Below, one piece after another: positions 1-64,000 of a stretch of 64,000 nucleotides of DNA (the stretch's first letter is position 1; the number at the start of each line of letters is the position of its first letter). The DNA is taken from assembly GCA_034440575.1 (NCBI GenBank), contig JAOTOL010001548.1, positions 1,641,501 through 1,705,500 on the forward strand, in the 5' to 3' direction. The notes below the pieces were generated by a model. The model was not told the DNA's origin. It did no database searches and saw nothing but the letters and a program-made list of their open reading frames with translations. This DNA is from Imbricaverruca yamaguchii (lineage: Eukaryota; Arthropoda; Thecostraca; Neoverrucidae). A program made the translations under genes and the position numbers.

Positions 1-122
1 GAGTCGTGTAGCGTCGCCAACCTCTCACGCCGATTGCTCGCGGGCGAAGAGTAGCGGCAGGTGAGACTCGAACCCACCTTTCGATTGTGAGACGAGCAAC
101 TTACCCTAGGCTACTCGTCCAC
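1..122 (-). repeat. tRNA-derived SINE, family A, copy 1 (cut by window edge)
   Basis: On the - strand a polymerase III box B (GGTTCGAGTCTC type) lies at 74-63. It is followed by the family-specific body reading TACTCTTCGCCCGCGA, then a GCAATCGGCG block. The same head (GACGAGTAGCCTAG) and body occur at 26091-26237 and 37574-37740, which defines a repeat family rather than a tRNA gene. The 3' end lies outside the window. Confidence 0.75.
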
Positions 123-203
123 TAGTTTTTCAATGGTACCGTTCCCTGCCGACAATGCTTCCTCCTGCGCCACTTATGGGCGACATCAACCTTCGCCACT
201 CAC

Positions 204-804
204 CGCCACCGAAGGTGATGTTTTCGTATCCCCTGGGCTTGTCGAGATATGCAGGTGCCGCCTGATCTGGTGCCGCGCCTGACGGGTGTACGTGTTGAGC
301 TCCAGCCTGCGGCGGGTACTGTCCTGTCGGCTGAGGGTACTGCGCCGGCGGCGGGTACGGTGCTCCGGTCTGATGTGGGTGCGGTGCTCCCGTCTGCTGT
401 GTGTACGGCGCTCCAGTCTGAGATGGGTACGGTGCTCCAGTCTGCTGTGGGTGCGGTGCTCCAGTCTGCTGTGCGTACGGTGCTCCAGTCTGAGATGGGT
501 ACGGTGCTCCAGTCTGCTGTGGGTGCGGTGCTCCAGTCTGCTGTGCGTACGGTGCTCCAGTCTGAGATGGGTACGGTGCTCCAGTCTGAGATGGGTACGG
601 TGCTCCAGTCTGAGATGGGTACGGTGCTCCAGTCTGAGATGGGTATGGTGCTCCAGTCTGAGGTGGGTACGGTGCTCCAGTCTGAGATGGGTACGGTGCT
701 CCAGTCTGAGATGGGTACGGTGCTCCAGTCTGAGGTGGGTACGGTGCTCCTCCGGCGGGGAGATACGGCCCTTGTCTGCCGCTCGGAGGGGGGTAGCCAG
801 ACAT
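204..804 (-). CDS. First coding exon of a second SSUH2-like gene (partial; continues beyond the left edge)
   Basis: Seen: the reading frame starts with MSGYPPPSG at 804. It is very rich in Pro, Gly, Gln and Tyr, carries about 16 copies of an octapeptide of the APYPSQTG type (24-bp units, 364-750), and ends in PRGYENITFGG. A consensus donor GTGAGT sits at 203-198 and leaves the codon in phase 1. A good acceptor (TTTCCTCGTTTTCAG) ends one base before the ATG, so a 5' UTR exon probably lies upstream. The complete SSUH2 homolog at 23848-52544 also starts MSG, ends exon 1 in [10 protein letters not shown] and has a phase-1 donor at the same point. Inference: this is a divergently transcribed paralog whose N-terminus grew by repeat expansion. 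Only about 200 residues are visible and no zinc-ribbon part is inside the window, so the family call rests on the exon-end motif, intron phase and location. Confidence 0.6.
364..750 (-). repeat. 24-bp in-frame coding minisatellite (octapeptide APYPSQTG type)
   Basis: About 16 tandem units of 24 bp, each eight codons. The variants APYPSQTG, APYPPQTG, APYAQQTG and APHPQQTG are distributed non-randomly: an AQQTG/PHPQQTG pair recurs as a higher-order unit. Because 24 is a multiple of three, several other frames also stay open across the array; these are artefacts. Confidence 0.9.
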
Positions 805-1397
805 GCTGAAAACGAGGAAACAACACGATTAGAACAGCACAATGCTGGGCCGTGTGGACTCGTCTGCGTCTTGATGGTGATGATGATCAGGGACGTGAAC
901 ACGAGCAAACAAATGCACTCATGAAAATGTACTGCCGGGAATTTACGCGCCACTACGCATCGTAGCAGATCAACGATTTGGCGAAGGGTTGAGGGCAGCC
1001 AGAATTTTGGAATTTCGGCTTCAGTGTTTTTCTTCTCTCGCTGAGTGCCCATTACACGGAGTGGCCATTACGGGGAGCATGGAGTGCCCTCCGAAAATAT
1101 CTGGGCTGTGTTACAGGTAGCATCGTGTCGTAGCTGATGTTCGTCCTCGTGGGTTACGTGCTGTTGAAACAGATTGTTGGGTCGCCATCTCGTCAATCGA
1201 TCCAAACCGCTCGATGAGGATTAATCTTGTAAAGTGATACTGATGTACAATTCATGTGTCAATATGAGTGTGTGTGTGCGGGGGGGGGGCGTTTTTAATA
1301 CCTCGTGGACAGAAGTGCGACCGATGAGCCGACTCGTTGATGCAAAACCCATTTCCGCGTCAGGTCACCGCATGCGGGAACTAACACGAAAAGCTGC

Positions 1398-1640
1398 CGC
1401 GTCAGGTCACCACAGCTGCGACCCAACACGAGAACAGTACCGCGCAAGGTCACCACAGCTGCGACCCAACACGAGAACAGTACCGCGCAAGGTCACCACA
1501 GCTGCGACCCAACACGAGAACAGTACCGCGCAAGGTCACCACAGCTGCGACCCAACACGAGAACAGTACCGCGCAAGGTCACCACAGCTGCGACCCAACA
1601 CGAGAACAGTACCGCGCAAGGTCACCGTAGCCGCGAGCCA
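1398..1640. repeat. 43-bp tandem repeat, about 5.5 copies
   Basis: Unit starts CGCGCAAGGTCACCACAGCT and repeats at 1441, 1484 and onward with almost no divergence. The period is not a multiple of three, so it is not coding. It lies upstream of the - strand SSUH2-like exon and could be in its 5' intron or flank. Confidence 0.9.
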
Positions 1641-2205
1641 ACACAAACGTGCAAATTGCTAAATGGATGCTGGGATCGAACGACTAAGGCTAAATATCCC
1701 CATGAACGATTTTTTAAACAGCGAAACCGCCAAACTTGTTCTTCAAGAAGTGCCAAATGACTGCCATTGTTTAATTGTAGCAAGGCCATGACTGGAGCAG
1801 ATTGGAGCACCACCAAGAATTTACATGTAGCAGCACGGAGAAGCGAACAACGTAAGCGAACAAAAGAATAAAGTCTTTGTCTATACATGCTTTGCTTGAA
1901 TGCGTTGTCGATACACTTAAGGAGGGTAAAATAACCTATCTTTGATGGCACATATTTGGGGGTACATGGGATACGATCTAAGTTCTCTCAATTCCTTCGA
2001 CAACTCTTATCTGCAACAGACTGTGCTGTTGCCTGATGGCCTTGCACCAGTCAAATAATGGAAAAAATGTGCAACTTCTTTGAGTAACGAACATGGCGTT
2101 TTTGGCGTTTCGGAAATGCTGATGAGGATATTTATCCTCAGCCGGATCGGACGCGAGACTTGTTTTACTTTTTCGTCTGAATCCCGTGATACACGTCCGG
2201 TTCAC
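1641..2205. other. No recognisable gene or repeat
   Basis: Mixed-composition DNA with only short stop-limited frames. A short TGGAGCAGATTGGAGCA stretch near 1795-1811 resembles the TTGGAGCAGC-rich repeats at 22.8-23.2 kb. Confidence 0.4.
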
Positions 2206-2340
2206 GCGATGATGTCATTGAGGCACATCCATACATAATACCGGTCGTCGGTGCAGCGCCGCGCCGCTGTGACGTCACTGGGGCCCATTTGCACCGAATA
2301 TCGATCGTCTGTGCAGCGCGGCCCCGTCGTGGTGCTAACA
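2206..2340. repeat. Two-copy tandem duplication, period about 65 bp
   Basis: Two diverged copies share the frame TGACGTCACTG/ATGTCATTGAGG, then a CAT-rich middle, then CGTCGGTGCAGCGC/CGTCTGTGCAGCGC. The following 2350-2650 region is GC-rich with weak 25-35 bp periodicity and no gene. Confidence 0.55.
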
Positions 2341-3239
2341 GCCCGGGACGACCTCAAACGCTAGCAACATCCGAGCAGCCAGAACATATTCCAGGGTAGC
2401 ATTCTTCCCTCCCCGGAGGAGCCAGAACCGGACCCAGGGTAGCACGCTTCTCCCCAGGAGCGGACGGGAGCCCTGTGTGACGTCAACATCCTGCTTACTC
2501 ACAAACCAGGAAACGAGACAGATAAGCACTCCAATCCGGAGGCGGTGGTCCCAGTGACGGGGCGCAGGGAAGCGACTGGGAATGTGTTCCCCAGTCATGC
2601 GGCGCCCAGCTGACCGGTAAAGGCGCTCGAGTCTCTTCCTCTGGATTTATTTCAGCCGAGGTGATCGCTCTGAGCAGAAAAGGCGCCCCAACAGAGATAC
2701 CCATTGAGTGCATCGAGTGCACCCATTGGGAAGCCCCCCCTCTAGAAAAGGAACCTGCAGCCGGAGGCCTCCTCGTTGACGAGGCATTTCCTTGGAAGGA
2801 AAAGCAATTCCTTCAAGGTGCTTGAGTGCGTTCGGAAAGGGTGTCCCACTTAAAAAACGTGCTCAAAACATCAATTTGCATTGCTTTTCCTGTTCTTGTG
2901 ACCACTTTAAGGAATCTTGCTAATGTTTTGAATATTCCAACCATAATTATGGTTCCTGCTGATCATTTGCAGATTTGGATGTTCTTTGGTGTTACACACT
3001 AGTGCAGCGTTACAGGCACAAGCAAACAAATAGATAACCGAAGAACTAGGATGGATATAGGCATGCGACCGATACCATTTGCTTAATGGCGATGCAGGTA
3101 ACATATTTGTATTGAGGATTATATCCGATGTGTATTTGTATGTATCTATTTGACATAAAGTACATGATGGTTCCACGACAGATCGACCAATGCACTTCAC
3201 ATAAATTTGGATTGAGTCCAAAATTTGTATTTGGCTCTG

Positions 3240-3540
3240 AATACGACTGCTCAATTGTGAGCTCGGTCCGGCTAACGGTTTTTAGCTTTAGCCTCCAGCA
3301 TTATTTTTAGGTTAAATAACATGTGTTTGTTTGACGACGGATATCTCATCAATAAGAAGCGTAAAGGGTGGCAAATGATACATATTTAAGAAGAAAAAGG
3401 ATCAACTGAAACGTTTCCGACCTACAATATCAATATTTTCAACATCTGACCTCGCGACCTCGTGACCTCGTGACCTCCCGTGACAAATAGCAATTCAAAA
3501 CTGACAAAGTTTACGGCGGAAACATAAACTTGCATGATTT
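3240..3540 (-). repeat. Dispersed repeat family X, copy 1, with four AGGTCA half-sites in DR2 spacing
   Basis: Read on the - strand, four AGGTC(A/G) half-sites occur at exact 8-bp intervals (3484-3451). About 120 bp later come GATGAGATATCCGTCGTCAAAC and a GCTGGAGGCTAAAG block followed by AACCGTTAG. The same order of blocks appears on the + strand at 10690-10950 and partly at 59130-59290. Boundaries are approximate. Confidence 0.65.
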
Positions 3541-4675
3541 TGTTGACCAAATAAAAAACAACAAAAATGCTTCCTTCATATACATATCCCATATCATCGT
3601 CCGCTCTTCATGGCTTTACGATTTTGTGTTTTCCGTCTAGGACGGATTTCGTGTAAGCTTTCTGTAAACTTTTCATCGGAAAGCTACATGAGGTAGAGCA
3701 ATGACATACATACATATGTTTGGAAAACGTTTATCTAAGAAAAAACATACGTTTCATTTCATGTAGATATTACAGCTTCCATAAAAAGCAGTCACGAATC
3801 TCAAGACCACTACTTACCGATAGGTAACTCATGGGATTTTTTACGCGTAGCGGCGCAATTGTATTGCGGTACAACTTATATATATTGCATGACATCAAAC
3901 ATGGAAACAACGCAACTCGCCCTATTAAGTCAGGTTCTATTACCTACATATTGAATCTGGCGCGGCAGGTAGGTACCTATGACAAACATAAGAATCACTT
4001 CGGTCAGCGATCAAGTGTTAAGCAGGTATATCATTTTGTACCAAAGAAGAAAACATTGCGTTTCTATGGACTGCTCATGACTGTGCGTTAAAGGCAACTA
4101 AAAGCCAAGGTGTTTGCTCGTGTGTGTCTTTCCTCCCACCACATCCGTACTCCCCATCCATACTCAATACTCTCCAGTCTGACGGCGGTTCTGAGGGGAT
4201 GAAGGCGCCGGCGTTGATGAAAACGGACAGCTGGAGTGGGGGGGGGCTGACATCGGGGAAAAAACGGTCACGGGGTTGAATGAGCCGGAGCAGGGTACGA
4301 ATCAGTTTTAGAAAACGTCTGGCGAAAAGAGGACGTGGTGAATCTTGTTCGACATGCATAAACGCTTCAAGCAATGGTGTTAGTCACTGTGTCACCATAC
4401 AAAGCGAATAACAAAAAATGTTCCTGAAATATCGATAAGCCCCATTGAAAATGTGAGCAATGCTCACATTACGAGAGGCTTGGCGTGTGAAATTTCCAAA
4501 TTAAAATGTTTCGACTTTTTTGTGTAATATCTATTTTGTCACGATAAGCATCAGAAATGAAAATGATGTACCGAAGGGAAATTTGATGCAAGGAAAGTTC
4601 AGAACTCTGACAGGCTTAGAAGCATAAACATGTCCAAAGCGACAAATATGTGAAAGTCATCTTGCGCAAATGTTT
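3541..4675. other. No recognisable gene; AT-rich spacer
   Basis: Contains short TACATACATATG runs and short frames, none with recognisable domains or convincing splice sites. A G-rich patch at 4220-4260 has no clear structure. Confidence 0.4.
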
Positions 4676-4688
4676 GAACTCAAAATTG
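4676..4688. other. Target-site duplication of SINE B, left copy
   Basis: GAACTCAAAATTG (13 bp) is repeated exactly at 4862-4874 on the other side of the SINE, the signature of LINE-machinery insertion. Confidence 0.85.
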
Positions 4689-4861
4689 TTTGTTTATTGG
4701 GTGGTTCACGACCACTTTATGCACATTCACGGCTAATGGCGCCGTCCACACTGTTTCGCCGGTGGGCCGCGGGATTGGGAAATGTCCTGAGTGGCGCTAG
4801 TGTCGAACCCAGGACCTTTGTTACCCATAGCCCGACACCTTAACCACTCGGCTCCCCCCCC
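4689..4861 (-). repeat. tRNA-derived SINE, family B, full-length copy with target-site duplication
   Basis: On the - strand the element opens with a tRNA-like head: box A AGCCGAGTGGTTAAGGTG (4853-4836) and box B GGTTCGACAC (4809-4800). A unique body contains GGCGCCATTAGCCGTGAATG, and the tail ends CCCAATAAACAAACA. A perfect 13-bp target-site duplication flanks it. A 5'-truncated relative lies at 55080-55185. The Leu/Ser-like head suggests a class II tRNA ancestor, but no cloverleaf is intact. Confidence 0.88.
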
Positions 4862-4874
4862 GAACTCAAAATTG
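4862..4874. other. Target-site duplication of SINE B, right copy
   Basis: Exact repeat of the 13-bp word at 4676-4688. Confidence 0.85.
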
Positions 4875-5690
4875 GTTTCCGATAAAATATGTTCCGTTGG
4901 CTGCTGGCTATCTGTGCCTGATGAGAAGTTCCTGTAATATGACATGTTCAAAGCCTTACAAGTGTGTACATGCAATTTTAAAATGAAGTCGTTAAAAACA
5001 CGGTTAAAAAAATGGATATCATAGACCAAAGCGAAGCGCCAGGGTAAGCTCTTTCATATGCCGTCTTAAAATCCTCTCTCAATTGATATTTACTATCTCA
5101 GGAAACCATTTCCGTAAATCCAAGCTGTTTGCTCCGCTTGTATTACCGGGTTTGATGCTCCACTAGGTGTTGCAGTCAATTGCATGGGTGAAATCACAAA
5201 CAAAACGGCCTGAAAACATCCTATTTCACCAATCGCGGAAAAATACAGCCTTGAGAATTTTCAATTTTTCGGAATGTCCGATATTACTTTGACAATTCCT
5301 AAGGCGCCCACTGCCCCAGACTCCAAGTTCACCTACAAAATTATGTTTGGGAGAGCTTCGAAATCGACGACATTGGTAACAATTTGGTTATCAAAGGCAA
5401 ATCGACGCCCTTTGGTCTGCTTTCATTTACCTCACATATGTGTGATTATGCAGAAGTGTTCCATGCGGAATGTCCACATGCTCAGTGTTCCAAAAACATG
5501 AATAATTCATTCACATGAAGATTGTGAAAATCATGTTTCCGGACACAGCATACGTTGCACTGTGACGGCAAAGAGGGGCTTGGAATAGGTGTTCCACTGT
5601 ACATCCATTTAAATGATGTTCTGCAAGTGGAAAGAAAGCATACTTGCACTTCTTGTTGTGATGTTAGCATGGTCGAATATGGTCAGACTG
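4875..5690. other. No recognisable gene
   Basis: Short open frames only, with no motif or splice structure found. It ends where the 3' tail of the - strand LINE begins. Confidence 0.4.
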
Positions 5691-5862
5691 CATCATTTTT
5701 GTTCATTGTTTATTTTGTTTATTGTCCACGATCTCCAACGGCATATTGTGCCCTTTACAGGAGAAGTCAGTCGCTAAAAACGTACACAGAACAGGTGAAT
5801 AGTTTTCAGTTCAAACAGGCAAACGGCTGTCAGAACTCGTCGATGTCCGATGGCTCCGCGTC

Positions 5863-6375
5863 TCAGATGTGAGCGTCTGACGCAGCACAGTATCTCACCA
5901 CCTGTGTCTTAAATGCATTCAGCGGGTCTGTGAAGATGTCCGCACTCGGTGTCATCGCTAAAAATGCGTTCGCTACTCTCAATAATCTGTTAAACAAGCC
6001 ACACCTAATGGTTTCTACACGTGCATACGGTACATGGAATAAAACAGGTTGCCTATTTCTCCTGACTGGGACAACACTTAATCCAAAGTTTTGCAATAAC
6101 ACTGATGAGTCCGTCCTGCCACATAAAACATTTCGTAAGAACATGCTGTCGGATTGTACGCGACGAGTGGACACAGATGTCAAGTTATAAAAGCGAAGAA
6201 GGTCCTGATATTGTAGAGATTCCGGTCGAGGTGTGGCACTACAGTGTTGGGCAAGCCACATTAAAAATTTATGTTCTACCCTATCAATCCTGGTGAGATG
6301 TGTTGAGGCTGCGCCTGCCCAGATGACGGAGCAATACTCAAGGCGAGACCTAATGTTCGCTTTATATGCCGCCAA
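5863..6375 (-). pseudogene. LINE ORF2 C-terminal domain
   Basis: A 170-codon open stretch starting with IRSRLEYCSVIWAGAAS, matching the conserved post-RT segment (RSxLEYxSxxW) of CR1/L2/jockey polymerases, and ending before the 3' UTR. Between it and the FADD box (6380-6980) the frame is broken repeatedly. Confidence 0.75.
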
Positions 6376-6988
6376 CAGAGGAATTTTCGAGAATTTGCTA
6401 CCAGGAACCCTGCTTGCTTTGATCTAATAAAAAGTTCGAGAGCCCGGTTCGCAGATGACACAGTTTTTGCCACATGTGCGAAAGTCAATTTGCTGTCCAG
6501 GAAACACCCAGGTCTCGCATCACAGCGGGTTAAAATATTGGTTTTTCGTTAGGTGTGGATGTCGAAACGAGCATAGCAGGATGTCGAAATATGACACGTA
6601 AGTAGTGTAATTTAAAATGTTTTTGATGTCTTTCAGACTAAAATTGAGTTAATGTTGTAGGTAATTATGACTGACCTTTATCATTTGTTTTTTTATCAGG
6701 ATGCCGATACTTCTTGAAGAAGGATGTCAATTCAGTGTTCAGAAAGTGGTAAATTCCACCCTATTTCCGAATAATTTATCACTGCATCACAGTTTCACGC
6801 TGCAGCATTGCATTGTGTACCTTATATTCGAAGCGCACAGGAGTACGGCGAAGCGTCATTGTGAATTATTTACATTTTAGAGGGTTCAAGGATAGCATCC
6901 AGTCTGCGGACCACTTACAAAGGGAATCAATATCCATCTGCAAGCGTGTCGCGTCGTCCACAGACGCTACCCGCCTAAAAATGTTGAC

Positions 6989-7000
6989 GTCATCAGCAAA
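6989..7000 (-). other. RT motif C (FADD box) of the decayed LINE
   Basis: Codons for F-A-D-D read on the - strand inside the short context MFADDVNIF. It lies just after a frame break at about 7034, so the catalytic box survives although the palm is split. Confidence 0.8.
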
Positions 7001-7033
7001 CATCGAACATTCCGAGTCAATACTGGATACTGG

Positions 7034-7745
7034 TCAATACTGGTCGTTCACAAACAGGGCAAATAACAGAGGAGCCAGCAGGCTCCTTTCCGGTACACCG
7101 GAAGTGACGTCAGCCCAGTCAGAGACCGCCCCGTTAACTATCACCCGCTGCCGGCAACCAGTCAGATATGAGCGAATCAGAGAGAGCATTTTGTCTGAAA
7201 CATGATATGTATTTTCGAGCTTGTATAGTAACAGCTTATGGTTGACACTTTGGAAAGCCGAAGAGTAGTCCGAATAGATTGTATCTGTCTGGCAACCAGC
7301 AGCGATGGAATCCCAGGTGTGTCTCAAGAAAACTGCCAGGTTTGAAGCACATGACCTTTTTGGAATAAAACCATGCTGGGTGTTAGCCAGTGCTGGCAAA
7401 ATGTGATCACTCAAAACATTGTAGATGTTTTTTCCATAAAATCTTGCCACACAGGCAAAGAAGTGAAATGGCTCGGTAGTTCGTCGGACTTTTCTGGTTG
7501 CCTTTCTTATATATTGGTGTGATATTTACCTTTTTCCACTGGTTGGAAAATTTTCCCTGCCGGATGGAAAGGATGCAAATCTTGTACAGCGGAACGCATA
7601 ATTGGTCAGCACACTCACGGAGGACTCGGGCACTGATATTATCTGGTCCACATGCTTTATGCGGGTCAAGTCCAATGAGAATCGTGTGGATTTGTTCTAA
7701 TGAGGGCCGAAAGTCTGTGAGATTAGACAGTCGATAGACCTGCAA
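7034..7745 (-). pseudogene. LINE reverse transcriptase, N-terminal and palm parts (two overlapping frames)
   Basis: First frame (7745-7407): DPHKACGPDNISARVL, KVNITPIYKKGN and NYRAISLL, the RT finger motifs. A frameshift near 7420 leads into the second frame (7450-7034): QHGFIPKRSC, motif A TIYSDYSSAFQSVNH, and motif B SGVPERSLLAPLLF. Motif A keeps the first Asp but has Gln where the usual FD-S-V has Asp. Motif B has ERS for the usual QGS. Both changes indicate an inactive enzyme. Confidence 0.85.
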
Positions 7746-7784
7746 TGGTGGGTACTGGGCTACATCCCGTGCTGTGAACTTGGC

Positions 7785-8039
7785 TCAAAAGGTTTTGTTC
7801 AACAGGTTGGCACGTCCAACGTCATCGCTGATTAACTTGTTTCCGTCTAGCAGAGACGGAACAGAACCACTCCTTTTAAAACATTTAAAAAATGACCAGT
7901 ATCGCTTTGGGTTTGTCTTAAAATCTTCCACTAGTCCCCTCAGATAACTGCAGTAGCTTCGTCCGATCAGACGTTTGAAGAAGTCGCGTTTGTCTGTAAA
8001 TTCACGCCGAATGACACAGTCACTCGGGTGCCTTTTCAT
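7785..8039 (-). pseudogene. LINE linker region between endonuclease and RT
   Basis: Basic, aromatic-rich 84-codon segment (NPKRYWSFFKCFKRSGSVP) typical of the linker before the RT fingers in CR1/L2 elements. It lies between recognisable endonuclease and RT blocks on the same strand. Confidence 0.65.
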
Positions 8040-8448
8040 TCGACGGTGTGGACATTCCTTCGCGGCTAGTGCACGCCTGGCCTCACCGTCAAACCACGGG
8101 ATCTGGCAGTCACGACTGGCACATGATCACGAACACGAATAGCAGCTTCGATTAACGAGTAAAACACATCAACAGCATTGTCAACATCGAAGTCATCCAG
8201 CATGTTCCACGGTAAAAGTTCCAAACAGCGTCGCAATTAATTAAACTCTGTTTTCCTGTAGTTGTAAGCAGTCGATCTTGTCACAGCTGGTGGTAATGGC
8301 CTCGGCAAGAAGAACTTTGCCTGGATCTCGTCATGGTCCTAGTCTATAATTCCCTTCCGAACGAAGGTTTCTGCTGCGATGTCGATAGTGAGCACTAAGT
8401 CTAAAATTTGTTGGCTCTGGTAGATTGAGTGACGTATTGTCGCAGGCC

Positions 8449-8790
8449 TTAGAAATCACACACTTCCAGGAAGCGGTTGGCTCTGGCCGTTTGTCTAAGC
8501 CTGACTGGGTTGGCCCAGTCTGACGCAGACGGTACCCAGCCAAGCTCAGGAATATTGAAGTCGCCCAAAACCATCAGCCGGCGTCCAGGTGGGAGCTCGC
8601 CTAAATGTCGAAAGATTTGTGTAATGGCGTTGTCGTCGTCTGGTGGCCTGTAGCACACAGCTACCGTCACGGTCAGATTTCCGAGGTCCACCAACAACAA
8701 CTCAGTGCCCGGCACCGCCAGCAGACGTCGGGTCGGTAGCAGGGCGGCACGGACTGCACATGCCACACCCCCACCGACACGCCCATCCGA
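8449..8790 (-). pseudogene. LINE endonuclease, middle and C-terminal part
   Basis: Continues the endonuclease frame after the internal stop. It shows GRVGGGVACAVR, then AVCYRPPDDD, and the strongly conserved LMVLGDFNIPELGW, in which GDFN carries catalytic residues of the exonuclease-endonuclease-phosphatase fold. The frame breaks near 8450 and resumes in another frame with YVTQSTR. Confidence 0.82.
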
Positions 8791-9573
8791 TCAGTCTCTG
8801 CGGAACCAGGTGTGTTTGGGCAAGAAAGCCTGCAGTTCAGAATTCAACACAGAGTCATCCAGCCACGTCTCAGTGAACGCTATAATGTCATACCGGTCGT
8901 ACTCTGCCGCGGCCGCCCGAAGCTGTCCCAGCTTTCCACGGATGCTGCGACAGTTCTGCATGATCGCAGTTATTCCGGACCCTGCACTTCTTGGGTGACT
9001 CCGCTGGTCGGGACCAACAGATGTCGTCGACCGGTCGAGGCCTGGACCCGGGTTCAGCTCGACATCTCCTGACGTGATGAGGCGTGCCAGATTCCAAGTG
9101 GAGCATGATTTCGTGCCGTGTTGCATTCGGCTGCGGAAATATTTGGTAGCTCTTCCAACAGGTGATGGGAATCTTGGTACTGGTGGAGCCCACAGACGGC
9201 GTGGAGCCAACACTGTAAAGCTTCGGCTTTTAACGGTAAATGCCCCTGAGTGTCTTCTCAATATCCAGTCCGATCCATCACTTTCCAGGTCTGCGCAACG
9301 GCCAATACATGTAGAGACCAACAGCAATACGAGCAGCGACACGAAAAAGCGCCCGCACGGCGGTCCTTGAACCCGGGCCCGTCGGTTGCCCTTGACCCAG
9401 CGACACGAGGTCAACCCTCCTGACCACCCGGCCACCGGGCCACCGAGCGCCCGGCGCACAGAGCCTGGCCGCACTATACGAGCCGAAGTGTACTGGCGGG
9501 CTTCGCCGGCCATGTCGGCACGGTTGAACCCTCCAAGCGCAGCACCGACACTAAGAGATTGTCGGGAGCGCAC
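8791..9573 (-). pseudogene. LINE ORF2 N-terminus: hydrophobic segment, 2A-like motif and start of endonuclease
   Basis: A 260-codon frame. Seen in order: an Arg/Gly-rich start; a hydrophobic stretch around residues 77-95 (FFVSLLVLLLVSTC) that looks like a signal or membrane segment; a basic-aromatic region; the 2A-like motif GDVELNPGP at about residues 170-178; then the opening of the endonuclease (MQNCRSIRGK, followed by DIIAFTETWLDDSV). The frame ends at TGA 8793-8791. The same frame continues directly with the next endonuclease block (GRVGGGVA), so this is a point nonsense mutation (probably CGA to TGA), not a natural end. 2A-like motifs at this place are known in several LINE families, where they mediate ribosome skipping or targeting. 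Confidence 0.85.
9043..9066 (-). other. 2A-like ribosome-skipping motif (DVELNPGP)
   Basis: Codons for D-V-E-L-N-P-G-P occupy 9066-9043 on the - strand and match the 2A core D-x-E-x-N-P-G-P exactly. Separation would be expected between G and the final P, just upstream of the endonuclease. Confidence 0.85.
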
Positions 9574-9609
9574 AGCAGCTAGAGAACCTGGAACGGCTTC
9601 TTATTAAAG

Positions 9610-10685
9610 CTGATTTGTAGAATATGGGAAACACCTTTAAGAGACAGAGAAAAAATGCATAATTCCACACGCCAGGTCAAAAAAGACAGGAGCGTCTGCC
9701 AGCCAATCACGTAGCACCCGCGCATGCGCATCTTCCATCAAGCATTGTCATGCTTGATGGCATTCAGTACGTGTCTGTCGTAAGCAACACACCAGATGTT
9801 CTGAAGTAAAATAACGCCGTCACAGGGAAATAACCTACGACACTGTGTTGAGTATAACATTTGAACCCCTGTCAAAGAAGCTACTATAATTGTATTGCAG
9901 AGCTGCAAATGTGTTAAGTTAGAAAAACAAGTTCTCATCACCTCGCATTTATTTCGTTGTTCACTCGCATCCTTGTTCTATTATGCACTGCTTAGTGCAG
10001 TGCAGTAATGTACAATAATGTGCAATATGCAGGGAGTGCCCAAAACGTGAGCAATGAAACCACAAGAAGCTTGTGAAAATGTTCATGTTTTCGGAGACAC
10101 GCTATGTATGCCGTGACAAAAACGCGTGCTTGCATTACGATAGAGATTCGACTGTACGTCCATGTAAATGATGCCTACAGACATAATGAAGGCATAATTG
10201 TACTTCTTGTTGTGAGGACAGCATGGTCAGATGCTTCTATTACTAGACCACCAGATGCTCTGAAATAAAATTACATCGTTACACGTAGATAAACTTACGG
10301 GTCACCTATGGGTAATGGGTAACCTTGAACTTTGTGAAGTTTAAAGTGAACTATAACACTTACATGAATACATTTTGCACATTTTTGCTAAGCAAACTTT
10401 GTGACATAACACCTTTTTATTGCATTGTTCGGTCCCCCGCTGTTTTCCAATGGGTGAAGACGTACTGGAAATCCGTCCGATCGGAAAAATAGTATATATA
10501 TTTATATATAAGTATAATTTATATATATAATTTATATATAGTATATTTAATAGTAATTAAAAAAAATAATGGAAGGCTATGGAGAACGGCCGCCTATATA
10601 GGTTATTTAAAAGCAAAACGTCTGTTTTATTTCGACATGGCAACGGAATCATGCCCGTTTGTATTCCTGCCATCAAAGTTATCAA
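9610..10685. other. No gene; AT-rich spacer with short TATATA run
   Basis: Only short frames. A TA-rich microsatellite with ATATATTTATATATAAG blocks lies at 10490-10550. Words near 10060-10260 resemble 5450-5680 (AAAATCATGTTT/CGGACAC, then AGAAAGCATACTTGCACTTCTTGTTGTGA), suggesting another old dispersed repeat. Confidence 0.45.
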
Positions 10686-11040
10686 TTTCAATGGGCTACG
10701 GGTCACCGAAGGTTACGAGGTCATGGGGTCACGAGGTCAAACGTGATAAATGTGGATATTTTATTACGGATAAGCTTTCATTCATCATTTTTCTTCCAAA
10801 AGGTGCATAGCATGTCACACTTCCTCTTTATTGTAGACGAGATATATATCGCCAAACAAACCCGTGTTATATCACCTCAAAATACTGCCGGAGGCCATAA
10901 CTCCGAAACCGTTAGTCTGATCGAGCTGACACTTGTTCAGGCGTGTTTAGAGCACCCTGCACACCAATTTTGGTTCCAATACAAATTTAGTGGGTGTAAA
11001 ATGGGAAAATATTTGGTCCGTTTGTCGTGGAACGCATAAA
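10686..11040 (+). repeat. Dispersed repeat family X, copy 2, with DR2-spaced AGGTCA half-sites
   Basis: Four half-sites AGGTTA, AGGTCA, GGGTCA and AGGTCA are spaced exactly 8 bp apart at about 10706-10735. They are followed by GACGAGATATATATCGCC and TGCCGGAGGCCATAACTCCG, then AACCGTTAGTCTGATCGAGC. Block order and spacing match the - strand copy at 3240-3540. Confidence 0.65.
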
Positions 11041-12730
11041 ACGCATAACATACGATGTCACATGCTTTGCAAATGTGAACAAATTTATCGATGATGCAAC
11101 AGTTACGTTGGTATCATTTACGTGTCGGTCAGATTTTTTTTTTTATTGAAGTGCCTCTTTGCAGGAATACACCATTTACATTGGGTTTGTTATGATTCAG
11201 CCGCCATATGTGTGAGACGATCGACCACCGGAGCCAATAGCTCCTGGCCTTCTTCGTCTACTGCACGGTCATGTACTCGACTCTGGTGTAGCCATGCACG
11301 TTCCGGTGCCATTATACAACCTGCGCCGGATCCTGCAGATGGCCCTTGTCAGTTATGGCGTCGATGAGCTCCTGAAGCATCTAAGTTCCATGCTCTGCAC
11401 CGTCGCTAACTACGGCCAGATTGCCTCACATAGTCCCGGAGTCGGCAGAAGCTCACGTTATCATGCCACTTACTCCCGGATTCCTCGAGCCAACTACAGT
11501 CAATCACATTCAACGATATGAACAAGAGCCAGGACCTTTGGCCAACGAGTGAAGCCAGGTCGCTCATATATCAGATACATCCACAGCAGGGAACTTTCCC
11601 AATGGAATGACTTCCGGTCTGGGAACCGACAGGAGCTCCATCGCAATGTCTCTCGCCCTTTCTCAGCCAGCTTTGTTTTGAATAGGTCAAGCACGGAAAT
11701 ATGTGACTTCATGTAGCTTGTGTATTTATGGATCGAATTAATCACAGACTTCGCAACAACTTTGAACATTTACATTTCTTTCAGCTCCAGCATATCCCTA
11801 AGGTACCTCATGTCATCCATAGCTAGCGATGATCTAAGTAAGAAGAGAACATGGCACAGGCGGATACAATCACCATCTTCCGGATCCGTTTCCCAATTTC
11901 TGGGCCCAAGTGAAACTGATCTAAGAGCAGCTACATCTTAAGTATATACATATAATTCACCATGAATCGTGCTTAATGTACGGCTCCGGATCTGCGCAGG
12001 TGAAATAATCCGTCTGGAGGGTTCTCCCCCGAGATATAAGACTACAAGACAGCATAGTTCATTATAACCATCCCATGGGAACGTCGCTGACTGCTAGACC
12101 TGCAGTCAACGTGCTTCATGCTTCATTGTAATCACCGAATTAAAATATTTACATCTTAATCCTTAAGCTAGCAACGTAGTAACTCGCTCAGGTTCCAAAT
12201 CCGTCCTTCAGTCAGTTAGCAACACCACGACTGTCCACATTCAGTCATTGACAGGATCCAACAAATTGTAGCGAAAACGTAAACAACCTTTCCTTCCTCC
12301 GGACACCGGGCCTCACCAACATCCCAAGTAAGACAAAAAAAAACATATAGGCTCGGCAGGCAAGTATTGTCATTGAACACCTAACCCAACATGGAATATT
12401 CGGTAGACGATTGCAAAGTATCCCTACAGCGGCACATACATAAGCGCCATCAGAACACATGAACACAACTCTAGACAATACAATTCCAACCACACCCATA
12501 ACATCCAGCCAATGGTAGACGCACGGAACACATCAAACGAATATCACCGTTATAAGGAAGGCATCCTCACTAGACTCGGGACTGGTTGCACTAAATCAGC
12601 ACGTCCTCATCTACACTGTGAAGCATATTCAGTACCCACGGTGTAAGCATTGGTGTTGAATGTAAACATAATATCAATAGCATGCTCACGGAACTATCTG
12701 CCAGAAAAGAAGACTCCAACCCAGTGATTT
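11041..12730. other. No recognisable gene or repeat
   Basis: Several frames of 70-90 codons, none with recognisable motifs, codon pattern or splice structure. I see nothing that I can name here. Confidence 0.35.
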
Positions 12731-12734
12731 TAAA

Positions 12735-12860
12735 TGACTAGTACAAGTGGTTGCGACACGCAATGAGTACTTATTGTGTGGTACGATGCACTTATGAGAG
12801 GTATGAGGTATGAGATACTCATGAGTTTCATAAGTGTGCTACTGTGGTGCTTAGGAAACA
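12735..12860 (+). repeat. Dispersed repeat family Y, copy 1
   Basis: About 120 bp matching 15950-16068 in the same orientation. Shared landmarks: GAGTACTTATT(G/A)TGTGGTA, a TATGAGGTATGAGATAC/TATGCAGTATGAGATGC block, and GTGTATTACTG/GTGTGCTACTG. Confidence 0.6.
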
Positions 12861-13779
12861 TTTCTTCGGAAATGTCCCGCTTTGACATCACATGGGAAAA
12901 ACTGTTAAATTCTGCAGCAATGCAACCTCGCCAGCGCATGTCAGGGGCGTTTTAAAAGTGCAGGCGATATTTGGTTGGAATGGGGTGGTAAGTTGTACAC
13001 TTAAAACTCCATAAGGGGTTTCAAGAACACGGCGTCCATGGCTGCAAACGCCGCCATTTTCCTAGTTCTATCTCGTGAGGGTGGAGGTATTGTGTGTGCA
13101 TGTTTTGCAAGAATGTGGGGAGGTAGGTAGCTAATATTGAATGACCAAGGTCCTGTCGCATGCACGTAGTTAGGTACCTAGATTGGTGAGTGCATACACA
13201 TGATCAGCTATCTACTTGCCTGCCTGCTGATATGCAAATATCAATGTGTGCCAAAATCAAAATGCTCAAATGAAATCGGTAGGTACCTACCCACCTGTGT
13301 TCTTACCAGTGTAGGCAACGTGAGCGTTGTATTTTTAAGGGAGCATTGGCCTCCTCAATGTTGGCTTGGCTCAAAAAAGAATTTCAGTGTAGGACATGGG
13401 ACCCTTTAGCATGGGTCCTCAATCATTCTCAATCATTGGTCATCCCCTATAGAGGATGGCCAATATAAAAAAACCTCATTGCGACACCTGCAACACCACG
13501 TTAAGCATAGGCCACGTCATACATACTTCGAAGCATTAACCCTCAAAAACAACCATTTAAGGCCTTCTGCCAAAAAGAGGACATCACCCTGTGGCGTCAA
13601 CCTTTGTAAGCCACAAAACTAGTAGGATAATTTTAAACACCACACCACCGACACTCACCTGAACATCCAATGTATGCCTGCGATACACTCGTAGGAAAAA
13701 CTTAAATGGCCATCCCTGAATGGCACCGGGCGTACAAGAGTCGATTCGCTTCACCATTCGAAATAAATGGTTACCTAGC

Positions 13780-13940
13780 GGTGCCGTCGGACGTCGATGA
13801 AGCCCACTTACTCTAAAACTTAACAACGTAAAACGACTATCCGGAGGAGTTATCGGATGTAGATGAGCCGATTTCCCTTGCAATTCATAACGTAGGACGG
13901 GGTATCCAGAAGTACAACGGACGTAGATGAGCCGAAATGT
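13780..13940. repeat. Degenerate tandem repeat, period about 65-75 bp, 2-3 copies
   Basis: The words GGACGT(A/C)GATGA(A/G)GCC and AACGTA(A/G)GACG(A/G) recur with TATCCGGA/TATCCAGA between them. The rest of 12960-14080 is unannotated spacer. Confidence 0.45.
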
Positions 13941-15065
13941 CAAACACACTTCTAACCTCACTGACAACTTCCCGCCTTCAGCTCCTTAACGTCGCACACA
14001 CTATAACGTAAAACCCCATTAACGTTACGTAAATGTATACTTGTCTCTCAGCTTGCTTGCAAAACACAGTCGCTTCAGAGGCGGCGCAAATGACCTTGAC
14101 GGTCCGGCACGCCTCTAAAAATGGCGATGGTGCGGCCCTTCTCTCCCGCTCCTATCGTACCGCGTGACTTATCAGGTCAGTTATGTTTGGACTGGTCGGG
14201 GATTTCCCGGGCCCCGATACGGGCCGTACCGCCGCAGGCCGTCCCACTCGAATGACGCTTCGTCGATCGAGGCCGCGAGACAAAGGCTCCGGGCGGGAGG
14301 GGTCAAAATTGATGGTTCCAGTTGGGACACGGCACTTGCACGAACCCAGAAACACAGGATACTGGACAAACGTTCCGTTGGCGAGTGGTCAGAGTTGATG
14401 GTCACAGTCAGAATGAGAATGATTCACAACGTTTCACAAGGATTGCAAAGTTGACAACCATTGGAAAATTTCGGTCGCCCACGGAAAGGAGATTATTCTC
14501 TATATAAACTGGAGGACCGCACAATTTTTGTCTTGAAATCCGAGCTTCCAAAATGTAAATCCAACTCAGGCCTGAACCGATTGCCCCCAAAACGCAAAAG
14601 AAACACTCGTGTCAGAGAGGTCGCGGCAAGTGATTCAGAGGGGCGTTGGGCTTGTTTACACGAGCCGGCACGTTGGCTGGTGGTCTGACATGTCTCGATA
14701 GCGCTCATAAGTCAAAACCTGATAAGAACAGCTAGCATGAACATGGTCAGGACACGTGCATTCCCGGTTACTTGCTCATGCCAGAAGCTCACGTAATGAA
14801 GTATTACCAAAAAAGCACTGTCTGCGACGTAAGGTCGCAGCCACTAATTAGACGGTGTCGGTGCATTACACGAATTCGTCGAGGGCCTGCCACGACCCGT
14901 CGCCGTAAAAAATTTTTTTTTCTCTTAAATTTTTTTAAAAATCCGAACTGTTGCTGGGGTGGCTTGAGGAACCAGGGTTCTATTGCTAAGCAGAGCTTGT
15001 TGCATGAACCCTGGCCCCACCACCCGATCCATGAACTCCAGTTCAACGGCAGAATTTAGACCGAA

Positions 15066-15256
15066 AGTTTAACGTGCCGCCAACGCACCGACACGGCCGC
15101 CCGGTAGCTGGTCCCCGGCCTTATCGAGCCAGCTGACAACTGACACTCCCGGCCGGGGGCTAAATGCGAGCGCGCGAAGCGACTCGAACCCTGTGTTGCC
15201 AGTACAGGGGAGACCAGTGCAGGCCAGCGCTCTAACCAACTGAGCTACCGGGGCGG
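15066..15256 (-). repeat. tRNA-derived SINE, family C
   Basis: On the - strand: GCCCCGGTAGCTCAGTTGG head with box A (15247-15230), an enlarged anticodon region, box B GGTTCGAGTC (15190-15181), then a GC-rich body ending CGTTGGCGGCACGTTAAAC. The tRNA-like part cannot fold as a clean tRNA because the region between A and B boxes is too long, so it is a SINE or tRNA pseudogene. Confidence 0.65.
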
Positions 15257-15949
15257 CAAATCCACTATGCATACATACATGCACGTTCTTTCAGTCGTTC
15301 ATATTTTTAACAGCTTTGGCCACCTTCACCACAGCCAACGTCAACGAGTGAATCCGAGTGCCTTTGGACACTGGCCAGTACGTATCTACACTACCGTAAA
15401 CACATCTTGGTGTTCTGAGCGAAACTTTGATAGCATATGCGACACACAAGATTCCTTTGGCTGTAGCTGCACTACATGCAGTTGGTCTTGCAGGGTCACA
15501 CTCCCGGTATTCCACTAAGAAAGACTGACATCACTGTTCCACCGTATAAAACGCAAGCAGACCACGTGAGGCCGACATCAACATCCGCAGAACTTCTCCA
15601 ACCGGATGACTTAAACTTAATCCGTGGCAATTGTTGCTCACCTGTAAGCTGTGGCTACGCTCGGCGCCAATCAACTACTGGTACGAGCTACGACGGCGCG
15701 GCTCTCGGCCGGCTGGTGGTGAGCAGAACACCGTCGGCGGCACCCCAGTCCACACAAGCGCGCCCCGGGCCGGCGCGGGAGACACCAGGCGGAGAGCTGA
15801 CCCGACCGGAATGTGGTGGCCGTCTGGCGGTCCGCCGGGTTGGGGCAGGACAGCTGCTACTGCGCAGTGGCGAGCTCTGGCGGCCGGCCGGCCGGCCGCC
15901 TGGGCTGGTGGGCGACGGTAGCGACACCTTCGCCGCGCCGCCAAAGTGA

Positions 15950-16100
15950 CTGGTCTGTACGAGTGGCTGCGACGTACCACGCAGCGAGTACTTATTATGT
16001 GGTATCAGGCATTTATGATAGGTATGCAGTATGAGATGCTTATGAGGTACAGAAGTGTATTACTGCGGCGCAAATGACCTTGATGGCCCGGCAGCGACGC
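15950..16100 (+). repeat. Dispersed repeat family Y, copy 2
   Basis: Matches 12735-12860. Its last part, GGCGGCGCAAATGACCTTGA at 16063-16082, also matches 14082-14101, so the family has at least three partial copies in 4 kb. Confidence 0.6.
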
Positions 16101-16368
16101 ATTCGTCGCGCCGCCAACGTGACCGCACATCACGGTGTCGATCTGCGCTGGGAACCGGCGACGGGTCGGGTGACAGGGGCGTAGTCAGAGCCTCGGAAGG
16201 GGGACACATTCGGACTCTGGCTCGCTACCGATTCTGCGGCTGGGAGCAGTTGAAAGCTGTCACTATCTACCAGAAATGGACTTCAAATGAATTATTGGGA
16301 AAGATCAGGAGTGCTACAAGGAGGAATTGTACAGTGCTGGCCCGTCCACATGATGTATGATAAATATA

Positions 16369-16473
<105 letters not shown>

Positions 16474-16518
16474 ATAAATACAAACACACAAGATATACAA
16501 GATATACAAAGTATATAT

Positions 16519-16662
<144 letters not shown>

Positions 16663-17148
16663 TATGTATATAACTTTGTATATCGGTACTGTAACCGTGA
16701 CTTCAAGAGTCCAGGAGAATCTTAATGTGATACCGACTCAGACAACCAACACAAAAGAGCATCCTGCCATCCAGATGCGTTCAACTTGAATTCATGTGGC
16801 ACAATATATGTCAGATAGCCTTTATACGCTCCTTGTCGGCATCTTAGGACTGATGAAAAGCTACGCCAACGAGTTCGACGCTTCCAGTGACACAACCACG
16901 CCCATCAACACCAGAAGCCACTCAACATAGCAGAACAGTGAGACAGATCCAGCGGATATAGTACACATCGACGCAAGCAAAGTACCCCGGCTAGTCAACC
17001 TACCAAGCCACCAGCGCAGCGAAAGCATAGACACTCTTTTAGGGAAAGAGTCAATATATGCTCCAGCTCAGACAGTCACGCCTTCATTGATACACTCTGT
17101 ATAAGTCGGGATAGAACGTGCATTTTATGACCTCAAATTGAAAAGAAA

Positions 17149-18400
17149 ATGGAAGCGAAAAGAAAGTCAGCTGAGTCTACGGAAGGAAGGACAGCCGCTG
17201 GACCGTCGCCCAGCACACAAGGAGACCCAGTAGATGAACTGACGCAAGTTCAAGGTGATATTCCTCGCCCTTTCTTCCTAGACAGTGATGCCTGCCAGCC
17301 GCCTGTTATACCAGTAGAAATGGAACGACAGCTTGAAAAGGTCAAATTGAGAATCATTAGCCTGTACCGCGGAGCTGGACCAGTGGAGCCCACGAACACC
17401 ACCTTTGAACAAAGGAAGAACTAGAAGCGCTGAAAAATGACGAAAGCATCATTTTCAAGCGATCAGATAAATGCAAAAGACTTGTTCTCATGAACAAAAC
17501 AACATATATAGGAAAGGCAGAAAGCATCATAAGCACCTACGAGAACGTGAACTTTAATCCAACAGTTCATCCTGAAGAAGACACGAAGAGCCTGATGAAT
17601 AAAATACTCAAAAACAAAATCCCGGACGAGGACGCGCCGCTTCCTTCCCCAGCACGGCCAGACTAAAGAGTTATACGGTCTCTAAAAAAAAAACCCATAA
17701 ATCTGGAAACCCCCTGCGACCCCTCGTGTCGGCGTGCGGTGACCCGCTCGATAAGCGTTTCTGGGTCTTACAATGCATCCTCACGCAGTCTTTGTCATTC
17801 ATTCCGGCACATCTAATTAACATTGAGGCGTACCTAGCACGCATGAAAACCACATTCGAAAACATGTTCCCTCAAAATAGTATCGTCCTCACTCTAGACG
17901 TGAGCGATCTGCATGGTAGTATTCCCATCCAGGAAGGTACAGATGCAGTTATGCATCGCATAGAAGCAAACCTAGCAAAAATAAACATGCTCGGCACTTG
18001 ATTAAAAGATATTCGCATTCTTCTTACCCATGTGCTGACCAATAATTATATACGTTTTGCCTCCAAAGTCCTTAACAGGCTGCATGGATAGCCATGGGTA
18101 ACAGGGTGGATCCACCGGTAGCTATCACGTGCAATCTATACATGAGGTATATAGATGCCATCTTAGGGGTTTGGACTTGTGGCATTGGCCGCCTCAACCA
18201 CCTCTTCGACCACCTGAATGCTCACAATGCATCCATCTAGTTAACCGTCGACAGTGCGTTCCATACAGGTCAGCTACCGTTCTTAGACACCCTGATCACG
18301 GTACACCCTCCGGGCGCATACAGCTCAGAGTTATGTTTTTAACCCATGACTGCACCCATTACATTAAATTATACATCTGTTCATCCGATGAGCACTAAAA
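17149..18400 (+). mobile_element. Penelope-like element, inactive fragment
   Basis: Three stretches on the + strand belong together. At 17149-17660: an N-terminal segment, then KRSDKCKRLVLMNKTTYIG. At 17800-18001: the RT motif LTLDVSDLHGSIPIQEGTDA, which fits the Penelope pattern LDV-x-x-LY/F-x-x-IP. At 18140-18350: the RT active-site region MRYIDAILGVW followed by a LPFLDTLI segment. Stops and frameshifts separate them. In the active-site box the second Asp of the usual YIDD is Ala (codon 18157-18159), which would abolish catalysis. No GIY-YIG endonuclease domain is recognisable downstream. Confidence 0.75.
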
Positions 18401-20040
18401 AATCCATTATGAATGCGCCTACCATATATCAATGATACCATAGTACGGCGTATTAAGGGCATACTTCGAGGCTCCAAGACATCCCTCAATGTAATTTGGG
18501 TATGTGGGGAGACTTTAAGAAAAACACTTATCACTTCAGCCCTCTCCCGACCTCCATGCCCATCTGGACATAGGCATTAGCATGCTTGTGACAGTGGGCT
18601 TCAGAGTAAGTATTCAGCCTAGTCATGCATACACAGACGTATATGTAAGAAGTAATTCTGTACATCCTGACCCTACGATTAAGTTTCAATTTTAATGACA
18701 TGTTTATTTTATATCGAAAAGTGTTTTTTTTTCATGATAAGCATATGTTTGAATGCAATGCTGCTTACATTAGTCAAATCAAGTTCTCGCGTCGAAACGC
18801 GGTGCGAGGAGCAAATTACCCTTCCCTCCTTCCCTTCCACTGCTGTAGACTGCCTTCTGCATCGCGGCCCTAGGCACGTCCGATTTGGGTTGTGTGTTAT
18901 CTGTCGCTGAAAACCCACATATCACTGACGGGCACATCGGGACAACATCCCTGGCCGGCCGGCCGGCCGGGCAGTTTGATTCACCCTGCAGTATAGCGGC
19001 CACATGCTTAAGCTTCCTGAAACACGGGAACTTAGGGAATCGTGACCCTCCAACCGCTACCCCTCATTCATGGTCGCGGTTCCGCAGGCAAGTAGTACTT
19101 CCCATGGTTTTAGAGGTATTTGGGAAGCCGGAAAGGCTGGATTCCCTCCATACGAGTCAAGTGCAGCGCTCTCACCCAACGCTTATCCAAATCTTTTTCG
19201 GAGAATCCCTGTTTAACCGTGTGCAGCAACGAATGTTTTTATAATCAGAAAAGAATGCCAGACCACACTTGGCAGCACATCGAAAAAGCTGCAGATGCAT
19301 TAGACCGTATGTTGCTCCCATTGCTGACAGAAAGCGTGGACACAGTTGCAAAGTTTCACGACCTGGGGTTCTACCGGGTTCTCTGGTGGGCAATAAGGAA
19401 CTTTTTTGGACTTAATGATCCTTGGACGTAGATGAACTATGGAGATTATGAGCACTCCCTTTGAAGACGGTTTTGGAGGTTGTGATCGTTGGAGGGTATC
19501 AACTTTGGACGTTATGGACACAAACCATCGAAGACATTTTGGACTTTATTTCTCTTTTTGGACGTTATGGTCCTTGACACATTGTGAGCTATGGCCGTTA
19601 TGAACTTCGCGGTAGTAAATGAACCTGGTATGTTATCAATAGAGGCTTCATTTTCATCTTCAGTTTCCATATCTCATCCGCTTACACCAGAACACGAAGT
19701 GGCGCTCCGCCCCAGGGGGTGTGAGCCGGTCCCCAATTATCACAAACTCAGCCGGTCTAGCGAGCTGCGTCGATAGGACAAAGCACAGCTGCGCTCTCCG
19801 TCGGTAGCTGGGGACACTGGTGCGGGCTCGTTCGTGGCTCTCCGGTCTGTGTCGAGGTGCTGGGATGAACCGCGCGTGGCTCAGAGGTCACTGATGGGCG
19901 TGGCAGACGGTAGTGTGGGTGTGGCAACCGGCAACCTGTCCTATGGCGGTCAGCTCATCCTGTAGAATACGGTGAGTGGTAGCGAGAGGTGTGAGTCTGT
20001 CGTCCTATTTTTGGTTGTTCCGCCGGCAGCGATCAGCATG
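18401..20040. other. No recognisable gene; weak repeats
   Basis: Contains an 18-bp (GGCC)n palindrome near 18953-18970 and a decayed GGACGTTATGGA-type repeat at 19420-19600 with 25-30 bp spacing. No coding signal found. Confidence 0.4.
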
Positions 20041-20309
20041 GGTCATGACTAGAGCTGGCACAGTAGCACAGCATGGCAACGCGCAAAATTGAACGCCAAC
20101 TTTTTACCGCGCCAAATCAGAAATCGCTCTATCGTTGCCATGCCAGTGGCAGGAGCGGATCCAGGAATCGTTATGGGGGCACTTTGCCTCTGGAGGGACA
20201 CCTTTGGCTGGAAGATGTGAGAGGCTTGCACTTGAGCACACTGAAGGTGTTCCTTTTCCCGACCGGAGAGACGCCACCTTTCCCCATGGAACACGCCCTT
20301 ACGCCTGAG

Positions 20310-21400
20310 TAAGGGCGTAAGGGGTTTACGGCTTCCCGGAAAAGCCCATGAATAATCAGAGGACCATTGGGAAGCCCTCGTGCCCTAGTTGCACGAGAGG
20401 CCCTCGGGCCCTCAAAAGGGACCGTTTGGCCGACGGATTGGGTCCAAGCCATACAAAACCCTGGGGCCTGAGGGAGGGGCCCAAAGCTTTTGAGAGAAGG
20501 CTTCTAGCCTGACGAAGGAGGACTTGGATCACTTAGGAGAGTCCCTGTCCCGACAGAGAGGACCACGGACCGTCGTAGGTGGCTCAGAGCCGGCATGAAG
20601 GGTCCCTGGGTCAATGGGAGCCGAAGAAGAAGAACCAGTAGTCTTGCGATCAAGATTCCGACGCTCTACCAACTGAGCTACCGCGGCACCCGCAGACGGG
20701 ATACGACACCGGACGTGATGAGAGGCGCCCAATCTTTTGAAAGAGGGGATTCTGGCCGGACGGAGTGCCCTGAGCGTAAAAGAGGGTCCCTGAGCCGACG
20801 GAGGGATCCTCTGGCTGGACATGTAGGGCCGTTGGGTGGGCTTTGGTTCACGCTGATCGAGAGGGGCTCAGAGTTGACAGCGGGCCTCAGGCAGATGAAG
20901 AGGCCCCGAGCTGCGGAGACGATCCAGGCAGAAGCGGAGGGGTCGCATTGCTGTGTGAGGGCATTTAGGCCCATGGGGGAGGGGGGACTGATAAAAAACA
21001 ATGGCGTTTCCAAAGGGTTAAGGTGCGCTCCTCCTGGCCAGTCGGATGGGGCCCTCCTGGTTGCCGCCCCTGAGGCTCAGAAATATAACAAAAAAATGTA
21101 AAACTCATCTAACAGCATGTGTATCAAAGGTCCTTGAAACCTAAAGACGTCGACCCTCATGGTTGACGAGAGCCGCGCAGATAAGAGAGAATCCGCCCCA
21201 GAGCCGGAATGTCCATGCCAACTGGAAAGAGGAACCCGGACTGGTCCCCTAACAGCTGAAGAATATAAAAGGTGCCTTATAACCAGAGAGGGCTGGGATG
21301 CACTTGGGGTTCGAATGACTCTTGAAGGATGAACTAAGAGATGAAGAAAACCAACGAGGGCCCATGTGAGAGCCCATTTCAGAGCTGAAATTCCACCGAG
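20310..21400. repeat. Strongly decayed G-rich tandem array, unit about 22-30 bp
   Basis: Recurrent words GGGTCCCTG, GCCGACGGA and GAGAGG occur at roughly 25-30 bp spacing over 1 kb with heavy divergence. A tRNA-like insertion lies at 20620-20687. Open frames here run through repeat DNA and have no known domain. Confidence 0.5.
20620..20687 (-). repeat. tRNA-like sequence (SINE head), low confidence
   Basis: On the - strand GCCGCGGTAGCTCAGTTGG gives a good acceptor-D arm and box A, but the T arm is degenerate (GGTTCTTCTTCTTCGG). A functional tRNA is unlikely. Confidence 0.4.
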
Positions 21401-21609
21401 ATTATGAATTGGACAGGACTATTGAGGACTGTGATGGCCAGGGGCGCAGCCCAGTGATGGAGCTGGGGCACCCGCCCACCGCCCTTAGCACCCAAAAATT
21501 CATTAGATCAAACGATAAATTTTGAGGTTTTCCACCATACAAGACCCTAAATGTTCGCCGCCCTTCGCGTACCGGAAGCTTTCTGCGATTCGCGTTCCGG
21601 AATACCCAG

Positions 21610-22412
21610 TAATCCATGTCTTTCCGGTCGTATTTTGTCCCGGAGGAGGGGGATCAATAGGAACCTCCCCCTCTAATCTCAAAACCAAGCGTCGCACGGA
21701 AACGAAAGAGGCGTCATCGGAAAGCGTTCGACGAGTAGGGCCAGACACCAACCCCAATATTTCCCACCCCCTGAAAAACGTAACGTTACTAGGGGGCCTA
21801 GGTTTTCATGACTTGCATCATGTTTTTGGCTCTGGGGAGTTCATTGTTGGGGAGATTAAAAATAAACAAATATTTGGAGTCAGGAAAGGAAGGCGAAACA
21901 GGCCATGGTCATACAAATTTTGGCCACCCAAAAATCACAATTTTATTTCTTGAAATGTCAAAATTTTTAGCTTTAAGTTTTCGTTTATTTTTATTTTATT
22001 TTCCAATGGGTAGAGCCGACTAAAAAACCTTCGAAGTGAACTTGCCCTGATGCAAAAATTATTACTTTAGCCAGAATGTTCTATTTTAAGTATTTTGGGC
22101 GAATATGCAAAACTAAAAAGTAATCAAATAATGGAAAAATAAAAATTCCTCTCATGCGTTTTCTTGCGTCCATAAAGGTAAGCTGAAATGTCATTCCAAA
22201 TATCTGTATCTATTAAAGCGTGACGACTGGTTTGAACTTTTTCGGAGGTGGCCTCACTTGACCTTGACTAACTCGTTGACCCCAGATGACCTAGTCTAAA
22301 AATTGTGACACAACATCCCAACCTGATGCGGGAAAGGATATGCCAAATTTTGGCGCGTTGCCGCACGCCGTTCTTTCACCATCCACGCAAATCCTTGAGG
22401 GGGCGCGGTTAA
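21610..22412 (+). mobile_element. TTAA-flanked MITE (piggyBac-like), copy A
   Basis: Shares, in order, GTCTTTCCGGTC, CGTCATCGGAAAGCG(T/C)TCGACGAGTAGG, GGGGAGTTCATTGTTGGGGAG, a TTTCCAATGGGTAGA block, GCGTGACGACTGGTT, the ACCTTGACTAACTCGTTGACC block and CAAATTTTGGC with copies B, C and D. The right end is GGGCGCGGTTAA (TTAA at 22409-22412). The left TTAA is mutated beyond recognition. Confidence 0.7.
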
Positions 22413-22789
22413 CAACCTTCCCCTGAGACGGCGCAGGTTATCGGGTCAATCTGCAACCCTCCATGAAGGTAACAGAATGTTTTGCACCTCTGCTCAACGG
22501 TGATGGTTAACGTCGCACAGCCTCCCCAATGCCATGACTGTCATGGTTAACGTACCATGCGTAAGGCGTTGGGCCCCCTATCGTTATGCGGGAATGCAGC
22601 GGAAGTGCATTTTCTGCGGTTTAATTGAAGGGAGTGCAGTCAAACTTTATCAACATTGAACGGCTAAAGTGCCGGCATGATGAAGGGTATCCCCAACTGT
22701 GGAAGCCTGCTTCTGTGACTAAAGGCTGAGCGTCAAGGTTCATAACAGTTTTGTTAATCTGAAACCAAGTACCATGCGTCTCTTCCTGA

Positions 22790-23175
22790 CCCTGCTCCAA
22801 AAAAGAGTAGATCAACTTGGAGCAACTTGGAGAAGTTCGGACCAGGCTCGGTAAAAGCGAGTGCTGGAACGTCTGGAGTAACATGGAGTAAAAATTAGCT
22901 GTTTGTGCTTGTATTATGGTTACCTATGTGGCGCAGATGTTCAAAACATGTTGACGCAGATTCCCCAAAGCGCTTCGCAAATGTATCGTCAGCGCCACAT
23001 TTGTGCTACTCCAAGCTGCCCCTGCTCTCGGCCGGAGTAAGTTGGAGTAAGTTGGAGTAGATTGGAGCTATTTCGTTCTGCTCCGAAAACGCACGGGAAC
23101 ACGGAGCAGCTTGGAGCAGCCGAAAACGCATGCTCGAAGCTGCTCCAAGTTGCTCGGAGCAGCTTGGAGCATGGT
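22790..23175. repeat. TTGGAGCAGC/TTGGAGTAAG short-unit repeat clusters with inverted segments
   Basis: Two clusters (22795-22895 and 23015-23175) of 10-11 bp units such as TTGGAGTAAG and TTGGAGCAGC. In the second, GAAGCTGCTCCAAGTTGCTC faces CGGAGCAGCTTGGAGCAGCC, so part can fold into a hairpin. Confidence 0.7.
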
Positions 23176-23696
23176 CAGGAACAGACCCTATGAAGTAGGA
23201 CAAATTGTATCTACTTGCATATAACTTCACCTGGCGAACTTCAACCTGCCGCTGCGATTTATGAGAAAAACTGAATTTTCTGGTGTTATGGTACATGCCT
23301 ATCTGTGGGAACAAATGCATGTGTTGTGGTTTGATGTAGATGTATTGTCTGACCGAGGGCATGGTCTTTCATGGCATCAGTATACAAAATGTGGCGTCAA
23401 CAGAAAGCTTCATAAGGCATAACTTACCTAATTCACCTCCCGGATGCTTGTAACCGTGTTGTTCACATGCCCCGAGATTGAGAAAATTGGACATAAATGT
23501 AGGCTATCGCCATATATGTAGTAGCAACAATAGTACGCACAAAAAAACGGTGAAATGCTAAGAATAGCGTGTTCTGACAGTGCTTCATGATAATAAGACG
23601 GAAATAGTGTACTTTCAAAGTCACATTATGTGTTGGCTTCCACGCAAGCTGTGACATTCTAGGTGTCCGGCTATACGTGTCGGCCGGTTTCCCCAC

Positions 23697-23847
23697 AGAT
23701 AGCTGGCGGCAGCAGCGACCTCTCGCCCGCCGCACACTTGGCTCGTGACGCGAGTGACGCGAGTGACGCGGGTGACGCGGGTGAGGCGAGTGACGCGGGT
23801 GACGCGAGTGACGCGAGTGACGCGGGTGACGCGGGTGACTGGGCGAC
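23697..23847 (+). promoter_or_regulatory. Putative acceptor and 5' UTR of the SSUH2 homolog with a 9-bp tandem repeat
   Basis: CGGTTTCCCCACAG ends at 23698 and is a good 3' splice site. The following 149 nt run to the ATG and contain about 11 units of GACGCGAGT/GACGCGGGT at 23745-23840. An in-frame TGA at 23836-23838 lies shortly before the ATG, so the repeat is UTR, not coding, in this frame. Where the upstream UTR exon lies is unknown. Confidence 0.5.
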
Positions 23848-24031
23848 ATGTCCGGCACGTACCCGATGGACGAGGTGACGCCCGGCCAGCAGATCGGCTG
23901 GCACATGGACGCTGCCGCCGGCTCGACCTCCGGCGCGCCTCCGACCTTCTCGGGCGAGCAGACGCCCTCGGCGCCGCCCATGCACTCGATGGACGACCTG
24001 CCTGGCTACGAGGGCACCACGTTTGACGGAG
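23848..24031 (+). CDS. SSUH2: SSUH2 homolog coding exon 1
   Basis: Encodes residues 1-61 plus one base, [10 protein letters not shown] through [13 protein letters not shown] chosen because an in-frame TGA lies 12 nt upstream. The donor GAG|GTGGGT is phase 1 and fits exon 2 exactly, giving the joint [11 protein letters not shown]. The last 34 nt plus the donor form the unit of the 46-bp array that follows. Confidence 0.9.
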
Positions 24032-27000
24032 GTGGGTACAGGGCTGCCCGGCTACGAGGGCACCACGTTTGACGGAGGTGGGTACAGGGCTGCCCGGCTA
24101 TGAGGGCACCACGTTTGACGGAGGTGGGTACAGGACTGCCCGGCTATAAGGGCACCACGTTTGACGGAGGTGGGTATAGGGCTGCCCGGATACGAGGGCA
24201 CCACGTTTGACGGAGGTGGGTACAGGGCTGCCCGGCTACGAGGGCACCACGTTTGACGGAGGTGGGTACAGGGCTGCCCGGCTACGAGGGCACCACGTTT
24301 GACGGAGGTGGGTACAGGGCTGCCCGGCTACGAGGGCACCACGTTTGACGGAGGTGGGTACAGGGCTGCCCGGCTACGAGGGCATCACGTTTGACGGAGG
24401 TGGGTACAGGGCTGCCCGGCTATGAGGGCATCACGTTTGACGGAGGTGGGTACAGGGCTGCCCGGCTACGAGGGCACCACGTTTGACGGAGGTGGGTACA
24501 GGGCTGCCCGGCTACGAGGGCACCACGTTTGACGGAGGTGGGTACAGGGCTGCCCGGTTATGAGGGCATCACGTTTGACGGAGGTGGGTACAGGTCTGCC
24601 CGGCTATGAGGGCATCACGTTTCACGGAGGTGGGTACAGGTCTGCCCGGCTACGAGGGCACCACGTTTGACGGAGGTGGGTACAGGGCTGCCCGGCTATG
24701 AGGGCACCACGTTTGACGGAGGTGGGTACAGGGCTGCCCGTCTATGAGAGCATCACGTTTGACGGAGGCGGATACCGAGCTGCTCGGCTGCGAGGACACC
24801 GCGTTTGATGGAGGTGGATACCCACTTGGCGACGCGGACTCCTAGTCACGCGTGGCGCCGGAACGGTTGTGCTGCCGTCACATTCGGCTCTCAGGGCAAC
24901 CCCCAGGGGGAGATGTCGCGCCGAGAACGCTCCTGGGTGGCCCGGGACGCGGACGCTAATGTCGGCTTGGACTGGCTGTGGGCGATGTGTCTAAAAGAGC
25001 ACGTTTTCGGAAGAAAAACACGGGGAACAAGTCCGCTCAGAATTGCGCTTAAGAACAGCACCTGTGGAATGGACGTGGGTAATGGTGTGGCTGGGCGGTC
25101 ACCTCCTCCTCGTGCTCCCACGGGACTATGATGGGGCACGACCGTTTGGGCCGCGCCAGGGCCCCTACATGCGTAACCAGGAGTCCGTGCATTCGCAGCC
25201 AAGTGCTCGTACGTGCGTAGCCAGGAGTCCGTACATGCGTAGCCAAAGGCCCTTACGTGCGTACATGCGTAGCCAGGAACCCGTATGTGATCACCTACAA
25301 GACCACCATGCCGAGGATAAAATGACTGACGGTACTTGTTATGGCCGCCGAGGCTATTGTCGAGCCCCTAAAAGCGGGTACGAGTCCGTGCGGCTGCGAA
25401 CACTTACGGGCGTTTGTGAACGTCTGCTGGCCCCTGCGAACGTCAACTGGCCATTACGAAGTCCGTGGGGGTTTACGATCTTCTACGGGCCACTACGAGC
25501 ATGCAAGAAACCTTACGAATATCCACGAGCCCCAACGAAGCCTGCGGGCCATGACCAATGTCTACGGACATTTCCGAATATTTGCAGATATCTGTGCATG
25601 TCTACGGACATCTACGAATGCCTACTAGCTCTTACGAACGTTTATGGCCATCACGAACTTGTGCGGGCCCCTACGGATGGGCCTTACGGATATATATATA
25701 TATATATATATACATATATATACATATGTATAGGTATATATATTTATATATATATATATATGTATATATGTATATATATATATTTATATATATATATATG
25801 TATACATATTCCAACATAAACAATTTCGTTTTTGCTTTCATATGAGTTGCTGGTGTAGTTGAGAAACAGTCATGAGCTTGCCGTCATTTTCAGGCAATCC
25901 TGTTCATGTTTGGACAAAGTGGTGGATAATTTCCAGGAGGAGATGCTGTTATGGATGACAAATTCGGGACTAAGCCGTGCTGTCAACCCTATCAGGGGTG
26001 TACACCTGGCGGTTTGACTTTTAAATATCGGGTCCGTGTCTTCCGGGGGAGGATTGGGCGGGGCGAGGCGGGGTATATGCAACAAGGCCAGCAGCTCGTC
26101 CCACAATCGAAAAGTTGTGGGTTCGAGTCTCACCTGTTGCTACTCTTCGCCCGCGACCAATCGGCGTGAGAGATTGGCGACGGTACATGACTCAACGGTC
26201 GATGTGTCGTAAAACCAGTAACCAACCAACCAACAATGTCAGCCACTCTTATTTAGAATTAAGGAAAATTATAGAAAGCTTCAGTTTTCACGAAAAGCAT
26301 GCCATTTTAGGAGGTTGGCGGACAGTAGCCTTACACGTCTTCCGCCCTACCTGTACTTAAGCGCCCACACCTGGACAAAACATAGGCTGGCACGTGTTTG
26401 TAGCCTGGATAGTGTGGCACTAACAAACAATGACGTGTAAGAGACACGTGGCCTGCACACGCTCCGGTTGAAACTGTACACTGCCTCGCATCAGCACTGT
26501 GCTAGTTGCTGGCGTCAGATTACACCATCGCTGGGGGTTCGACATGTGACCGACTGATGCGGCGAAGCGGCACACTGACGAGGTGGGAGGGCGTCATCGG
26601 ACGACAGGTAGGCGGTATCTCCGCCTGCGCCAACATGGCAACGGCAGTGTCCATCAGGTGGTTTGGGGTTGCTACCGTGTTTTGTCGATTCCGGCAATCA
26701 TTGTGGACTTGCAATCATAGCGGTATGCCATTGCGACTCGTAAAATGTGGCCTTACTCAACGTGGCCCAATGGTGGAGTGAAGCACGGGGATGACAAGGA
26801 GTGGTAGGGGCATGCGATTTCCTAGGCGGAACATTAGACCGGATCGATTTGTACTTTTCCGAGGGCATTCCCCACGCACTGAACCTTGCATTGAGCTTTT
26901 AAGGAACGGAAAACGTCGCAATACCAATTCCCCAAAACGTTCTGCGAGTGCCAACTTTTTACGGAAAAAGTAATGTTTTGTGTTCTTTAGGGCCTTATGT

Positions 27001-30000
27001 CCCCTTTGATGTTAGGATGCAAAATCGGCAAATAGCACGGGACATTTGCATCATTTATTTCACGTGGAACCTTGAAGTGTTTGGATGATAGGGCGTTGCT
27101 TGTGAAGTGCATTGGTAGCATTTGGTATGTTTTACAAACATGTAGATGGTGTATGTGCAACTTGGTGAATGGCAACACATTACAGTGAAAACGTATGGGC
27201 CATTGCCGGACCAAATATCCACTGGTGAGATATCAGTGCAATGCTGATTTACAGAAGAAGGTTCAACCGCCTTTGCTGGCGTGTTAATGACGAGAATTCG
27301 CCGTCTCTGACAAACACGGGCAATGGGCACGAACGTATCGAGAAGGCAGAATGGTCTTGTGTATCGATACGTGGACTATTGTTGTCATGCCTTATCGTGT
27401 GAACTAGGTGAGAGGCAATGCAAAATCCATGGCCTTCTACTCGGAAAAGAACTAATTCATTCATGTTTGACGTTCACCCAGCTGATCTGCCACAGTCCCA
27501 ACAGCGGTTGAAAAGTGAGATCTATGCTATTTTCTGGAAGACTGGAGCAGCCTCTGGAAGCTACGTCAGCGCATACCAATGAAGAAGTGGCTGGCCGAGT
27601 GAAAGATGCTGCTCTGTCTATCTGGGATAAGTCAAATATTGTTCAAAGCACTAGCGATGTGCGAACCAATGCATTGGTTGGCAATCAACCTTTTTCATTA
27701 TCTTCCGCTCGTTCACGACATTGCAATGTCGCGAACGAGTGGAAGATAATAGAGAACATTGAACGACGACCTAAAACACACAGGATTCTGTCGAAATGGA
27801 AAACGGCCGCGGACAAGAAGAAAGGACGCAAGTTTCAGAACCGTAAAGAAAAGCCACAAAGGGACGAACTCTTTGACATTGCATGCTGTCGGCGTGATGT
27901 CACGAACGAGTCGTGCCGTGTCTGTCCGCCGGAAGTGCATCACCATCTCTGTGACAGAAGTGCAGTTACTGGGTGACCTGCGAAACGAGAGGCGTCTGTA
28001 AATCAGTTCAGCCCTGGATGTATGATAGGGCGCCACGAGACGACTTCAGCCGTGTATGTATGATAGGGCGCCATGAGACGACTTCAGCCGTGGATGTATG
28101 ATAGGGCGCCACGAGACGACTTCCAGCGAGACAGGCCCGTCGGCAGAGTTCGTGGGTTCAAAATTTGAGGACACCGTGATCGTTGCACGCCCACGTTCTC
28201 AACGACAACAGCAATGACCGCAACAGCAACAGCGCAGGATGGTGCAGATGAGAAGCCGAGCGATTCCCACTCTGAGGTCAGTACCGGCGACAAGTCCCTA
28301 TCCGTGGCCAATGCCGACACGGTAGCTGCCGATGTATGACCGCTCTCTCTACCTACTTCCATCATGGCGAGCCGTATGCGTCACGCGATCAGAGAGCGGG
28401 GACGAGACAACGTTTCCATCAGATGCGCAATACGGTTCTGCCTTCTCGACACGTAAATGCCCCGTGCCCGTGCTTGCCAGAAATGGCGAAGTATCGTCAT
28501 TGACACTACAGCAAAGCAAACTTTCTTCTTTAAATCATCATTGCATTGATATGTCACCGGAGGGTATTTAGTCTGGCAATGACCCACCCGTTCACACTGT
28601 AGTGCATTGCCACGCATAGACACCATTTACATTTATTTGCAAAGCATACGAAATGGTATCAATGCACTTTAGAAACAATGCCCTGTCATCGATGCACTTC
28701 GCGCTTACACGTGAAATAAACGACAAAAATGTTTCATGCTTTCTTCCTGTTTTGCATGTTCATGTCAGTGGGGATTTTAAGGCCTAGGGAATACAAAACA
28801 TTATTTGTTAAAAAAAGTTCGCGCTCAAAGAATATTTCGAGGAATTTTATATTGATGTTTTCCATTGTTTAAAGGTAGAATGCAAGCTGCGGTGCACTGG
28901 GAATACTCAACATAAAAAGTATAAAGTCGATCTGGTACATATGCTACAATTCGCTTAAATGGGGCGAATGGCAATTTCTGAACCTGTGTTAGGAGCCTTA
29001 ATCCCTGCTTTATCTGTGTAAATACCGTCCAACTGCGAAACGTGTCTTCCCCGCTTTTGAGGGGCACAACTGAATAGATGAAATCAATGTGAACTTGGAA
29101 TTTTGATAGTTGCCGAGTGTAAAAGCGTGTGCTTCAAGTAGTATTTCCTGTAAAAATATGCTAAGAATTAAAATGTATACAAATCTGCTGATGCACAAAT
29201 TGTAATATCGGGCACTTGGGGTCATGACCCCGAATTCGTCCTTTTTCTTTTGTTCACCTTTATTCGAATTGCAACGGCGCTTCATTTTCGCATACCATCA
29301 CACGTGCAGGTGAATACACTTATATCTGGAAATGTACATTTTGCACAAGTGGTTGCCACGCATCCGTGAACTTTTGCATTTATGCAATCTTGATTCTAGT
29401 GCATTTTTCGATTTCAAGCATTCTCCGGATCCTTCCCTTAAATTTCACCAGTGCCACTCTTCCGTTCCCCGATTTTCCTACCTACTATGCACTGGTTCAC
29501 GAACAATACCACTAAGTTGTCGATGTCAGTTGCACTTACACATCCAAACAGTATGAACTCTTTGTATAGTTTCTGGGTCGTTCGTTTCCAAGCCGCCCTT
29601 TAGATCAGACGGCAATGTTCCAAAGACTGTACAATGCTGAGTTAGGACGTACATTGCAATTGTTCAGTTGTAATTCCTGGCCAGTCGTGCGGCCAGTTAG
29701 GAGCGACTAAAACAATTATTTCATGGAAAACGCTTTCAGTGGGCTTCGCGCCCCGAACATTTATCGTTGGCGTGAAGTAGATCTCAGAATGCCCTGTTGA
29801 TCTAGTGTCCTTTTTGTGTGGAGGGTTGGAGGGGGCCGGCCGCCTTTTCTGCGCCTCTGATTCAGACCGTCTTACCAATGTGCCGCTCGTTTGTTGCTCC
29901 AATACGTCTTTCTTGATGTCGACATTCTTTGTATGGATTGGTACCGTGTCGTCAGGTATCAGGTATGGATTGGTGCCGCGTCGTCGGATATCAGGTATGG

Positions 30001-30392
30001 ATTGGTGCCGTGCCGTCGGGTATCAGGTATGGATTGGTGCCATGCCGTCTGGTATCAGGTTTGGATTGGTGCCGTGCCGTCGGGTATCAGGTATGGATTG
30101 GTGCCATGCCGTCGGGTATCAGGTGTGGATTGGTGCCGTGCCGTCGGGTATCAGGTGTGGATTGGTGCCGTGCCGTCGGGCATCAGGTATGGATTGGTGC
30201 CGTGCCGTTGAGTATCAGCATGCATTTGTTCTTAATCCGTAAGCTAAGATTAGTTTGTGAACCTTAATTCAGATGATCAATATTTGGAGTAAAAATCGTG
30301 TTGCACCATCGCTGGGTACGGCGCAGGCGAGGACCTCGCAGCAGGATATACTGGCGCTTGAAATACACGAAGGACTATAGATAAAACGCTCC

Positions 30393-30442
<50 letters not shown>

Positions 30443-33400
30443 TAATTATATATGTATATATACATTATATATGTATATATACATATATACATATATAATG
30501 CTCACTGATGTGGGGTAAACTAAATAGATGAGTTTAGCCCCCATCAGTGAGCACGACCCGGCTACATTGGCGCCTCTACAGTAATGCATGGCTGAGTGGG
30601 CTGCGGAATGGAGGACTCTGCCACGTTTGCAGCTCTGGTCCCAGCTCCAGCCGAGCGTGTATGGCTCGTGCGGTCCAACAGCTCGCGAAGTTTGCATCTC
30701 TTGTGACTCAGCCGTGCTCACCCCGGCCTGATGACTTGGTCGCCCTGCATGTTTACTCTACTATCTGAACTGGTCGCATGCTCATCAGACTGGAAAGGAA
30801 GGATGGCGCCGAGTTCTGTTGCGATGTTTTCTTTCGATGGTGAGCTTTAGCCTTGCTTGAAGTTGAAGTGCTATTCCAAGCAGAGGCGCAGCCAGGATTG
30901 CTCCGAATGATGGGCTGACCAAAAAACGTGATGAAACGGAGAAATCATCCGGCAGGGGGAAAGTTTAGGGCTTTGCGTGGTGAAGATATAAAAATGTTTC
31001 GCTTGATGTGGGGTATTTTTGGGTGCTAAGGGAGAAGAACGGACTTCCAGGTCACCCTTGGCTGCGCCTCCGGTTCTAAGTGTATAGTCGAATTTCACTG
31101 AACACGTGGGACTGTGTAGGAAGCTGCGCCCTTGCGAACGGTATGCTTAGTTTTCAAACGTGGGCACGGCGCACCGTAAGAACCGCCGGCGCAGCGGCGC
31201 CGGCGCGAATTCTAAAAAACTGGCGCAACGGCGCGCGGCGCAAATAAAATATCCGCCGCACAGCTTTAGCGAGCGATAAAAGACGACCTAAGAATCCGAC
31301 GCGGAAAAGACATATGTACCTGGCTACCGGTTACGTGTAGTATTATAAGTAATAATACTAACCATATACATTAGGAAGAGTAACTACCTGTAAAGTTCTA
31401 TATACATTGCTAAAACTTTTAGTAACCTTTAAAACCTTTCAACCTTTAAAACCTTACGAGAGCGGCGCAGTGGTGGCCAAAAATAGTGGCTCAGCGGCGC
31501 GAGCGCAGGTGGGCATCGCCGCCGGCACAGGGGCGCGGGCGCAAATACCAAAATTCAGCGGCACGCCCATCTTTGTTAGTTTTTGTCAACTCGGTTCCAT
31601 TAGCTGTCAGTTTGCTTACCTCGGTTACCCCGGACGGCGGATAAATTTTTGTCTGGTTTCCCCAGTGCACCTTCTCAGTACTGCGCTGGTATCGTCAGTG
31701 TTAGGAATTCAGCTTGTGAATTGTTTCAGCCACAACAACAGTACGTGAATGCAGGGTCGTCCAGCGGAGTCGGACATGGTGCGTATTCAACACCACTATA
31801 GGCTCTTTGTTGTTCTGGAAAAGCGCGAACTCTTTTGTTAGCCTGCCGTGATCTATAGATATTGGCGCGCATGTGCTGCAATGATGGATACAAATGAGTG
31901 GGAACACTGGGGGATGTCGCCCATGCAAACGTGGTGTTTCCCGGGCTGGAAGGGCACCCGTTCAGAAAAGCTCTGGTTTGCCTCCCACACCTGTTTGACA
32001 GATTTTCGGCCGACGACGCTTGAGTAAAAGTCGCAATTGCGGGATACCTGAATGCAACGTCCCCTCCCCGGACTCAATTTCTTCCACAGAAAGCCCCACT
32101 CCGAGGAAATATGTCCCGCATGGAAATTCCTGGAACAACCCCCGATATGAGGAATTAATATATGTGGAATTGCCAGCCACATTTTTCCCAGCCTCAAATA
32201 CCTCTTGAAATATTATTATTAAAAGAAAATCGTCCACATTCCGGACAATCCTTTTATGCTTGAGTCTGCACGTGATGTGAGTGACTGGAGGCTGACAATG
32301 TTCGAAACAGTGGTTCCGCTAAAAGTGGTTCTAAAACATTGATGGTTAATGTGATGACCTTGACCACTGCTCTTCGTATTTAAACAAATACTGCACAGTC
32401 GATACATGATCTTCAATCATGAATAAAGCCAGTGACGTACCGAAGGGAAGCAAGGCGGCAAATGTCCCCTCACCGCTCCGAGAGGTGATGGCCCTATGAC
32501 TCGCGCCGATCTCCCACTCTCCAAATAATCGCGCCGCGACCATAATAATTGGCGTTGGGGCAACAAATATCGCACTGGGGGTCAATCATTCCAATTGGGT
32601 CCCAAAAATTATACATGGGAGCCCCAAAAAAATACAGCGGGGCCCCGAAGACTCACGCCGAGCCTCGATAGCCGTGCCGTGGCCCCGGAAATCGCACCGG
32701 GATATCAAAATTTATGTCTGGACGCCAAAGCACATTCCCACCGGGGCCTAAAATAAATACAGCCAGGCCTCGAAAACCCATCGAAAGGTCCGACAACTCG
32801 CGCCAGAGGCCCAAAAAATTGTTGCTTGGGCCTCAAAGATCGTGCAGGGTCCCCGAAAAAAAATCGCACTGGGACCTCCAACATTTTCGTTGGGTGCCCC
32901 AAATCGACAGTGTGGCCCCAAAGATCCCATCGGAACACGAACTAGTGAAGCCGTACCCTCGCAATGAGCGGGGATTCTGAAAAATAAACGTCCGTGACCA
33001 GAAAATCGTTCTGGAGCTCCAGAAATCGCGCCAGAGGCCTCAGAAAATTACACACAGACCCGAAAATATAATACAGTGGCTTGGAAAATTCCGGCGTAAA
33101 CACAAATATGGAGTTAAGGGTTCGATAAATGAAGAAGAGGTCCATAAAATCGCGTCAAGGCCAGAAGACTCGCGTCGGGCCCCCCAGAACCACGCGTTTA
33201 TGACCGAAACATTGCGCCGCGACCCCGATAAATCACCGTGGTGGGGTTCAGAAATTTTAATCGAAGGCGCAAATGAATAAAGTGGGATTCTAAAATCAAA
33301 CTCAGAACCACAACATGTACCGGCCTACTCCAAAATGTTCTAAACAGCCACACTAAAGGCACTCAACAACACACTGGAGACTCGCAAAACGCGCCGGAAC

Positions 33401-36400
33401 CCTTAACCCTCTGGTCTCGGGGGTCTTCAACCGCCCCCTCAGGTTTTTCGTTGACAGCGGACGAACGGCGCGGGGCAGCGCGCCCAAATTTGGCATACCT
33501 TTTCCCACATGAATTTGACATGCTGATTCAAAAATTTTAGGTCAGGTCATCTAGGGTCAACGAGTTATTCAAGGTCAAGTGAGGTCACCTCCAAAAACGT
33601 TCAACCAGTCGTCACGCTTTAACGGATACAGATATTTTAATGAAACTTTCAGCGTTTGCTTATCTTCACGGATGCAACAAAACGTACGAGTTGAATTTCT
33701 CATTTATTTTTTCGTTTTTGACTACATATAAATTTTGCGTATTTGCCATATTGCAGTTCAAACACAGGATTCTGACTAAAGTAAGCATTTTTTCATTAGG
33801 GCAATTTGACTTCCAACAACATTTCTCGGTCTGCTCTACCCTTTGGAGAATGAAAATTAAAGAAAACTTGAAAACAAAAACAATTTTTTTTTTTTTTTTG
33901 TGGGGGGGGCAACACAAATTATAGCCCTGGTCGATTTCGCTGTCCTTTTCTCATTCTAAATTTTTTTCTTCTTCATATATCCACAAAATGAACACCCCAG
34001 AGTAAAAAACATAATGTAAGTCGTGAAAAGTCGTGAAAATCTAGCTCCCCTGGTGACGTCACTTTTGGGGGGAATTTTTTTGGGGGAGAGGGTGGATCCG
34101 GACCCTCCTCGTCGAGCGCTTTCTGATGACACCTCTTTCGTTTTCGTGCGATACTTAATTTGGATTTTAGATGGGGGGTCTTCAACCGACCCCCCCGAGA
34201 CAGGGCGGGAGGATTTGACAGGAAAGACGGCGCGGGTTAAGACACACCGGTGCCCTCCAAGCACACGGCGCCTCAAAATCATGTAAGGGCCGACAAAAAA
34301 CCGATGTATTCCTTACAACAACACACAAAGCTGTCCGGAACATGAAATAAACACAACGGGCCTTCGAGAACGAGCCGACCCCTCAAAACACCGTCGGTCG
34401 ACAAAGGGCGACAGAGCGCTAAGAAGGATCCAGGTCTCACCAACGTGCCTGAGCCTCCCCCAGAAAAATATGCTGGGGTCCTAAAGCACGCCAGTAGACT
34501 GGATCAGCACAGAAACGAATACCGGATAAACGAACGTTTGTTTGCCAATTTGAGAGCATATTTAGACAAAAATATGCGATACATCAAACCTCAGAGTGGT
34601 ATCCCGGAGTTGTATCCGGAGTTCTTTTCCACCAGAAAACGTGGGAAGAAGGGATGTTATGTTCGAATTTGAATTATCGAATTTTCCCAGCGAACCCCCG
34701 TACGAAGCATTTAATGATGTCGAATATGTCACCAGGCTATCATATGGTAGCAATTAACAAAACGTAGCTGTATCGGAAATCGCAGAATCGCACGAAGTGT
34801 GACGTGTGTGCCGAATGCAAGGCGGATACATCCGTACATAAACGTTGGAGTGTTGACGACTGGACGATATGAACTGAAATGCATGTGATAGGATTTTGAG
34901 AGCACCGTAGATTGATTTTTTCCAGAGTACTTCCAGCAGTGTGAGTTCACTTATCAAGGGATGCAGCAAAAAACAACTTTGAACAGAGGGAGGAGGCTGA
35001 GATCCAGTGACATAGGCGCGATGGTTGTGGACTGGCCCCCTCCGCTAGAAAATGTCGTTGGTGACAAGTATTTTCATTAAAAATGCCCCTTTAATAATGT
35101 CCCTTTAATAAAAATCATGCCTTCAATCTGTGGACTATTGAGAAAATGGGTTTAGGTAGGGACCCTCCAAATCCGTGTGCTCCTATGCCCGTCCCTCACA
35201 CAAATCATAGGTACGTCGCTGAATGAAACTCCTCATAAGCCCGTGAAGTAAACAACAGCCACAGCACACGACTCCAGCACATAGCTCCAGCAAGAAGCAA
35301 CAACGCCAGCTAAATTGATGTGTTGGGGTTGATTTCTGTAGCTATCCATAATAATTAATTGAAGGAAAGACTAGTCACAGATGAATGCATAACTATATAA
35401 GTTGAACCATGGCGTGAATTTATAAAGTCATTCATTCATATGTAACTTTCTTTTACAATACCTCATGATGTAAAGCTCTGTAAAGCTCCATGAATCTCCC
35501 TGACAACCTTACCTTAGTTGCCCAGTTGCTTGTTGCTGGAGCTGCCTGCTGGGGCCGTCGGCTGTGGCTGTTGCTAACTTCACGGACATGCTCCTCACAA
35601 ATGATGTGTCTCGCCGTGGATGTCCTCGTGACATTCACGAGTGGCACAGGTGCAGTTCCAGCGGAAAAATGTGGGCGAGTAAGCTAGGTACAGGAAACAA
35701 TCATATAAAGTGGAGGGGGGGTCATTAGGGCTTTAGGGCGCATCGACTACATTGGTCATGCAGCTCATATAAAGTGGAGTACCACCGAACGAGAAATTGC
35801 CATAAAATCAAGGAAAAAAGTTGCGTTTCGCAATATTTTGCCCTTATTTACCTGTGAAGGAATCGTGGGGTTGCCTAAACTATGCACGCAACCGCAACTA
35901 CATTCATCGCTACCAAAACGACAATGTTTTTTTTTGGCCTTGACATCAGGATTGAACTGGCTCCTGCACTTGCCCTTACATTTATGGGACAATATGTGTT
36001 ACGACCCCTACATGCTTGTGGTAAACGGGCTGATTTTCACCTGTGTGACCTGTGACCTGTGACCGGCCGGCAGGTTTCCAGCCGCCCCCGCCACCGTACG
36101 AGCCGCCCTCTGACGCCGGTCAGGGTGGCCGGGCGGACTTCAGTCAGAACGTGCTCACAGACGCCGACGTCAGGGCGTGCCTCAGCCAGTACGTGTCGGA
36201 GAACTGCTGCTTCGGCAAGGGTCCTCTTGAGCAGATGAAGATACTCAACATCGTGCCGTCGTCGGCCTTCAAGGTAGCTCCCCCTGTCACGGGAAGCGGG
36301 GGTCGGTGTCGTCCGCCTGCAAGGTACCTCCCCATGTCACGGATAACGGGGGTTGGTATCGTCGGCCTTCAAGGTTTCCCTGTCTGTGGCGAATGGCGGA

Positions 36401-39400
36401 GGCCGGTATCGTCGTCTTTGAAGGTAGCCCGTCTGTGGCGGATGGCAGGGGTCGTCCTTGAAGGCAGCCCTATCTGTGGCGGATGATAGGGGTCGGCCTT
36501 GAAGGTAGCCCGTCTGTGGCGAATGGCGGAGGCTGGTATCGTCGGCCTTGAAGGTAGCCCGTCTGTGACGGATGACAGGGATCGTCTTTGAAGGTAACCC
36601 CTTCTGGGGCGGATGGCAAGGGTCGGCCTTGAAGACAGCTCTGTCTGTGGCGGATGATATGGGTCGGCTTGAAGGTAGCCCCTTCTGTGGCGGATGGCAG
36701 GGGTCGGCCTTGAAGGCAGCCCCATCTGTGCGGATGGCAGGGGTCGGGCGTGAAGGTAGCCCCTTCTGATGCGGATGGCAGGGGTCGGCCTTGAAGGCAG
36801 CCCTGTCTGTGGCGGATGATAGGGGTCGGCCTTGAAGGTAGCCCCGTCTGTGGCGGATGACAGGGGTCGGCCTTGAAGGTAGCCCCGTCTGTGGCGGATG
36901 GCAGGGGTCGGTATCGTCGGCCGTGAAGGTAGCCTCGTCTGTGGCGGATGGCAGAGGTTGGCCTTGAAGGTAGCCCCTTCTGTGGCGGATGGCAGAGATT
37001 GGCCTTGAAGGTAGTCTGTGGCAAATGGTGGAGGCCGGTATCGGGCCAGCTCAGCAAGGGTGACTGTGACGACAGCCATGCTTGTGTCTACAGTCTGGCT
37101 GTTTGCCGTCTGCACTGTGGAGCGCTTCGCTGTTTGACTGGCGCGATCAGTACCGAATCCAGACCACCATGAAAATGCCGCATGCCATCGGTTAGTTCCA
37201 GTCCTGGACGGGAAACGTTTTCGGACGACATGAATTATCAATGCGTTGCTAATTTCCACCTGCGAGAGCTTCAAGAATATTTTCCTGCTACCGGTGCTCT
37301 GAGATAGACACCGCGAGACAATCGTTGTCTTGTCTCTCCAAGCCAACGGTTAGGGAGGTGGGAAGGAAATTTCTCATTCTTTTTTTTTGCCCAGGTCTGC
37401 CAGTGGTTGTGGGTTATCGAGATGACCAGTGGTGTATCCAGGCGCCGCCCGTGGCCTTCACACCAATTTCGTGCGGCACTGTTGGTGGCTGTTCGGTCAT
37501 TACTCCTCCTCAAGCAGGCCACTTGAGACCGTCTGTCTGACGTTGTGGGCATGCAACTCAAGGATGCCGTCGATGACGAGTAGTCCAGGGGTGAGGTACC
37601 CGTCTCCCAACCGAAAGACTGTGGGTTCGTGTCCCGCCTGCCGCTACTTTTCGCCCGCGACCAATCGGCGTGGGAGATTATCAAGGGTATATGGCCCAAC
37701 AATCGACGTGTTCCAAGACCAATGACCACGAACCGCAATCAAGAAAGTCGTTTGGAACGTTATCAGGACCCATTTGTTGAACTTGTTGCTCTTTGACTGC
37801 GACTGCGACCGCGACTGCGATTGCGGCCGTCTGGCGCCAGAAGTTCGTGGAGAACTCCGAGTAAGCGTCATGCATCGCCACGTAGCCGAATATTTGGCCA
37901 GTTGCGGGTACTTAGGGGACATATTGCGATGCCAGAAAATTGAATTTGACAAAAAACAAACTATAGTGAATAGATAGTGTAGCGTAGCCCGCGCCGTCTT
38001 TCCGGTTAAATCCTCACACCCCGTCTCGGGGGGGGGGGTTGAAGACCCCCTCTAAAATCCAAACTAAGCATCGCATGAAGACGAAACAGGCGTCATCGGA
38101 AAGCGCTCGACGAGTAGGGTCCAGGTCCACCCTCCAAAACAATTTTGCCCCAAAATGACGTCACCAGGGGCTATATTTTCACGACTTTTCACGACTTACA
38201 TTATGTTTTTGACTTTGGGGAGTTCATTTTCGGAGATATATGAAAACCAAAAAATATTTAGAATGAGAATAGGACAGCGAAATCGACCAGGACCATAACT
38301 TTTTTGCCTTCCCCAATTTTTTTTGGGAAATTTCAAAGTTTTGAGTTTTCAAGTTTTCTTTAATTTTCCTTTTCCAATGGGTAGACCAAACTGAGAAACA
38401 TTGTTGGAAGTCAACTTGCCGGCGTGCAAGTTGCGGGTTTGCCGGCGTGCCTCGATCAAACACTACCCATGCTGCCATTGCACGGCAGTATCCGAGTGCA
38501 TGGTTGATAAGATATACCACTTGGAAGGCGGCCGTCCGATATATCGCCGATATAAATTGTAATGGAGAAAAAGCAGATTAATGGCGCCGCATTTCCATTT
38601 GCCAGCTGCGGAGTGAAAATAATCTGGACTCGATATGATCTATGTTTGTGTGCTGTAGATAATAATTGTATTGTTACATACCGATCATCACAATGGTCTG
38701 ATCCTTTGTATGCCATGGAAATCTGGTACAGGGGAACTGAGTGTATAGAAATAGCAAGTAAGCAAGATGTGCCGATTGTGCTGATTTTCCAGGGCCGAGT
38801 TAAGTCGAACCCTCACATACCAAACCTGGGCATAGCGGGAATCGTACTTTGTGAATTTGAATGACATTGCATGAGTGAGGTGGATAGAGTATGTGGCGGG
38901 ATGGGGGTGGATGCCCCATCATCCGTCGTGGAAATGCACGTATGAGTGAGGTGGATATAGCGTGTGGCGAGATGGGGGTGGATGTACTACTGATTCGTCT
39001 TAGAAAGGGGCGAAAGCTTGCCATGTTTAGTTGCAACGCTATTACATCCCTCGCCATTCACCGTGCTGATTGTGTATGACCTTGAAGCGTTGCATGCTGC
39101 TTGCCTATGACCTGCTATGGACATGGATATAACATGGATCGCCACACACATCACTCCAATCTACACCGGAGGCCCATAATTTGTCCCAGCTTTACTTTCA
39201 AACCAAATGAAGTTGAAATTGAGCTTCAGATCATTCCATTATCTATTCACCTGGAGCTATCGTGTGCATTTAATGGAACTCGTCTCGTGTTCATGCGACA
39301 GTAAAGAGCTCGGCATGTTTCTGTTGCATTGAAATCCCGTGGTAGGCTTGCTTATTTCTTTGTTTATTCTAGTTCGTTACCCAACTGGCGGTTGTACCCA

Positions 39401-42400
39401 ATAATAAGTGAAGTCACGTAAATAAAAGACAAAAGACACAGGAGTTTGCGTTCCCCAAGGGGACACAATTTTCGTTCAACCATAGCGATGGGTGCTGGTG
39501 GCCGGCTCATAACAATCGCTTTACCAAAGTGTTTGTTCAGTGGGGGCGAACTATGGTTCAAGCAGCTTCACTATGTAAGAATAATACCTTGGACAATTGT
39601 GTAAGTAGGAGTCGAAATGTGTCCTCTCACGCATTTCTCGATGTCATTTGACTACTTCCATTCCAAAGAAATACTAGGTAGTGGCCGTTGCCGTCCACGG
39701 GCAGGTCGGCTCCATCACCTCCCCGTTGGTGCGACGGCCACTACCTAGTATTTCATCGGAAGTAATCAAATGACATCGGTAATGCAATTTCAGAATATTC
39801 TGGTGAAATTATAAACCAACTCTCAAATGATGTGCAATTTCAACACTAGGAGAGACACATTTATGTTTGCGCAATGTAAGCCTAGACTTGAGCCCAGTCG
39901 TTACCCCTGTCGAAGCTGCATGTGCCGCCAACACGAGCTGACAGTCCGGCTGTGCTCTTCAGTACACACTGGACACATTCACCGAGAAGCGAGAGACCCA
40001 GTGGAAATACGAGCCGTCCTCTGGGCCGGCGATGCCGCCCACCGGGCTGGTGCCGCCCGGGCCCTGGGAAGTGCCCGTCTCGCCTCCAAAAATGTTCAAG
40101 GTACGGCTCAACGGTTTGTGTTGGTGTTGTGGCCCCGGTGTGTTCAAGGTACAGCTGGACTGTTTGTGCTGGTGTTCTGGCCCCGGTGTGTTCAAGGTAC
40201 AGCTGGACGGTTTGTGCTGGTGTTCTGGCCCCGGTGTGTTCAAGGTACAGCTGGACTGTTTGTGCTGGTGTTCTGGCCCCGGTGTGTTCAAGGTACAGCT
40301 GGACTGTTTGTGCTGGTGTTCTGGCCCCGGTGTGCTCAAGATACAGCAGGACTGTTTGGCTCGTGTTCTGGCCCCAGTGTGTCTGTATATGAGCCGTATG
40401 CATCAGTGGAACTACGGCATACCAGAGACGCGCTTTTTTTTACGAACTCCGTGAAGTTTAGCCTGGGTGCTTTCTGATGACGCTGTGCAGATGTCGCCAG
40501 AGCGGGAGTCGCTCAAAAGCGGACACTGATTTGATGGGGTGGCGAATTAATTCGGAAGGGGGACTTCATTGAAAATCGGCTGCAGCTCAATGAACTTCAA
40601 AGTCGTTCCGCGACTTCAGCCGGGCCCAGCCTCACCAGACTCGGATATGTCGACGATCATACTTTCCAGCCATTGTTTGTTCACTCAACATTTTGTTTTA
40701 GCTGATCAAATGTTGAATTAATGCCGAGAGGGTAAAAGAAAAGGCACCCAAGGCTGGCATACAATGCTGTGTTGGCCTACCCATGAGCTTCTATGGGCTG
40801 ATCGTGTTTTTTATAGTAAATTGTCAGTGATATTAGGTGATATATGGGTATTGAGGCGCATTTTGATATTTTGAAGTTATGTGAAGTCACAGCCTGCAGT
40901 TCAATCTCGATCGTTATCAATGGCGGACCCTGTGGGGAGTAAGCGGGCACACATTTTCACTAGAAATCTGCTGCTTGTATCACATGGGACTAGAAATCTG
41001 CTGCTTGTATTTTACTGATGTCGTCGAGCCCTTTGTTGTGACGTGCTGAATCATACTTCAAGTGCTTGTTGGACTCATGTGCTACGCAGGATAACGAGAC
41101 GGTCGAGGAGATCCCCAATACTGAGGTGGTGAAGCCATGTCACGACTGCCAGGGACACGGAGACGCCCGCTGCGGAGACTGTAGCGGACGTGGATACGTG
41201 AGTACCTCCAGGGATGGTGGCGCCCGCTGCGGAGACTACAGCGGACGTGGATACGTGAGTATCTCCAGGGGTGGTGGCGCCCACTGCGGAGACTGCAGCG
41301 GACGTGGATACGTGAATATCTCCAGGGGTGGTGGCGCCCGCTGTGGAGACTGCAGCGGACGTGGATACGTGAGTACCTCCAGGGATGGTGGCGCCCGCTG
41401 CGGAGACTGTGAAGGACGTTGATACGTTGGTGCCTTCAGACTGTAATTATGCTGACTATGGTTATTATTATAGTTAGTATAACTACGCACAGGTGTATAT
41501 TAAGCCCATGTGGAAGACAACACGGCGTGCTAGAACAGTCCAGACCGAGAACATTATCCTCCAATGGGTAATGCTAAAATATGACTAATGCTGGTATTAA
41601 CATCTGCATTGTGCCCGGCCGACCAGACAAAAGTCGTGGCTGAGGAAGTTTGAACTTTCAGCCAGTTGGACAGCATTTAAGCTATATGTACAATGCATTT
41701 GGATCGGATTTCCTCCGGACTTCATGCTGTATAATGTTCTGTGCCGTTGTATGCCTTCTGTGAGACATACGGATGCAATTACTATTATATGTGCAGGCAA
41801 AAACTTTGGAAGAAAAAGCCCCACGATGATTTTCCTGGGAGGATATTTTCACCACGGCACACGTGGCCGTGCCGCTCACCGCACCACACGTGACCGTACC
41901 GCTCACCGCACCACAGGTGGCCGTACCGCTCACCACACCACACGTGACCGTACCGCTCACCACACCACACGTGACCGTACCGCTCACCGCACCACACGTG
42001 GCCGTACCGCTCACCACACCACAGGTGGCCGTACCGCTCACCACACCACACGTGACCGTACCGCTCACCACACCACACGTGACCGTACCGCTCACCACAC
42101 CACACGTGACCGTACCGCTCACCGCACCACACGTGGCCGTACCGCTCACCACACCACAGGTGGCCGTACCGCTCACCACACCACACGTGACCGTACCGCT
42201 CACCACACCACAGGTGGCCGTACCGCTCACCACACCACACGTGGCCGTACCGCTCACCACACCACAGGTGGCCGTACCGCTCACCACACCACAGGTGGCC
42301 GTACCGCTCACCGCACCACACGTGGCCGTACCGCTCACCACACCACAGGTGGCCGTACCGCTCACCACACCACAGGTGGCCGTACCGCTCACCACACCAT

Positions 42401-45400
42401 AGGTGGCCGTACCGCTCACCACACCACACGTGGCCGCACCGCTCACCACACCACAGGTGGCCGTACCGCTCACCACACCACGGACCGTACCCACCCACGT
42501 GACCGTACCGCTCACCACACCACACGTGACCGTACCGCTCACCACACCACACGTGACCGTACCGCTCACCACACCACACGTGGCCGTACCGCTCACCACA
42601 CCACAGGTGGCCGTACCGCTCACCACACCACGTACCGCTCACCACACCACACGTGGCCGTACCGCTCACCGCACCACACGTGGCCGTACCGCTCACCGCA
42701 CCACACGTGACCGTACCGCTCACCACACCACAGGTGGCCGTACCGCTCACCGCACCACACGTGACCGTACCGCTCACCACACCACACGTGACCGTACCGC
42801 TCACCACACCACACGTGGCCGTACCGCTCACCGCACCACACGTGGCCGTACCGCTCACCACACCACACGTGACCGTACCGCTCACCGCACCACACGTGGC
42901 CGTACCGCTCACCACACCACACGTGGCCGTACTACTACCACACCACGTGGCCGTACCGCTCACCGCACCACACGTGGCCGTACGCTCACCACACCACACG
43001 TGGCCGTACCGCTCACCACACCACACGTGACCGTACCGCTCACCGCACCACACGTGGCCGTACCGCTCACCACACCACCACACACTGGCCGTACCGCTCA
43101 CCGCACCACACGTGGCCGTACTACTGACCACACCACACGTGACCGTACCGCTCACCACACCACACGTGGCCGTACCGCTCACCACACCACACGTGGCCGT
43201 ACCGCTCACCACACCACACGTGGCCGTACCGCTCACCACACCACAGGTGGCCGTACCGCTCACCGCACCACACGTGGCCGTACCGCTCACCACACCACAC
43301 GTGGCCGTACCGCTCACCACACCACACGTGACCGTACCGCTCACCACACCACACGTGACCGTACCGCTCACCGCACCACACGTGACCGTACCGCTCACCA
43401 CACCACACGTGACCGTACCGCTCACCACACCACACGTGACCGTACCGCTCACCGCACCACACGTGGCCGTACCGCTCACCACACCACACGTGGCCGTACC
43501 GCTCACCACACCACACGTGACCGTACCGCTCACCACACCACACGTGGCCGTACCGCTCACCACACCACACGTGACCGTACCGCTCACCACACCACACGTG
43601 ACCGTACCGCTCACCGCACCACACGTGACCGTACCGCTCACCACACCACACGTGACCGTACCGCTCACCACACCACACGTGACCGTACCGCTCACCACAC
43701 CACACGTGACCGTACCGCTCACCACACCACACGTGGCCGTACCGCTCACCACACCACACGTGGCCGTACCGCTCACCACACCACACGTGACCGTACCGCT
43801 CACCACACCACACGTGGCCGTACCGCTCACCGCACCACACGTGGCCGTACCGCTCACCACACCACACGTGACCGTACCGCTCACCACACCACACGTGGCC
43901 GTGCCGCTCACCGCACCACACGTGGCCGTACCGCTCACCACACCACACGTGGCCGTACCGCTCACCGCACCACACGTGGCCGTACCGCTCACCACACACA
44001 CGTGGCCGTACCGCTCACCACACCACACGTGGCCGTACCGCTCACCGCACCACACGTGGCCGTACCACACCACACGTGGCCGTACCGCTCACCACACCAC
44101 ACGTGGGCCGTACCGCTCACCGCACCACACGTGACCGTACCGCTCACCACACCACACGTGGCCGTACCGCTCACCACACCACACGTGGCCGTACCGCTCA
44201 CCACACCACACGTGGCCGTACCGCTCACCGCACCACACGTGACCGTACCGCTCACCACACCCACCCCCACGTGGCCGTACCGCTCACCGCACCACACGTG
44301 GCCGTACCGCTCACCACACCACACGTGGCCGTACCGCTCACCGCACCACACGTGGCCGTACCGCTCACCACACCACACGTGGCCGTACCGCTCACCGCAC
44401 CACACGTGACCGTACCGCTCACCACACCACACGTGGCCGTACCACTGACCACACCACACGTGACCGTACCGCTCACCACACCACACGTGGCCGTACCGCT
44501 CACCGCACCACACGTGACCGTACCGCTCACCACACCACACGTGACCGTACCGCTCACCACACCACACGTGACCGTACCGCTCACCGCACCACACGTGGCC
44601 GTACCGCTCACCGCACCACACGTGACCGTACCGCTCACCACACCACACGTGGCCGTACCGCTCACCACACCACACGTGACCGTACCGCTCACCACACCAC
44701 ACGTGACCGTACCGCTCACCACACCACACGTGACCGTACCGCTCACCACACCACACGTGACCGTACCGCTCACCACACCACACGTGACCGTACCGCTCAC
44801 CACACCACACGTGACCGTACCGCTCACCACACCACACGTGACCGTACCGCTCACCACACCACACGTGGCCGTACCGCTCACCACACCACAGGTGACCGTA
44901 CCGCTCACCACACCACACGTGACCGTACCGCTCACCACACCACGTGACCGTACCGCTCACCACACCACACGTGGCCGTACCGCTCACCACACCACACGTG
45001 GCCGTACCGCTCACCACACCACACGTGACCGTACCGCTCACCACACCACACGTGACCGTACCGCTCACCACACCACACGTGACCGTACCGCTCACCGCAC
45101 CACAGGTGGCCGTACCGCTCACCGCACCACACGTGACCGTACCGCTCACCACACCACACGTGACCGTACCGCTCACCGCACCACACGTGGCCGTACCGCT
45201 CACCACACCACACGTGGCCGTACCGCTCACCGCACCACACGTGGCCGTACCGCTCACCACACCACACGTGACCGTACCGCTCACCACACCACACGTGACC
45301 GTACCGCTCACCGCACCACACGTGGCCGTAGCTACCCTCACCACACCACAGGTGGCCGTACCGCTCACCACACCACACGTGACCGTACCGCTCACCACAC

Positions 45401-48400
45401 CACACGTGACCGTACCGCTCACCACACCACACGTGACCGTACCGCTCACCGCACCACACGTGGCCGTACCGCTCACCACACCACAGGTGGCCGTACCGCT
45501 CACCACACCACACGTGACCGTACCGCTCACCACACCACACGTGGCCGTACCGCTCACCGCACCACACGTGGCCGTACCGCTCACCACACCACACGTGACC
45601 GTACCGCTCACCACACCACAGGTGGCCGTACCGCTCACCACACCACACGTGACCGTACCGCTCACCACACCACACGTGACCGTACCGCTCACCGCACCAC
45701 AGGTGGCCGTACCGCTCACCGCACCACACGTGACCGTACCGCTCACCACACCACACGTGACCGTACCGCTCACCACACCACACGTGGCCGTACCGCTCAC
45801 CACACCACAGGTGGCCGTACCGCTCACCGCACCACACGTGGCCGTACTACTGACCACACCACACGTGGCCGTACCGCTCACCGCACCACACGTGACCGTA
45901 CCGCTCACCACACCACACGTGACCGTACCGCTCACCACACCACACGTGGCCGTACCGCTCACCGCACCACACGTGGCCGTACTACTGACCACACCACACG
46001 TGACCGTACCGCTCACCGCACCACACGTGGCCGTACTACTGACCACACCACACGTGGCCGTACCGCTCACCGCACCACACGTGACCGTACCGCTCACCAC
46101 ACCACAGGTGGCCGTACCGCTCACCACACCACACGTGGCCATACCGCTCACCACACCACACGTGACCGTACCGCTCACCACACCACAGGTGGCCGTACCG
46201 CTCACCACACCACAGGTGGCCGTACCGCTCACCGCACCACACGTGGCCGTACCGCTCACCACACCACACGTGACCGTACCGCTCACCACACCACAGGTGG
46301 CCGTACCGCTCACCACACCACAGGTGACCGTACCGCTCACCACACCACAGGTGGCCGTACCGCTCACCGCACCACACGTGACCGTACCGCTCACCACACC
46401 ACACGTGACCGTACCGCTCACCACACCACACGTGACCGTACCGCTCACCACACCACACGTGACCGTACCGCTCACCGTTTGCCGCTGACTCGCGCAGGAG
46501 ACGTGCACCAGCTGTTCGGGCACTGGCACCCGGATCGGAGACGAGACGTGCACGTGGTGCGACGGCACCGGCTCCAAGAGGTGCACGTGGTGCTCCGGTT
46601 CCGGCATGAAAACGTGCAAAACGTGCAACGGACATCGTTACCTGCGCTGCTATGTCGAACTGCGCGTCACCTGGTGAGAGAAGATCGAACTGGGGGCCGG
46701 TCACATCCTGACGAAAACCGAGCTCAGCACTGGTCACATCCTGACGAAAACCGAACTCAGCGCCGGTCGCATGCTGCTCCTGGCACCGTGCGTCAATGGA
46801 TTGTACCTGTGTTTATGCATAGTGAGCGCAGCTTGGACCAGACTGGGATCTGATAGCTTATGACGGGCCGCACTGACGTCCTGGTATTGCTGCCGATGGA
46901 GGGTCACACTGACGTCCTGGTATTGTTGCCGATGGAAGATTAACTGATGAATGACACGACGGGTAGGTGTTACCGGACAATATTAAGCATGAGATATGTG
47001 ATACTGGACCATTGAGCATGTGATACTGCGTGAAACAAATGCTGCTGCTGTTCTACTTTGCAACATGAAGCTTTGACTAGCGTGCAACTGATCACTTAAT
47101 AAGCTAGGATACCAGTGAGCAGCAGCATTACTGATTTACTGCGACACAAATCCCCTGATTGTCCCATCCAGCACTGTATTATCCATCCGACCCCTTCGCA
47201 TTAACTCGCTGTCCTCCCACTGGCAACCAGCCCCCTCACATACCCTTGGGCACCCTTTGGGGTGTCGTTTTGTGTTATTTTTGGGTGGCTCAAGTTACCC
47301 CAGCCTTCTCTTAAGCCACCCCAATACGGATTTGAGCCATCCCAATAGCTTTGCGGAAAAAATTAGCCATTAGAGCAACAGTGCACATTGTAAGCATGTG
47401 CACACATGATTAACAGTCCACATTTTCTTACTTACGTGCCCTCAACGCGACGTACACATATCTGGATCTTGTTAGTTATTAACACTTTAACAGTTGTGTT
47501 TTGCTTTCATTACTCGACTTATAGTTTCTCCGCCAACATGACTAAGGCGATTGCTAAGCCAATGCATGACTAAGCCAATGACAGTTACAGCCAAGTACAG
47601 AATAATTGTTTAGCTGTCTCCTGGACCCAGACATGAACAGCTAACACATCCGATAATATCATTAACCCGTCGCGTCTCGGGGGGGGGTCAACCGCCCCAC
47701 TCAGGTTTTTCGCGGACGAACGGCGCGCGGCAGCGCGCCCAAATTTGGCATACCTTTTCCCACATCAATTTGACATGTTGATTCAAAATGTTTAGGTCAG
47801 GTTATCTAGGGTCAACGAGTTAGTCAAGGTCAAGTGAGGTCACCTCCAAAAAAGTTCAACCAGTCGTCACGCTTTAACGGATACAGATATTTTAATGAAA
47901 CTTTCAGCGTTTGCTTATCTTTACGGATGCAACAAAACGTACCAGTGGAATTTTTAATTTCTTTTCGTTTTTGACTAAATAAAAATTTTGCGTATTTGCC
48001 ATTGGTGACGTCACTTTTTGGACAATGTCACTTCTCCAAAGCAATTTCCCCCCTGGTGACGTCACTTTTCGGAGGAAATTGTTTTGGAGAGTGGACCCGG
48101 ACCCTACTCGTCGAGCGCTTTCCGATAACGCCTCTTTCGTTCTCGTGCGATGCTTAGTTTGGATTTTAGAGGGTCGGTCTTCACCCCCCCCCGAGAGGTG
48201 AGAATTTGACCGGAGAGACGGCGCGGGTTAAGTTGTGGACACAATTAGCGACTCTGCGGGACAATGCTGACGATCATACTTGCGTGTGCTTTATTTTGCG
48301 AACAAAGCAGCCCGACCAAAATAACGAAAAGCTGCCATTGTGTTCCGAGTTCGAAAATATTGTTCATCCGTAGAGGTCAAGTTCAGCTGTATTCGCGAAT

Positions 48401-51400
48401 GGAGAACACGTCTCTATATGGCACATGCATATTTTTTCTGAACTGGCATGCGTGTGTCGCAAAACACTAGGCTAGTCTTGTGCTTGGCAATTGGTAAATA
48501 CCTCACACATCACTGTCCACACGATTCATCATCTCACTTCAACGACGCGAAGCTATCGATCCTCGCTCGTTGTGTGACAACAGTACGTTCGTTTTCTGGT
48601 TACGTAGGGTACGTAAACATAGGGTCCGTCTAAGGTCTTCCTCGACTGTGGCGAGCGATCCACACAGGGACATGACTGCGTGGGACGCGTTTGCCAGATA
48701 TCGCGCGATGATACTGCCGTTGAATTTAGCGAAGTGGTGTAGTCGTAATTCAGCAAGCTTAGATTATCGCATGCGCGAATGGAGGCATGCTGGAAAATGA
48801 GAGGAAAAGAACAAGATCTTCCTGTCAGTACGGGCCTTTTGATAGCGTAATAGGATTCATATTTTGTGCACTCGGTATTTTTCGCTGTCAAGCAAAGCTG
48901 TTCACATACGACCAAGACATACTATCCTTCGTGTTTGTGCTCAGAGCGGGTTTCCGGGTTCCTGCTCACGCCCATCACATCATATGCTTTCAAACATTTG
49001 AGCCATCACAATCATTGTCATAAGGCGACGCCCACGCTTTGAGCGGCGCGCTGACCCTGCCCGCTGTGACGTCAGGAGGAAGCACGACGACACGGCCGTG
49101 GTGGAGAAGACGTCGCTGCCCGACAAGCTGATCAAGTCGGTGGACGGCCAGGTGGCCTTCCGAGACGAGCGGCCTCGGGTGGCTCCCGTGGCCGGCTTCC
49201 TGGACCCACAGATCAGCCAGGCGTCGCAGGACCTGGTGCAGAAGCACAGCACCAAGTGGCCACCGGAGCGCATCATCATGCAGGTGTGTGACGCGGCTCC
49301 CTGGCCGGCGTCAGCCACAGGTGTGTGAGGCGGCTCCCTGGCCGGTGGCCGGCGTCAGCCACAGGTGTGTGACGCGGCTCCCTGGCCGGCGTCAGCCACA
49401 GGTGTGTGAGGCGGCTCCCTGGCCGGCGTCAGCCACAGGTGTGTGAGGCGGCTCCCTGGCCGGCGTCAGCCACAGGTGTGTGACGCGGCTCCCTGGCCGG
49501 CGTCAGCCACAGGTGTGTGAGGCGGCTCCCTGGCCGGCGTCAGCCACAGGTGTGTGACGCGGCTCCCTGGCCGGCGTCAGCCACAGGTGTGTGAGGCGGC
49601 TCCCTGGCCGGCGTCAGCCACAGGTGTGTGAGGCGGCTCCCTGGCCGGCGGCCGGTGTCAGCCACAGGTGTGTGACGCGGCTCCCTGGCCGGCGTCAGCG
49701 ACAGGTGTGTGAGGCGGCTCCCTGGCCGGCGTCAGCCACAGGTGTGTGAGGCGGCTCCCTGGCCGGCGTCAGCCACAGGTGTGTGAGGCGGCTCCCTGGC
49801 CGGCGTCAGCCACAGGTGTGAGGCGGCTCCCTGGCCGGCGTCAGCCACAGGTGTGCGAGGCGGCTCCCTGGCCGGCGTCAGCCACAGGTGTGTGAGGCGG
49901 CTCCCTGGCCGGCGTCAGCCACAGGTGTGTGAGGCGGCTCCCTGACCGGCGTCAGCCACAGTGTGTGAGGCGGCTCCCTGACCGGCGTCAGCCACAGGTG
50001 TGTGAGGCGGCTCCCTGGCCGGCGTCAGCCACAGGTGTGTGAGGCGGCTCCCTGGCCGGCGTCAGCCACAGGTGTGTGAGGCGGCTCCCTGGCCGGCGTC
50101 AGCCACAGGTGTGTGAGGCGGCTCCCTGGCCGGCGTCAGCCACAGGTGTGTGAGGCGGCTCCCTGGCCGGCGTCAGCCACAGGTGTGTGAGGCGGCTCCC
50201 TGACCGGCGTCAGCCACAGGTGTGTGAGGCGGCTCCCTGGCCGGCGTCAGCCACAGGTGTGTGAGGCGGCTCCCTGACCGGCGTCAGCCACAGGTGTGTG
50301 AGGCGGCTCCCTGGCCGGCGTCAGCCACAGGTGTGTGAGGCGGCTCCCTGACCGGCGTCAGCCACAGGCGTGTGAGGCGGCTCCCTGGCCGGTGGCCGGT
50401 GTCAGCCACAGGTGTGTGAGGCGGCTCCCTGGCCGGCGTCAGCCACAGGTGTGTGAGGCGGCTCCCTGGCCGGCGTCAGCCACAGGTGTGTGAGGCGGCT
50501 CCCTGACCGGCGTCAGCCACAGGCGTGTGAGGCGGCTCCCTGACCGGCGTCAGCCACAGGTGTGTGAGGCGGCTCCCTGGCCGGCGTCAGCCACAGGTGT
50601 GTGAGGCGGCTCCCTGGCCGGCGTCAGCCACAGGTGTGTGAGGCGGCTCCCTGGCCGGCGTCAGCCACAGGTGTGTGAGGCGGCTCCCTGACCGGCGTCA
50701 GCCACAGGTGTGTGAGGCGGCTCCCTGACCGGCGTCAGCCACAGGCGTGTGAGGCGGCTCCCTGGCCGGCGTCAGCCACAGGTGTGTGAGGCGGCTCCCT
50801 GGCCGGCGTCAGCCACAGGTGTGCGAGGCGGCTCCCTGGCCGGCGTCAGCCACAGGCGTGTGAGGCGGCTCCCTGGCCGGCGTCAGCCACAGGTGTGCGA
50901 GGCGGCTCCCTGACCGGCGTCAGCCACAGGTGTGAGGCGGCTCCCTGACCGGCGTCAGCCACAGGCGTGTGAGGCGGCTCCCTGGCCGGCGTCAGCCACA
51001 GGTGTGTGAGGCGGCTCCCTGGCCGGCGTCAGCCACAGGTGTGTGAGGCGGCTCCCTGGCCGGCGTCAGCCACAGGCGTGTGAGGCGGCTCCCTGGCCGG
51101 CGTCAGCCACAGGTGTGTGAGGCGGCTCCCTGGCCGGCGTCAGCCACAGGTGTGTGAGGCGGCTCCCTGGCCGGCGTCAGCCACAGGCGTGTGAGGCGGC
51201 TCCCTGGCCAGCGTCAGCCACAGGTGTGTGAGGCGGCTCCCTGGCCGGCGTCAGCCACAGGCGTGTGAGGCGGCTCCCTGGCCGGCGTCAGCCACAGGTG
51301 TGTGAGGCGGCTCCCTGGCCGGCGTCAGCCACAGGTGTGTGAGGCGGCTCCCTGGCCGGCGTCAGCCACAGGTGTGTGAGGCGGCTCCCTGGCCGGCGTC

Positions 51401-52544
51401 AGCCACAGGTGTGTGAGGCGGCTCCCTGACCGGCGTCAGCCACAGGCGTGTGAGGCGGCTCCCTGGCCGGCGTCAGCCACAGGTGTGTGAGGCGGCTCCC
51501 TGGCCGGCGTCAGCCACAGGTGTGTGAGGCGGCTCCCTGGCCGGCGTCAGCCACAGGCGTGTGAGGCGGCTCCCTGGCCGGCGGCCGGCGTCAGCCAACA
51601 GCGATACTGAGTAATCACGTGGTGTAGTGCGGCTAGGATCGGATTTCACCACTTGGCTGGTTGCAGGTTGTTTTATTCACGGCCATGTACCGGATATTGG
51701 CTTTGCCTGTGGAGTATGCCGGTGCTTAATTGCATCCGCCTTCGTAACATTTAACATAAACACAAATGTAATGCGTAACATAACGTGAACATAACAAACA
51801 TTCAACACCGCCGTGATGTCCACTTGCTGTCAATGCCACCTTTCATCAGAGACTGAATTTAGTAATCATATCCAGAAGTAGAACTGTCATATTTGTGGAG
51901 ATGATGTATTTGGACGATTCCTGTCCAGATGTATTCCTGATCAGTCTGTGGTCAGGATTATCAATAGATCGAACAGTGCAAGGAAGTTCACATGGAAACC
52001 AACGTTGGATATCGCATACTTGTATTCATTCTTCGAACGATCTCTGCGAAATTATTATCTGGGTGTTGAGGACGAAATATAAATGTCATAAAGCTCCCTT
52101 TCTACCTGAGCAGCAACGGAAAAGAACAACTCAATGATAGGAAGAGCTCATTGGGCCTTTATCACGCGCGTTCATGAGTTCGAGTTCTTCCGTCAGGGGC
52201 ATACAGACGAGCTCAACGTTGGGGATGGTAGGGAAAGAGGAACATGTTTTTTTCTTCAAAGTCGTCTCCTTTCATGCAGCGCTCGTGGCGGTAATGGCAA
52301 AGCTCACGCGGGGTCGGTTAGATAGCACCTCCTGCTCTTAAACCGACCGTGTCTGCGCTTATGTCACTCAGCCTAACACGACGGCCGTTGATTTCAGCGT
52401 CACAAAGTGCAAATCGTGCCCGTCAGTACTGTGGAGTACACGCTGGACGGCAAGGAGGCGACGTTCCACATCTACGGCGACCAGAACAAGGTGCACTTCC
52501 CCGACTACCCGTCTCAGTGCTGCGGCTGCTGCGTGCTGATGTAG
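23848..52544 (+). CDS. SSUH2: SSUH2 homolog (ssu-2 family), complete seven-exon gene, 386 residues
   Basis: The seven coding exons listed separately join to 1161 nt with intron phases 1, 0, 0, 0, 2, 0, all at GT-AG sites. Residues 1-62 are a Pro/Ser/Met-rich head ending [10 protein letters not shown]. Residues 63-75 are the proline-rich [12 protein letters not shown] joint. Residues 76-174 contain the ssu-2 core ([20 protein letters not shown]). Residues 191-257 hold six CXXCXGXG-type motifs at C191, C202, C213, C228, C239 and C250, the DnaJ-like zinc-ribbon region. The remainder is the conserved C-terminal domain, ending QCCGCCVLM. Known of the family: DnaJ-related cysteine-rich proteins named after nematode ssu-2; the biochemical role is poorly defined and human SSUH2 has been linked to tooth development. 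The terminal CVLM fits a CaaX box. Length is close to the vertebrate protein (about 375). All six introns are loaded with repeats. Confidence 0.93.
23998..24800 (+). repeat. 46-bp array duplicating the exon 1 splice donor, about 17 copies (intron 1 start)
   Basis: The unit starts CTGCCCGGCTACGAGGGCAC and ends in TTTGACGGAGGTGGGTACAGG. Each copy therefore carries the last 34 nt of exon 1, the AG|GTGGGT donor and 12 nt of intron. Copies start at 23998, 24044 and onward every 46 bp with 0-4 mismatches. Read through, the second copy reaches a TGA at 24070-24072, so only the first donor gives the correct product. Confidence 0.95.
25130..25690. repeat. Degenerate short-period arrays (TACGTGCGTAGCCAGGA and TACGAACGTCTACGGGCC types)
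   Basis: Inside intron 1. At 25150-25290 units of about 24 bp contain GTACATGCGTAGCCAGGA. At 25370-25690 12-bp-scale words such as CTACGGGCC, TTACGAA and GTCTACGGACAT recur. Divergence is high. The open frames across it are non-genic. Confidence 0.65.
25690..25805. repeat. (TA)n-rich microsatellite
   Basis: TATATA tracts interrupted by TACATA, TGTATA and TTTATA words; directly follows the degenerate array. Confidence 0.95.
26091..26237 (+). repeat. tRNA-derived SINE, family A, copy 2
   Basis: Box B GGTTCGAGTCT at 26119-26130, then TACTCTTCGCCCGCGACCAA, TCGGCGTGAGAGATTGGCGA and a tail of CCAACCAACCAACAA. Lies in intron 1 of the SSUH2 homolog. Confidence 0.8.
26790..27450 (+). repeat. Left arm of a large diverged inverted duplication
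   Basis: Colinear with the reverse complement of 28370-28990 over more than 600 bp. Matching landmarks: GCATTCCCCACGCACTGAAC, AATGTTTTGTGTTC, GCCTTATGTCCCC, TTTATTTCACGTG, AAGTGCATTGGTA, TATCAGTGCAATG, AGAAGAA and TCGAGAAGGCAGAA. Both arms encode the peptide VSRRQN(G/R) in corresponding frames, which suggests two inverted copies of a coding element rather than simple transposon ends. Confidence 0.8.
27664..27679. repeat. Perfect 16-bp palindrome
   Basis: AACCAATGCATTGGTT equals its own reverse complement. Lies 17 bp before a 54-bp near-palindrome. Confidence 0.9.
27697..27750. repeat. 54-bp near-perfect palindrome without spacer
   Basis: ATTATCTTCCGCTCGTTCAC... meets ...GCGAACGAGTGGAAGATAAT at the centre CATTG|CAATG; only two mismatched pairs per 27-bp arm. 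It is in the loop of the larger inverted duplication but is not at its centre. Confidence 0.92.
28010..28130. repeat. 38-bp tandem repeat, three copies
   Basis: TATGATAGGGCGCCACGAGA starts at 28021, 28059 and 28097 with one or two differences. Confidence 0.92.
28370..28990 (-). repeat. Right arm of the large diverged inverted duplication
   Basis: Reverse complement aligns end to end with 26790-27450 and points toward it. Divergence is substantial with small indels, so the event is old. A - strand frame in the arm reads [20 protein letters not shown], parallel to the left-arm VSRRQN frame. Confidence 0.8.
29934..30217. repeat. 32-bp tandem repeat, about 9 copies (intron 1)
   Basis: Unit contains TATCAGGTATGGATTGGTGC then CGTGCCGTCGGG, repeating every 32 bp. 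Each copy holds CAG|GTATGG, which resembles an intron donor, but no exon is recognised here. Confidence 0.93.
30394..30500. repeat. (TA)n microsatellite
   Basis: TATATA tract with CATATA and ATTATA interruptions. Confidence 0.95.
30881..31072. mobile_element. hAT-like MITE with short terminal inverted repeats
   Basis: Left end CAGAGGCGCAGCCAGG; right end, reverse-complemented, CGGAGGCGCAGCCAAGG. Flanking octamers ATTCCAAG (30873-30880) and GTTCTAAG (31073-31080) match at 6 of 8 positions, as an aged 8-bp target-site duplication. No transposase frame, length 192 bp. Confidence 0.65.
31140..31580. repeat. Two GC-rich GGCGCAGCGGCGCCGGCG clusters around an AT-rich core
   Basis: Clusters at 31165-31260 and 31455-31555 share GGCGCAGCGGCGC words and both end in GGCGCAAATA. 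Between them lies TA-rich DNA with a TTTAAAACCTTTCAACC duplication. Boundaries and nature are unclear; possibly two ends of one unit. Confidence 0.45.
31581..32430. other. No recognisable feature (intron 1)
   Basis: Short frames only; a small inverted match between the 32075-32165 frames is not significant. Nothing nameable. Confidence 0.35.
32440..33402. repeat. Strongly decayed tandem array, unit about 27-30 bp (GGCCCCAAAAATCGCACTG type)
   Basis: Words GGCCCC, CCCCGAAAA, AATCGCACTGGG and ACTCGCGCC recur at 25-32 bp across 950 bp. The array resumes at 34241-34480 beyond the MITE copy B, so the MITE inserted into an older satellite-like array. Confidence 0.6.
33403..34240 (-). mobile_element. 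TTAA-flanked MITE (piggyBac-like), copy B, full length
   Basis: 838 bp with TTAA at 33403-33406 and 34237-34240. Ends read TTAACCC inward from both sides (right end, reversed: TTAACCCGCGCCGTCTTTCC). A subterminal TCTCGGGGG(G)TC...TTCAACCG block is present at both ends as inverted repeats. No transposase frame. TTAA target sites and CCC termini are hallmarks of piggyBac-type elements. Lies in intron 1 inside a decayed array. Confidence 0.82.
35005..35221. mobile_element. Possible hAT-like MITE
   Basis: Left end CAGTGACATA; right end, reverse-complemented, CAGCGACGTA (8 of 10 match). Flanking octamers do not match, so this is tentative. Confidence 0.35.
35222..36073. other. End of intron 1, no clear feature
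   Basis: Holds short frames without domains. The last 40 bp before exon 2 contain a CCTGTGTGACCTGTGACCTG tandem and the acceptor GGCCGGCAG; the polypyrimidine tract is weak. Confidence 0.45.
36074..36273 (+). CDS. SSUH2: SSUH2 homolog coding exon 2
   Basis: 200 nt, residues 62-128: [15 protein letters not shown], then [20 protein letters not shown] and [13 protein letters not shown]. Acceptor GGCAG| at 36073 in phase 1; donor AAG|GTAGCT at 36274 in phase 0. The VRACL...NCCFGK segment is the recognisable N-terminal core of the ssu-2 family. Confidence 0.93.
36258..37045 (+). repeat. About 41-bp array duplicating the exon 2 donor, about 19 copies (intron 2 start)
   Basis: Units contain GTCGGCCTTGAAGGTAGCCC followed by GTCTGTGGCGGATGGCAGGG. 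The first unit is the exon end itself (GTCGTCGGCCTTCAAG|GTAG), so each copy repeats about 16 exon nucleotides plus an AAG|GTAGC donor. Early units are about 48 bp and later ones settle at 41 bp. The long - strand open frames across it are by-products. Confidence 0.92.
37574..37740 (+). repeat. tRNA-derived SINE, family A, copy 3
   Basis: Head GACGAGTAGTCCAGGGGTGA, box B GGTTCGTGTCCC at 37623-37634, then TACTTTTCGCCCGCGACCAA and TCGGCGTGGGAGATT. In intron 2. Confidence 0.8.
37793..37828. repeat. (GACTGC)n hexanucleotide repeat
   Basis: Six imperfect units of GACTGC/GACCGC/GATTGC. Confidence 0.85.
37978..38421 (+). mobile_element. TTAA-type MITE, copy C, 3' truncated
   Basis: Starts GCCCGCGCCGTCTTTCCGGT, then GTCTCGGGGG, TCGGAAAGCGCTCGACGAGT and TTTTCCAATGGGTAGACC, and stops at about 38421 where copies A and B continue. 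The left TTAA is mutated to GTAG. Opposite orientation to B and D; lies in intron 2. Confidence 0.78.
38422..39638. other. Intron 2 spacer with one 70-bp duplication
   Basis: Only feature: a direct duplication at 38870-38935 and 38940-39000 sharing ATGAGTGAGGTGGATA, GTGTGGCG and GATGGGGGTGGATG. No gene recognised. Confidence 0.5.
39639..39778. mobile_element. Fold-back MITE, 140 bp
   Basis: Arms: CGATGTCATTTGACTACTTCC at the left and GGAAGTAATCAAATGACATCG at the right, continuing into ATACTAGGTAGTGGCCGT and ACGGCCACTACCTAGTAT. Arms are about 45 bp with few mismatches around a GC-rich loop of about 45 bp. No clear target-site duplication. Confidence 0.82.
39963..40100 (+). CDS. SSUH2: SSUH2 homolog coding exon 3
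   Basis: 138 nt, residues 129-174: [19 protein letters not shown] through SPPKMFK. Acceptor CTGTGCTCTTCAG| and donor AAG|GTACGG, both phase 0. Confidence 0.9.
40090..40380 (+). repeat. 48-bp array duplicating the exon 3 donor, about 6 copies (intron 3 start)
   Basis: Unit TGTTCAAGGTACAGCTGGAC then GTTTGTGCTGGTGTTCTGGC and CCCGGTG. Donors AAG|GTAC lie at 40101, 40149, 40197 and onward at 48-bp steps. The unit repeats the last 8 exon nucleotides plus donor. Confidence 0.95.
41090..41197 (+). CDS. SSUH2: SSUH2 homolog coding exon 4 (first two zinc-ribbon motifs)
   Basis: 108 nt, residues 175-210: [16 protein letters not shown], then CHDCQGHG and CGDCSGRG. Acceptor GTGCTACGCAG|; donor TAC|GTGAGT, both phase 0. 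Three similar donors follow at 60-bp steps, so the exon could be extended by one to three 20-residue modules without a frame change. Confidence 0.9.
41150..41425 (+). repeat. 60-bp in-frame array carrying a CXXCXGXG motif and a donor, about 4.5 copies (intron 4 start)
   Basis: Each unit reads [22 protein letters not shown] in the exon 4 frame and contains GGATAC|GTGAGT (copy 3 has GTGAAT). It duplicates about 36 exon nucleotides, the donor and about 20 intron nucleotides. The frame ends at TGA 41420-41422 after the last partial unit. Confidence 0.93.
41858..46478. repeat. 27-bp array, about 170 copies, most with a CACGTG E-box (intron 4)
   Basis: Unit CACGTG(G/A)CCGTACCGCTCACC followed by (A/G)CACCA. 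Three two-state sites vary independently: CACGTG or CAGGTG, GTGGCC or GTGACC, and ACCACACC or ACCGCACC. Rare units are CTGACC variants or have 1-10 bp indels. The array ends 19 bp before exon 5. Because 27 is divisible by three, several frames stay open for hundreds of codons on both strands; these are not genes. Confidence 0.97.
46498..46673 (+). CDS. SSUH2: SSUH2 homolog coding exon 5 (four zinc-ribbon motifs)
   Basis: 176 nt, residues 211-268 plus two bases. CXXC motifs at C213, C228, C239 and C250 ([32 protein letters not shown]), then [12 protein letters not shown]. Acceptor GCTGACTCGCGCAG|; donor ACCTG|GTGAGA in phase 2, completed by the first G of exon 6 to TGG. Confidence 0.92.
46698..46936 (+). 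repeat. Two short tandem duplications at the start of intron 5
   Basis: GGTCACATCCTGACGAAAAC units of 33 bp (2.3 copies, 46698-46770), and a CACTGACGTCCTGGTATTG unit of about 37 bp, two copies at 46870-46936. They begin 25 bp after the exon 5 donor but do not include it. Confidence 0.88.
47662..48231 (-). mobile_element. TTAA-flanked MITE, copy D, internally deleted
   Basis: 570 bp with TTAA at 47662-47665 and 48228-48231. Terminal TTAACCCG...TCTCGGGGGG and reversed TTAACCCGCGCCGTCTCTCC. It lacks about 270 bp present in copy B, with the junction near 48000. It carries two TGACGTCA palindromes near 48005 and 48058. In intron 5. Confidence 0.82.
48232..49075. other. Rest of intron 5, no recognisable feature
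   Basis: Short frames only. Ends in the exon 6 acceptor CCCGCTGTGACGTCAG. Confidence 0.4.
49076..49283 (+). CDS. SSUH2: SSUH2 homolog coding exon 6
   Basis: 208 nt, residues 269 (split Trp) to 338: [44 protein letters not shown] and PPERIIMQ. Matches the C-terminal family domain. Acceptor GTCAG|, donor CAG|GTGTGTG in phase 0. Confidence 0.92.
49281..51598 (+). repeat. 37-bp array starting at the exon 6 donor, about 62 copies (intron 6)
   Basis: Unit GTGTGTGAGGCGGCTCCCTG then GCCGGCGTCAGCCACAG. Each unit boundary reads CACAG|GTGTGTG, a combined acceptor-like and donor-like site. The array runs without a break from the true donor CAG|GTGTGTGACG. Variants: GTGTGTGACG early, GTGCGAGG, GGCGTGTGAGG, TGACCGGC, and a few units with an extra GGCC block. 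Confidence 0.97.
51599..52397. other. Rest of intron 6, no recognisable feature
   Basis: Unique-looking DNA with short frames. Acceptor GGCCGTTGATTTCAG at its end. Confidence 0.45.
52398..52544 (+). CDS. SSUH2: SSUH2 homolog coding exon 7 (C-terminus, CVLM tail)
   Basis: 147 nt, residues 339-386: [37 protein letters not shown] and QCCGCCVLM, then TAG at 52542-52544. The final CVLM fits a CaaX prenylation box with three further cysteines just upstream. Confidence 0.93.
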   Translation, partial: RHKVQIVPVSTVEYTLDGKEATFHIYGDQNKVHFPDYPSQCCGCCVLM

Positions 52545-52962
52545 CCACCCGACGTGTCACGTGACCAACGGCCAGCGCCGGCCGCCCATTGGCCAGCAAG
52601 TCAGTGAATGACGTGTCAACCGATCTAGTCGAGGTGACTTCGCGCGCAGAAGACAGGATTGCGCGGCGTGTAGAATGTACCGATTTCCCGCGTCCTCGCA
52701 GGGAAACTCTGCCCTGACAAGCTTTCCATGGGACATGAGGAAGCTGATCACATAGCTGGCATGTTCTGGATGCCTCAGTGGCGTACACAATTATATATCC
52801 CCATGGGCTCATCGGTACTGTCCACTTGGGCGAGGGCGAGGATGGAAGACATCTTCATTCCTCACCAACATTCTTGTAATGTTGATGCGCTTCTAGGATT
52901 TCTTGGAAGGTGCGCGTTTTCACTGTTTAATAGAGGTCTAGCATTTCTGGTCCAACATTTAA

Positions 52963-53001
52963 TTCCGGATTTCCTTTCATCTTATGAAAGGAAATCCGGA
53001 A
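52963..53001. repeat. Perfect 18-bp inverted repeat with 3-nt loop
   Basis: TTCCGGATTTCCTTTCAT, loop CTT, ATGAAAGGAAATCCGGAA. It lies 419 bp after the SSUH2 stop codon, possibly inside the 3' UTR. It could act as an RNA hairpin or be the relic of a small inverted duplication. Confidence 0.92.
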
Positions 53002-55075
53002 CTCGCGCACACCCGCTCAAAAGGGAATGGAAATTACGCCGTTCGTGGCCACAGACTGGACCATGGAGGAAAGGTCAGTTCCTCCCTCCCCTCCTCTGAC
53101 CACGTTTCTCCATCAAGTAAAGGGCGCCATTTTGTTACATCGGTTATATTACTTTCTCCCGATTGCTAAAGTTCCCCATGGTCCAAGACCGCGTGTTTTC
53201 CGAACTGGTTATATTGCCTTTTACGGAGTTAAAAGCGTACTTAGTTTTTTTTGGAAGCGCATGAGGTGCTTTCAGGCTGCTTCCCGGGGACAAATCGGAA
53301 GTGGACGGGTCCGACAATGGCTGGTACTGTCAAGCTAAGAAGTGTACTTTCTGCGAGGAATTCGCTTCCCAAGGCCATAGAAAGTCGCCAGTCTGCCACG
53401 GTGACTGGTGACTGGTGGTGAAATTCATCGAGCTGTAGCTAAGTCCCAAGCTCATGGCCTTCTGTTCGAAAACAAAAGCTGCATTATTGGTACCATCGAG
53501 CCTCTGAGAGGTAGTTATTTGGTTCAGCCTCTTCCCATGCAAGACTGATCTGATGTTTACTTTCTTATGAATGGCGTTTTCTAGTCCGAATTTTCCGGCG
53601 CTTACCTATATCCAAGGAGGTGACCGAGGATGTTGTTTCCGAGTGATTTGCTATTAGCTCGCTCATTTGTTGAAAGCACAGGAGGTGCAGTGTTTATAGT
53701 TTAGTTGCTGTAGCGCATGAATTGATACAGAGCACATAGTTTAAGTACACGGGTAGGAATTGTAATTTGAGAACACCCAGATGAAGTTTGAACATTTTAG
53801 CTGTCAACGAACACCTGAGGTTGGTCGGAGATGAAGCTCTTAGATTTTGTACTTCTTGAACTTGAATAAAGGGTTCTGCTCGGCTGACTTAGCTAAGATT
53901 GTTGAGCACAAAAAAGTGCACACGTGCGAAGAGTGCCTTTTTTGTACCTCTAATGATAATAAGCTACATATTTTCTCGACAATCTATGCATTTGGCTTTT
54001 ACCTGTCACAACAGGAGTCTGAAAGTATGTTAATTGATGCTCGTGCACCTATTCTCAAGCTAACGTTCCGTGCAAATTTGAACGCCAGGTCCTCGATATG
54101 CAGATTGGGAATACAGTATTGATATGACGCAATGCGGATTTTTAAGTTTGAAAGGGTTCCTCTTGGTAGGAAATCGAACCCAATGGAGTCAACCTGGTTA
54201 TTGGACCTGTGTCACAGACCGTAATTCTGGGCACGCCTCGAGGGATATGTGACATGTTTGTCAATCCGATGCGCCTGGCCTCTGACATGATCGCTTCACT
54301 AATGTGATCAGTGGTAGTAGAATCGTCGCTTGTTGGATTTATGTGGCAGTGCGTGCGGATAGTGGCGGTCTGGGCTGATTCTCAGCTGTTGAGAATGAAG
54401 TCAGTGGCGAACATTGTTGTTCTATCACATGCTATTATGTGATGGATGGGTCATACATCATATGACTACGTGCGCTGTTGCGTGTACACCACGAGTCGAA
54501 TTGAAGACTGAATCTGTGGAGTACTAAAATATCTTCTGGGCCAAAACTGGTTGAATCACCGACTTCGTGACGCTTCCACAAAGCGTAACTGAATCGCGCG
54601 TCCGAAGACCTTCGGAGGCGATGGGTTTCCTCCCCAGGTCAAGAAAGCAGTCTGTGTGTCTGGCAGACGATTGTATTGCAGAATGTGATGGAAATTTGTA
54701 CATGCATTTTCAACGGAATAATGCTGTCGTCTTTTGTCTTGAATGATTCCCACAGCGATTTTATAATGTGTTAATCTGTATCGCTACATTATATGTAATA
54801 TAGCTGAAGTTGTAGCATATTATAGCACACAATACAAGCTACACACTTGGAGTCGTCGAACCACCGAGCCATAGGACCATGGGTCTAAGAGAATGCAGAC
54901 CCGAGCGTCATACATCCATTTGTTTGTACCTAGTAGCCATACTGGCACCTCTCTGATGGTCTGGGGTATAAGGTGTGGGTCTATCCAGTCCAACGCCGGT
55001 GCATCGTGATGCGTGCCATGGCAGTTGCAGATACTCATTTTGCAGCTACAGAGAACCAACTGGGAATCGCGGGAC
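53002..55075. other. No recognisable gene
   Basis: Short frames, none convincing. A weak repeat with GGTTATATT(G/A)C near 53140 and 53205 is the only structure noted. Confidence 0.35.
53865..53870 (+). promoter_or_regulatory. Candidate poly(A) signal AATAAA
   Basis: First clear AATAAA downstream of the SSUH2 stop on the + strand, 1.3 kb after it. Plausible only; a variant hexamer nearer the stop could be used. Confidence 0.25.
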
Positions 55076-55079
55076 CATT

Positions 55080-55185
55080 TGCCTACCGGCCCACCGGCGA
55101 AGCAGTGTGGGCGGCGCCATTAGCCGTGAATGTGCATAAAGTGCGTCGTGAACAACCCAATAAACAAATAAACAAACACTCCTCC
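55080..55185 (+). repeat. SINE family B, 5'-truncated copy
   Basis: GCCTACCGGCCCACCGGCGA, then GGCGGCGCCATTAGCCGTGA and a tail CCCAATAAACAAATAAACAA. Matches the 3' two-thirds of the SINE at 4689-4861; the tRNA head is missing. Confidence 0.85.
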
Positions 55186-55234
55186 ATTAGTCGCACCGCC
55201 GGCCACCACCGGTGGTCGGGCCGGACGCCAAACC

Positions 55235-56040
55235 AGCCCCTCGACTGTGATGAGCCGCCAACGTCAAACCAGCCCCTCAGCTGTGATGAGCCACCAACTC
55301 CAAACCAGCCCCTCGACTGTGATGAGCCACCAACTCCAAACCAGCCCCTCGACTGTGATGAGCCACCAAGTCCAAACCAGCCTCTCGACTGCGATGAGCC
55401 ACCAACTCCAAACCAGCCCCTGAACTGTGATGGGCCACCAACGCCAAACCAGCCTCTCGACTGCGATGAGCCACCAACTCCAAACCAGCTGTGATGGGCC
55501 GCCAACGCCAAACCAGCCTCTCGACCGTAATGGGCCGCCAGCCCCACATCAGCCCTTCAGCTATGATGGGCCGCCAACGCCAAACCGGTACCTCAGCTAT
55601 GATGGGCCGCCAATGCCAAACCAGCCTCTCAACCGTGATGGGCCACCAACGCCAAACCAGTACCTCAGCTATGATGAGCCGCCAATGCCAAACCAGTGCC
55701 TCAGCTATGATGGGCCACCAACACCAAACCAGTACCTCAGCTATAATGGGCCACCAACACCAAACCAGTACCTCAGCTATAATGGGCCACACGCCAAATA
55801 ATTGTATGGGCCGCCACGCCAAACCAGTACCTCAGCTATGATGGGCCACCAACACCAAACCAGTACCTCAGCTATAATGGGCCACCAACGCCAAATCAAG
55901 CCCTCAATTGTGATGGGCCGCCAACGCCAAACCAGCCTCTCATCTGCGATGGGCCGACAGCGCCAAACCAGCCTCTCGACTGTGATGGGCCGACAGCGCC
56001 AAACCAGCCTCTCAACTGTGATGAGCCGACAGCGCCAAAG
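55235..56040. repeat. 36-bp (later 33-bp) minisatellite, about 23 copies
   Basis: Unit CCAACTCCAAACCAGCCCCT then CGACTGTGATGAGCCA. It has sub-blocks with CTCAGCTATGATGGGCCGCC and later GACAGCGCCAAACC. It starts 50 bp after the truncated SINE. All units are multiples of three, so frames stay open on both strands, but the frame enters from the SINE and has no start context, so a gene is not supported. Confidence 0.9.
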
Positions 56041-56379
56041 CTACCGGCATATTCTCACATGTGAAACGTTACGCGGTGTGCCTAGCATGGTTCCAATTCC
56101 ATTGGAGTTGAGTCGGACAAAACCCCGCAATATTTTTATGTTTGATAGTATGCCCATGGGTGTTGCATGTAAAGAATGCACCCACAGACGCGAATACAAT
56201 TTTATCGTAACGGAGCCGATGGTGCTTGGCGTTCATCAGAGGGGACCTTTCTATACATTTGGAGGCTGAAGTCCCCCCCCCCCTTCCTGACACAAAAACC
56301 GCATCCACTTCACATCCCTGTTGAGGTACTAATCATTATCAGGATGAATAGTTGTTATCTGGAAGGTAGCGATTGATTC

Positions 56380-57310
56380 AAGATACTCAACATGGATTTA
56401 GAAAGGACGATCGTGTCTCACAAACCTCTTGGACTTTTGAACTTCGCCACAGAACAATTTGATCAGGGAAATCAGGTTGATGTAGCATATCTTGACTTTG
56501 TAAGGCCTTTGACAAGGTACCCCATAAACGGTTAATGATACAGCTTCAGTCCCATGGTATTGCAGGTGCATCTTAAAATGGATGAGTTGTGGCTTTCGAT
56601 AGACAGAAAGAGTGATGTAATGGTACAAAGTCATCATGGCAAAATGTTCTTAGTAGTCCCCGGGGTATACTAGGGCCATACTGTTCATTATATTTGTAAA
56701 TAACATTGAAGTGGCCTGAGTAGTTTTGAATTTGCGATGATTTGAAGGTCTTTAGGGCAATAACAGGTCGGATGAGCATATCTCGCTGCAAAGACTTAGA
56801 CGAATTTGTGAAGTGGTCCGAAGAATGGCAAATGAAATTTAACTTTGATAAGTGCAAAATCATGCATGTAGGTAAGCGCATATGAAGGCTCCATACTTGA
56901 TGGGTGGCCAAGTGCTATCGTGACTCAAAGGAGAAGGATTTAGGTGTTATTCTAAACACAAACTGGGGGCATCGAACACCAAGAGCCAAGAAGGCACTGA
57001 GAATGCTCGGGGCAATAAATAGATGTATCAACGAAGTGAGGAAGTGATCGAAGCTTATGGCATACGTCAGGCCACATTTGAATACTGCATCCAAGCTTGG
57101 TCTCTAGTATAAAAGATTGTTGGCTTTAGAGAGAGTAAAAGAGGGCTACAAAATGGTTAATGGCATAAAACCTGCATATGAGAAGATAAAAATTGAATAT
57201 GTTTTCACTTAGATATGAAGGCTGAGAAGATCCACGCTAAATTTCAATGGTCTAGAGAACCTAAATGTTTAATTTACAAAATGATGCAAAGGAAATTTTA
57301 ATTAAAAATA
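56380..57310 (+). pseudogene. CR1/L2-like LINE reverse-transcriptase fossil
   Basis: Scattered + strand fragments in different frames: a FRKGRSCLTNLLDF-like RT piece near 56400, then LDEFVKWSEEWQMKFNFDKC (about 56787-56846) and KIMHVGK, EKDLGVIL, and a HLNTASKL/LLALERVKEGYK block near 57070-57160. The order fits the RT palm to post-RT region. Many stops. Different sequence from the 5.7-9.6 kb LINE. Confidence 0.72.
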
Positions 57311-59129
57311 TTAACCCTAAAGCCTATGTGCGCACAACAGATCGAGTTGAGTTTATGCTGTTTGAGCTCCCTCCCCAATCATAATAAAAACATTCGACAC
57401 CTGGCATTTATTTCCACACATAGGAAAGAGCAGATCTCTGGCCCCTTCGGTCATAGTTATTGCGGAAAAGACTGAGAGGGACAATTTGTCACCTCCACCT
57501 CGCCAATTTGCCTGTTAATCATTGGAGTACCGCCATTGACCACAGCCCAGCGAAATATTATATACACACATGCGAGCCAGAAATCAATCAGTGCCCGACC
57601 AGCGACTCTCAGATTAGAGGAGGAAACCACGTTTCCAAATAGCTCTATGCAAAAGTTGTTCCATGTGTAGGCACTTCTGAGCCGAAAGCGACGGCGGTGA
57701 AATGTTTCCGATTTTCTACTACTGTATGTTTTAATGTGGCTGATAAGTCCATCCTTGAAATGAGAGAGTGAATGGGTGAAAATATGCCCAATGATATCCA
57801 ATGGCATCGCTTAAAAAGCATTGCATATGAATGTGTTTGCAGTAAATGCCGTTGTTTAAGGACACTTATGCGCGTGGCGCTTCTTTCTAATTATTTCCCT
57901 GCATAAATATGATTCAACATGACTCACTGAGATGAAGCGAGATCCAACGGTATTTTTTTATCTCTCATACGTGACTTTTCTGGTTCGCCCGAGAGCTGAC
58001 ACTCAAATTTCCACTATTTTTTATTTACACTCGTTCGGATGGACAAATTGACCCTGCCTACCTGAGGTTTCCCAGAAATGGCGGGAAACCGCGGCGCAAA
58101 GCGCCGCGAAATCTTGAACGTCTTTACATTAGTTGGTTCGTTCTTAGAGTTTGAGGACGCATCGACCGAGATCCATCATTTAGCGTCCATTAGTGCGGGA
58201 GGGGGTGGAGATCCGCCCACACCTGATTTTTGATGATATCTCATAAACAGGAGGGATATTGCAATGCAATCTTGCAACTTTGTTGCAAATCAGCGCACCT
58301 AGTGAGTTTTTGCTTCAATCCGTTGGCAAACATAGGAGTAGTGGGGTGCAGAGTGGACGGACTGGCCGCCGGGCCCCCAGCGCTCGAGGTTTGGCCAGCG
58401 CGGCGGCGCGGCGTGACGGCCGTCAACTCTGCTGGACCCCGAACACATTAAACCAGGCTCTTCCAATGTATGCTGCAGGGAGACCACTGTAGCTCTAATC
58501 TCTCCTCCAAATTGTGTCCTTTCATCAGTAGCTTCAGAGATTTTAGGAGCGCGGGGGAGACAATTCGCCCCCTCCCGTCCGGCTCGCATTACGAGACCCC
58601 CCCGGTGCACGTGTTAAATACAGGGACACTCTCGGGCAACGCGGTCCCGTGACTTCCCGACTTATCAGTCAGCTCTAGTTCCGTCAGGGCTGTTTGACCA
58701 TGGCCGGAAACGATGCAGCGGGGCCGGCCTACATCTGGCATAGCGACAGCGTCACAGCAACCTCATCCAAGTGGAGGTGCAAACTCACGTCAATCGCCCA
58801 TGAGGGAGCACAGGCAACCACGCATTTAACCCATTGGAAGGCGTTCGTGATAGCTATTTGCCACTCATTTTAACTCACGTTAGTTTTTCATCAGGGTGTA
58901 CGTCACTAGAATCGGCGTGTAGTGACGTCACGGTCACGCCGGTGACCCGTGGCCCGGTTCGAACTTGGGAATGCACCTCTGGCCTTCGATCCCAGACATG
59001 GGCGGCGACGTCCCGGCATTCATGAGGGAGGCAGCTCGCGCCGCCTGGCAGACAGGATCCGAGGCATTCCACGACAGACCGACCAACTATTGTTCAATTT
59101 TTCATGCCCAAAATGCACCCGTCGGGTAA
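57311..59129. other. No recognisable gene
   Basis: Mixed DNA. One small GC palindrome GCGGCGCAAAGCGCCGC near 58091-58107. Frames around 58230-58650 are short and without motifs. Confidence 0.35.
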
Positions 59130-59290
59130 TCATGGCCTACACACCTGGACCAGTTGCAGGCCTATTTTAATAACAGTTCCGGAGTGATGTCCTCCGGCAT
59201 TGTTTTTAGGTCGAACAACCGTAGCTTTGGTGGTGTATATCTCATCGATACAAACAGAAAGTATAAATAGGTGCATTGATTTGGTGGTGG
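59130..59290 (-). repeat. Dispersed repeat family X, copy 3 (partial)
   Basis: On the - strand: ATCGATGAGATATACACCAC, CCTAAAAACAATGCCGGAGG and ACATCACTCCGGAACTGTTA match the second half of the copies at 3240 and 10690. The AGGTCA cluster is absent. It abuts the 3' end of the I-clade LINE. Confidence 0.55.
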
Positions 59291-59389
59291 ATTGGAGTTT
59301 AGGGGTGCGTCGACATCTAGGGTCATTTTGCGCCCATAACTGAATTTTAATCAATCTACGGTGCTGCTACCATATCTTGCTATCCGCCT

Positions 59390-60721
59390 TCACGGGTGGG
59401 GGTATATCACGTCAAGGCGAGCTTGTCGAATGAACGTGAAACTATTCCCAGACGCCACGACCTCAGAGTCGTTCCCTATAAGCATACGTAAAGAAGAGTC
59501 GGTATTCAACCGCCCTAAAATCTGGCGTCGTAGAGGATCTAGCGGTATACAGCCAACTAAACCATGGTACACGGCAAGCGGGTTAGAACAGCGCGGACAT
59601 AGAGGTCGGTCATCACCGGTAAGCATGTAACTGTGTGTTGCGAATGTATGACCTATTCTCAATTGGCAGAGTATTACTTCTATCCGGCATTTGGTTCGGT
59701 GAGAGGATTGCCACTTTCCTAGTGTCGGTTTTAAAACCCTGAGCTTACTACACTTGGAATTCCAGGTTCGTTGCCATTCTGACCGTATATTTGATAACAT
59801 AGTGAGGTATAGATCCTTTGGAGGGAGCCGTAGAGGGACCACACGGCCATTACCAATGGCGTGTTTGGCGGTAATGTCGGCAGCTTCGTTTCCCGCGAGT
59901 CCAACATGGCTAGGAATCCAGCAGAACACGATATTTCTGCAGATGTCATCTAGGGATTTTACGACTTTGGTAATCCTCCGAACAAGTCGGTTATCTTGGT
60001 TATAGGTGTTCAGTGCCAGGAGATTGCTCAAAGAATCTGTGAAAACCACGTGCTTTGTGTACCGGTCTTTCTGTATAAAATAGAGGGCTTGGAAAATGGC
60101 ATACAGTTCGGCAGTAAAAATCGATGTTTGTGTAGGTAAACAAAAAGATCGAACACCTTGTCGACTGACATAAGCACACCCAACACCAGGTACTAACTTT
60201 GAGCCATGCGTGTAAATGCGCGAGAAGTCTTTATATTCATGTATTTTTTCCAATGCCAACATGCGGAGTTCCTCCGGGTTTACTTGTCCTTTCTTTGAGC
60301 AGGACAAAGTGACGTCAGTTTTGACTGGGACAACATGCCAAGAGGGAGTGCTCGGCTTGATGACACGTGCTACAGAACGCGGCCTGATATTACATTCTCG
60401 AAGGATCGAGGCCATGCGGTTAGAAAACGGTTCTCTACGCTGGGTCCTGTGACGTGCTCTTGATGTCCTTGGGAATATCCACCGATAGGCTGGGTGGTTC
60501 CGGTTTTGGGCAACATTGCACGCGTATCTCGCGCCCAATACCTTACGGCGTAGCGCAAGAGGTGACTCGTCTACTTCTACCATTACACTAGCAGCCGGTG
60601 AAGTGCGAAAGGCTCCAGTGACGATGCGAAGGGCCGAATTGTGGATCACATCAAGACAGCGCTTGGATGTGGTACTCGCTCCGTCATATATAAAAGATCC
60701 GTAGTCAATTTTATAACGCAC
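59390..60721 (-). pseudogene. I-clade LINE RNase H and C-terminal zinc motif; first catalytic Asp changed to His
   Basis: 443 open codons. Start region YKIDYGSFIYDGAS is the post-RT YGS motif. RNase H runs from about residue 168 to 285: IYTHGSK where TDGS is expected (codon 60208-60206 encodes His), FTAELYAI, VFTDSLSN, and WIPSHVGLAGNEAAD. A conserved C-terminal segment follows with HTFATHSYML and CPRCSNPLAVYHGLVGC, a CCHC-like zinc motif. Three of four DEDD residues are kept. Confidence 0.85.
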
Positions 60722-60748
60722 GAGAGATCAGCACATGAGAAGTAAAAC

Positions 60749-61790
60749 TCATCTGTCAACTCCATATGAACACCTAGAAACGGTGCTCATTACCTGAAGA
60801 CCTTTTGTACATTTGTTGATGAGGTCAGTGATGTGAGTTTTATACGTAACATGACGATCCATCCACACCCCCAGAAACTTGACTGCAGGTCTGAAAGGTA
60901 TGAGGTGACCGTTCATTCTTATCGTTGGGTCTGTGCAACGGCGTTTGGGACAGAAATGAACAGCGGTAGTCTTTGAGGTGGATAAAGTGAAACCAGTTCT
61001 ATCACACCACTCCATCAATTTCACTACAGTTAACTGGACCTGTCTTTCCACCGTCCGCACCGTACGAGAGGAGAACCACACTTTAAAATCATCTACGAAC
61101 AGCGCTCGTCCTACCGATGTTGGCAGTGTATCACCCACATCATTTATGGCAATGGTGAACAAAGTGACACTCAATATACTTCCCTGTGGAACCCCATCAA
61201 TCTGATAGAAGGTGTCGGAGAGGTAGCCACCTATTCTGACCCGAAATATCCTATTTGTTAAACAAATTCGTCAGGAAAACCCCATCTGGCCCCTTATGCC
61301 TATTTGGTGCAACTTCACACGAGGATACCATGACACCATGCGGTATCATAAGCGCCGTCAACATCGAAAAATATGGCAGCGGTATGATATCGTTTCATGA
61401 AACTCAGGCGTACAACGGAATCAAGAGCTAAAATATGATCAAATGTGCTACGATGTCTGCGGAAGCCACTCTGTATCGAGGTGAGTACATGGTTGCGTTC
61501 TAAAAACCACATGAGTCACAAGTTTACCTTTTTTCAAACAATTTGCAAAGAGAACAGGTCATTGATATGGGTCAATAGTGCAGTGGATCCTTTCCCGTCT
61601 TGTTTGGCTTGCAGATAGGAAAGACAAGCACCCTCCGCCATGTCAATGGAAATGTTCCCTTTTCCAACATTTCGTTGAACACTTCCAGAAGTGTGTTTAA
61701 AGCTGTTATCGGCAGATGCTTAATACTGTCATTGTGTAAGGTGTCGGGTCCTTCTGCTACGTTCCTACGGGTGCTTATAGCAGCAGTCAG
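60749..61790 (-). pseudogene. I-clade LINE reverse transcriptase (frameshifted)
   Basis: Fragments in order: SGFRRHRSTFDHILAL and motif A AAIFFDVDGAYDTAWCHG (61512-61315); after a break, LFTIAINDVG and motif C ALFVDDFKVW (61174-60749), followed by NGHLIPFRPAVKFLGVWMD. FVDD/YVDD boxes are usual in this clade, so the catalytic Asp pair is intact. A stop and a frame change separate motifs A and C. Confidence 0.83.
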
Positions 61791-62290
61791 TTCGGAAATA
61801 GAAAATGGACTGTTGTAATGGATAGAAGCTGTTGTGAAATCAAGTGGTAGTGCTTCGCACCGGTCTTTGTATTCCGAGAAACGTCGACTTTTTTATTTTT
61901 CGATCGCTCGGAGAAGGCCCGTCCAATCTTGTCGGCGACATCCTTCGGATTAATAATATCATGTCCATTTATGTGGAGTGTGGGGAGTAGGGTACAGGTA
62001 AGTTTGCCGGAGATACGTTTGATGCGGGACCACACCGATGACAGCGAAGTGGAACGGTTCAACGTGTTGACGTACGCTTTCCACGATTGCCGTTTGGAAT
62101 CAGCAATTGTGCGCCTCGCGTGTGCCCTTGCCTTGCGAAAAGCTACAGAGATTCGCCATGGAACTGTTACGATTAAAAATACGGAATGCCTTCTTTCTAG
62201 CATGCAATGCATCTCGGCATTTATCAGACCATTAGGGGACTGGTACACGACGTGGTGTGCCCGACGAACGAGGAATATATTGCTCAGCAC
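61787..62290 (-). pseudogene. I-clade LINE linker between endonuclease and RT
   Basis: 167 codons, basic, with KRQSWKAYVNTLNRSTSLSS and VWSRIKRISGK, the pattern usual in I-element linkers (W-x-x-Y/F-x-x-x-L, then W-x-x-I/V-R). Confidence 0.7.
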
Positions 62291-62483
62291 TTTGTAACAT
62301 TGTGGTTGTAAACAGTTCTATGGAAACCAATCCTTCCGAGCACTCGCCGAGTCTCTCCTCGACATCGGACTGGAAGAAAGTCCAGTCAGCTTTCGCAAAA
62401 ATCCACCTGGGGGACGTCGACCAGCTTCCACACCATCAATGAAGCGAGTCCAAACGAATAAATGGTCGCTCGTACCTGGATCA

Positions 62484-63088
62484 TCATTCACCGACCACCT
62501 CTAAACAGGGGGAAAGTTCATGGTTGCAAAGCGTCAGGTCCAGCACCGAGGCCTGTCCTGTTTGCAGTGTAAAATGTGTCGGAGTTCCAGTGTTAAGAAT
62601 ACTAAGGGGAAAATTCCGGAAAATTATCTCTAAAGCACGCCCACGACCAGTACTATTCGCTGAGCTCCAAACTTCGTGATGTGCGTTAAAGTCACCACAT
62701 AAAATCAGCGGGGGAGTGAGCTGGTTTACCACTTGCAGCAGTTCTGCAAGTGGAAAGGTTGTTCCTGGGGGTAAGTATATGGAACATATGGTGGAAACAC
62801 GGCGATTAATTACTATCCGAGCAGCGACAGCCTGAATGTTCCATCTCAGGTGTACTTGTTGGAAGGGGACTGAGTGGTGGACGGCTAGAAGTACACCACC
62901 ATATGCCACCGTGTGGGTGACGACGTCCTTGCGTAAAACAGAGTAGTTTCTTAAATAAAAGGAAGCATCAGGAGATAGTTTATCTCCTGTAGGCATACTA
63001 CGGCCGGTGTACGACGGTGCAAAATATGTTGTAATTCGTCATTGCTAATTCTCACACCTCTACAGCTCCACTGTAGAATATTACTCAT
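62484..63088 (-). pseudogene. I-clade LINE ORF2 endonuclease domain (frameshifted)
   Basis: Starts MSNILQWSCRGVR at 63088, in the pattern LQWNCRG seen in this group, and reads PAVVCLQE. It shifts frame near 62995, then continues with YGGVLLAVHHSVPFQ, ICSIYLPPG and LILCGDFNAHHEVWSS, where GDFN is part of the catalytic site. The SDH catalytic motif is present but in another frame near 62470-62460 (GTSDHLFVW). Confidence 0.83.
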
Positions 63089-63351
63089 TTGTCAGTAATT
63101 GAAAGAGGAAGTCCTAAGCTAAGGCCAAGAGTAACTAAGTCATGGTCTTGTAGTCGGGGGTCTTGGCTTCGTGGGCGTGAGCGCGGGCTCCCAAACTCAC
63201 TTGGCCACACAGCACCGGGAAGAGCACGCTTCATAACGCGATTTGAGGATGGGGAGGATATTGGGGGGTGCACGGTTCGACGGGAAGGTGTCTCCGGCGG
63301 TCCCATGGCTGCTGCGGGCAATGGTGTGGAGTGAGGAGCCGTCAATGGGCG

Positions 63352-64000
63352 CTAGTCCTCAAGTTTGGAGATCGAGGAGGGTGGGATATGTCGGGCGGTG
63401 CGACCCTGTGCTCCTAAATCTTGGGCTCCAGGGCGCACCTGAACCATAGGATGTCCAAGCTTTGGATCTGAGATGGTTGGTGGTGGTGGGGGTGGGGGAG
63501 TTGGCGTGATTTTGGAAGGCTGAATGGGAGTGGGTTCGGTGGGTATGGCGGGTAAGGATTCGAGGATAGTGAATGTCTTGGGGGGCTTCTTAGTCCGCTG
63601 GACACGACGCCATTCTTCTGGAGCTCGCTCTGTAACGGGTTGGATAACTATGACTTCCTGGGCCCTTGGCGACGAAACAACGCGCTCTGCCGTGTCGGTC
63701 GTGTCATGCGCAGGATTTTGTTTAGCTATGGTAGGTAGGGTTTCGGTGCTCTCAACGCAGTCTTGGGTTGGCTGCCTGTTCCTTGGCATCGTAAGGGGCA
63801 CTCTAAAGGAGCGAAGTTGGGCTATCATTTGAGAGATGAGCTCAGAATCCTTGTCGGGCTGAGTATGTTGTGGGATCGCGGTATGGCTTTTGGCTTTTGA
63901 TGCGTAGGTGATTCTGGGTTGAGTGTGTTCAAATATATATCTGGCCTCTCGGAAGGTTACTTTTTGTGTGTGTTTAATAGCAATAATTTCTTTCTCCTTC
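63352..64000 (-). CDS. I-clade LINE ORF1 (gag-like), C-terminal part, open to the window edge
   Basis: The frame is open from 64000 to the stop at 63354-63352. It starts within a segment reading EIIAIKHTQKVTFREARYIF, a motif of the C-terminal end of arthropod I-element gag proteins just after the zinc knuckles. A Thr/Glu-rich stretch follows, then a proline run near ITPTPPPPPPPTISD. No zinc knuckle lies within the window. Confidence 0.7.
   Translation of the reverse strand, partial: KEKEIIAIKHTQKVTFREARYIFEHTQPRITYASKAKSHTAIPQHTQPDKDSELISQMIAQLRSFRVPLTMPRNRQPTQDCVESTETLPTIAKQNPAHDTTDTAERVVSSPRAQEVIVIQPVTERAPEEWRRVQRTKKPPKTFTILESLPAIPTEPTPIQPSKITPTPPPPPPPTISDPKLGHPMVQVRPGAQDLGAQGRTARHIPPSSISKLED

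Follow-up and report, generated by a model that had tools for sequence, protein, structure and literature searches.

The tandem arrays that lie across the exon ends of an SSUH2 homolog in the barnacle Imbricaverruca yamaguchii have the form of lancelet mirages outside the lancelets, unusually dense in one gene and new as far as our searches reach. All six donors of this gene have such an array, whereas 0 of its 6 acceptors are spanned by one. Arrays that span exon-intron boundaries are a feature of this genome, present at both ends of introns and at about the rate expected from the array content of the exon flanks. An excess at donors in the SSUH2 family is likely but not secure.

The window, i.e., the whole stretch of 64,000 nucleotides that was analysed, corresponds to positions 1641501-1705500 of contig C1315 in an assembly of 767 Mb and 1430 contigs. 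According to the gene model, an SSUH2 homolog with seven exons is complete within it (23848-52544, + strand); its product has 386 aa, and its six introns are all GT-AG. The coding part of exon 1 runs from the ATG at 23848 to 24031 (donor GAG/GTGGGT, phase 1; the slash marks the exon end), and is followed on the same strand by exon 2 (36074-36273, donor AAG/GTAGCT), exon 3 (39963-40100, AAG/GTACGG), exon 4 (41090-41197, TAC/GTGAGT), the CxxCxGxG-rich exon 5 (46498-46673, CTG/GTGAGA), exon 6 (49076-49283, CAG/GTGTGT), and exon 7, which includes the stop (52398-52544). The closest protein was P0001 of the barnacle Amphibalanus amphitrite, with 71% identity over the full length, and the alignment to it was gap-free at 6 of 6 exon junctions. 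The SSUH2 protein gave no Pfam match, and the Rfam and tRNA scans found nothing. A 9-bp repeat, GTGACGCGA, is present in 10.6 copies directly upstream of the ATG (23745-23839).

The original prediction stated that arrays start inside exon ends at five SSUH2 donors, with the donor in the unit, and Tandem Repeats Finder (TRF) and the gene model agreed with it. TRF arrays cover 5 of the 6 donors (exons 1-4 and 6) with units of 37-57 bp, and each of them reaches back into its exon, by 34, 16, 8, 34, and 3 nt for exons 1, 2, 3, 4, and 6, respectively. Array 1 (23998-24821; this and the following arrays are on the + strand) has 17.9 copies of a 46-bp unit made of 34 nt of exon end, the donor, and 12 nt of intron. 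Array 2 (36258-37014; TRF rows 36258-36375 and 36411-37014) has 50- and 41-bp units, with 16 nt of exon end in the first unit, and array 3 (40093-40382) has 6.1 copies of a 48-bp unit. Array 4 is anchored on its donor as predicted, with 34 nt of the exon 4 end in the unit; however, the unit length of 60 bp did not hold, since TRF gives 57 bp (4.6 copies) and a start at 41164 (41164-41427). Array 6 (49281-51583) has 61.8 copies of a 37-bp unit to which the exon contributes CAG only. Exonic homology beyond this CAG was not significant (P 0.07-0.45), and exonic extension past the TRF limits was not significant for arrays 3 and 6. A further array lies off the donors in intron 4 (41849-46476, +), where a 27-bp unit is repeated 172 times and ends 21 nt before the exon 5 acceptor; among the six SSUH2 acceptors, this one alone has an array edge at a distance of 25 nt or less. 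The intron-4 array has a C-rich unit and a GC skew of -0.44, occupies most of intron 4 with its 4.6 kb, and scores donor-like on the - strand (P 0.03).

Intron 5 had been set apart in the original prediction as carrying short arrays that begin past its donor. A short array was indeed found there (array 5, 46697-46776, +; 2.4 copies of a 33-bp unit), with the TRF edge 24 nt past the exon-5 donor, but it is no exception to the pattern, because a degenerate first copy covers the donor. When the 33-35 nt that precede the array and contain the donor were aligned to the array unit, the score was 6-7, compared to a background of mean about -7.5 and sd 3.6, and 0 of 8000 random pieces at each of three lengths reached such a score. 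Since this donor-containing stretch aligns far above background, we regard the intron-5 array as a sixth and older donor case. Its degenerate first unit (46663-46696, +) is identical to the unit at 21 of 34 positions.

The array units were mutually dissimilar in sequence, as had been predicted (15 pairs, shuffle P 0.21-0.98). The first unit matched the array consensus at 45/46, 31/41, 42/48, 56/57, 21/34, and 36/37 positions in arrays 1-6, respectively (range 0.62-0.98), and this unequal divergence suggests that the arrays differ in age or turnover rate. Furthermore, since the exon ends align gap-free with A. amphitrite, the SSUH2 arrays were copied from exon ends that are older than themselves.

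When the arrays were placed randomly within their own introns, an array edge within 25 nt of 6/6 donors had a P of about 2e-10, in a test that was made post hoc and assumed uniform placement. A local self-match of at least 0.8 was found at 4/6 donors and 0/6 acceptors, versus 33% of 3000 random SSUH2 intron positions. Location in repeated DNA, taken alone, is therefore less striking, because a third of random intron positions also self-match. We looked among the other minisatellites of the window (7 other units on both strands, a set that includes array 5) for hidden donors, and no exon was recognised. One of the arrays in the window, a 32-bp array deep in intron 1 (29931-30218), has a unit with a donor-like CAG/GTATGG on the + strand (P 0.009).

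As a control, exons of the chaperonin (CCT) genes were found one by one via a profile search, which gave 66 matches, and 30 loci with 1.5-kb flanks plus four stretches were examined. A junction was counted as spanned when a TRF array of period at least 12 ran across it. The count excludes L047, L055, L061, and L064, which are copies of other contigs, L049, in which no intron was seen, and L052, which had no usable donor; the acceptor at L072:574, which lies a few bases off its AG and has its nearest upstream array ending at 506, was counted as unspanned. With boundaries deduced from the profile matches and from splice-site scoring, several of them weakly supported, and with CCT as the sole family sampled in depth, 3/36 donors and 4/34 acceptors were spanned (P 0.71 for the difference), or 4/36 and 6/34 when array edges within 25 nt were included. 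Inspection of the sequence covered 6 of the 7 spanned junctions, the seventh being that of L073. Units with exon end and donor were seen near 1438 in L072, in L048, and in L063, and units with acceptor and exon start were seen in L065, in L066, and near 7086 in L072. An acceptor-spanning array with a unit of 76-87 bp occurs in both L064 and L065, on contigs C89 and C1012, which resemble each other closely and may be alleles or recent duplicates; it is not equally long in the two (1020-1566 versus 1044-1566). The single myosin donor looked at was spanned (1/1), a case that says little.

The CCT result bears on two claims of the original prediction. The expected donor enrichment in other genes of the genome did not appear in this family, and the same register of several arrays, although beyond chance for SSUH2 itself, could not be extended to a general seeding of arrays at 5' splice sites. 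The CCT result also bears on a reading in which SSUH2 is a chance tail, i.e., about 10% of junctions are overlapped by arrays and an extreme gene was noticed among many genes and windows. The CCT junction rate of 0.10 is near the array cover of the CCT flanks, 11.4% (25 of 30 loci), and this agrees with such a reading, as does the share of random SSUH2 intron positions that self-match. Nevertheless, the probability that at least 5/6 donors are spanned at the CCT junction rate is 5.5e-5, and one paralog, on contig C1118, shows the same tendency as the SSUH2 gene. We consider chance of this kind a possible but somewhat unlikely explanation.

Three SSUH2 paralogs in the same genome were compared, on contigs C1118 and C1162 and as an inverted neighbour on C1315; the exon 2 donor of C1162 and a few uncertain acceptors were left out. 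Arrays spanned 3/4 donors in C1118, 1/4 in C1162, and 0/6 in the inverted neighbour, which amounted to 4/14 donors compared to 0/12 acceptors. For the paralogs alone, the donors differed from their own acceptors with a P of 0.10 and from the CCT donors with a P of 0.085. For the whole SSUH2 family, in which the gene that prompted the comparison is included, 9/20 donors and 0/18 acceptors were spanned (P 0.0013), and the difference from the CCT donors had a P of 0.0024. Where homologous donors were arrayed in two paralogs, the intronic parts of the units were dissimilar (4 pairs, shuffle P 0.15-0.94, a comparison of short pieces with low power), and for this reason the arrays on homologous donors are probably independent. 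The first coding exon of the inverted paralog lies in the window (204-804, - strand), with the homologous phase-1 donor at 204 and array-free DNA in the 203 nt of intron that fall within the window. Since the phase of intron 1 is the same in this array-free paralog, array 1 is probably younger than intron 1. The inverted paralog extends beyond the window, and at two of its donors the nearest arrays begin some 75 and 100 nt downstream. The 204-804 exon also contains a 24-bp coding repeat (PYPSQTGA-like), and PYPSQ repeats are found in A. amphitrite P0003 as well. The longest contig given for P0001 and for P0003 has the same length, 852284 bases, which suggests that the two are neighbours in A. 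amphitrite too. In exon 2 of the inverted paralog (3115-3316 in the reverse complement of L034 and L035), P0003 matches in overlapping frames, 3115-3234 and 3227-3316, which appears to be a frame break.

These counts are what would be expected if a process linked to the donor, through transcription, an R-loop or a nick at the 5' splice site, seeded duplications preferentially there; the arrays on 6/6 SSUH2 donors, the 3/4 donors of C1118, and the family-wide difference between donors and acceptors all point in this direction. So does a 22/44-bp array in L003 (974-2115, contig C1320), which lies immediately downstream of the donor in an exon that we take to be that of Cdc27. Its TRF edge is about 40 nt past the donor, degenerate copies were seen by eye from about 10 nt, and the array turned up solely through its DNA similarity to array 1. 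However, the CCT genes have no donor preference, and the inverted paralog has no array on any donor. The R-loop mechanism suggested in the original prediction was also not borne out by strand composition: GC skew at the scale of the units was ordinary, with 20% of 46-nt intron windows reaching 0.23, and a strict G-quadruplex motif was absent from the sense strand of all 6 units. A GC-skew argument made at 400 nt, where 0.7% of 137 windows reached such a value, was dropped, because that scale is an unsuitable yardstick for repeated units. A donor-linked process is thus unlikely in our judgement. The proposal that some barnacle genes, SSUH2 and its paralogs included, undergo recurrent duplication of 5' splice sites by splice-site-linked germ-line mutation, which puts independent arrays on homologous donors, is quite doubtful.

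The copies of the donors were examined for signs that they are maintained. GT was intact in 17/18, 13/17, 5/6, 5/5, and 50/62 units of arrays 1, 2, 3, 4, and 6, respectively, and these 90/108 units are what selection for spare donors, another suggestion of the original prediction, could appeal to. Yet conservation of the GT in the copies did not exceed that of its neighbours in the unit (rotation P 0.7, 0.9, 1.0, 0.79, and 1.0), and the same was true of the nine-base donor (rotation P 0.28, 0.63, 0.58, 0.58, and 0.89), in a test based on 17, 16, 5, 3, and 61 units of the same arrays. Moreover, the copies of array 5 have lost GT. On read-through beyond the donor, an in-frame stop comes at 39, 211, 223, and 43 nt for exons 1, 2, 4, and 6, respectively; for exon 3 the 282 nt read were stop-free, with array 3 in frame throughout. 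Only in arrays 3 and 4 is the unit length divisible by three, so that a longer in-frame protein via the next copy donor would be possible only at exons 3 and 4. For exons 1, 2, and 6, unit lengths and stops indicate that splicing from the next copy would bring in a stop or a frameshift. GT conservation in the copies therefore lends no support to selection for spare donors, which we regard as extremely improbable. In array 6, GT to GC changes in the copy donors occur only in the distal half, in a near-periodic pattern.

Tandem arrays are prone to misassembly, and the pattern might have been produced in this way. An assembly artefact is nevertheless very improbable, with units that differ between arrays, copies that vary within arrays, exons that join gap-free in comparison with A. 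amphitrite, and boundary-spanning arrays on other contigs.

The original prediction knew of no described case of this regularity, but minisatellite-like tandem duplications of exon-intron boundaries have been published from lancelets under the name of mirages. They have been described in Adh3 and in the globins BflGb6 and BflGb9 (PMC3087553), with troponin C and PGBD5 as further cases (PMC3902484). According to these papers, mirages occur at 5' and 3' boundaries, and splicing is apparently regular; the units are 10-72 bp in Adh3 and about 150-160 bp in the globins. As far as these descriptions go, the barnacle arrays are like mirages in that their units combine exon edge, splice signal, and intron, in that they occur in several genes at 5' and 3' ends, and in unit size, which falls in the Adh3 range. 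They differ from them in that the host is a crustacean and not a cephalochordate and in that one gene has all six of its donors and no acceptor involved. Length instability between alleles or somatic cells is another trait of mirages, and the contigs C89 and C1012, with their unequal acceptor arrays, may be either alleles or recent duplicates. The model of Rogers, as cited in PMC3087553, derives intron gain from the tandem duplication of AGGT proto-splice sites. The duplication in SSUH2 likewise includes AG/GT, but its introns are 1-12 kb long and the acceptors lie outside the arrays. No barnacle case of boundary-spanning arrays was among the matches listed in searches of the open-licence literature on barnacles, crustaceans, arthropods, and other groups, and the words "splice" and "exon-intron" are absent from the main text of a paper on Daphnia tandem repeats (PMC3152781). 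In the literature covered, the structure had been reported only in lancelets, and it is now seen in a crustacean, at about a tenth of the CCT junctions examined.

We consider it probable that these arrays arose through the ordinary seeding and growth of minisatellites in a genome dense in repeats, where exon ends tolerate them and the SSUH2 family has them with an unusual bias to donors. With about a tenth of the sampled exon-flanking DNA consisting of arrays, short tandem duplications may have fallen repeatedly across the ends of exons. Where a donor is duplicated in this way, the original exon end and donor would stay in place upstream, so that the first donor should still be usable, and the extra copies would then be intronic, presumably drifting neutrally and multiplying by ordinary minisatellite turnover. 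If donor duplications are tolerated and their copies are free to multiply and decay in this way, the presence of the arrays, their register, the lack of extra donor conservation, and the mixed divergence would all follow. SSUH2 would have gathered events of apparently different ages on all six donors, perhaps through a tolerance shared by the family. Tolerance alone does not explain the donors-only pattern in the SSUH2 family, since the CCT genes have arrays at both ends, and a local or donor-linked mutational bias may add to it. Candidate reasons for the donors-only pattern are weaker constraint on a duplicated family, local mutability of arrays, and donor-linked mutation.

A genome rich in such boundaries could show how duplicated splice sites come to be ignored or used, whether they feed the growth of introns or exons, and whether duplication favours donors. 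In addition, gene prediction in barnacles may be misled by exon ends copied into introns; the spliced aligner used here chose a copy donor after skipping an exon.

Some other repeats and genes were also noticed. A dispersed repeat, part of which is tRNA-like (GAGTAGCCTAGGG..TAAGTTGCTCGTCTCAC), is present at 1-165 of the window (- strand) and at 2207-2300 of L003. What is left of a non-LTR retrotransposon lies at 59390-63038 (- strand) and includes stretches of endonuclease, reverse transcriptase, and RNase H; a contig of 1612 bases carries a relative of the RNase H stretch, with 84% identity across 55% of that stretch. Among the 62 P450 matches listed, at least 24 extend in a single open frame over 370 or more of the 462 positions of the profile, and are thus intronless over most of the domain.
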